This document shows, piece after piece, positions 1 through 64,000 of a stretch of DNA of 64,000 bases. The stretch comes from Scatophagus argus (lineage: Eukaryota; Chordata; Actinopteri; Scatophagidae). The stretch lies in contig NC_058514.1 of assembly GCF_020382885.2 (NCBI RefSeq), positions 13,068,249 to 13,132,248 on the forward strand. The letters run 5' to 3'. The position numbers and the translations under genes were made by a program. The number at the start of each line of letters is the position of its first letter. Position 1 is the first letter of the stretch. The notes below the pieces were generated by a model. The model searched no databases, was not told the DNA's origin, and saw only the letters and a program-made list of their open reading frames with translations.

Positions 1-1322
1 GGGGTAAAGAACATTACCACTACTTCCATGCCATGGTTGCTGATGAACCTGTACAATCTGTTTTCTTTATAACACTCAAGCATTGTGAAAACTAAAAAGA
101 AGCTGAGGAAACATGAAGGATCAATAATAGGGTCCCTGTTTGCCACAAGCAGCCAAGTATGGCTGCTTTATGGGAATCATCATACTGGACTGTTTGACCA
201 GTCAGTACCTGGATGCAGCTGCTAGTTATTGGGTAATATGATTTTATCCAGCACATCACATCAGTTTACAAAAGGCCTGGTGATCTTAATTATTGTAAAC
301 ACAAACCAGGGCTATAAAAGACACAGCGGATAATTATGAAAACCTCATGGAGCCCCGCCAGAGCCAACAACTGATCAGAAAGCAGCCATCAGCGGAAACT
401 GTATATGAGAAGCGAGGTCGCACTGTAAACAAAGACCTGCAACACAGTCATTCTGTTCCAGCTTTGGCATGTATTAATTACCTTGCTAATTAATAGCACG
501 GTTGGTGTTTACTAGTCTGTGTGCTTGAGGGGATGACTTTCATCCGAGGAAGAGCGGTAGTTTTTGTTTGCTTATTTTTTTTTTTTTTTTTAACTGTCTT
601 AGCGATAGCGAGTGGCGGTCAGATGATGGTCACATTTCCTGGTAATGCCTCTCTCCGACCCTCAGACTGGTTTTACAGTAGAGTGGCAGATGTGATAAGC
701 AGTCTTAATGATTATATTACAGCACCAGTAATATTCTATAATAATAAAATGCACATAAATCATGCAGTAGTATGCAGGCCAAATGCTAAGTTTGTTCTGT
801 GGCGTGACGCGGCATTGCTGCAAGCCTTTTAACATGAATTCCATATATGAAAGCAGTGACTGCTTATGACATTTGTCATGATGAGGTACCAGGGGGCATT
901 CTGTTGTCACTTTGGAAATCATAGTGTGGATTTTGTCTGTCTTGGAAACCCTTCTATCAGTCTCTGAACACAGTTCCGTAAAGTTGCTCACTCATATGAA
1001 TCCTCACATCTTCTGTGATCCCTGAAGCAACCTCGTTGGTTCCTCATTTTTGTCTCACTCAACGGAAACATAAGAGGAAGCAACTTTTTGAACTGGAAAG
1101 CTCCATTTATCAGTTTCTAAAATGCACCCTGTAATTGCAATGTGTGCATCTGGTCCTGTGAGAGACCGTCCCACCCTGCTGCTCAAATGAACTCATGCCA
1201 GGCAATCAGACACATAGTCACACTGAGCAAAGGGAATGCAGAGTTTTCTTCAGTCGGCTCGACACGGTCCTTCTCCGGCTCGTTAGGTACGTGGTCGTTC
1301 TTCAGGCAGAGCAGACAGAGGA
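1..1322. other. Downstream flank / probable 3' UTR of mapk11
   Basis: No coding exon was found here on either strand. The part next to the mapk11 stop codon at 1323-1325 must include its 3' UTR (minus strand), but I could not fix a poly(A) site. A 16-base T run lies near 575-590. Open frames in this stretch are short, lack flanking splice sites and match no family I recognise. Confidence 0.5.
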
Positions 1323-13273
<11,951 letters not shown>

Positions 13274-13356
13274 GTCAGGATGGCCGAGCGGTCTAAGGCG
13301 CTGCGTTCAGGTCGCAGTCTCCCCTGGAGGCGTGGGTTCGAATCCCACTTCTGACA
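13274..13356 (+). tRNA. tRNA-Leu (anticodon CAG)
   Basis: An 83-nt type II tRNA. The acceptor stem GTCAGGA pairs with TTCTGAC, leaving discriminator A. The D arm carries the A box TGGCCGAGCGG. The anticodon arm CTGCG-TTCAGGT-CGCAG puts CAG in the anticodon position, reading CTG leucine codons. A long variable arm (CCCCTGGAGGCG) follows, then the T arm GTGGGTTCGAATCCCAC, which is the B box. There is no intron and no encoded CCA. A run of T at 13361-13366 directly downstream serves as the RNA polymerase III terminator. It lies alone between the divergent mapk11 and plexin genes. Confidence 0.97.
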
Positions 13357-15563
13357 AAACTTTTTTAGTGTAGTGTCTTTCCTGTTCAATGTATATTCAA
13401 AAAAGAATTTGACTGACTGGCAGTTACTTTCTCTGGTCAAAACCCATTTATAATAAGGGACTTGTCGTTATACAATAAACTCTTACGCAGTTGTTAAAAA
13501 CTTTCAAATCATTAACGACAAGACAGTAGTTCCTACATTGTCAGTGAACGCGGCATTAGCTTGATACGGCAAAGTCATGTCTGTGCTCATATACAGGTAC
13601 ACCAGTATATTTGGTAGCTACATACTAAATCACTTGCTGATGTTCAGTGGAACAGTGCGTCGCTGAGGCCGGAATACAGGGTATGTTGCAGGGAAGACCT
13701 ATGATCCTTTGGCATGGCTGTCTATCAAGGCAGGAGGTCTATCCATTAATAAAATCATTATAGGCTATTAGGATATTATATATCATCACAGATGGAGGCA
13801 TATTTATAAATAATACTTGATTAAGTTAAGGCGGGGGATGTCACGCTTCATTTGATGTTATTGTAACGACAGTATTTCTAGAACCACTAACCACTCACTT
13901 TGTGCTGCACAAAGGATGGTTCCTCACGTTCGTAAGCATCATCTGAAGGATCGGTTCTGGCCTTGGCGGGTCAACTAAATGGAGAGCGAAAAAGGTTTCA
14001 CATTAGTTATATGACATGATCTGACTAATTAAAGTGTGGATAAAATAAATGATAGCTGCACATTTCTGTCTTTAAAACACGGTTCACTCACAGCAGGACT
14101 TATTGTCAAAATTGTTATTTACATGTAAGATATTTGTATAGCAAATGCTAAAAGTATATGTTGAAAACACAATATTATATTTTGGCTCTTGATACAAATA
14201 AATAATATTTACATATCGTTCTGACTGGATAAATACATTGCTAAAATGTTGCATATGGTTTCAGGAATTATTTTGTAGCCTTATTTTATTCAAAAACCTG
14301 AGTAACTTGAAGGAAAATGTAAATTCTATATGTTGACTGGTGTAGAGACTTCAGAGTGATCGTGTCTGATCTCCAGTTCAAGAAAGCTGTCACTACAGGA
14401 TATCTAAAATTGTGATTTTGTCACCTTTGTTGTCACGTTTAGCCACATTCACATGCAGTATCTGACGTCGTCTCCATATCGCGTGCAGTAAACAGAAATT
14501 TTATTTTTTTAAAAAATGACCCGGTCTCCATCTTTGTTCTATACTTTCAATGTTAACTCGATGATACGGATGCACCTTGAAAATTGATGTTTTTCAATCA
14601 CCACATGAATATCCTTAAATGTTCTTCCTGTCACCTCCACATTTACAAACGTTATCATCTGTTTCCGAATTTTACACTGAAATAACTCAGGTTTAATGGT
14701 TTGATGTAATAAATGCAATAAACGAAATGAATTAGCCTATTTTGTATATTATATATCATGCTTTACATCTATAAATAACTGTTATAGCGGACAGAAGCGT
14801 ATATGTGCTATAATATGTTTTACCGTAGCGCTCATCCAGCACGCAAGGCCGAAGGTCAGCAGGTGTTGCTCGCGGCGCAAACTGACGGACGCCATTTTTA
14901 GACTCTTCAATAGCTGCTTCTTGAAGATGTCCACAGTTTATAGTTTGTTTTTGTGAACTGGTCAATAATTCAGCACTTGGGCCCACAGTTGAAGAGGTCC
15001 ACCTTTCAAAGTGCGGCTCCTGTCAGCTTTCAGATGCAGAATGGAACTGTGGCCTGTGCTTTCATAAGAGCCGCTCAGCCCGTCAGCATCAGGATTCCGT
15101 ACGTGTACATTTTCTGTACAGTCGTTATTTTCACTTATTTTTACAGTGAACAAATGCCAATTTGTATAGCATTTCTGCTTGTTGTTCTTTATTATTTTCA
15201 TTATTGTATTTAATTGATAGGTTTGGTCTAAGTTTTAATATTTAAATTCGTCCTTCGTTTCATTTTATACGTTTATCTTGCTGCTTATTGCTTCCATTCT
15301 TGCTGCTTATTTATGTTGAGTTGTTTGCTGTGTGTTGTTTTTATCATATGCTTTATTTTGCACCTTTATCAGCATCTTATTTCCTTTACCACAGGGAGTT
15401 TGATTTTCGTTGAACGGCTGTGCAATGACAATAAAGGCACCCTCTGTAAAATTCTCTGTTCACTTCTGTTTTTCGTTTTGAGTGCGTTTCCGCAAGTGCA
15501 TGAACTTCGCCAACACATATCACTGCATCAATGTTCATGGTTCCACTGTAACATGTTCTATTG
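13357..15563. other. Intergenic spacer between tRNA-Leu and the first plexin copy
   Basis: About 2.2 kb without a supported gene. A short CpG-richer patch at about 14825-14905 contains GACGCCATTTTT, whose reverse complement AAAAATGGCGTC matches the YY1 core. It could mark a promoter, but no linked exon was found. The rest is AT-rich. Sequence shared with the second plexin copy begins only at 15564. Confidence 0.5.
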
Positions 15564-15678
15564 GATTTCGGTTTCCCTTGGTGCGCTTCCTCCCACTTTC
15601 AGCACTTCTCTTTTCAACAGAGGCGCATCGCGCTTTTACGCACGACTCCAGTGACTGGGGAAAGCAGAGTGAAGTGCC

Positions 15679-15699
15679 ATGGAGACCTTTAATGTATGA
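15679..15699 (+). promoter_or_regulatory. Upstream ORF overlapping the plexin start codon
   Basis: A 6-codon upstream ORF starts at ATG 15679 in a strong context (GTGCCATGG). It ends with TGA at 15697-15699, inside the sequence ATGA that also supplies the main ATG at 15696. The same arrangement is preserved in the second copy (ATG at 31290, main ATG at 31307). Such overlap is the classic geometry for leaky scanning or termination-reinitiation. An effect on plexin translation is inference. Confidence 0.6.
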
Positions 15700-18600
15700 A
15701 CCACCGCTGCAAGAAGATGATCCTGCTGCCCGGTCTGCTGCTCCTTCTCTGGGGAGAACCAAGTCGGTGCCTGGAAGAGGAGAGAGTCTTTGAATTTAAT
15801 GGGGCCCTCCGTCAGTTCGCTGTGGCCACCAACACGGTTTACATCGCCACAGAGGATGAGCTGTACCAGCTGAAACACGACCTGACTCTGATCCAGAGTC
15901 TGGCCCAGAGAGGAACCTTGAGCGCAGCATCACGAGTGGAAGACCAGAAGTTTTCCCGGGTTTCTGAAACGGATAAGTGGAACGCAACTCTCAGTGTTAA
16001 CATTTTATTGCCGTTTGTTGTGAATGAAACTCTGATCAGCTGCGGCGTGGTCGACAACGGCTGCGGTTACTGCGAGTTGTTGGACCTGAAGGACATTTCA
16101 GCTGTGCTGTACAGGGAACACATCCAGGTGGGGCCACCATGGCGCAACAGCGCGTCCGTCGGCTTCCTGGTGAGTGTGGAGAAGTCAAGTATCGAGACTT
16201 ACATTGTGGCGGCTTCACAGCATCACAGTAACCCCCCAGAGACCAGCTGTTCGTCTGGGTCAGATACAGTGAAGCTTCACAACACGAACGACAAGCAGAG
16301 AGGACTTATATTTACCCATGTTGGCGAGTTCTCTCGCGTTGCGATCAATAGTGAAGACGACATTAATGTGGAGTTTGTGGATGGTTTTCAGATTGATTTA
16401 ATCATTTATCTTTTTGCCAACCTGCCCTCAAATGACAAAAGCAACAAAGTCCGTCTTATTTGGCTTGAAGGCAAAGGCGGCAAAACCGCGACTCTTCAGT
16501 CGTTGCGGGGTGCTACTCTCAGTATCTCTGATGGCGGTAAAGACAGCAGACTCCTGGCTTCCTCGGCGATCCCCGGTGGGCCGCCGGTGCTGTGGAGCGG
16601 CGTGTTCAGTGTGGACGGAGGACAAACCAACACCGAGCTGGTACTGTTTGACATCAGCCCTGATCTCACCGGAGACAACGATGCAGATCCGGATTTCCAC
16701 AGTGTTCCTCGCTCTAACAAAGGAAAACAGACGGTGGGTCCTGATTTTGATTTCATCTTGGAAGTAAGAAAGTTTGACCTATTTGGAGATGTAAGACTAT
16801 GCTACTATACTGCAACATGTGTGACTAAAGCCAATCCTTGGCACTCACATAAAAATCCATTTTTCCACAATGTCAGTAAACTGACAAATGTTTGTTACAA
16901 ATTAATGAGATGCTCACAATGCTTGTTTGACCCAAGAATTTTAGCAATACTGATCTAAAAGTGAGAATAAAAGCGTCTGTGTTTCGCAGCCAAAGACTCT
17001 GAAGCCGAAGAAGGTGCTCTTCAAGCAGAACTACATGACCTCTGTGCTGGCAGTGAGACAGAAAGGCTGGGTGGTTTTCTTCATTGGGACAGGAGATGGG
17101 CAGCTCATTAAGGTGTGTATAAACCGTTGATTGATATGCAATCCATTTACTATTGAAAAAAATCAGATAATCAATCATTCAACAAAATTTTGCTCTGCTT
17201 ATTAAATAAAGTAACTTTAAATAAGAAATACAGAGATGTGAAAAAGTGATTTAATCATGTCAGTGAGTCACCCCAGAGTGAAAAGGTAAAAAACACGCAA
17301 TGGGATAACTAAGAGGCCTTACATGCAGCTCTATATCAGAATGAAGTCAGACTGTTTTGTGAGCTGAAGGGGCGAATTACAGTTACAGCAGTGGAGTGAC
17401 AAAAGTTTTATCTTTAACTTTTATAGTATAAAGTCACATATATATATAGTCATAGTCAAACGATATATTTTAGCAGCAAGTTTAGTTTCATTTTAATGCC
17501 GGCTGTGGTAGCGACTTGATCTCTGAGAAATGCAAAACATGAGAAATGTTACAGAGTGACCACAGTATTTTTTCTGTGGCAGGAAATAGCTGTTGAGATG
17601 TGATTAGATATGCATCCTTTTTTGTTGACGTTTCATATTCGAGGGTTAGTGGTAGATGGAGGTGTTATTTTAATTTTTCATCAACCAGCAAAATCTTCTT
17701 ATACGCAGGAATTCATTTCAAGAGATACAAGATACAAGATAGGTTTATTTGTCACACACACAATCATACATGGTACAATGTACAGTGAAATTCTTTTCAC
17801 TGCACAATTCAGAGGTTGCAAAAAGCTAAAAATAAATTTTTGGAAAAAATTTTGAAAATTCCTTCTGTCCAGGTTGGCTTCGCCTTGCAGTTTATAACAA
17901 AACACAGCAGCTCAGTCTCTGAAATATAACAAAGCTGCATTCTTGTTGTCAGCTTGCTGTGGACAAGAACTATCACACCACCTGTCCCATGGTACTCTAC
18001 AGGGCCAATGACGACCGCCGAGTGTTTCCCAAAATACACCTGGATCAAGTGGATCGTAAATATGTTTATGTGCCGTTTCAGAACCAGGTAGATGCATTGT
18101 AGATGTAAAAACTATACATGAGGATTACAACATTTTGTAAGCTATACACTTAAAAATGTTCCTGTTGGTGCTTTGTTCTAGATGAAGCGAGTGCCTGTGT
18201 CAAAGTGCAGCACATATACAAATGTGCAGCACTGTTGGTCTGCACAGGATCCATACTGTGTGTGGTGCAGCTCTACAAGAAGGTCAGGAACAGAACATCT
18301 GCAGTATAGACACCTTCAGACAATTATTTACAGTCATTAGTAATTAACTTGGTTAAAACATAATTTTGTCTTCTTAGTTGTACGTTTGAGGATGACTGCC
18401 AAGACTCCAACTGGTTGTCCATCCCTGATGACTTTCAACAGAAAATGGTCTCCTACAAACTTGTGAAGGACAGCACTGACCAGGTGCAGATTATGTACAT
18501 TTTTTTAACTGTAATCATATGTGACTGTCACTTATTTCTCTTTCAAACACTCGTATCCCTTTCTTTCACAGATCACACTTACTATCCAGACACATCTGAC

Positions 18601-21600
18601 TGTGGGCCAGGATGCGCTGTCTAACTTTGCCTGTCGATTCTTCCAAAATTCTAGGGAGCTTTGTAGGAGGGACAGCCCCCCTCCACAGTTCCCTCATTGC
18701 AAATGCATCCTTATAAATAACACACTTCCTGATGAAGGTGAGTGACTTATGATCAATAGAGCAGTCTGGTAAATCAATTACATGAAGTTCACACTGTCAC
18801 AAGAATCACATAAAAAACATATGTATTGCTGAATATTCTGACCATATATCTGGCATCCACTCTTGTTTTCATTTAACAGGCCTGCATGTCAAAGTTACGA
18901 TTGGACTTGGGATGACACAGTTGTTTAAACAACTCAAGATATCCAACTGTGCTGACATCAAGGGGCCACCAACTGCTGCCCTGTAAGTCCAAACCAAAGT
19001 AGAGAGATATGTTATAATGTAAATGATAGACAACAGAGCTGACAAATTTGAAAAAAAAAAGCTGAAACACACAGTCAGTCAGATGCATCAATGCTGAAAT
19101 TATTAGGTCGTAGAATATGTCAAATGAGCTTTGAGTGGATATTTATGGAAACTGGGGCACAAGGTATAGCACGAAATGTCATGCTTGCAGTGATCTGAAA
19201 GTCAGCCAGTTGGGAAAACAAAGCAAAACAATCATACATACAATTATAGATACAAACATTTTTGAAACATTTCGAGCCCTGCCTGTGGGCTGGAATGAAC
19301 CATCAAGAGTGAATGGAACAATGAAATATCTTTTTTTTTCCAAAACTGGCACCAAATTAATAACTTGGAAGACTTTTGTTATGGCTGAAGAATGGGTAAG
19401 AGCTGCACCCAAAACTTCAGGTAATGAGAACCTCCACTGAGAACCCAGCTGTAAGGTTCCAGATAAAAATCAATCAAGTGGGACATGCAGCAGGTGTTTG
19501 CAGCCCAGTAGGGAAAATGGATGTTAGGTAAAATCTTTAGCAGAGTGTTATTGCACCACTAACCGGAAGTTATAGTAAATTTTTTGATGATATTTAAGAA
19601 AAGTACAGTATCAGTATCTTGTTGTTTTTGTGGTGGATTGCAATCAGCAGTATGGTTTTCTCATCAGATGTCGGCAGTGTATTGAGGCTGGGTGTCTGTG
19701 GAGCAAAAACAGCTGCTCCTGGGAAGATCAAGGAGAGAGGAAGGTAATTGCCTGTTTTTCTGTATTTGTCTAACGTCGGCTCTTCCAGACTTCATACGAG
19801 CTGTACATGTATGTTGTGTCTAGCTAACGTTAACACTGTCCGTCTTCAAAATTTAAACACATTGCAAATAACTTCGCTGAGGACAGGGTGACTGATTGAG
19901 TGCAGTTTACTAGGCTGACTGTGACATCTAATTTCTATTTTTATTTCTGCATGTTAATCAAACATATCAAGCATGTACATTAGGCTGTAGTATTTAGTAG
20001 TAGCTGTTGAAATATACCTCAGATTATTTTTTTTAGTACTATTCCAGTATTTGAACTATGAATCAACTCTTAATAGTACATTTACAGTGACAAGTACACT
20101 TGTCTTCCTCTCACTTCCTTCTGCAGGACAGTGTTTGTCAAATGATGGAGTCAAGGATGAACGTTTCTGTGAGTCGATACCTCACTTCTCATACACGTTC
20201 TTCACCATTCAGTAGAGACATCAGTAAAAGGTAACATATGAAATACTGATTGTCTTTTTGTGTTTGTTTTCCTGTCAGGGACCAGAGATCTTCTCCATCT
20301 CTCCTAGTGTTGTGTCTTTCTATGGCAGAAACCATGCGGTGCTGTCTGGTCGTAACCTTCATAGTGTGACCAGAGTGAGGATCCAAGGGGATATGGACTG
20401 TAAACCACAAGAGTGAGTCTTGTTTACATGCAACTTGGATTATGCTTTTGCCATAAATGACATTTCAGAGATGGCAACTGGAAATGGAAATGTCACCAAT
20501 ATTCAGAATTGAGGTATCCTATAGTCAATACTCCATGTGCACTGTTCTTCACTAAAGCTGGAAATTGGATGTTTGATGTAAAATAAGGTTCTGCTACACA
20601 GAGATAATTCGGGAGATTTTCTGTGAGGTTATTGTGTGGGTGTTACCAGTTATGTGGTTCACACATGCTAAGATTATGAATTTCAGTTTGGTGTTACAGT
20701 AATTCAGATACCGAGAAGCTGATTTGTCGGATGTCCCATTTTTATATTCAGGAAGGCCTCAAAAGTGAAACTGGCAACTTGAAACTAAAGCTGAGTGTAC
20801 GTCTGCTTTAGGGATTGAAAATTTTAAGATAATACAGCACGCTCTCAGTTATGTTTGAATGATTTGACCAGGTTTTAACACACAAATATTTAGCTGTATG
20901 CTATGTTGGAGGTATTCTCTATGTCATTATTTATTTATTTATATTTAGATAATCTGTGTTGCAATAGCAGTACAATTATCATTCGAAGGTGTTCAGCTTA
21001 TGAGACATGATCTTGATTAGATGGTGAAACTGATGTTTAATTGTACTGAGGCAGGTTTTGCTGCTATGCTTCTTCTGCTTTTCTACATAATGTTGTTTTG
21101 ATGTTCTGTATGGCTCAGTACCCGAAAAGTGTTGAGCTCAGTAAAACTAATTGCTTTTCTCTCTGTGTCATCCTGTGTGTTGTGGTCAGATTTAATGTAT
21201 GGAGCAACACTGGTGTGAACCTGACATTTCACATCCCCCGTGCTGACAGTAAAGGTGTGGTCAAAGTGTGCGTTCTGCTTGCAGATGGTAGTTGCCATGG
21301 CAACGCTAAAATCACCTACCGGTCATCACCATCTTGCACCTACATTGCACCAAGCAGCACCTGGGCCAGGTATGACAGCATTTGCTGGCTTTTTCCCCCC
21401 TTACACAAACTTGCTAACTTTGATGGACAAAGCTTTTGTGACAATAAAACAGGACTGAGTCAACTTCTCTCTAAGAATGATTAGATGATTGTGACAATGT
21501 GAAAGGTGAAATCATTCAGATACAGCAGCTACTGTGCTGTAGAAAATGTGTCAACAAACATCACAGTTTTGGTGTCAGTTTCTCCAAATCACACGCTGTG

Positions 21601-24600
21601 GATATACATCAGTGATAAAAGATTTTTAAAATTGATTCTTTAATATTGCAGATGCTCTCAACAGCACTGGCAACACCAAAAGCAATCAAAAATGAAAACT
21701 TGAACAGGCTACTTCCTTTTGCTTACAGCAACTTAAAATCACACTTCTGCTTTTTTTTCTGTTTTTGCTCCTTAACCAAGCAAGCAACGACATGTAAGTC
21801 AAGATATTTTAAGGGTGTTGCAACAAATTAGGTGTATATAGCTCAAACATACACAGAAAAATAATCTCCAGATATTAATTTGTCACAATTATGTGTGATA
21901 AAGAGGTGACAAAGTATTCGGCAATTTTATCCTGAACATCAACACGTATCGTGGCTTGTCACGATACATTTTGGGAGAGGTTCACTGGTAGGGTGGTAAA
22001 CTTTGAAGCTTCACAGGGGCCACATGTAGGTAATATTTATATAAAACCAAATGCTTGCCCTGAATCTAATCTGTATTAACTTTTCACTCCTCTGATTGGC
22101 TGCTGCTCTGGGTCCTGCAGTGGGAAAAGGAAGATCACACTCGTGGGATCTCACCTTGAGTTTGTTGAAGGCATAATACACAGCCCCGCCTTTCAGGAAG
22201 TCAGTCTTCCCAGAAACAACAACTATCAGGTTGGTTTCTAGACATGCACAACATTCCATTATACAGTTATCTTAAATTAATTATGAAACATCATATCATG
22301 CTGCATCATGGTATAATGTAACATTGTATCACAACAAATTACACTATATTAAATCATGTGGTATCACATTGTCTCGCGTAATCTTCTAGTACTGTGTCAT
22401 GCAGCACAATGTTTCATCACATTACACTGCATAATCATCACTTGTGTACGTATGAAGCATGTCACATATTATGTCCTGCTTTTTTCTATTACATGTCACA
22501 TCATGCTTTTGTGATGCTGGAGTATGACATATTACATCATCTGGAAACACTTTTATGCCAGTTGATATTGTGTTGTATTTAACACTGAATGTTTTTTGAA
22601 TTCTCTACAGAATCTCACTTACGACACACCTGCAATGGGGACTGTTGAGAATTTTATAAGCAATGTGTTTCTGAAAGTAGCCAATGAAACGTTGATCTGC
22701 CCCATGACAATAACTTACTATCCAGAACCTGAGTTCACCAGCTTCGCAACCACAAGGACAGGAGATGATGTCCGCATCATCATACAGGTAATGCAGTTTT
22801 GTAGCACATGCAAACAAATACAGGACGAGAATACACAAGCATTTGTGAGCATTTGTTTCTATTATCACTTCAGAAAATGGCAGACAAACTGGACATGACA
22901 ATAGCCGAGTTGTCAGTGTGGGGCATTCAGGATGGAAAAAAATACCCCTGCATCATGGTAGCCAAAGAAACCAGCGATGGGACTGACTTCTTCACCTGTC
23001 GAATTCAAAACATGCCTTATGCTATGTTTCAGCAGTTAATGGTAAATCTTTTATTCAATCTAGACCGATACTATAGAGCATGACAACATAAACTTCATTG
23101 TGATTGTAGGCAGGATAAATTCTGTGTGATTTAAATTCTGTCTTTAATAGCAGTGCTGTCATTGTTTTTCCAGATTACATATGGTGACAAGACAGTTACA
23201 CTCTGGCTGCCAGGTTTATTACATCGGCTCCTTCTGATAATCCGCATTCTCTTGATACCCTTTATTCCTGTTGGTAAGTGCTGACACAAAACAGGCATAG
23301 GGTTGTCAGAATGAGCTCAAGCCTGGAGTGATATGGCAACAATATATAAGTGAGCTTGCAGAGAAAAAATGTTAAGCTGTTGAAAAGCACCTCAAAAAAT
23401 ATTATTTATTGGCAGTTTTGATCCAAAATCTCTGGTATTAGCCTTAAAAACACATTTTATGGATTAAGTTTTACTTTTCTGTCTGTTTGGTCTAAACCAT
23501 ATGCGTCTCATATGGTATGCTACGAAGCTCATTTCATATAGATCTATTATTATTGTTACTAATGGTCCGCCAATATGAATATTGATACTGATAACACACA
23601 AACTACAGATCCCATAATGCAGCGCAACTGCCGCCTTGCCTTACTATTGGCTACCTGGGAACATTCCCGCGTCAATCAAATTGAGCTCTATTTCCGTACA
23701 TACAACCGAGTCTGTTGGTTTTGTTGGGATAGCTTGCTCTTTTATTATTATTTTCAACACAACAACAACGTATCTACTTGCGCAATTAGCGCACTGCTCC
23801 CTCCTGTCGGAAAGCGGTCACGACACGCCCATTTGTGCCGCCCCGGGATCGAAAGGGTGATGTAGTGGATTGGGAAAACCGCAGTTCATTGTGGGCTTTG
23901 TAGGCAACTGAAAAGTGCGTTTACGCCGGCTACATGCATGGTGCTGCTCTTGTGTTTTGTTGTTTTGTTTCAACAAGTTAAAACGTGGTGCCAACGTGCT
24001 GTGTCGTTAACTGCCACAATCGTTCACATGATCGCTTCGGTAAAACAAACGATCGGGTGAGTTTTTTTTCTCATTTCCTACGTGCACGCAAACCCAAGGA
24101 CCTCAGATCTGTGAGCTAACGAGGAGTAGCAGCCGTGAGACGACCAAACATCACTTTCAGCACAATCACCCGACACATGTTGGTGTGTTCACATTTTCAC
24201 ACTGGTGTTGGTGGTGTTTTTCTGAAAGTAAAATGAATGGCTGCTTTTTTCTGTTTATCCGTAACATGTCATTGATATGTCAAGCACAGGAAAATCTCAT
24301 CTGCTACTTGCTCATATGGCGACAAACACCAGGCCTACACTTTTACAAAGAAAGTTAATAAAACTATCCTTGATGATGATGTAGTTCGCTAGCAATATAT
24401 GAAACTATATTCCAATTACTTTAATTGAGCCACAAGAAGTCCTTTGTGAGACCATGCCATTTATTCAAGCAATAATGTCTGAACACTTCTTATGTTAGTC
24501 TTTTCAGTTTATTACAAACATTCTTGTGAGAAAGGCCCTTTTTTTCAAGGTTTTTTGCAGCATGTTCGTGTTTTGACAAGAGATTTTAGAGATTTATATG

Positions 24601-26299
24601 AGATTTATATATGTATATATATATACCGGTACACTAACGTTCAAAAGTTTGGGGTCACTTAGAAATTTCCTTATTTTTTAAAGAAAATCACAGTTTTTTT
24701 CAGTGAAGATAACTTTAAACCAATCACAAATACACTCTATGCATTGCTAATGTGGTAAATGACTATTCTACCTGCAAATGTGTGGTTTTTGGTGCAACAT
24801 CTACATAAATGTATAGGGGCCCATTTTCAGCAACTATCACTCTAGTGTTCTAATGGTACAGTGTGTTTGCTCATTGCATCAGAAGGCTAATGGATGATTA
24901 GAAAACCCTTGTGCAATCAGGTGTGCAAAATGTTAGCACAAAACAGCTTAGCTAATTAAATAAGCTATAAAACTGACCTTCCTTTGAACAGGTTGAGTAT
25001 CTGGAGCATCACATTTGTGGGGTTGATTAAACGCTCAAAATGGCCAGAAAAAGAGAACTTTCATGTGAAACTCGACGGTTGTTCTTGTTCTTAGAAATGA
25101 AGGCTATTTCATGCGAGAAATTTCCAAGAAACTGAAGATTTCTTACAACGGTGTGTACTACACAACACAAACAGGCTCTAACCAGAGTAGAAAGAGAAGT
25201 GGGAGGCCCTGCTGCACAACTGAGCAAGAAGATAAGTACATTAGAGTCTAGTTTGAGAAATAGATGCCTCACAGGTTCTCAACTGGCAGCTTCATTAAAT
25301 AGTACCCACAAAACGCCAGTGTCTACATCTACAGTGAAGAGGCGACTCCGGGATGCTGGTCTTCAGGGCAGAGTGGCAAAGAAAAAGCCATATCTGAAAC
25401 TGGCCAATAAAAGAAAAAATCTATCACTCCATTTTGCAACGCCATGCCATACCCTGTGGACAGCGCTTGATTGGAGCCAATTTTATCCTACAGCAGGACA
25501 ATGACCCAAAGCACACTTCAACATTGTGCAAGAACTATTTAGAGAAGAGGCAAGCAGCTGGTATTCTATCTGTAATGGAGCGGCCAGCACAGTCACCAGA
25601 TTTAAACCCCATTGAGCTATTGGTGGGAGCAGCTTGACTGTATGGTACGCAAGAAGTGCCCATCCAGCCAATCCAACTTGTGGGAGGGGCTTCTAGAAGC
25701 GTGGGGTGAAATTTCTCCAGATTACCTCAACAAATTAACAGCTAGAATGCCAAAGGTCTGCAATGCTGTAATTGCTGCAAATGGAGGATTCTTTGACGAA
25801 AGCAAAGTTTGAAGGGACAAATTATTATTTCAAATACAAATCATTATTTCTGACCTTGTCAATGTCAATATTTTCTGTTCATTTTACAACACAAGGTGGT
25901 ATATAAATGTGACTGTTCATGGAAAACACAAAATTTGTCTCGGTGACCCCAAACGTTTGAATGGTAGTGTATATACACACACATATATGCATATAAATGA
26001 ATTTTCTTCAATTAACCTTGCGTCATTGGTGATATATATTTTGGAATGATATTCCTGCCTGGTTTTATTCTGTATGTTTAAAAATGGGTTCAAAGTGTTC
26101 ACTTTAGATCGGCCCGCAATTTAAAGTGTGCTTTGAGTTTTGGCCCACTGTGCAACTGAGTTTGACACCCCGGGTCTAAACAAATAAATGTGTTTGTCTT
26201 TCAGCGATGGTGATTATCTGTCGATGGCAAAAGATCACTGCTAACCATGCAGTGAAACGTCGCAAAGCTCAGCTCGCAGCTCAGGATGCCTCATCTTAA
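15696..26299 (+). CDS. Plexin-C1-like receptor with truncated cytoplasmic tail (tandem copy 1)
   Basis: Exons: 15696-16733, 16990-17112, 17953-18087, 18182-18282, 18378-18483, 18572-18737, 18880-18982, 19668-19743, 20127-20168, 20279-20412, 21190-21369, 22121-22229, 22611-22787, 22874-23041, 23174-23273, 26205-26299. All are GT-AG and phases close to 2853 nt, 950 aa. Order: signal peptide with hydrophobic core [12 protein letters not shown], sema domain (about 30-430), cysteine-rich PSI region (about 435-480, [11 protein letters not shown]), a second cysteine cluster (about 570-620), IPT-type repeats from about 631, and a membrane segment (about 905-927). Exon 16 starts like the juxtamembrane exon of copy 2 (MVIICR versus VVIIYR), then runs to a stop after about 30 codons. 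The GAP and Rho-binding domains are therefore absent. No frameshift or internal stop was seen. It is probably a decoy or adaptor-dependent semaphorin receptor (inference). Met1 at 15696 is chosen; Met8 (15717) would also give a signal peptide. Confidence 0.88.
17722..17815 (-). repeat. LINE-type 3' tail, antisense, in intron 2
   Basis: On the minus strand this reads TTTCACTGTACATTGTACC ... GACAAATAAACC followed by short ATCTTGT repeats. This is the usual form of a fish LINE 3' end, with a polyadenylation-like AATAAA and a microsatellite tail. No reverse-transcriptase sequence remains. It is absent from intron 2 of the second plexin copy. Confidence 0.5.
23602..23903. promoter_or_regulatory. 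Two opposed ZNF143-like (SBS) motifs
   Basis: ACTACAGATCCCATAATGC at 23602-23620 closely resembles the ZNF143/THAP11-bound SBS consensus ACTACAATTCCCATAATGC. A second, weaker copy lies in reverse at about 23884-23903 (minus strand CTACAAAGCCCACAATGAAC). They flank a GC-richer segment just upstream of a decayed THAP-domain exon, so this looks like an old promoter carried into intron 15 of the short plexin copy. Motif recognition is by eye. Confidence 0.45.
23978..24235 (+). pseudogene. Decayed THAP-domain exon
   Basis: Translation gives VPTCCVVNCHNRSHDRFGKT, the N-terminal zinc-ligand region of a THAP domain of the type found in fish transposon-related THAP proteins. The FFSFPT block follows in another frame. 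The end of the domain (VAAVRRPNITFSTI then MLVCSHFHTG, supplying the final Cys and His ligands) is again in a shifted frame. At least two frameshifts and a TAA are present, so it is not functional. No downstream transposase was found. It lies in the last intron of the short plexin copy. Confidence 0.7.
24632..25969 (+). mobile_element. Tc1/mariner element A (internally deleted)
   Basis: Terminal inverted repeats of about 25 bp (left CACTAACGTTCAAAAGTTTG; right end inverted, CAAACGTTTGAATGGTAGTG) are flanked by TA duplications at 24630-24631 and 25970-25971. The length of 1338 bp is short for a full element. It lies in the last intron of the short plexin copy and carries a broken transposase (see the separate entry). 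Confidence 0.9.
25038..25812 (+). pseudogene. Broken Tc1-like transposase
   Basis: Recognisable pieces in different frames: an N-terminal MARKRELSCETRR, the paired-like DNA-binding region (TGSQLAASLNSTHKTPVSTS then RRLRDAGLQGRVAKKKPYL), and the second catalytic block (LQQDNDPKHTS) leading to SPDLNPIELL. The sequence jumps from the end of the DNA-binding region almost straight to the second aspartate. The block around the first catalytic aspartate (normally WTDESK-like) is deleted, and several frameshifts are present. It cannot encode an active DD34E enzyme. Confidence 0.88.
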
Positions 26300-26796
26300 T
26301 TGTGTAGATCCTCAAACCCCATTTCCCCTCTTAAAGTAAAGTTCGCTGTCTGGTCTCAAAATTATGTAAAAGGGAAGCAAACTGAAATATGCAGTGAGTG
26401 TCTTCCCGTAGTGTTTAGATTGGTGTAAGTGCCATCAGAGTTTTCTTCCAACCTCCCCTTGAGAGATCAGTGAGGTACGCTAGTTATGTGTTTCTTTATG
26501 TTATGTATATAATGCTTGAATATGCTAATTTGTTAGCTCATTTGAATGTTAGTAACGTGACAGTGAGTGTGTTAATCAGTGAGCCTTAGAGTTGCTGGTA
26601 AGCAGATTTTGTTACTTTTTTGTTACAAGGATAACTGTATCTCTCTGTTTAGTCTTCATGCTAAGCTGAGCTAACCAACCACTATTTCTAACTTCATATT
26701 TACTGTACAGGATTGAGAGTGGTGTCAGTCATTTCATCTAACTACCCTCCAGAAAGCAAATAGTTTTTTCCCATTTCCCATAATTAAAAGACAGTA
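26300..26796. other. 3' flank of the short plexin copy
   Basis: Follows the TAA at 26297-26299 and should contain its 3' UTR. An ATTAAA hexamer at about 26782 is a possible poly(A) signal. An inverted partial copy of a common fish repeat occupies about 26635-26772. No homology to the introns or exons of the full-length plexin's cytoplasmic half was seen. Confidence 0.5.
26635..26772 (-). repeat. Common dispersed teleost repeat, partial, inverted
   Basis: On the minus strand this reads GCTTTCTGGAGGGTAGTTAG, GACACCACTCTCAATCC, GTAAATATGAAG, GGTTAGCTCAGCTTAGCATG. It is the same family as the copy at 7906-8112 and covers the part of the consensus around the GTACGCTAAATATGAAG block. It lies between the short plexin's stop codon and Tc1 element B. 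Confidence 0.55.
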
Positions 26797-26798
26797 TA

Positions 26799-28420
26799 CA
26801 GGCATGTGAAAAAATTAGGACATCTTATGAAATCCTGTGTATTTTAAAATATATTTGGACATATGGGTAGTTAATGTCAATTTTAATTAAACTCAGGGAT
26901 CCAAGTAATATAACTAAACAATAAAAAAATAAGAAAAGCCTTTTTAAAACTTTCTGTAAAATTTAATTAAAAAATAATGCAATTTCTGGTGAGGAATAAA
27001 TTAGGACACCCCCTATATTATCCCTCTTAAAATGTTGAAAATCCCAAACAGGTGCATCACGTCAGGTGCACATGATTAGTACATCGTTACCCAGCATTTG
27101 AATGGAGCCTTGCCCTATTTAAACCTCAGATTTAGTTTGGTGTGGCCCTGACAGTTGAGATGTTGAGGTGAGCGCCATGGTGAGGTCTAAAGAGCTTCCT
27201 GATGCCCTCAGAAAGAAGATTGTGGCCGCTTACGAGTCTGGTAAAGGATTTAAAAAGATTTCAAAAGAATTTAACATCAGCCATTCCACCATTCGCAAAA
27301 TTATTTACAAGTGGAGGACATTTAAAACAACTGCCACCATGCCAAGATCTGGCCGTCCGGGCAAGTTTACCCCCAGAGCAGAACGCAAGATGCTCAAAGA
27401 GGTCCTGAAAAATCCTAAAGTGTCATCAAGGGAATTACAGCAGGTTCTGGCAACTGTCGATGTGAAAGTGCATGACTCTACGATCAGAAAGAGACTGCAC
27501 AAGTGTGACTTGCATGGGAGGTGTGCAAGGAAGAAACCTTTGCTCTCTAAAAAAAACCATCAAGGCCAGACTGAAGTTTGCCAGAGAGAACATAGACAAA
27601 GACCACGACTTCTGGAATAAGGTTCTTTGGACAGATGAGTCTAAAATTGAATTATTTGGACACCAGAACAGAAGACATGTTTGGCGTAAACCAAATACAG
27701 CCTTCCAAGAAAAGAACCTCATACCAACTGTAAAGCATGGAGGGGGCAGTGTCATGGTTTGGGGTTGCTTTGCTGCAGCAGGACCTGGCCAGCTCACCAT
27801 CATAGAATCTACCATGAATTCTACTGTGTATCAGAGGGTGCTTGAAGAAAATGTGAAACCATCTGTCAAAAAATTAAAGCTGAAGCGTAACTGGATACTG
27901 CAACAAGACAATGACCCAAAGCATACCAGCAAATCCACCAAGGACTGGCTAAAAAAGAAGAAGTGGAGAGTCCTGGAATGGCCAAGTCAAAACCCTGATC
28001 TTAATCCCATCGAAATGCTGTGGGGTGACTTGAAACGGGCTGTACATGCAAGACACCCCTCAAACATCTCACAGCTAAAAGAATTCTGCATTGAGGAGTG
28101 GGCCAAACTTTCTCCTGATCGATGTCAGAGACTGGTAAAAGGCTACAAAAAGCGTCTCGTTGAAGTTATATCAGCCAAAGGGGGCAACACTAGCTATTAG
28201 GGGGTAGGGTGTCCTAACTTTTTCCTCCATTAAAATACATACTTTATTTTTTTTCTTTTTTTGGATTTGTCAAACAATGTTCATTTTTGTTGTTAAATTG
28301 CAATCAAATCACTTTCTTTTTGAAAAATACATATAAACATGACTGGATATTGGTATGTGAACCATTTCTAAATAAAGAGCTGATTATTTAATGGGGTGTC
28401 CTAATTTTCTCACATGCCTG
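26799..28420 (+). mobile_element. Tc1/mariner element B (near-complete)
   Basis: Terminal inverted repeats begin CAGGCATGTGAAAAAATTAG; the right end is the inverse with one or two mismatches. They are flanked by TA at 26797-26798 and 28421-28422. The length of 1622 bp is typical of a full Tc1-like element. The transposase reading frame is interrupted only once. End sequences and transposase differ clearly from element A, so this is a different family. Confidence 0.95.
27168..28200 (+). pseudogene. Tc1-like DD34E transposase with a single frameshift
   Basis: Frame 1 runs from ATG 27168 (or 27177, giving MVRSKELPDALRKK) through a helix-turn-helix region (FNISHSTIRKIIYKW), an AT-hook-like GRPGKF, and a second helix-turn-helix up to KKPLLS. 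A run of eight A at 27549-27556 shifts the frame. The DDE domain continues in another frame to the stop at 28200, with the first Asp in WTDESK, the second Asp in QQDNDPKH and the Glu in NPDLNPIEMLW. All three catalytic residues and the GGGSVMVWG block are present. The break is consistent with one extra A in the homopolymer. Confidence 0.92.
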
Positions 28421-28422
28421 TA

Positions 28423-29042
28423 TTAATGTGAAAATTAAAATTTGTTGGTTTTTATGAGCAAAAGTGTCATATGCAGTTTGAATAGGTTCTAGCATGTCAG
28501 TCTGTGCACTCTAATCATTTCACATATATTGTATGTATCCAGTGTAACTTATTTCTAGATTCCTTTGAATACAAATGCATCACCTCCTTATTCCATGTAG
28601 GCCTACATTTTTCTTGTGCCTGTTGATAAGTACCCAGCATATCTCTTTCAGTGGCAAAATATTTGTAGTGTAATTTGTGGGCTCCTACAGGGTGAGTCCA
28701 ACAGCTTGATCCAGCAGAAGTCCAGTCTGGCTAGAGATACTGTATTGCAGAACTACAGGTTCTTTAATGAAAACCCTGCTGAGCCAGCTATCACGGGGCT
28801 GTGATATGAGCAAGTGCTGGTCAGTATCTCATGTGTTAAACTTACAAATTACAAATTCTTAAGTTTAACACATAGCCTGCAGAGGCTGTTGTCAAGTGAC
28901 TGAAGTAACTGTATATAAATCTCAGTCAAAATGAGTTTAATGAATTAAACAAGTGAGATTTGTGCACCTAAATTTAAACACATTACTTAAATTATGTAGT
29001 CTACTATCGGACAATTTTAATTGTAATCAAAAAGATATTGCA
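28423..29042. other. Spacer between Tc1 element B and the palindrome
   Basis: About 620 bp of AT-rich sequence. One open frame (about 28692-28804) follows a polypyrimidine-CAG acceptor-like site. Its phase does not fit the preceding plexin exons and it matches no family I recognise. No supported gene. Confidence 0.5.
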
Positions 29043-31205
29043 GGGAGGGGGCGCACCAAGGGAAACCGAAATCTTAACAGGCGCTTTGCTTACTTCTCAG
29101 ATATGTTTTGCACTTCGTTTTCAAATAAAAACTATGGTGTCACCACAGAACCTGTGTGTGCAGTGATGTTTGCAGCCCTGACAAATTCCAAACGATGACA
29201 GCAACCACCTGACTAGAAAGTGTTTAAATAATTATTTTCAACTGTTGACATGATGGCATCGACTTCAGAAAGAACCCAAAGCCGCAGTGCGGAGGGACGA
29301 GGACATACACGCCCCGTTCACCAACTCCAGCCAATCTTTTGGGGTTTTTTTTAGGAAGCCGAGTTCTGATTGGCCAGTTATTTGTGGCCAATTCGAAAGT
29401 CCTTTGTATTACCCATCATTAGAAGGGATTTGACAGTGATTTACTTTGCATAGTTGAATATTATGGCAGTCAGTGAACGTCGTTACTTTAGTCCAGTTCT
29501 TTAGTTCAGTTGTCGGGAAAACTCAGTGCGGGGGGCAAATCACTGAACCACGTCGTAAACCCTTAGCAGCCATTAATCAGAACATCTACTTGTGAAGTAT
29601 ATTATATTAGGATGTCTTGTTTGAATATTTGTTTGTACATTTATCATATCCATTAAACCATAAAAACACAAAAAACAACTTTGGAAACAGTTTGTAACAT
29701 CATGTAGTTAACATAACGTCAGGTGATTACATGATTGCTGTGGTAGGCTACCATCTTGTGGTTGAAAATTGTTCAACACTGTCCAGGTGGGAAGCTAGCA
29801 GCTAAGTTAGTCAATGAAAAGTTGGTTCATGGTGTACTTACACCATTTTCTGCGTCCATGTGGACACAGTATGCGTTTCAGATTATGCTTGTAGTTATTA
29901 TGTAAGTCTAGGACAGTTTCAAAGACAGAATTAAATGCACCGGATGAGGTGTAAACGTCTTTCTTATAAAGACTATTTCACAGGTTGAGGTAGCACATAG
30001 GCAGATAGCGGTGATTTACTTGTTAGTCCACTGTAAACGAACGGACGTTATCAGCTACTCATGGCAAGACATCGGTAAGAACAATGATTTTAATTGTGGT
30101 TTAACTGGACCAGGTATGGAATAGAAATAATTATCATTGTTACAATATATAAATAAGGTGGTAACCTAAGAAGGATTAAAAGATTTAAAAACACGACAGA
30201 AATAAACGTGAACGAGCAACTGAAGAAAAAAAAACTGCGTCATCACTCATTCAGAGGTCAAGAAAGGAAGACGGTGTTATCAAATTTCTGCCTCCAAGTA
30301 CTTAAATTAATGGAAAACATAACATCGCTATCACAGGATTCAACCAAGATCTACATAATAACTATAAGCATAATCTGAAACGCATACTGTGTCCACACGG
30401 ACGCAGAAAATGGTGTAAGTACACCATGAACCAACTTTTCATTGACTAACTTAGCTGCTAGCTTCCCACCTGGACAGTGTTGAACAATTTTCAACCACAA
30501 GATGGTAGCCTACCACAGCAATCATGTAATCACCTGACGTTACGTTAACTACATAATGTTACGAACTGTTTCCAAAGTTGTTTTTTGTGTTTTTATGGTT
30601 TAATGAATATGATAAAAGTACAAACAAATATTCAGCCTAATATACTTCACTAGTAGATGTTCTGATTAATGGCTGCTAAGGGTTTACGACGTGGTTCAGT
30701 GATTTGCCCCCCCCTCCACTGAGTTTTCCCGACAACTGAACTAAAGAACTGGACTAAAGTAACGACGTTCACTGACTGCCATAATATTCAACTATGCAAA
30801 GTAAATCACTGTCAAATCCCTTCTAATGATGGGTAATGCTAGGGACCTTCAAATTGGCCATAAATAACTGGCCAATCAGAACTCGTCTTCCTAAAAAAAA
30901 AAAAAAAAAAAGATCGGCTCGAGTTGGTGAACGGGGCGTGTATGTCCTCGTCCCTAGGCACCGAGGCCTTGGGTTCTTTCTGAAGTCGATGCCATCATGT
31001 CAACAGTTGGAAACAATTAATTAAACACTTTCTAGTCAGGTGGTTGCTGTCATCGTTTGGAATTTGTCAGGGCTGCAAACATCACTGCACACACAGGTTC
31101 TGTGGTGACACCATAGTTTTTATTTGAAAACGAAGTGCAAAACATATCTGAGAAGTAAGCAAAGCGCCTGTTAAGATTTCGGTTTCCCTTGGTGCGCTCC
31201 CTCCC
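29043..31205. repeat. Large palindrome upstream of plxnc1 (arms about 860 bp, spacer about 440 bp)
   Basis: The left arm (about 29043-29908) is the inverted copy of the right arm (about 30350-31205), with few mismatches and small indels. One indel is a variable T/A run at 29336-29354, matching 30894-30910. The spacer (about 29909-30349) is not palindromic and has no ORF. The right arm ends inside the 5' UTR of the full-length plexin. Its last 31 bp (31175-31205) belong to the block shared with the first plexin copy (from 15564). The left arm therefore carries an inverted 31-bp piece of plexin 5' sequence (29043-29073). No target-site duplication was recognised, so it resembles an inverted duplication formed at the locus more than a standard transposon. 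Confidence 0.9.
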
Positions 31206-31289
31206 ACTTTCAGCACTTCTCTTTTCAACAGAGGCGCATCGCGCTTTTACGCACGACTCCAGTGACTGGGGAAAGCAGAGTGAAGTGCC

Positions 31290-31310
31290 ATGGAGACCTT
31301 TAATGTATGA
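31290..31310 (+). promoter_or_regulatory. Upstream ORF overlapping the plxnc1 start codon
   Basis: ATG 31290 in the context GTGCCATGG opens a 6-codon frame. Its TGA stop (31308-31310) overlaps the main ATG at 31307. It is identical to the arrangement in copy 1, so this control element lies within the duplicated block even though the promoters further upstream differ. Confidence 0.6.
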
Positions 31311-34300
31311 GCCACCGCTGCAAGAAGATGATCCTGCTGCCCGGTCTGCTGCTCCTTCTCTGGGGAGAACCAAGTCGGTGCCTGGAAGAGGAGAGAGTCT
31401 TTGAATTTAATGGGGCCCTCCGTCAGTTCGCTGTGGCCACCAACACGGTTTACATCGCCACAGAGGATGAGCTGTACCAGCTGAAACACGACCTGACTCT
31501 GATCCAGAGTCTGACCCAGAGAGGAACCTTGAACGCAGCATCACGAGTGGACGACCAGAAGTTTTCCCGGGTTTCTGAAACGGATAAGTGGAACGCAACT
31601 CTCAGTGTTAACATTTTATTGCCGTTTGTTGTGAATGAAACTCTGATCAGCTGCGGCGTGGTCGACAACGGCTGCGGTTACTGCGAGTTGTTGGACCTGA
31701 AGGACATTTCAGCTGTGCTGTACAGGGAACACATCCAGGTGGGGCCACCATGGCGCAACAGCGCGTCCGTCGGCTTCCTGGTGAGTGTGGAGAAGTCAAG
31801 TATCGAGACTTACATTGTGGCGGCTTCACAGCATCACAGTAACCCCCCAGAGACCAGCTGTTCGTCTAGATCAGATACAGTGAACCTTCACAACACGAAC
31901 GACAAGCAGAGAGGACTTATATTTTCCTCTGCTGGCGAGAGTTCTAGCGTTGCGATCAATAGTGCAGACGACATTAATGTGGAGTTTGTGGATGGTTTTC
32001 AGATTGATTTAATCATTTATCTTTTTGCCAACCTGCCCTCAAATGACAAAAGCAACAAAGTCCGTCTTATTTGGCTTGAAGGCAAAGGCGGCAAAACCGC
32101 GACTCTTCAGTCGTTGCGGGGTGCTACTCTCAGTATCTCTGATGGCGGTAAAGACAGCAGACTCCTGGCTTCCTCGGCGATCCCCGGTGGGCCGCCGGTG
32201 CTGTGGAGCGGCGTGTTCAGTGTGGACGGAGGACAAACCAACACCGAGCTGGTACTGTTTGACATCAGCCCTGATCTCACCGGAGACAAGGATGCAGATC
32301 CGGATTTCCACAGTGTTCCTCGCTCTAACAAAGGAAAACAGACGGTGGGTCGTTTCATCATTAATTGAAGCCTGATGTTTTTGAATGCTCGGTTGTTGTT
32401 GTTGTTCCATGTCCGGTCATTAAGCGGATGCAGTACGCCACTTTACTCCATTATTATGTGCTGTTAAAGTAACAAAACTAGTCGACTAAAACAGGTCACG
32501 CTTTAGATTACAGCCCATAACGCAGGCTGAAGTGTCAATATTCCCATACGTAATTTAATTGATTATGATGAACAGAACAGGCAAATATAATAACATAACA
32601 GGTAAAGGTAAGGTATAAAATAAATTGTTTCGACTTCCTCAGACAATAAAACGGGACAGTATCTTTACTTCTACTGCTCTCTAAAAACTACTGGGTTGAA
32701 AACGACCCAAATTGGGTGGTTTCTTACCCAGGTGCTGAGTCACTATTGGACAGCAAACGCGCTGGGTTAGAATGACCCAGCAAGATGGGTTGGTAATTTA
32801 AACCAACATGTGGGCAGCTTAATCCACCCAGATATTGGGTTGTTCTGACAGGGACGTTGGGTTACAGTAACCCAGAAAATGGTTGTGACCTTTTTACCCA
32901 ATAATGGTTTACATTAACCTTTTTAGCTGGGTTTATTTGACCCATCAATTATGTTGAATTATGTTATGCTCATTTTTTTATATTGCGGGTTATACACATA
33001 TACGTTATTTAGAGAAGCAAACAAGTTTAAAGAATATAATACAGACAATTTGGAACATTTGAACAATTACTCACTTAGTACTTTATCATCATCATCACTC
33101 ATGTAGTACATCTATCACTACTATTTATTGTTACGTTTTTTTCAGGAGCCAAATCATTAGAAATGTACTCTCTACTAATGACATGTAATGAAGAAATAGA
33201 ATTTAAATTAATTTATTTAAAATGGGAAAAATGCACAAAAAGTTGAAAAAACAGTAAAAAGTAATTATGTACAAGAACAAATGTAATTATTATGTAATTA
33301 TATACAAGAACAATAATTATGTACAAGAACAAATAGTTAAAAATACATAACAGAATGAACAATTCAACTACACCATAAACCTGGGGACCCAGTTCAGTTT
33401 CCGCCTGCTCTCATGCCTCAAATATTCAACCATGTTGATGCCAACCTGTAATACAAGAGCAATCAAAATGTGTCACGGGCAAGACCAGGGAGATGATAGT
33501 GGACATGAGGAAGGAGAGGAGTCCTCATCAGCCACTACTCCTTACTCTCCTACTCCTTAAAGGATTTTCCTTTGGGGATAAATAAAGGAATTCAGATTCT
33601 GATTCTGATTCCTCTACCTGAATTTTCCGGTCGCACTGTGCCTAGAGCCCATTTCAACAATGTTTTGTCAGCAGCCAGTGCTTTGTGGGCATTTATGAAA
33701 AGTTCACTAACAGAATATAAATTATTAAATATTACCACTTACATAACTCTTTAACTCAGTTTTTGCTAGGTTGTTGAAAGTGTCTTTTTATCAGCAACAT
33801 TTACCAAATGCAAGCTAGACAAAGCCAAAACGATTTCTTTAAATACTGTATACAACCAGTACACAGACACAGGAGTTGCACATGTGCTATTTTTTTAGAC
33901 TGGTATTTCACTCTCAAAGAATTTGTTCAGTTCACAATTTTCAGTATACAAAAGACATTTTTATTTTATTTTTGAAATGCTTCTTGAGATGATGACCTTA
34001 AAATGCTCAGTGAGTTAACCCAGTATTTAGGCTACCGGTAGTAAAGTGACCCAGACAGTGGGTAGAATACCATGTATCTGTTGGAGATTGAGTTCCAAAC
34101 CACCAACCATGCAGCTGGGTTATAGAAAATAACCCAGCATGGGCTAATATAACCCAATAAATGGTCAAACTGTCGCAACCCAGTAATTGGGTGTAGAAAT
34201 AACCCAGCATTTTTTAGAGATTGTGCTGTGGGTCTGAATGTGACGAGAGGAGAATTAACAGTGCGTTAGATTACAGCCTGCACACCCTGTAGTTCCTGTA

Positions 34301-37300
34301 ACCAAATGTAACAAGAGGAGAACTTGCTCTGTAAGTACAGAAGACAACCGAAGAGAACTGAGAACAGTTTGTTTCTGCTTTACTTGCCTCAAAATGTCTA
34401 AGAAACAACTTAGCAGTTTGCAGTCATAAGACTATACTAACCGTACTGGCTACCATGTAAGCGTTGTGATTCACACGTTGTGTTTTATTTTATTTGTATT
34501 TATTTCTTGGAATGAAAAGAGGCCAGGCACACAGCTGAAAAGTAAGAGGAGGAGAGCTCTTATTTAGATCAGATTTTCCACAGAGAATCCTTTTAATATT
34601 TTAATGATTTGCAAAGTAGGGTTAGGGTTAGGGTTACACAATAACACAAGTGAGTGACATCTAGTTTGAGTGAATTCTGGTGGAGCCACAAGGCCATAAA
34701 TGCGCATCTACAAGTTTTCTTGTGATTAAGAAACATAATGCAAAAAACATATCTTAAAACAAAATAAGAATTTAGAGTAAATAACCTATTAAATTGCTCA
34801 AGTAAGGTTTTTCCCCAGGAAAGTTTCTACATAATCTCAAACATTTCCAAAATGGAAATGAGCTCAAAAATCAAAGTCATTTCCAATTGCAGTGTCCTGT
34901 TGTGTCTTGTGGTGACAGCATATTTATAGAAGGAACTAGGTTTTGCTGACACTTGGTTTATTACACAATCAATGCAAACTGTAGTCCATAAAAAGCTTGA
35001 CAGGTCAATTAGTGGAGCTCTTACATAATTGGCTGTTCAGAAGATGGTGACAAACTAGTTCACGTGTCACTGTCACAGCATACTTACCCACAGAGATAAG
35101 GATAGACAGCTATACTGTACAGAATAGATTAACATGATTCACTTTAAATATACTTGACAACCTAGCAACACAGTTAATTGAGCTCTTAGTACTGACTGGC
35201 TATTTCATATACCCTCAGTACTTCAAAACTCTACTCTTCAAGAATGCACAAATATCTGTTGGCTCCACATCTGATGATCAGAGTGTCTGTGTTTCACAGC
35301 CAAAGACACTGAAGCCGAAGAAGGTGCTCTTCAAGCAGAACTACATGACCTCTGTGCTGGCAGTGAGACAGAAAGGCTGGGTGGTTTTCTTCATTGGGAC
35401 AGGAGATGGGCAGCTCATTAAGGTGTGTATCAAGATTCAAATGGAAAAGGACATATTTACTTAGAATTGGTGGTTCTACAACACAGGTGACAGAGTGCAT
35501 AAAAGGTGTATCAAAAATGGATTTTTTACAAACAAATCGTCAGTGTCAAGCTATTGTACAATTGAATGGAAAACACAGTATTTCTTACCTGCACAACAGT
35601 GTTTATTTAATGGTAGGAAGGCAGCTGTTTAAAATGCTTCCAATACAGCTTTAAATTGGAACCATAATGTGATTTTATCTGATGTGTTTAAGTGCGGAAA
35701 GTGTTGGCAAAGTAACATTTCCATTTTTTGCTCTTCTTAGTGGGGTCTTGTCCAATTTCTTGCATTACTTTTGGTTCATCCTGTCACTCCCTTTGTCATT
35801 TCCCCTGCCACATTTCCCCTCTTTGAACATACTTAATACAACGATTTATATTCTGTAGAGAGTCCTTGTACTGCACACGCTCACTCACATGATTAAAGAA
35901 CTGAACAAGAGCCTGGGAACACTCCACAGTAAACCTCTGCTAGACACAATGGACTCTTTCATGCAAGTTTAATTTCACATGTTCATAAAACCACTAAGTG
36001 TATTTCTTACAGTTATGCAGAGGAAGAGAACCAAGAGAAATGGCTTTTCTGGTGACTCACTGGCAATTATAACACATAAGGGAAGACAGCTGATAGCTCT
36101 TAGAAAATATATTGTAAAATTGGAGCGGACATCTAAGACAGCAGTGAGATTCTGTCACTGTAATACCTAAATAAATCTATAATTAACTGGAACACACAAC
36201 TTAACCTATTCAGTCTATTGCTTGTAAGTATTTGTCTGGTTGTGGTCACACCTTACACAGATTCTGTTTGTTTAGCATTATTTGTTCATACAGAACAGTT
36301 TTATTATTTTTGTAAAATTATGTCTGATCTTTAACAAGAAACAACAAATAACGAAAACGAGAGGCTGCCAAAATTATCATTGTCACATTCAGGATAGTAC
36401 TTCCAAACACCTTCCGATTTTTATCATGAAATGAATTGTGATGTAAAACATCAAGTGGTGGCAGAGAAGAGAGAAGGGTCACTGTCAGTGTGGTATGGAT
36501 GTATACAGGGGCTGAATAGAGGTCTAACCTCTCTGACTTCTTTCCTTATTAACATCTATGACTCATTTCCTCTCAAGAGTTCATCAGAGGCTGTTTTACT
36601 GAAAATATTTGTCAGTCAACAGTTGTCAGCATGTGGGCGGTCAGAACAGGCAAACGGATCCTGGGGAGGTCTGAGGCGTGAGGGCAGCCGTTGAGGTACG
36701 ATGCAAGTCAACACAGACAGCTAGCAACGAGCTCAAACAAGAAAAAAACAGCTGCAGTGCAACAGCAGTATGGCTGATGCTGCCTTCCGTATATGCTGAT
36801 TAAGGAAATTAGGTCCAGCTGTGCAGACAGGTGAGAGGGGAAGCATAGAACCTGAAAAACTCCAGAAAATAACAGTGGTCAGTCTGAGACTGAAGAAGGA
36901 GGCACTGTAGGCATTACTTCTGCTTAGACATTTACCGTAAGCGGCACAAAACACTGATGCAACACATCCTGCGTACTGGTAAGTGGTAATGTGAGGCAAT
37001 ACACTAAAAATGATGTGGACACAGTGACAGAAACACCAGCATTTGTTTTCAGCACTTTCACCTCTGATGGCGGTGTCAGAGGACAATAAAACATCCCCAC
37101 AGCACTGAAGACATCAGTGGCTCAAGGTTTTCCTCAACAAACTTAAGGCTGGTGTTATTCGATAGTGGTTTGACCTCTAAGAGATCCCTGAACCACTCAG
37201 AAAAATCACCACAGCCTTTGACTGTAGCTGCAAATAATTTTCTCATTATTTTGTCTTTACAGGTCTAATATACTGGTGTATAATACCTAATTCTATTTTA

Positions 37301-40300
37301 AAGAGTTGGTAAAAACAGTCAATGCTTCTGCAGACTGGACTTATAATTGTACTAATAGTCAGAAGTAGCAATAATGTTCATTGTAAAATAACAAGAGAGA
37401 ATACTAGAACAATTAAGCCAATATTATGAAGTCTGGTATCTCACAAAGATGATCTAAGATACCTGGTCAGCTAAGCCGACCTTACAAGTTCAAATTAGCC
37501 ATATTAGCTTTCTGCTGGTTAGCCTGTTGCCCTTCCAACACAAATGCCATGCTCTTATATGAATAAGTGAAAATGCATTAATTTTCATGTACATTCTGAC
37601 CTGCTCTCTCTCGAGTTCTGGTTTGCCTGCTAAATTCCACCTGTCATCTATCACACTATAACCTTTTATATTTGCCAGTTTAATATGCAAGTTTTGGTGG
37701 TAGGCTGATTTGTTAATTTAACGTTTCAGAAATAGAATATCTTCTCATTTCTCAGAAATCATTTCAAGGGTTTAAAGAGTTTTTATGGCTTTGTTAAACA
37801 GGCTGAGCTGATGACCTCTCAAATTCAGAACATCAAAGATATTTGTAGTCATATTTTGAAAATTTCTTCCGTCCAGGTTGGCTTTGCCTTGCAGTTTATA
37901 ACAAAACACAGCAGCTCAGTCTCTGAAATATAACAAAGCTGCATTCTTGTTGTCAGCTTGCTGTGGACAAGAACTATCACACCACCTGTCCCATGGTGCT
38001 CTACAGGGCCAATGACGACCGCCGAGTGTTTCCCAAAATACACCTGGATCAAGTGGATCGTAAATATGTTTATGTGCCGTTTCAGAACCAGGTAGATGCA
38101 TTGTAGATGTAAAAACTATACATGAGGATTACAACATTTTGTAAGCTATACACTAAAAAATGTTCCTGTTGGTGCTTTGTTCTAGATGAAGCGAGTGCCT
38201 GTGTCAAAGTGCAGCACATATACAAATGTGCAGCACTGTTGGTCTGCACAGGATCCATACTGTGTGTGGTGCAGCTCTACAAGAAGGTCAGGAACAGAAC
38301 ATCTGCAGTATAGACACCTTCAGACATTATTTACAGTCATTAGTAATTAACTTGGTTAAAACATAATTTTGTCTTCTTAGTTGTATGTTTGAGGATGACT
38401 GCCAAGACTCCAACTGGTTGTCCATCCCTGATGACTTTCAACAGAAAATGGTCTCCTACAAACTTGTGAAGGACAGCACTGACCAGGTGCAGATTATGTA
38501 CATTTTTTTAACTGTAATCATATGTGACTGTCACTTATTTCTCTTTCAAACACTTGTATCCCTTTCTTTCACAGATCACACTTACTATCCAGACACATCT
38601 GACTGTGGGCCAGGACGCGCTGTCTAACTTTTTCTGTCAATTCCTCCAAAATTCTAGGGAGCTTTGTAGGAGGGACAGCCCCCCTCCACAGTTCCCTCAT
38701 TGCAAATGCATCCTTATAAATAACACACTTCCTGATGAAGGTGAGTGACTTCTGATCAATAGAGCAGTCTGGTAAATCAATTACATGAAGTTCACACTGT
38801 CACAAGAATCACATAAAAACATATGTATTGCTGAATATTCTGACCATATATCTGGCATCCACTTGTTTTCATTTAACAGGCCTGCATGTCAAAGTTAAGA
38901 TTGGACTTGGGATGACACAGTTGTTTAAACAACTCAAGATATCCAACTGTGCTGACATCAAGGGGCCACCAACTGCTGCCCTGTAAGTCCAAACCAAAGT
39001 AGAGAGATATGTTATAATGTAAATGATAGACAACAGAGCTGACAAATTTGAAAAAAAAAAAGATGAAACACACAGTCAGTCAGATGCATCAATGCTGAAA
39101 TTATTAGGTCGCAGAATATGTCAAGTGAGCTTTGAGTGGATATTTATGGAAACTGGGGCACAAGGTATAGCACGAAATGTCATGCTTGCAGTGATCTGAA
39201 AGTCAGCCAGTTGGGAAAACAAAGCAAAACAATCATACATACAATTATAGATACAAACATTTTTGAAACATTTCGAGCCCTGCCTGTGGGCTGGAATGAA
39301 CCATCAAGAGTGAATGGAAAAATGAAATATCTTTTTTTTCCAAAACTGGCACCAAATTAATAACTTGGAAGACTTTTGTTATGGCTGAAGAATGGGTAAG
39401 AGCTGCACCCAAAACTTCAGGTAATGAGAACCTCCACTGAGCTGCAAGGTTCCAGATAAAAATCAATCAAGTGGGACATGCAGCAAGTGTTTGCAGCCCA
39501 GTAGGGAAAATGGATGTTAGGTAAAATCTTTAGCAGAATGTTATTGCACCACTAACCGGAAGTTATAGTAAATTTTTTGATGATATTTAAGAAAAGTACA
39601 GTATCAGTATCTTGTTGTTTTTGTGGTGGATTGCAATCAGCAGTATGGTTTTCTCATCAGATGTCGGCAGTGTATTGAGGCTGGGTGTCTGTGGAGCAAA
39701 AACAGCTGCTCCTGGGCAGATCAAGGAGAGAGGAAGGTAATTGCTTGTTTTTCTGTATTTGTCTAACGTCGGCTCTTCCAGACTTCATACGAGCTGTACA
39801 TGTATGTTGTGTCTAGCTAACGTTAACACTGTCCGTCTTCAAAATTTAGACACATTGCAAATAACTTCGCTGAGGACAGGGTGACTGATTGAGTGCAGTT
39901 TACTAGGCTGACTGTGACATCTAATTTCTATTTTTATTTCTGCATGTTAATCAAACATATAAAGCATGTGCATTAGGCTGTAGTATTTAGTAGTAGCTGT
40001 TGAAATATACCTCACATTATTTTTTTTTTAGAACTATTCCAGTATTTGAACTATGAATCAACTCTTAATAGTACATTTACAGTGACAAGTACACTTGTCT
40101 TCCCCTCACTTCCTTCTGCAGGACAGTGTTTGTCAAATGATGGAGTCAAGGATGAACGTTTCTGTGAGTCGATACCTCACTTCTCATACACGTTCTTCAC
40201 CATTCAGTAGAGACATCAGTAAAAGGTAACATATGAAATACTGATTGTCTTTTTGTGTTTGTTTTCCTGTCAGGGACCAGAGATCTTCTCCATCTCTCCT

Positions 40301-43300
40301 AGTGTTGTGTCTTTCTATGGCAGAAACCATGCGGTGCTGTCTGGTCGTAACCTTCATAGTGTGACCAGAGTGAGGATCCAAGGGGATATGGACTGTAAAC
40401 CACAAGAGTGAGTCATGTTTACATGCAACTTGGATTATGCTTTTGCCATAAATGACATTTCAGAGATGGCAACTGGAAATGGAAATGTCACCAATATTCA
40501 GAATTGAGGTATCCTATAGTCAATACTCCATGTGCACTGTTCTTCACTAAAGCTGGAAATTGGATGTTTGATGTAAAATAAGGTTCTGCTACACAGAGAT
40601 AATTCGGGAGATTTTCTGTGAGGTTATTGTGTGGGTGTTACCAGTTATGTGGTTCACACATGCTAAGATTATGAATTTCAGTTTGGTGTTACAGTAATTC
40701 AGATACCCAGAAGCTGATTTGTCGGATGTCCCATTTTTATATTCAGGAAGGCCTCAAAAGTGAAACTGGCAACTTGAAACTAAAGCTGAGTGTACGTCTG
40801 CTTTAGGGATTGAAAATTTTAAGATAATACAGCACGCTCTCAGTTATGTTTGAATGATTTGACCAGGTTTTAACACACAAATATTTAGCTGTATGCTATG
40901 TTGGAGGTATTCTCTATGTCGTTATTTATTTATTTATATTTAGATAATCTGTGTTGCAATAGCAGTACAATTATCATTCGAAGGTGTTCAGCTTATGAGA
41001 CATGATCTTGATTAGATGGTGAAACTGATGTTTAATTGTACTGAGGCAGGTTTTGCTGCTATGCTTCTTCTGCTTTTCTACATAATGTTGTTCTGATGTT
41101 CTGCATGGCTCAGTACCCGAAAAGTGTTGAGCTCAGTAAAACTAATTGCTTTTCTCTCTGTGTCATCCTGTGTGTTGTGGTCAGATTGAATGTATGGAGC
41201 AACACTGGTGTGAACCTGACATTTCACATCCCCCGTGCTGACAGTAAAGGTGTGGTCAAAGTGTGCGTTCTGCTTGCAGATGGTAGTTGCCATGGCAACG
41301 CTAAAATCACCTACCAGTCATCACCATCTTGCACCTACATTGCACCAAGCAGCACCTGGGCCAGGTATGACAGCATTTGCTGGCTTTTTCCCCCCCTTAC
41401 ACAAACTTGCTAACTTTGATGGACAAAGCTTTTGTGACAATAAAACAGAACTGAGTCAACTTCTCTCTAAGAATGATTAGATGATTGTGACAATGTGAAA
41501 GGTGAAATCATTCAGATACAGCAGCTACTGTGCTGTAGAAAATGTGTCAACAAACATTTTTGGTGTCAGTTTCTCCAAATCACATGCTGTGGATATACAT
41601 CAGTGATAAAAGATTTTTAAAATTGATTCTTTAATATTGCAGATGCTCTCAACAGCACTGGCAACACCAAAAGCAACCAAAAATGAAAACTTGAACAGGC
41701 TATTTTTTGTTCCAACCCACTTTCTTCAGAAAAGAATGAAAACGTACAGGCTGAGGGTCACATTATGGTGAAAGATGGTCACTTCCCAAAAGCAGAATCT
41801 TTCACCAGTAGACCACTTCCTTTTGCTTACAGCAACTTAAAATCACACTTCTGCTTTTTTTTCTGTTTTTGCTCCTTAACGCTCCTAAAGATATTTTAAG
41901 GGTGTTGCAACAGATTAGGCGTATATAGCTCAAACATACACAGAAAAATAATCTCCAGATATTAATTTGTCACAATTATGTGTAATAAAGAGGTGACAAA
42001 GTATTCGGCAATTTTATCCTGAACATCAACACGTATTGTGGCTTGTCACGATACATTTTGGGAGAGGTTCACTAGTAGGGTGGTAAACTTTCAAGCTTCA
42101 CAGGGGCCACATATAGGCTAATCTGTTGTAGCTTTTCACTCCTCTAATTGGTTGCTGCTCTGGGTCCTGCAGTGGGAAAAGGAAGATCACACTCGTGGGA
42201 TCTCACCTTGAGTTTGTGGAAGGCATAATACACAGCCCCGCCTGGCAGGAAGTCAGTCTTCCCAGAAACAACAACTATCAGGTTGGTTTATAGACATGCA
42301 CAACATTCCATTATACAGTTATCTTAAATTAATTATGGAACATCATATCATGCTGCATCATGGTATAATGTAACATTGTATCACAACAAATTACACTATA
42401 TTAAATCATGTGGTATCACATTGTCTCGCGTAATCTTCTAGTACTGTGTCATGCAGCACAATGTTTCATCACATTACACTGCATAATCATCACTTGTGTA
42501 CGTATGAAGCATGTCACATATTATGTCCTACTTTTTTCTATTACATGTCACATCATGCTTTTGTGATGCTGGAGTATGGCATATTACATCATCTGGAAAC
42601 ACTTTTATGCCAGTTGATATTGTGTTGTATTTAACACTGAATGTTTTTTGAATTCTCTACAGAATCTCACTTACGACACACCTGCAATGGGGACTGTTGA
42701 GAATTTTAAAAGCAATGTGTTTCTGAAAGTAGCCAATGAAACGTTGATCTGCCCCATGACAATAACTTACTATCCAGAACCTGAGTTCACCAGCTTCGCA
42801 ACCACAAGGACAGGAGATGATGTCCGCATCACCATACAGGTAATGCAGTTTTGTAGCACATGCAAACAAATACAGGACGTGAATACACAAGCATTTGTGA
42901 GCATTTGTTTCTGTTATCACTTCAGAAAATGGCAGACAAACTGAACATGACAATAGCAGAGTTGTCAGTTTTGGGCATCCATGAAGGAAAACCTTATCCC
43001 TGCATCATGGAAGCCAAAGAAACCAGCAATGAGACTGACTCCTTCATCTGCGAGATTCAAATGACACCTCATGCTGAATTTCAGCAGTTAAAGGTAAATT
43101 TCTCAGTAACACTTTACACCAGCACAGTGCAAAGTCCTCAGAAGTATTAGCAGCCACTCAGTAGTAAAAGTTTTCTTTTTCAAAGTAGTAAACGTATTTG
43201 TGCCATGTTTTTTCAACAGATAATATATGGAGACAAGACGGTAACGCTGACCCTTAAGTCTTCATCTCTGTTCCTTCTGATGCTGCTTGTACTTCTGCTC

Positions 43301-46106
43301 ATACCCTGCATTATTGGTTGTAAGTGAATGAATTTGGTCCACTGCCATCCTCAAAAACATACATAGGTCCACCATTAATATTTTCGAAATGCTATTTGTC
43401 TGCATGTTTTTGATTTTAAGTGGTGGTAATCATCTATCGGCGTAAACAGCAGCAGCTCACTGCTCAAATGAACAAGCGTATGGAAGACCTGGAGCTCGAC
43501 ATCAGGAATGACATTAGACAAGGTCAGGCTAAACATCATCATGTTGTGTGCTTGTGATATGGAAGTTGCAGACTGATGAAACTGCAACTGATCGTGTTTG
43601 ATAAATAATTCATTTTTTTTTGTCACACACTATCTACAGTTAACTGAGCCTCAACATGCACACATCTTGTTCTCTCTCATGGGAGCGTCTATTTTCGTTC
43701 AGCAGTTGTCTGTTTATATTTTATTATGGTGTGAAATGCAGTTAACACGTTCCTTTATCATAGTCAGATTGGGGTCGGTACACACAGTACACCCATTTTT
43801 ACTGTATCTCTTTATTTGTGACCTGCAAATCTGTGCTTGCTTCACAAGTTTTTATGACATGATAAAAAGAAATATATAAAACCTGTTTTGTTCTTTGTAC
43901 TGTTTTCCTCCAGTCATTCCAGATGAGATTATCGTCTGTAAAAAATAAAAAAAAACAGCCTTTCTTAAATGTCTTCTGCAGGTTTTGTGGATCTTCAGAC
44001 AGAGAAAGCTGACCTGATGGAAAATGTTGGAACTATTCCCTTCCTGGACTACAAGCACTTTGCCTCCAGAATCTTTTTTCCTGAGGTACAGTTGAGCCAG
44101 AAAGAAAGAAAATGTTCTGGCCTGATGAACTGATGGTATAAATAGTGAAATACAAAAAATATCAAAGCTACCTTTGTGTTTTTCCAGGGTGAATCTTTGA
44201 TGACATCGTGTATCAAAGACATCAGTCAGGTAAAATCTGACTCCACATATTGTTGATGTTATCACTTCTCACTGTAACTCTGTCAGTGACCTGATGTTGT
44301 GTCTGACATGATATCAGGACGCGATGCAGGTTCAGCTTGATGAGTGTTGCCAGGGCTTGTCCAGGCTGATCGAGGACCAGTTCTTCCTGACATCTATGGT
44401 GCATGCTCTGGAGGAGCAGAAAAACTTCACCATCAAAGACAAGTCAGTTTGTGATGTTTTACTGTGTTACTGTCTCATATACAGTATGATGGTAATGTGC
44501 CATTGTTAGTCTGCTCTTGTAGCTTGTCTGCTGTCTTCTGTTCTCGTATGCTGGCTTTTTGTGGTCTACTGTCTCCAACTATTTGTCTGCTCTTGTCTAT
44601 TTTGTTATTTCCATTTTCAGTTTTCTATTCTGCTCTTCTGTTATTGTTCCATTGTGGTCTATCCTGTTTACTTCACTTTCACTTTCATCCTTCGGTCTTT
44701 TCTGTAGTAGTAAAAAAATCTTAATTTTAAAATTGCTGTTGAATCTTCAAAACTGTCTAAGCTCTCCTCTATATTTCTCTTCATACTTCCACAATATTTT
44801 TATACCCTTTTCTTCCTCTGCCAATATATATATATATAATATAATGTGCTTGAACTCACCTCCTGTGTCCTCCTCTTGTCTGCTGTTATCTCCTCACCTT
44901 TATCTTCTCCCACCCAGGTGTGTGTTAGCATCATTGCTGACCGTAGCTCTCCACAACAACTTGACGTACCTGACGGAGGTAATGGAGGCCCTCCTGAAGG
45001 ATCTGATGCAGCAAAACAGCAACACTCAGCCTAAACTGCTGCTACGACGCACCGAGTCCATTGTGGAGAAGCTGCTGACTAACTGGATGTCTGTCTGCCT
45101 CTACGGCTTTCTCCGGGTCAGTTGCTCATACTTGTCTTTTAGTCTTTGCTGTAAATCTTCAGCCAGATATTTTTAGCCATGCTAGTAGCATAGGTGTTGG
45201 TCAGTTGGCCCACCACTTTGTTACAGACTGATGAGAATTTAGGTTTATGAACATCTGCAAAACTAATGACTTTTCCATCAGCCTCTGCTGTGCTTCGTGT
45301 TTGGAGCTGATTAACAAACATGAACATGCTGACACCCTAATCTACAATAATGAACATGAAAAACATCATATCTGCTAAACATCACCATGTTAACAGTGTC
45401 ATCATAGGCTTGTTAACATTCTGATGTCAACATTTAACTCAAAGCATCACTGTACCTAAGTACAGCCTCTAAGAACATGGCTTTAGCAGTCTTCGTTCAT
45501 CTTTGTGTATGGGAACACTGTAGCAATTTCAATGTCAACACAACACAAATGTGTGAAATGAACAGGGACATGTTCTTTGAGGCTAGAAAAGATCAGCTCA
45601 TACATTAGAATCCAGGTGTTGAAACCAAGTGGTTTTACAGTTTGTACAATATATTCATGTTTGGGGAAGGTCCTCACTTAGGCTGTGTTTCCCATTTTGA
45701 TAAATAATTCCTGGAGTGCAATTATTTTAGTGCAGTATTTTCTGCCAAGCGCAAGGGAACTGACTTTTCATCCCTCAACTATGCTCCGTCCTATAACTAA
45801 CTTTTGATTGTTTCTTTTTTCTGCCTAATTGTAAACTGGAAAGAACCAAATACAAAAATTCCACAAACTAAACTTTCTTGCTCTGGCTGACACTTTAAAA
45901 CGCTTTGCACAGTACCTTGTTTGAGCAACTGAGTTTTTGTTTCTGGCTTTGGGCAGGAAAGTGTCGGCCAGCATCTGTTCCTGATGGTGAGCGCTCTCAC
46001 ACAGCAGACTGCAAAGGGGCCTGTGGACTGTGTGACAGAGAAAGCTCTGTACACACTCAGTGAGGATTGGCTGCTGTGGCAGGCTCCAGAATTCAGCTCA
46101 CTGGTA

Positions 46107-46141
<35 letters not shown>

Positions 46142-49100
46142 TTTTTACATCTCGGGGCATTTGCACAATGAGTCCAAACAAGAGGTCATTTCATGTCATG
46201 GTGCATCACAATTTGAGTCTATGTTTGTATTTGTGGAAGCAATTATTAAAACTTCCCAATCTGTAGTTCTTATTTTGTTCTGCTACAGTAAAAACCTGAA
46301 ATAACTAAGACTCCGTCGAATAATGAAATATATAACCAATTCCCCCCAGTCTTCCAGCTGTCATCAAAAGCAATGTCATGATATTAAATTACAAACAGTG
46401 AGTCATTTTTTTCTTTTGCACATTTATACTTGTGTGAACACTTTCAGGTTTGGCCTTATTCGGCAAGACAAGAATGAGGATGTTCGCACTGACTGTGTAG
46501 AAATAGCTTGTTAGTGCACAGCAGTTGCTACTGAACTTCCTCTTCTAAGTATTTTTAAGGTTCTTTTGAACATGTAAAGCAGTGCAGCTTTAAAAAGCTT
46601 GACATTGGTGATTTACTGCTTGTTAAAAAAAAGAACAATTTCCTGGTAGCTGCACAGCAGAGATGTTCTGAAATACTTCTTGAAACCCACAGACAGATTT
46701 TATCTCAGAAGACTTAACACATTGCTTAATAAACAGGGAATATTTACTGTTTGTTGAGCAAAATATCAATGAATTCACCTTTTAGACTTGTAAAGCAGAG
46801 TTAAAAGCTAAAGAAAGATGTTTGGTTACAGCAGATGTGTTTGGTGACAGGAAAATTAAATTTTTACTGAAAATGTTAGACATTGGACGTCTTCCAGATG
46901 TTGGAGCTAATTTGCCAGTTTTTGCAGGAAGTGAAAAGACACAGTATCTGCTCTTTGATTACATTTTTTGCTATTCCTGATGAAGTGAAACCCTAAAATA
47001 GACCACATTTTAAGCCAAAACTGTTTAAGGAAGCAAATCCTTACAGTTACTGTAGATACTAGAAACAAAACAAAAAAATAATTCAATGAAGTGGAACGTC
47101 ACTGAACACACCAGTGAATCCACATACTGTATGAACACACCCTCCCACCCAGAGCTAGACAGAGAGGTTGATGATACCAGATGCAGACATAAGTGTATTA
47201 GTCTTAATATAGTTGTAATATTTCCTTAAGTAATGAAATATCTCAGCTCAGTGTGTTAACAAGTGGATAACAGGATGCATAGAAGAGCGCAAGTTGGTGC
47301 AACTGGATTTTAAAAGCGAAGACGTTTTCGCCTCTCGTCAGACAGACAGGCTTCTTCAGTTCTGATTAACTGGTCGGGAATCCCAGGTATTAAAGCTAGA
47401 TGGTAGACCCGCCCAGCCAACACGACTGCAAGGGGTTCAGTCATTGTCGCACACAGCCGTCATGTGACTCGTCAGAGGTGACTTGCCCACCCCCCCCAAA
47501 AGCCACAGTGTGACTCGTTAAATGGGTCATCAACCCTCCCTTTCATCGTATGACTTGTAAGGGTCACATGGTTCCTGGGGGAATGAGGTGCAAGTCTCCT
47601 GGGGAGGGATCTCAAGGCTGCACTGCGCAGACCACCGCCTCTGTTGAGGGAAGGTTGTTCCAGGCAGACATAGATGGCTTCCTTCACCTCTCTCTCCTCT
47701 CTCTTCCCTATCCAAGATGTGAACATTATTGTCCTGAAATGAATGTCCCTTCTCCTTAAGATGTCGATGGATTATGAGAGATTTCTGTATTTGTGCTTTT
47801 TAGTTTGAAGTGGACAGGCTTCACTGGAAATGTCACACATTTCTAGATGCACCAATCAGAATCTGAGGAATATTTGAATAAGTATCTGGAAAACAGTTTT
47901 GGAGTTTTTTGGATACCTTGTCAATCAAATCTAACGGTTTTGGTCAAAAATAAGACAAATACTTGAGATTTCAAATGGTGTAATTTCAACGATTCAGAGG
48001 CTTTAATATTTTGTACTCTGAATGTTTGACATGAGCTTTTTAATCTGATAAGACTAACTACTAAACAGTCAGACATTTATGGGACATTTCTGCGCTACTG
48101 ACAAATACTTCATGTTATTTAGATTTCAGCACATGAACGGTATATTTGCATTAATCAACACACTTCTGCAAATGTTGTTACAGGAACAACAATTAATCTG
48201 TTGAGTTACCCCCAGCAGACTCCTCTAATGTGACACACTTTGATGCACAGTCAGTACTCTGTGTTCCCTTCTCTCTGTTGCTAGCTGGCCTACACCAGGC
48301 ATTAACATTTTATCTAATCTAACAAACCATCATTTCACTTTCCTGCTCATTTTCATCCATTAGATGGTATGTGCTTTAGCCACAAAATTAAGATTTTAAC
48401 AGATGAAAGACGGAGACTGATGATACTTTAACTCATACAACATTGCTGCGAAATCATTAACTAATCGTTAACTTTCATTAAGCAAACCTTTCCTCAAAGG
48501 ACCCTGATGTATTGCAATATGCAGCTGTCATTTCCGTGCTATTGTTTGCATGATCAGGTTAGCATTAGTGGTTATTTGAGCGGGTTATTTTCTAACGTGA
48601 ATGCAAAAATACAAGCAGCTGTCTGTTGTGCTAGTGTGGTAAGCTTACAGGCATTTCTCACACATGCATTCTAGCATAGATTTGTAGTAAGTAAGCTCAC
48701 GAATCAATGAAGAAATTTATGCCGCAAATTAGAGGTAGTTTTTTAAATGTCACTTTTGCCTGTGTTTCTGTGTATTGTGTGCAGAAGCTGAAGGTGCTGT
48801 TTGCAGTGGGAAGTGATGGAGAGGTCAGCGAGCCCCTCGAGGTCAGTGCTCTCAGCTGTGACACTGTGGAGCAGGTTAAAGAGAAAATCCTGTCCACCTT
48901 CAAGGCCAAGTTTGGTTTCCCCTACAACACCATCCTCAGTGACATTTGTATTGGTAAGCAACAGAAAAGTCTAGTTATTCCTGTATCTTTTAATACTGAA
49001 TTAAACTGAATACTGAATTCAAGAATTTCCCTCCAGGGATAATACTGTGACTAAAGAATCAACACATTGAACTGATCTGACTAACAGGTCTGCCAAAGCC

Positions 49101-52100
49101 CGATGTATCTTCTTCCTGTTTGCTCTAGAACACACCCAGGAGCCACACTGTTGCACTTGGTGACATGTTTCTTCCTTAAACTCTATAAAACATGTACATA
49201 GTCTCTGTGATGTCACTCAGGTTTATGACGAGCTATATGTGAGGCTCAGTGTCGTGGCTCTGACTGTCGCCATGTTGGCAGCGCCTGACACTCAGCTAAT
49301 CCAACAATGGGCAAAGAAGTGGAGTACAGACTTCTTTGACGGCCTGTTAGTACAACTGACCACACAGTTGGCCGTGGCACTTGGCGGATATTTGTATGAA
49401 TATTCTCCAAAAGGCACCAAACGCAGCCAAGAGTTCAGGTACTCGAATTAGCTGAGTTGAAGCTTAGCAGGCAGCTCGTTTCTAGCTGTCACTGGAAGTG
49501 GCCACACCCTTAATTATGCATAACTCCAAGCCTTAATAAAATTTAAACGAATCATATAAAAATCAATCAGTTCGCAGCTGTCATGAACCCGGACATCAGC
49601 TTTAGGAATCAAAACAGTTTTTTGTACTAGGCTGTAACACATGTTTATTTCTGCTGTAAAGTTGGGTGTTTTAGCATGAGGTCTTAGGGTGGTTTGGAGC
49701 CAGCCTCAAGTTGCCGTTTGAGGAACTGCAGTATTCGGCAATCCTACGCTGGCTTGATTTTTCAGCATCGGAGGTTGCTTAGTTACTTTATTAATAATGA
49801 ATGGGCACTATAGTTTATTTAGACTCAATCCCATATACACTGTCATGGTGATGCATCAAATGCTCGTGTTCCTCCTGTTTTATGGAAATTACAGAGCCTC
49901 TCATACAAATCAAACTATATGTTTGCAACATGTTTTCTTTAAGAAAGGCGTTCCACGCTATCTATCCACATCTAGTGCTCTTTTTTTTTTTCACCAGAGT
50001 ATGAGAAGAATGGATTGTTCGTGCGCCTTGAGGAAGTAGATGCGAGCTCGGAGGTCATTGGAGAGGTCACGATGCTCAACACACTCAAGCATTACAAGGT
50101 AAGAAACAGGAATACAAAATAAAGGCTGCATCAGTGAAGGATAGGCTTTCAGCTTCTGTAATACATGCAGAAAGTCATTCGGAGTGTTTGTGTGGGCAAG
50201 TGAATGTCAGGATGCTGGGTTGTAACAAAACAAAAGCAGAAACGCCCTTTAAATGCGGTGCGTCAAACAAACCACAGTTTCAGTCAACAGGGAGCTAAGA
50301 CTGTCAGTTGACAGAGCTCCCCTCCTCCCACTAGTGAATGTCATTATATTCTGTGGTGGTTATATAAAATTACTATGATGGCTTGACACACTGGCTTCAT
50401 TTGTTTATAACAAATTTATAGCAAATCCTTTGTTGCAAATATCTGATCTTATATTTTAAGCATTGACAGATTAGATTTAAGAAGAAAAGGTTTTGTAACG
50501 TCACATGCTTAAAGAACCAAATAGCAGCAAGAAGTATCTGTTTTAAATGATGCAGCTGAGTAAGAGTGCTATCAGAGCTGGGAAATATGGACCCCAGCAC
50601 ATGAGTAGTTTGATAGCCTGAGGCCTGCACTATGTCGGTCATATTACAAACTCTTTAGTAAACAATATAGTGTTGCTGTCTGAGATCTTTGTAACACCCA
50701 GTTCTGAGGAGATGTATTTCGGTACTTAATATGAAGTAAAATTGTCTTTTCTAAATTTCCTCAAAAGCTGCTGGTGTTACTTGAACACCCCTTTGCAGCG
50801 GTAACACTTGAGTCCAGTATTAACCAAGTGTCTACAGGGATTTCTGTGGGTAGCTGTGGTTTTCTTTTTTCGTACAGCAATGCAAAAAAAAACAAGGTCA
50901 AATTGAAAGAGGGTAAAACTGAAAGCATGTCTGATGCAGTAGTCTGGGGAGATGTTTGTGGTTTATGTTTGTAGACATGCAACATCAGATGATTATAATG
51001 CAGCAGTTTCAAGGCAGTTAAATTAAGTAAAATGTCACCTGCTGAACTTTCTGTGTGTCGCTCTGTTTGTGCTCCTGCAGGTTCCTGATGGAGCGACAAT
51101 CAAAGTGCTTTCAAGGAAAACTCATCCTCCTCTGAGCCCGCAGGGAAGTCTGAAAGGTAAGAGCTGAGAGAAAAAACACTGCTTAATTAACCCCTAAAGA
51201 AATAGTTCTGTAATATATCTGTATATGTTTTGTTAACAAGACTTAGATTTAATTTTACTGGGCGAACAGCTGGTGGGTTCTGTATTCAGAGCTGGTTATT
51301 GATGAGGCTATAACAGTACTTAGCTGTTCATTTAAAATGAATGGAGAAACAGATGTCAGAAATGGCCCTCTATGCCACAGATGAGAATGTTGACATTTTG
51401 AGCAGGGAAGTTCATTCAGTATGGTTGGATACATAAGCTCCATTCCTCAGCTCAAGTTCCTCTCACCTGCCTTTTTCCCAAGCTTTCAACCACTTTTAAC
51501 AGTCGTAATCAGCAATTGGCTGAGTTGTTGTTATGTGTACTAAAGCTGGAACGTAGGTCATGTGATTATGACTTGGGTCAATTGAGTCAGAAGATTTTGA
51601 TCACTTTTAAATTCTGTTATTTGTTTTTCATTCAGATGATGAGAACTTCTCTGGAAAATATTTCCACTTGGTAAGAGGCAGCGAGCGATTTATGTTTGCA
51701 GACGTGTTGCACACTCGTTCATCATTTCTTAATGTAATGGTTCTTTTCTGCAGATTGATCCTGATGTAGACGAGGACCAAAGAAAGAACCCAGAGAGGAA
51801 GAAGTTAAAACTGAAGGAAGTGCATCTCACCAAGCTGCTCTCCACCAAGGCAAGAGGAACCAGTCACACTGCCTCATTTTACCTCTACATGCCGCAAGAG
51901 TAGCAGCTAACAGCTATTTTTATGAACAGTGGCGGTGTGTTTATGTTTCAGTTAGAGAATCAACTTCCTTTGTGTCTACACGGGACACATAACTGAGCAT
52001 CCTCAGTGCTCCTTCTGTAGTCTTCAACCACAACATTAATTGTAGGTCACCTGAGTTTTGGCAGCACTCTGTCACTATGTGTGTGAAAGAGAAGAAAATG

Positions 52101-53950
52101 GGTAGGAAAAAAAGAAAGATATCACATTTAAGCATTTTTATTTTCAACTCAGTTAAGAGTAGAAGGCTCTTTCATCTGGAATTGCATACACTCACCACTT
52201 TGACCAGCACTGTGTACTGTGAGTGGGGAGGGAACTAAATGTGAAACTTGAAATATTTCTTTTGCTGCTCTCTACCTTCACTTACTTGAACATTAGTAAG
52301 TAAATTTTTTCCCAAAGAATTTCTTCTGTTCTGAAACTTCACCTCCTACTTTCTCTTCAAGGTGGCGGTGCATTCCTTTGTGGAGAACCTGTTTGGATCT
52401 ATCTGGGGGATGCCGCACGGCAAAGCTCCTCACACTGTCAAATACTTCTTCGACTTCCTGGACACTCAGGCAGACAACATGAAAATCACCGACCCAGATG
52501 TGCTGCACATCTGGAAGACCAACAGGTATGGCTGGGTCATCAGAAGCTCTGTGGACAGGAGGAAAAGCCTTAATTAAAATGCCAGAATAAATCAAATGTA
52601 TGTAGGTGACATGAGTGCAGTGGCATAAATGAGCCTGTGAAAGTCTTCTGATGTTCACTTCTTAAAAACCTGTCTTTCTTCCCTGTTGACTGTCGTCCTG
52701 GCACAGTTTGCCCCTGCGCTTCTGGGTCAACATCATTAAAAACCCTCAGTTTGTGTTCGACATTGAGAAGACTCCAAATTTGGACGGCTGCCTGTCAGTC
52801 ATCGCTCAGGCATTCATGGACTCCTTTTCTCTTAGTGAGATTCAACTGGGGAAGGTAAAGTCCAAGACAAACATCTCAAAATGTCCAGTTTTGCACCTGA
52901 AAATGGAAAAATAGGTGATTCTTTGAATATTACTGTGTTCCAGCATGCACCAACCAACAAACTCCTCTATGCCAAAGACATTCCCAAGTTTAAACAGGAG
53001 GTGAAGGCTTATTACAAGCAGGTCAAAGACCAGTCACCAATCACAGACTCGGAATTCAAGATCTTCCTGCAGGAGGAGTCAAAGGTAATATTTGTTTCGG
53101 TACAAAATCTTAAAAAAATGTGATGACCAGCAGCAAATAGACGAGTCATTTTTCTTTTCATTTCAGAAACATGAAAACGAGTTCAACGAAGCTGCAGCTC
53201 TCCGAGAGCTCTACAAATTCATCCAGCGATACTTCACAGAGGTCAGTTCATCTCCAGACTAACTCACCTTCATAGTACAGATGTATTATGCTTTCCTCGT
53301 GTTTGGTTTGGAGAATGTGGCCCATAGATGATGCCAATATGAACTGTCGATGTCATTGCCACATCTGGTTTTGTTTCAAATACATTTTAGTTACAGTTTG
53401 AACATGGTCACAAACATTTTAAGCCAATGTTTTGTTTTAAATTCAGTGCTTTCCATCAGCTAAGTCAAGGTAAACTACTATTATTGGGCCGATCTTTAGT
53501 TTTGCTCTGAGTAAGCTTTGTCGTCTCATTTCAGTCTTTCTAAACCACGAAGAGTGACTTCACTTATGAAACAGTCACAAGACATTGCTTAGAGGAAATA
53601 AGCTTTTAGAATCTGCTCATTTCCCTTTGCATGTTTTGTCGGGCTGTCGTTTCCTGTTCTCGTGTGCAGGCTGCCACCTTATGTAAACTGTTTTTATTAG
53701 TGCGAGTGACTTGAGAATGTTTTGATGTTTTCGGTGTGGGTCACATTTTAAATGCGGCAATGTGTTACATCGATGACTAGTAAAGCTTATATTGAGTCTT
53801 TACAGAGAAGTCCTGACAAGCTAAAACAATTTGTGTTTTCTATAGATCAAAGAGAAGCTGGAACAAAACGGAGCCCCTACTGAGCTGGTGGAGCAACTAC
53901 ATCATATTAAAAACTTGTTTGATGGACTAAAAACCTGCTCGTGGAACTGA
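31307..53950 (+). CDS. plxnc1: Plexin-C1, full length (tandem copy 2)
   Basis: Semaphorin receptor with cytoplasmic RapGAP activity. Exons: 31307-32344, 35300-35422, 37957-38091, 38186-38286, 38381-38486, 38575-38740, 38880-38982, 39661-39736, 40122-40163, 40274-40407, 41185-41364, 42173-42281, 42663-42839, 42926-43093, 43220-43319, 43421-43522, 43982-44085, 44188-44229, 44318-44442, 44918-45116, 45957-46103, 48785-48953, 49998-50098, 51081-51156, 51636-51670, 51754-51849, 52362-52525, 52707-52854, 52944-53084, 53167-53241, 53846-53950. Phases close to 4587 nt, 1528 aa (human PLXNC1 about 1568). The ectodomain is as in copy 1. The membrane segment is about 902-925 ([17 protein letters not shown]), followed by YRRK. 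The GAP domain is split by a Rho-binding insert (exons 21-24). Both catalytic arginine sites are visible: LRRTE (about 1087-1088) and PLRFWVN (about 1377). The C terminus (KKHENEFNE to the end) matches PLXNC1. Intron 26 uses a GC donor (AAG|GCAAGA). The CEP83 neighbour supports orthology. Confidence 0.96.
32677..34220. mobile_element. Non-autonomous DNA element rich in GGGTT/AACCC subterminal repeats
   Basis: The ends are inverted copies: left CTCTCTAAAAACTACTGGGTT, right (inverted) TCTCTAAAAAATGCTGGGTT. Both subterminal zones (32690-32945 and 34015-34215) hold many short inverted GGGT/ACCC units. The interior has no transposase. A LINE fragment is nested at about 33474-33612. The element occupies half of plxnc1 intron 1 and is missing from intron 1 of the short copy. 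The superfamily is uncertain; hAT-like is possible, but no clean 8-bp duplication was seen. Confidence 0.7.
33474..33612 (+). mobile_element. LINE 3' end fragment nested in a DNA element
   Basis: The sequence encodes [14 protein letters not shown], the conserved C-terminal reverse-transcriptase motif (KTxEMIVDFRK) of fish LINEs. After a short gap comes a 3' tail with GGGGATAAATAAAGGAATTC and GATTCT repeats, the typical end of such elements. Only the last 140 bp or so remain. Confidence 0.75.
34221..35299. other. plxnc1: Distal part of plxnc1 intron 1
   Basis: AT-rich intron sequence with no exon. It contains a short interstitial telomere-like run, (TTAGGG)3, at 34619-34636. Homology with the short copy resumes only about 15 bp before the exon 2 acceptor. 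Confidence 0.6.
35423..37956. other. plxnc1: plxnc1 intron 2 (2.5 kb)
   Basis: No exon or recognisable mobile element. It differs completely from the 0.84-kb intron 2 of the short copy until about 37850, roughly 100 bp before exon 3. From there the two copies become nearly identical and stay so through intron 13. Confidence 0.6.
46108..46138. repeat. (CA)n microsatellite at the exon 21 donor
   Basis: About 15 CA units begin a few bases after the GTACGT donor of plxnc1 exon 21. CA repeats next to donors can bind hnRNP L in other genes; an effect here is not shown. Confidence 0.9.
47270..47740 (-). mobile_element. Penelope-like retroelement fragment (GIY-YIG end)
   Basis: The minus strand encodes [20 protein letters not shown], the conserved C-terminal part of the GIY-YIG endonuclease of Penelope-like elements, followed by a degraded [13 protein letters not shown] tail. 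The adjoining 3' non-coding part (47280-47400) has the characteristic short hairpin-forming sequence around GCGAAGACGTTTTCGCCTCTCG. Reverse transcriptase is missing. It lies in plxnc1 intron 21. Confidence 0.8.
49215..49785 (+). repeat. Decayed dispersed teleost repeat in intron 22
   Basis: Stretches such as GTCGTGGCTCTGACTGTCGC, CCATGTTGGCAGCGCCTGAC, CTTAATTATGCATAA, AAAGTTGGGTGTTTTAGCAT and GGAGCCAGCCTCAAGT occur in the order I remember from a very common fish repeat. An open frame of about 70 codons inside it is a by-product. The plexin coding sequence skips the region: exon 22 joins exon 23 at 49998 in phase. Confidence 0.6.
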
Positions 53951-54723
53951 GCTGCCATCCTGAGGAAAACTCTTACAAAGTTGTCAGGTGAGGGTGGAGG
54001 AGACTTTTTGCAGTGTGCATCATCCCCCGACATGAAGATGAGGCATTAGAAAAAGTGTTTCAGAGGGGCTGAAAGCAGCTGCTAACCTTGGTGGTAATTT
54101 CATGTGTCAGTGGGGAGTTTTGGACAACACATTAGCCTCCTGACGCGACAAAAACTGTGACGGAAACTGGCAGATTTTTGCCTAAATTGGCCAGCAGATT
54201 GACATGATGCACAATTTAACTGTGGGAGGCTTTTATGGGACATTTTTAGAGAATGAGGTTCTCCTGACCAGTCTGGCATCTGATGGACTTTTAGTGAACT
54301 ATTTAAGAAGGTCCAGAATGCGCACACACACACACACAAAGTGAAATCCACAGACACATCAAAGTGTTCAACTTTAAACCATTATTGTTTCAGTATGTTA
54401 AACTTGTTGGATGTTTATACAGACATCAGTAGTCTGTATAAAGAGTGCAATTCACAGCCTATAAACCTTTTTTCTTTCAGAGTGGCTTAGATATGTGTAA
54501 ACAACAAGCATTCTTGGTACAACATCAAACCCTGAGGATGTCATGGTCAGTTAAAAAGGTGGTGAGGTACTTTGCAAAATTAGAAATACCTGCAAATGTT
54601 GACAAAACTATGGAAATACAGTTATAAATAATGCTTCCATTTTTATGCAAACATTGTTGGTGTCCTTTGTGTGACAAAAACAATGCCACATTACAAGTAC
54701 AAGTCCTTAACGGGGGGCGAGGT
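53951..54723. other. Convergent 3' spacer between plxnc1 and cep83
   Basis: About 770 bp between two facing stop codons. It must hold both 3' ends. A short CA repeat is at 54322-54338. I could not assign either poly(A) site with confidence, and the two 3' UTRs may overlap. Confidence 0.5.
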
Positions 54724-57700
54724 TCAGAGGTCAGGCTGGGGTGTGGACTCCCGGTCCCTCTGCACCAGAGATCCCAGTTCCTCCAGCTGCTGCTGCTGCG
54801 CGCTTTCCAGGTCCTCCAGCCTCCGACGGAGCAGAGATAGTTCCCTCTGATGCTGCTCCTCCTGCAGCAGGGAGAGGAACACAACCACGTTACAGCAGCC
54901 TTATTAAGAACATTTTTTTTCTTGACCACACACATCTTGTATAATCATTTACTTATTCACACATGCATCTGGCTTTCTGTGCAACTCATCACACTTTGAA
55001 AAAAATGACATCCTTTGGTTAATTGCTGGTTTAACTGTGGTGAAGTTGCAGCAGATTATTGGAGCTACAGTCAAACACAGCGTGTGCCTGTGGGGACATT
55101 TCACCACGGTTTCTGAATCAACCTCTGACATGTGAGTTTGTGCCTTTGTGACTAAAACCTCATACATGTGAAGTGCTGCTTCAGTCATTGCTCTTCAACA
55201 ACCCACATTTCCTCATAATAGAATCCGAGTTGCAGCTGCAATGCATTGTGGTATTTTTCTCTGTGCCTCGTCTATGATGGACATATGCCTGTCACTGTTT
55301 GTCCCCATTCAACTAATTACACAATATTATATATCTACAGCACATATGTCAAACTGGTCCACAGGAGGGCCGGTGTGGCTGCAGGTTTCTGTGCCAACCA
55401 ACCAAGAGCACACCGTTTGACCAATCAACTGTCTGAAGACGGAGATCAGTTGATTAAATGAGTCAAGTCTGGTGTGCTGCTACTTGGTTGGAAAGAAAAC
55501 CTGCAGCCACACCGGCCCTCCTGTGGACCAGTTTGACATGCCTGATCTACAGTATGGGCTAATATTCACTGATGCTCACTGGGATGTTGGTCAATGGTCC
55601 CTCAGACCCGAGGAGGAGGAAGGGCGTGGCTGATGAGGTCAGGAAGGCAGGGCTGGCACCATAGGGACCCTGGCCACCCAATAGGAGGCGTCGAAACTCG
55701 TTGTGTCGTCGCTGCAGCTCCTTCAACCGTCTGCTAAGTTGAGCTTGCTCCTCTGAGAAAGATGACCGTCTGGACACAGAGGACAAAAAAATTCTAATTT
55801 GGTGTTTTGGTAAATACAGCCTCATTGCTGTTTGCCTCTATACACCAGTTGAATTTTATGTCCATGTCTGTCAAGACTCAAAAGATATGTAGTGACTGAC
55901 AGAGAGCTTCATCACCTGAAGCTCAATATCATCAAATGAAAGATTTAAAGTTTACTTCTTGGCTGCCACAGCTTCCAGTTGGAGCTCCTCTACTTTGGCC
56001 TCCAGCAGCTGGATCTTATCCTGCAGTCTCTTCTCTCTGTTCTCTGTTAGTGTTTTCCTCTGTACAACACACACAAGAAAAGGAAAAAAATATGAAGCCT
56101 CCCTCGAGACCATTACCATGAGTCTAAACACAAGGAGGTATTGTATTAAACTCATACATACTTAAAACAGACATGATTCAGGTTGTACTGTCCCTGTTCT
56201 GAAACACATTAGCAAGCAAAGCCCACATCATGACGCATTCTCACAAAGTGGTAGGGAGGAGCTGTACCTTCTTCTGGGCCACTGCCGCCCTCTGCAGTTT
56301 CTCTTTCACCTGAGAGTATTTCTGCTGCAGCTCAGCGTCTCGCTCCTGCAGCTTGTGTTTCTCCTCCAACCACTCCACCTGACGGTCCTCCACCAGCCTG
56401 GAGGAGAGGAGGGAAAGAGTGTGCTTGAATTGACCGTACTGTTCAGTGCTTTAGCCGGTCTGTATGAAGACTGAGCAGCGGCTGTACCTCTCGGCCTCCT
56501 GCTGGCTCCTCTCAGCCTGGGCTCGGGCCGTCCTCAGCTCCTCCCTGATCCTGTCCAGCGTTTCTCTCAGTCGCTGGTTTGTCTCCATCAGGTCACTTTC
56601 GGAGTGAGACAGTGTCCCCAGCTGGACACCCAGTTCCTGGTTCTGCTGTTAGGTTAAACAAATACGAGTCACATTTATTTCAGATTTACAAACAGATGTT
56701 TTTCTTTTGTTTGTTTTTCTTTAAAAAAAAAAAAGTTTCAGGTTGTTGATGTGGACTTACTTGCTGTAGGTCAGTGATCTCTGTCTTCTGTCTCTCCATT
56801 TCCTCAAGCTGGGAGCTTTGCTGTTGCAGTTTGGTTCTGTGAGACAACCGACAGTTTCATTAATGAGAGCGCTGGTTTCCTTAAAGAATAAATATTAAAT
56901 CACGGGCATCACAAAAGATCATTGTTCATTTCAGTATGTCTCCCTGTTGTTTTGCAGAAATGCGGATCACAGGTCTAATATAAAAGATAACGACACTGTG
57001 AATATTCTGTCCTCTGCATGAGTCTCCTGTCACCTATATTTAATTAAAAAAAAATAATTTTCTACATTTCTACATGCACAGTTAGATTTTATTTTAAAGA
57101 TACCAGCCCTACAGACAGCTAGCTGTAATGTCACCAATTAGTTATGACACAGCAGCAAATAAAGGTGGATATTTCAGGAAAAGTTAGCGCTGATCTGGGC
57201 TGTGTGTAACCTGTTTCTTTCCTCTGACTAATACACCTGGCTAGATTTAGGAACCCTCAACATCAGTACACGTCTGACCTGAGGTTCTGCAGCTCCCTGC
57301 GGGCCGACTCCTCTCCATGTTGGGTGCTGCGAAGACGTTCCTCCCATTCCTCCCTCTGGGCATGGTCTGCAGCGTCCTGCAGCGCCCTCTGCTGTTCCAG
57401 AGCAGAAAGACGGTTCTCCAACTCCAACCTACAAATACAAAACAACATAATAAAATGAATATAATCCTACAAGAAATGTGCACCTGCAGAGAAGACAATA
57501 ACACAGAAATCATCCATCCCCCCCATTCTGCCAGTGACTGATGGCGTCTTATCACTTTATTCAGAGATTCAAACCACTGTTCTCACCACAGGATTGAGAT
57601 GACTGACATCAGAGACTGAAATAAAACAAAAGTGATTCTCACTTTTCCTCGTGCAAGGCTGTAGTTTTACGGAACTCCTCCTCACGGGCTGACTGCACCT

Positions 57701-60700
57701 TCCTGACCATCTCCCGCTCTTTCTCCACCAGAACCTCCTTATGTCGCTCCACTGCGGTCTTCAGCAGCTCCACATCTGCCTGCAGACCTGAAATGTCCAA
57801 GGGGTTAATAGACACTACCAGTTAAAAGTGTTCTATATTCTTCTTTGGAGTTCTAATTATACTTACAATCTGTGCTTCAAGTCAGAGAGTCTGGATAAAT
57901 TAATGTTGTAATGTTGTTTTTTTTGTTGGACAAAATAGACTGATTATTCATGATCATAGGAAACAAAAGCATAACAGTTGAGAGTGAGTGAGAGTGTGTG
58001 TGTGTGTGTGTGTGTGTGTCACCCATACCATCAATCTGCCCGTGCAGTGTGTCTCTCTCCCTCTCTAACTCCCCTTTAGAGCGGGTGCACTCCAGTTTGA
58101 TGCTGGCCACCTCCAATTTGTGTGAATGCTTCAGGCTTTCAATCTGAGATCCAGAGAAAAACAAAAAAATGAACCATTTACCTTTTTACAAGCTTCAGGT
58201 AGTTAGGTAGTTACATAAAAGATTCATAAATGATCTCTAAATCCATCTATCTCTTATCCAGGTCTCCAGTGGGTTTTAGGCTTAATTAATGACCACAAGA
58301 CAGAGACTTGAAGTCAAGGTGTACCAAGAACAGTGAAGACCAAAAAAAACACGGCCGAGGACAAAACCTGGATCTTAACCCTTTCACTTAATCTGGTGCA
58401 GAAGCACAGAGGACGCTCCCTTATGACTCATGTGATGACATCACAGTGGATAAAACACGTCAGAGGTCGGAGAGCAGCGTACCTGGCCGGCGAGGGAGTT
58501 GACCTCCCTCTCAGCTTTGTGCAGGCGTCCGGTGAGCTGGCTGTTCTGCTCGTGGCTGGCGTGAAGCTCGCTCTCCATGCGCTCCAGCTGCTGACGCAAC
58601 GACTGACGCTCCGCCTGTCACACCAACAACCAGATCCATTCAGATCCAATGAAAACAACCATTTTCCCCAGTCCAGCAAGATGAAATGTGATCATCCTGT
58701 GGATAAAGTTTTCAATTTCTGCAGCAGAAAATAGTAAAAAAACAAAAACAAAAAAATCCCAAAAGACAAAGCAGACAAAAAGAACACAATTGAAATCTAA
58801 TCCCAAATCCAGTAATGTGACAACAGGACAGCTGCTGTCTCACCTCTAGAGACTTCAGTGCAGCCTGAGACTCTGTTAGCTGTCTGATTTGGATGCGTTG
58901 AACGTTCTCCGCCTGCTGGCCCGAGTTCTCCTTCTGGGCACGAAGCTCGGCCACCTCCGCCTCCAAGCCCTTCAGCCGCAGGTGGAGCTGAGCTTTCTCC
59001 CTCAGCAGAGCCTCCACTCGTTTCCCATCACACAGTGGATCTGAACCCTGGTACTGAGCCACCAGGTCCTCCCTGTCCTGTTCCAGACGGGAGATCTGAG
59101 AACAAGACGGCGGTCGTTTAAATCAGTACCTACTTTTAGCATTACCCGCCAATGTCTACCAACAACTAGAATTTAACAGAAAAGCATAAAATGCAAACCC
59201 ACCTCTGCTTCATAGCGGATGCGCCTCTCCTCCAGTGTGCGAGCATGTTCATCTCTCTGATGGTCCAACTGAGACTTTAAAAAGGTGCACTCATACCGCA
59301 ACTTGTTGTACTCAGACCTGTACTTCTCCGTCTCCTAAAAAAGAACCACCAGCCCATGCATTAGCTACAAATCAGTGACAGGAGGAAGGGACGAGGAGGA
59401 GGAGGAAGAGGAGGAGGGGGTGAGAGAGAGAGAGAGAGAGAGAGGGAGGGAGGGAGCGATCAAGTAGACCAAATGGAAATGAGCAGCTGTCCCCTTGAAA
59501 GTGCAGACTTTGGATTGATCGTCAAAAGGCAATCAATGCCGATCACTTGAGCGCTGCTATGGGCTTAACAGCTGATAAGGCCGATTTAGAGCTCATATGG
59601 AAGGATAATGGTTCTTTCTTTAGTAGTATAGATTTCTGCTGTTTATTTGTGTACGTTATTAACAAATCCCTTGTCTCTTTTTGAAAGCATCTTTGAAGAG
59701 CAGGACAAACATTCATGTCGAGCTAGATTTGGAAATTTGGAAAAAATAAGATTTTATATTATGTATTATTACGTATTGAGAGGGAAAACTGTAGACTACC
59801 AGAAGACATAAAATGGCAGAAAATGGGAATTAACTTAGTATAGTAGCTGTTAATGCAAAGTAAAACTGATGCCACTTACATCCCATGTTACTAATCTATG
59901 ATACTGAAACAGACTGACTGACCTCTTCCAGTTTATTGAACCTCTCTCTGACTGGAGCCTCCATCTCCTGCTGAACCTGAGCTCTGAGCAACTCCAGCCG
60001 CTGAGGGGTCATCACCTGGTCAGTGCACACACACGCAGACACATTTATATCCAGAAAGTCAGTGGAAGCTGAGATGCATGGAGAAAAATTTTAAAACATT
60101 AAAACAAAAAGCTTGACTACACCAGAAACAACTGTGTATTTTATCCAACCAAAGAGCAGAAGAAATTATGAGTCCCACTGCAGGTTTTCTCCCTCTTGAG
60201 CTTGGTTTACCTGCAGTCGCAGCTCTTCCAGCTCTCTGGTTTTATCCAGCAGCTCCCCCCGTAGCTCAGCCAACAGCAGCTGCAGTTTCTCCTGCTGAGC
60301 CTGTCTGTCACTCAGCAGGCGCTTCAGTTCACCCTGAGCCCGGGTAAACTCATCCTGCAAGCTGCAAAAATAAATAAATAAATGAATAAAAAAGACAGCT
60401 GGACAGGGTGATGTACAAACAAATACATGAACTAGATGAGAGACTATGAAGTACAGTGAAAAACAGAATCATATCTTTTCTACAAGATCAGATTCAGTGT
60501 GGTCCCTCATGATTCATACACAATATTAAAGGAAAGACCAGGATTGCCAAAGGACTTAAGATTATGGATGATGTTAAATCAGATTTGACCGTACCTCGCA
60601 TGTTCAGCTTTGAGTGTCTGGTAATTGGTCCTGTGGTTCTCGCACTTCATCCGCTCATCGATTAACATCTTCTGCAGCTCCATCTCTGTTGCCCCCAACC

Positions 60701-60794
60701 CAGCAGACAAGCCCAGCATGGCTGCAGACTTCCCGATCCCGGGCTCCAGGTTTGGAACGAGATTGGCCGACTGGCCGAAGGTGGAGGATGTCAT
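54724..60794 (-). CDS. cep83: Centrosomal protein CEP83 (CCDC41), complete
   Basis: Distal-appendage protein of the mother centriole, needed for membrane docking at the start of ciliogenesis. Coding exons in gene order: 60595-60794, 60211-60361, 59923-60015, 59203-59334, 58844-59095, 58483-58614, 58029-58143, 57643-57787, 57279-57428, 56761-56836, 56488-56645, 56268-56397, 55956-56059, 55580-55769, 54724-54861. Phases close to 2166 nt, 721 aa (human about 701). Signature blocks match CEP83: [16 protein letters not shown] (about 40-55), [50 protein letters not shown], and the end [19 protein letters not shown]. Almost the whole protein is predicted coiled coil, rich in E, Q, L and R heptads. 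The start MTSSTFGQ follows a plausible 5' UTR acceptor (exon from 60801). An upstream non-coding exon probably ends at a GTAAAC donor (exon edge 61933). Confidence 0.95.
55345..55541. mobile_element. Hairpin MITE in a cep83 intron
   Basis: About 197 bp in which the left half (from ATGTCAAACTGGTCCACAGG) is almost the exact inverse of the right half (to CCAGTTTGACAT). Inner segments such as AGCACACC/GGTGTGCT and ATCAACTG/CAGTTGAT also pair. The unit would fold into a long near-perfect hairpin. No coding capacity. It lies between the last two cep83 coding exons. Confidence 0.85.
57993..58020. repeat. (GT)n microsatellite
   Basis: A GT repeat ends about 10 bp from the donor of the cep83 exon at 58029-58143. 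On the gene's strand this is a CA repeat just after the donor, much like the one at plxnc1 exon 21. Confidence 0.9.
59395..59457. repeat. Purine tract (GGA/GA)n
   Basis: About 60 bp of uninterrupted or nearly uninterrupted purines on the plus strand (GAGGAGG then GAGAGA then GGGAGG), in a cep83 intron. On the gene's strand it is a polypyrimidine tract 60-120 bp upstream of the exon at 59203-59334. Confidence 0.85.
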
Positions 60795-60801
60795 CTCACC
60801 T

Positions 60802-61932
60802 CTGAAGTAAAGAGACAGAGACGGGAGAAGATTCAGAAAACAAAAATCTGGGGAAACCAAGCAAAGAAACTTTTGACAGAACCCAGAAAATGGAATAAAT
60901 GTTGATGGCAAGTCGTCAGTCATCTAACAGTGAGGAAAAACTGCCTACGCTCTCTAAATGAACTGAGGTGCTTTAAGAGAGCAAAAATTAGCCCAGGCTT
61001 TGTTGTCAGTTAGTCACCATGGAGGCTTTGAGAAGAGTCCCCCAGCTACTTGTTGAAATCACAGCCTCTTAGCAGTCAAAGCAAGGCTTTGAATCAGTCT
61101 CAAGTGATTACTTAGCTCCACTCACTGTCTGCTGTCTCAGTGGACACACCGAGTCTGACTGCAACTACTGAACCACTTTAGCCACTTAATAACAATCTTG
61201 TCTGTCTCAGAGACAAATTTCAGACCATTGTCACTCGGAATAAATTAACACAATTCGCTAGTTTCTAGTTTAAATCCTACAGCCACAGCACAAACTGTCA
61301 TACGCGTAATCCAGAAAAGGAGCTACGTAAGTGTGCCAAAACAAAAGAAGGCAGTGTGACTTAATGAACACTAGATGAGGTCTGCAGACCGGCTCCCGTC
61401 AAATACAACATAGTATTTGTTACCCTCCACTAACATAGCTGACGGTCAACACTGGTGATTACAATACATAATATTCTGATCATAATCAACGTGTGAACAC
61501 CACAAATGTGTGTCTCAAACTAGTCAGAAGCATTGAGATGTTTTGAATGTCGCGCTCTGCGTCCCGCGACCTACCAGCAATATGCTAAGCTAGCTCAGTG
61601 CGTCCGTTGTCGGACACTTTCCACTGGGTACTAGACTTAAAACGAACTACCTTTTGCATGATTTAGACATGCAAGAAAATGCAAATACTACGATCCAAAC
61701 AAAATTCAGACCGAATTAATGCGGTAAGCTCTACTGCTACCTGGAAGCTACCTTTGGTAACAACTTAGCATGCCAAGTGGTTAGTTGCGTTAGCTTACCA
61801 ACACAACAACTAACATGTACAACCCGGCTCACATTCGGGTGTCAAGCAGCGAATTACGACCCATGGAGCATAGCTAAACAACCGTGTTATTTACTTTATA
61901 CACATGAGCAGTTGGCGGAGGAAAGCCGTTTA
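60802..61932. other. cep83: First intron of cep83
   Basis: Lies between the acceptor of the first coding exon (exon edge at about 60801) and a GTAAAC donor read on the minus strand at 61927-61932. No coding sequence was seen. Confidence 0.5.
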
Positions 61933-62035
61933 CCGCTTGTTGAACTTCAAACTTTCTTTCCTGCTCCCACTTGGATTTGCTAGCCAGCGCTCGCTAGCTA
62001 GTCTGTAAACTACAAACTGTGGAATCATGGGAACC
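61933..62035 (-). promoter_or_regulatory. cep83: Probable non-coding first exon and promoter edge of cep83
   Basis: On the minus strand, a stretch ending TTCAACAAGCG is followed by a good donor (GTAAACGGC). The sequence just upstream is GC-richer than its surroundings, with repeated GCTAGC. This fits a short 5' UTR exon splicing to the acceptor 7 bases before the coding ATG. The transcription start is not visible. Confidence 0.45.
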
Positions 62036-63559
62036 CTTTTCCCAAAGTGCATTTCTGTCGGCTAAGAAAAAAGAAGAAGAAAACTTCCACCAAATCTTGT
62101 TAGAGAGGTTATCTCAATTAACGGATTAATACTGAGATTGAATCGTTGTGATAAGTGAGAAGGGCCTACACAATTAATTACCAGAACTTTTCCTTTGAGG
62201 AACCAGGTGGATTATATTTTTACTTTTGATACTTGAGTATTGCTTGTTTTACATAAAATCTGAATACCTTCCCCGCATCTGGGTTAATGTGATTTCACAT
62301 AAGAAACAGAACAGCGCTGGAAATGCCTCTTGTATTATTTTACTATGTCTGAAGTTTTCGAAATGAATTAATGGTGAGACTCTTCAGTTACAATGGCACA
62401 TACAGTCCTCTAAAAAAGAAATCAGCTCACCGGATACAAATACTGAGATAATAAAGCCAAAGTTGCCCTTCTTAATGTGACTGCTGTGACCCATCTCCGA
62501 TCATCCACCCCAACTTCAGAGTAAGAAAGAAATATCACTGGTCGCTTGTCTCCATTAGCGGTCAGAGAGCTGAACCCCAATGAGAGATTCAGCTTCAACC
62601 AAGCGGCTGATATCCAGGAACACTGACAGCAATGACTCTCATTTACAAATACAGTTTGTTATTAATCACTGTGGTTACTGCTTCAAAAAAAATATATCAT
62701 AAGAGAAACCATATTGTCTACAGTTTTACAATTTTGTCTCAAATTCAAATTTACCTGTATTTTACACACAGTGCATCTAAATTGTACTGTGTGGGTTGTA
62801 CACGGGTGAAGCATCCTTATCCTCCATCTCTTCATTCATCTTCGGGGGAAATAATGAGTCTGCCAGCTTGCTTGCTTCAAGTAAAGAATGTTAAAGCTAC
62901 ACAGTACTTGTGCAAACTTGTGCAAATCGCACATGAAGGTGGTGGAAGATGACATAGCTGATACTTCTAATAAGTATAAGAAATGTTAGTGATGAATGAA
63001 TTGTTTCAATTTAGTAGTGAAATATTTTTTTCCTTAAACTTGAAACATGCCAACAATGCAACAATCTGACCATAATAAAGTACAGCAAAATCATAAAGAA
63101 ACAAACGTGATGTTGAAAACAGACAGAGAAAACATTTCTAGTAGCATGAATGTTTAAAGTAACACAACACATAAATTGGTGTTTCATAACGTCACTGCGT
63201 CAACAGGATTGTTAAAGTAGTCAACACTAAAAAGATTTTACCAGCAGTGTTTCATTCCACAGCATGACATACTGTATGAACAATCAATGGCTGATGATAA
63301 GCTCTAAACTTTGACTTTCAACTCTGAAATCATACATGTAGTTTCATGTCTACACCAACGTACAGTTGTTTAACTAAAAAAAGTGGTTCAGATTCCTATG
63401 AAAATGTGTGTGTATTTACAAGGGAATACTTAAATATATAAAAAAATAAATTAACAAAACTATCTAAGACATATACAACATCTGAGCAGCGAACATTGCC
63501 AGCTTCCTGAGTGCACATATTGTCTTTTCCAAAACAAGATGTCATTGGTCCAAACATTT
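62036..63559. other. Spacer between cep83 and the host-cell-factor gene
   Basis: About 1.5 kb, AT-rich. It must contain the 3' UTR of the host-cell-factor gene next to 63560 and the upstream region of cep83. No other exon or RNA gene was recognised. Both genes point left, so they are arranged head to tail. Confidence 0.5.
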
Positions 63560-64000
63560 TCAGCTGGAGCTGTGAGAAAACAGGAAATGGAAGAAGCAAT
63601 TCAATAAAGACTCACATTTAGAAAATGAGAATGAAGACAAATCATGAGAGGTCACACTGGTTACCTGTCAGCAGCATCCTGGTCAGCATCAGCACTGATG
63701 TCTGCCTTGGATGCAGTCGCTCGCACTTTAACGGGATCTTAAAAAAAAAAAAAAAAAAAAAGACAAAAACAGAAAGTTGGCATCTGTCTGTGGTCTGTGA
63801 AAAAAACAATTCAGTGAAGAGAAAAAAAATTAGTTAAGTTTCTCCACCCTGAATCCAGCGGATCTGCGTCGCTGGCCCGTAGCCTTGCTCGTTCTTAGCA
63901 GCTATGCGGAAGACAACAGCTGGCCGGTTGGAGGCGGAGCAGTCGATGTGGGCGTTGTCAAGGTGGGTGGAGCTGACGGAGCAGGACGTCTTGGTGCCGC
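63560..64000 (-). CDS. Host cell factor (HCFC1/HCFC2 family), C-terminal end, partial
   Basis: The 5' part lies outside the window. Exons in gene order: 63848-64000 (continuing beyond the edge), 63665-63737, 63560-63569. The first encodes the end of the C-terminal fibronectin type III region ([27 protein letters not shown]), a block strongly conserved in HCFC1 and HCFC2. The donor after it is GTGGAG, and phases join to a tail [20 protein letters not shown] ending SSS and a stop. HCFC proteins are chromatin-associated transcription coregulators; the FN3 module joins the N- and C-terminal parts of HCFC1. HCFC2 lies on the same human chromosome arm as PLXNC1 and CEP83, which favours hcfc2, but the short acidic tail here does not settle the choice. 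Confidence 0.8.

What the first reader, a model, noticed from the sequence alone, without database searches (positions are those of the whole stretch)
15696..53950. Tandem plexin-C1 pair: a short-tailed receptor beside the full-length one
Copy 1 encodes a complete plexin-C1 ectodomain and membrane segment in 16 phase-consistent exons without a stop. It ends about 25-30 residues inside the cell, lacking the GAP and Rho-binding domains that copy 2 keeps. Human and mouse have a single PLXNC1. Plexin-C1 is the receptor for Sema7A and for poxvirus semaphorins, so a membrane-anchored copy with no signalling domain could act as a decoy or dominant-negative partner. The structure is seen; the function is inferred.
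Basis: partly seen in the sequence, partly recalled or inferred. Interest (0 to 1): 0.9.

Follow-up and report, generated by a model that had tools for sequence, protein, structure and literature searches.

The report
Paired plexin-C1 receptors in spiny-rayed fish
In this fish a guidance and immune receptor, plexin-C1, sits beside a second copy with almost the same outer part but no signalling tail; other spiny-rayed fishes carry the same kind of pair, and the short copy's membrane segment usually holds an arginine, as in immune receptors that borrow a signalling partner.

Summary
Copy 1 (15696-26299) is a 16-exon, 950-residue plexin-C1 with a membrane segment and about 25 cytoplasmic residues. 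Copy 2 (31307-53947) keeps the GAP and Rho-binding exons. The species is Scatophagus argus: copy 2 exons 1-15 match its database plexin-C1 at 919 of 919 residues.

A plain assembly duplicate is ruled out: exons 1-13 are 97-100% identical between copies, but exon 14 (83%), the membrane exon (63%) and the tail exon differ strongly. Nor is it peculiar to this fish. I found the same short class in 26 fish genera, on the long form's contig in 11 of 13 pairs checked. In 18 of 18 chosen pairs the ectodomain is closest to the fish's own long form, while the membrane exon is closer to other fishes' short forms: one old duplication with repeatedly homogenised ectodomains.

The short form has an arginine in its membrane segment in 23 of 26 genera; 0 of 32 long forms do. 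Short tail, basic membrane residue and homogenised ectodomain mark activating members of immune "paired receptors" (compare Siglec-11/16). I propose that the short plexin-C1 signals through an ITAM adaptor. Function is untested.

The parts
15564..15695 (+). 5' leader shared with copy 2 (31175-31306); blastn homology between the copies starts here
   Evidence: sequences printed
15696..16733 (+). Copy 1 exon 1 (signal-peptide-like start and most of the Sema domain)
   Evidence: 98.4% to copy 2 exon 1
16990..17112 (+). Copy 1 exon 2
   Evidence: 99.2%
17953..18087 (+). Copy 1 exon 3
   Evidence: 99.3%
18182..18282 (+). Copy 1 exon 4 (PSI/plexin repeat)
   Evidence: 100%; PSI hit on the near-identical P0001
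18378..18483 (+). Copy 1 exon 5
   Evidence: 99.1%
18572..18737 (+). Copy 1 exon 6
   Evidence: 97.0%
18880..18982 (+). Copy 1 exon 7
   Evidence: 99.0%
19668..19743 (+). Copy 1 exon 8
   Evidence: 98.7%
20127..20168 (+). Copy 1 exon 9
   Evidence: 100%
20279..20412 (+). Copy 1 exon 10 (IPT/TIG)
   Evidence: 100%; TIG hit on P0001
21190..21369 (+). Copy 1 exon 11 (IPT/TIG)
   Evidence: 98.9%
22121..22229 (+). Copy 1 exon 12
   Evidence: 97.2%
22611..22787 (+). Copy 1 exon 13, last exon of the homogenised block
   Evidence: 98.9%
22874..23041 (+). Copy 1 exon 14 (membrane-proximal part), 82.7% to copy 2; the identity drops inside this exon, from about 22905
23174..23273 (+). Copy 1 exon 15, membrane segment with Arg910 (LLLIIRILLIPFIPV)
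23274..26204 (+). Copy 1 intron 15 (2931 nt), with a Tc1-like transposase fragment at about 25069-25809
   Evidence: Tc1 type recognised by eye
26205..26299 (+). Copy 1 exon 16: end of the membrane segment (AMVIICRWQK) and a 25-residue tail, TAA
31175..31306 (+). Copy 2 shared 5' leader
31307..43319 (+). Copy 2 exons 1-15 (ectodomain and membrane segment without a charged residue)
   Evidence: 919 of 919 residues equal to P0001
43421..53947 (+). Copy 2 exon 16 and later cytoplasmic exons (juxtamembrane, GAP, Rho-binding domain)
   Evidence: tblastn with P0004; Pfam on P0001 and P0004

Best explanation
The window holds an old tandem pair of plexin-C1 receptors shared by percomorph fishes. One is the ordinary signalling plexin-C1 (copy 2). 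The other (copy 1) is a short-tailed partner whose ectodomain exons 1-13 are kept nearly identical to copy 2 by repeated gene conversion (or unequal crossing-over), while its stalk, membrane segment and tail evolve apart. SHOWN by sequence: gene structure; mosaic identity; the same short class in 26 genera; opposite trees for ectodomain and membrane part; an arginine in the membrane segment of most short-class members and of none of the long forms looked at. INFERRED: the two bind the same ligand (a Sema7A-type or microbial semaphorin); the short form reaches the surface with, and signals through, an ITAM adaptor with an acidic membrane residue, such as FcR-gamma or DAP12, paired to the arginine; ligand binding therefore gives an adaptor (Syk-type) signal beside or against the GAP signal of copy 2. 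It would thus work as the activating half of a paired receptor.
For: Mosaic identity: exons 1-13 97-100%, exon 14 83%, exon 15 63%. Short proteins of 831-970 aa in many fishes (256 hits, 120 listed; 76 hits, short and long). 18 of 18 chosen pairs: ectodomain closest to own long form (82.0-98.3%, against at most 81.5% to other genera's short forms); in exon 15 the best, and also the median, short form of other genera is closer than the own long form. Ectodomain tree: 18 label changes for 18 short rows; holding the short forms together is rejected, p-AU 4.5e-44. Exon 15 plus 13 tail residues: short forms one side of a branch, support 100/100. Arg at the membrane column in 30 of 58 short rows of any kind and 0 of 63 long rows; by genus, in the short class, 23 of 26 against 0 of 32 long rows; Trp after the membrane segment 26 of 26 against 0 of 32. 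Homogenised ectodomain with different signalling halves is documented for Siglec-11/-16 (PMC5701461, passages). Stimulatory receptors with short tails and a basic membrane residue pair with ITAM adaptors, and fish have FcR-gamma and DAP12 homologues (PMC4810170, passages). A plexin-DAP12 link exists in mammals, with TREM-2 as bridge to Plexin-A1 (PMC6016892, passages).
Against: No expression, protein or binding data. The arginine is missing in short-class members of Thunnus (Cys), Mugil (Gly), Clinocottus (Leu) and one of two Salarias rows (Cys). Cichlids have further short forms without it, and flatfish short forms lack the signature. In S. argus itself exons 1-13 differ with dN 0.0146 and dS 0.0109, introns 0.0099: no purifying selection is visible since the last homogenisation. 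Its membrane/tail branch is long (0.89) and its tail departs from the class consensus. The pairs and classes were picked after a first tree had been seen, and the larger stalk-plus-membrane tree is mixed. In the Plexin-A1 case DAP12 was dispensable for Rac activation and TREM-2 does the bridging.
Confidence: 0.5

Rival explanations
1. Membrane decoy or dominant-negative partner: the short form binds the same dimeric semaphorin, occupies one arm of the receptor dimer and so blocks plexin-C1 signalling, without any signal of its own.
For: No GAP or Rho-binding exon was found for copy 1. PlexinC1 signalling needs two membrane/intracellular regions brought together by a dimeric ligand (PMC7181871, passages). 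A homogenised ectodomain would keep ligand binding equal. Short forms without the arginine (Thunnus, Mugil, Clinocottus; other cichlid short forms) fit this.
Against: A pure decoy has no evident use for an arginine inside the membrane, yet 23 of 26 genera have it; the Trp next to the membrane is in 26 of 26.
Confidence: 0.3
2. In S. argus copy 1 is a decaying or fast-drifting member: the class works in other fishes but this copy is losing function.
For: dN/dS about 1.3 between copies in exons 1-13 (not different from neutral, p=0.34); long membrane/tail branch; altered tail with a charged run.
Against: Open frame and all splice sites through 16 exons; Arg, Trp and the LLIP core are present. 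At this divergence few disabling changes are expected either way, so the open frame is weak evidence, and a two-copy dN/dS cannot tell which copy changed.
Confidence: 0.12
3. The membrane arginine changes plexin behaviour without an adaptor, for example by altering helix packing with the long form, or by holding the short form inside the cell until it pairs with copy 2.
For: The same membrane signature; membrane helices are thought to matter in receptor dimers (PMC7181871, passages).
Against: The long forms offer no regular acidic membrane partner: 2 of 63 long rows have any charged residue in the core (Hippoglossus Arg, and an odd Merluccius row).
Confidence: 0.06
4. Assembly artefact, or independent recent duplications in each fish.
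For: Exons 1-13 and introns 3-13 are 97-100% identical, as a haplotype duplicate would be; in the 111-row stalk-plus-membrane tree some short forms lie beside their own long form.
Confidence: 0.02

Closest known systems
Plexin-C1 (PLXNC1), receptor of Sema7A and of poxvirus A39R
   Same: Ectodomain is plexin-C1: P0001 and P0004 match Plexin-C1 chains 6vxk and 3nvn, and their tails match zebrafish PlexinC1 4m8m/4m8n; copy 1 is 97.1% identical to P0001 in exons 1-13
   Different: No GAP, no Rho-binding domain, arginine in the membrane segment, Trp at the inner membrane edge
Paired immune receptors with ectodomains homogenised by gene conversion (Siglec-11/Siglec-16; CEACAMs)
   Same: Neighbouring genes, near-identical ectodomain, different signalling halves (PMC5701461 passages; PMC2832619 and PMC7042247 seen in the search listing only)
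   Different: A plexin, not an Ig-like or lectin receptor; the long partner has a GAP domain, not ITIMs; fish, not mammals
ITAM-adaptor-coupled receptors of fish (IpLITR 2.6b)
   Same: Short tail without signalling motif and a basic residue in the membrane segment (PMC4810170 passages)
   Different: Immune-type receptor with Lys; adaptor pairing shown by experiment there, not tested here
Plexin-A1/TREM-2/DAP12 complex in mammals
   Same: A plexin working with an ITAM adaptor (PMC6016892 passages)
   Different: There TREM-2 bridges plexin and DAP12; here the plexin's own membrane arginine would do so

Membership tests
Plexin-C1 | Sema-PSI-IPT ectodomain related to known Plexin-C1 | tested here: met
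   Copy 1 is 97.1% identical to P0001 in exons 1-13; P0001 has PSI and TIG in Pfam (Pfam Sema was not hit in P0001, P0002 or P0004); P0001 and P0004 match 6vxk and 3nvn. Pfam and PDB searches were not run on copy 1 itself
Plexin-C1 | Single membrane segment | tested here: met
   19-residue window of mean hydropathy 2.84 in copy 1; no topology predictor was run
Plexin-C1 | Cytoplasmic GAP and Rho-binding domains | tested here: not met
   Stop 25 residues after the membrane segment; no tblastn hit of the long form starting in 23280-31175. Copy 2 has them
Paired receptors | Neighbouring genes with highly similar ectodomains | tested here: met
Paired receptors | Different signalling halves, one short with a basic membrane residue | tested here: met
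   Arg910 in copy 1; class counts
Paired receptors | Ectodomain similarity kept by concerted evolution | tested here: met
   Opposite trees, on 18 chosen pairs; conversion and unequal crossing-over are not told apart
Paired receptors | Shared ligand, same cells, opposite signals | not testable with these tools
   needs expression and binding data
ITAM-adaptor-coupled receptor | Physical pairing with FcR-gamma/DAP12/CD3-zeta through the membrane charge | not testable with these tools

The most novel reading that the evidence does not exclude
Percomorph fishes turned a plexin into an immune paired receptor: a short plexin-C1 with an intramembrane arginine signals through ITAM adaptors when it meets self or microbial (virus-encoded) semaphorins, and gene conversion keeps its ectodomain matched to the true plexin-C1, as an arms-race answer to semaphorin mimicry.
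Probability: 0.35. Interest if true: 0.92.

Novelty: new variant of a known kind. Interest (0 to 1): 0.76.

Why it matters
Plexins are taught as receptors that signal by their own GAP domain. If a plexin with a borrowed ITAM signal exists, semaphorin recognition has been built into the activating/inhibitory logic of immune receptors, outside the Ig and lectin families. A viral semaphorin that uses plexin-C1 is known (A39R; PMC7181871, passages), so the pair would make a testable case of receptor evolution against semaphorin mimicry, in farmed fishes where cells can be had. The opposite histories of ectodomain and membrane exons also make it a clean natural test of gene conversion limited to one half of a gene.

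Tried and rejected
False duplication or haplotig: does not fit the diverged exons 14-16 and introns 1, 2 and 14. Missing cytoplasmic exons of copy 1 hidden further on: tblastn of P0004 gave no hit starting in 23280-31175, with the limit that it missed copy 1 exon 16 too. Read-through chimera (copy 1 exon 15 spliced to copy 2 exon 16): the phases would allow it, but 0 of 63 long database rows carry the arginine, so no annotated example was seen. Positive selection between the copies: 28 nonsynonymous and 6 synonymous differences, not different from neutral (p=0.34), though 8 of the 24 amino-acid-changing codons fall in residues 188-220. A search limited to the copy 1 stalk/tail gave only 9 hits; one from the Dicentrarchus short form gave 76. 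A first exon-finding script failed and had a wrong start frame; one search had exon 15 one base off; one search stopped on an error after the Fisher test and was redone. The larger stalk-plus-membrane tree (FastTree, 111 rows kept of 121, exon 14 included) is mixed: many short forms with the arginine group together, but those of cichlids, Mastacembelus, Salarias, Betta, Mugil and one Acanthopagrus row lie beside long forms of their own fish or family. This is what conversion reaching into exon 14 in some fishes would give; the split is clean only for exon 15 plus 13 tail residues and for the 18 chosen pairs.
Full report
OBSERVATION. A self-comparison of the window shows stretches that match with gaps: 15564-16740 with 31175-32351 and 17849-21711 with 37853-41702 at 98.4-98.5%, 16972-17120 with 35282-35430 at 98.0%, 21711-22034 with 41815-42122 at 92.0%, and 22066-23047 with 42118-43099 at 95.6%. 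I built exon models by hand from three-frame translations and checked splice sites and phases. Copy 1 has 16 exons from 15696 to 26299, GT/AG throughout, 950 residues, no internal stop. Copy 2 exons 1-15 translate to 919 residues equal at 919 of 919 positions to P0001, recorded as plexin-C1 isoform X2 of Scatophagus argus, taxid 75038. This identifies the species, which the taxonomy places in Percomorphaceae. The cytoplasmic part of copy 2 runs to 53947 by tblastn with P0004; those exons were not modelled singly. No hit of P0004 starts between the copies, though this test also missed the diverged copy 1 exon 16.

MOSAIC IDENTITY. Exons 1-13 are 97.0-100% identical between copies and introns 3-13 97.1-100%. 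Blastn homology begins 132 nt before the start codons. Introns 1 and 2 differ in length (256 vs 2955; 840 vs 2534 nt) and show almost no match in blastn. Within exon 14 the identity falls (82.7% overall; the drop begins near 22905); intron 14 is 58%, exon 15 63%, exon 16 43 of 94. A haplotype duplicate would not look like this. Differences in exons 1-13: 28 nonsynonymous, 6 synonymous, dN 0.0146, dS 0.0109; introns 3-10, 12 and 13: 28 of 2829; intron 11, left out of that sum because of its length difference (751 vs 808 nt), 20 of 694. Exon 14: dN 0.175, dS 0.296.

THE CLASS IN OTHER FISH. A search of 5.8 billion proteins with copy 1 gave 256 hits, of which 120 are listed and were fetched. I aligned these 120 plus copy 1. 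Counting rows with fewer than 60 residues after the membrane end, 57 of 121 are short and 64 long. One of the 64 (P0082, Nibea) has the short-type membrane segment and an odd C-terminus and was moved to the short side: 58 and 63. The short rows are not all one thing. By my reading several are truncated models of the long type (P0013, P0025, P0029, P0030, P0038, P0077, P0119); cichlids have further short forms without arginine; flatfish rows P0108, P0110 and P0114 lack the class signature; two (P0090, P0098) lack the membrane segment. At the arginine column 30 of 58 short rows have Arg and 0 of 63 long rows do; the long rows have Val 43, Ala 12, other 6, gap 2 (Fisher p 1.3e-12, without correction for relatedness). 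Taking one row for each of 26 genera of the short class (25 of them from other fish, one being Pholidichthys) and 32 long rows, all chosen by me, Arg is in 23 of 26 against 0 of 32, His in front of the membrane segment in 24 of 26 against 3 of 32, and Trp after it in 26 of 26 against 0 of 32. The exceptions for Arg are Thunnus (Cys), Mugil (Gly) and Clinocottus (Leu); a second Salarias row (P0118) has Cys. Short-class rows lie in lineages as far apart as Anabantiformes, Scombriformes, Cichliformes, Mugiliformes and Eupercaria (other placements are recalled). A search from the Dicentrarchus short form, limited to its stalk and tail, gave 76 hits, short and long. The named hits there are acanthomorph fishes by my reading of the names. 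The search works by exact words, so absence elsewhere is not shown. Of 13 same-species pairs other than the window among the 18 pairs below, 11 have the same longest-contig length for short and long form, one differs (Scomber scombrus) and one has no contig given (Anabas); same contig does not prove adjacency.

OPPOSITE TREES. I chose 18 pairs of one short-class row and one long row, 14 from one species, two from one genus (Seriola, Epinephelus) and two from related genera (Perca/Sander, Acanthopagrus/Sparus), after having seen the first tree. Rows without the class signature, and other possible pairs, were left out. In exons 1-13 the short form is closer to its own long form (82.0-98.3%) than to any other genus's short form in the set (at most 81.5%) in 18 of 18. 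In exon 15 another genus's short form is closer than the own long form in 18 of 18, for the best and also for the median of the other short forms. The ectodomain tree pairs every short form with its own long form (18 changes), and holding the short forms together is rejected with p-AU 4.5e-44 (the group was not named before a tree was seen). The tree of exon 15 plus 13 tail residues (53 columns, few for 36 rows) has all 18 short forms on one side, support 100/100. Because the rows were picked by signature, this shows that the signature is shared along the segment, not that every short fish plexin belongs to it. The larger 111-row stalk-plus-membrane tree is mixed, with short forms of cichlids, Mastacembelus, Salarias, Betta, Mugil and one Acanthopagrus row beside long forms of their own fish or family (ten rows dropped beforehand as incomplete or duplicate: P0085, P0086, P0090, P0098, P0104, P0106, P0112, P0113, P0116, P0120). 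One old duplication with repeated homogenisation of the ectodomain, sometimes reaching exon 14, is the simplest account. Conversion and unequal crossing-over cannot be told apart here.

MECHANISM. The short form keeps the ligand-binding ectodomain but no signalling domain. Two readings remain. [quoted passage not shown] Paired receptors whose ectodomains are homogenised by conversion are documented for Siglec-11/-16, where the authors propose that activating members arose against pathogens that exploit the inhibitory ones (PMC5701461, passages). A plexin-DAP12 connection exists through TREM-2, although DAP12 was dispensable for Rac activation there (PMC6016892, passages). The arginine lies in the outer third of the membrane segment (P0002: sixth residue after the His-Gln), the place I recall for FcR-gamma partners; that is recall, not a call. 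(b) Decoy or dominant negative: plexin-C1 is activated by ligand-driven pairing of two receptors (PMC7181871, passages), so a tail-less partner could block it. The arginine favours (a); its absence in three genera and in other short forms favours (b) for those. I put (a) at 0.5 and (b) at 0.3. Expression, adaptor pairing and ligand are untested.

S. ARGUS ITSELF. Copy 1 here is not a typical member: its membrane/tail branch is long (0.89), its tail has 25 residues where most of the class have 13, with a charged run, and no purifying selection is visible against copy 2 since the last homogenisation. It may be diverging fast or decaying. Eight of the 24 changed residues fall in positions 188-220 of the Sema domain; whether this is a ligand-facing loop was not tested.

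LITERATURE. No held paper contains both 'plexin-C1' and 'paired receptor' (0 papers). 'plxnc1' with 'teleost' and 'duplication' gave one fathead-minnow resequencing paper (listing only). 'plexin C1', 'fish' and 'tandem' gave 22 papers, 20 listed, none on fish plexin-C1 genes by title. 'plexin', 'ITAM', 'paired receptors', 'teleost' (three of four) gave 7, none on plexins by title. A wider search gave 1,081 papers of which 15 are listed, none naming 'plexin-C1-like'. The library is open-access only and listings are capped, so this does not prove that nothing is in print. The proteins themselves stand in public databases, many as 'plexin-C1-like'.

Noticed in passing
window 27159-28197 and 25069-25809: Tc1/mariner-like transposase reading frames (recognised by eye): a larger one, split between two frames, between the two plexin copies, and a fragment inside copy 1 intron 15. 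tblastn with the 27159-27617 frame found only itself in the window.
   Followed up: partly
window 29043-29904 and 30352-31205: An inverted repeat of about 860 bp (94%) just upstream of copy 2; its outer end overlaps the first 30 nt or so of the 5' block shared by both plexin copies.
   Followed up: no
database rows P0079, P0081, P0088, P0083, P0094, P0070 (cichlids): Cichlids have additional short plexin-C1-like proteins with a different membrane segment and no arginine, so the cluster seems to have expanded there into more than one short type.
   Followed up: partly
database rows P0108, P0110, P0114 (flatfish): Flatfish short forms carry a long-type membrane segment and two of them end just after the exon 16 sequence; either a separate origin, a conversion reaching into the membrane exon, or truncated gene models.
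   Followed up: no
window 16257-16355 (copy 1 residues 188-220) versus 31868-31966: Eight of the 24 amino-acid-changing codons between the copies (exons 1-13) sit in 33 residues of the Sema domain.
   Followed up: partly
window 26205-26299: The S. argus tail departs from the usual 13-residue class tail soon after the conserved Trp-Gln-Lys, as a small frame change would give; not tested.
   Followed up: no
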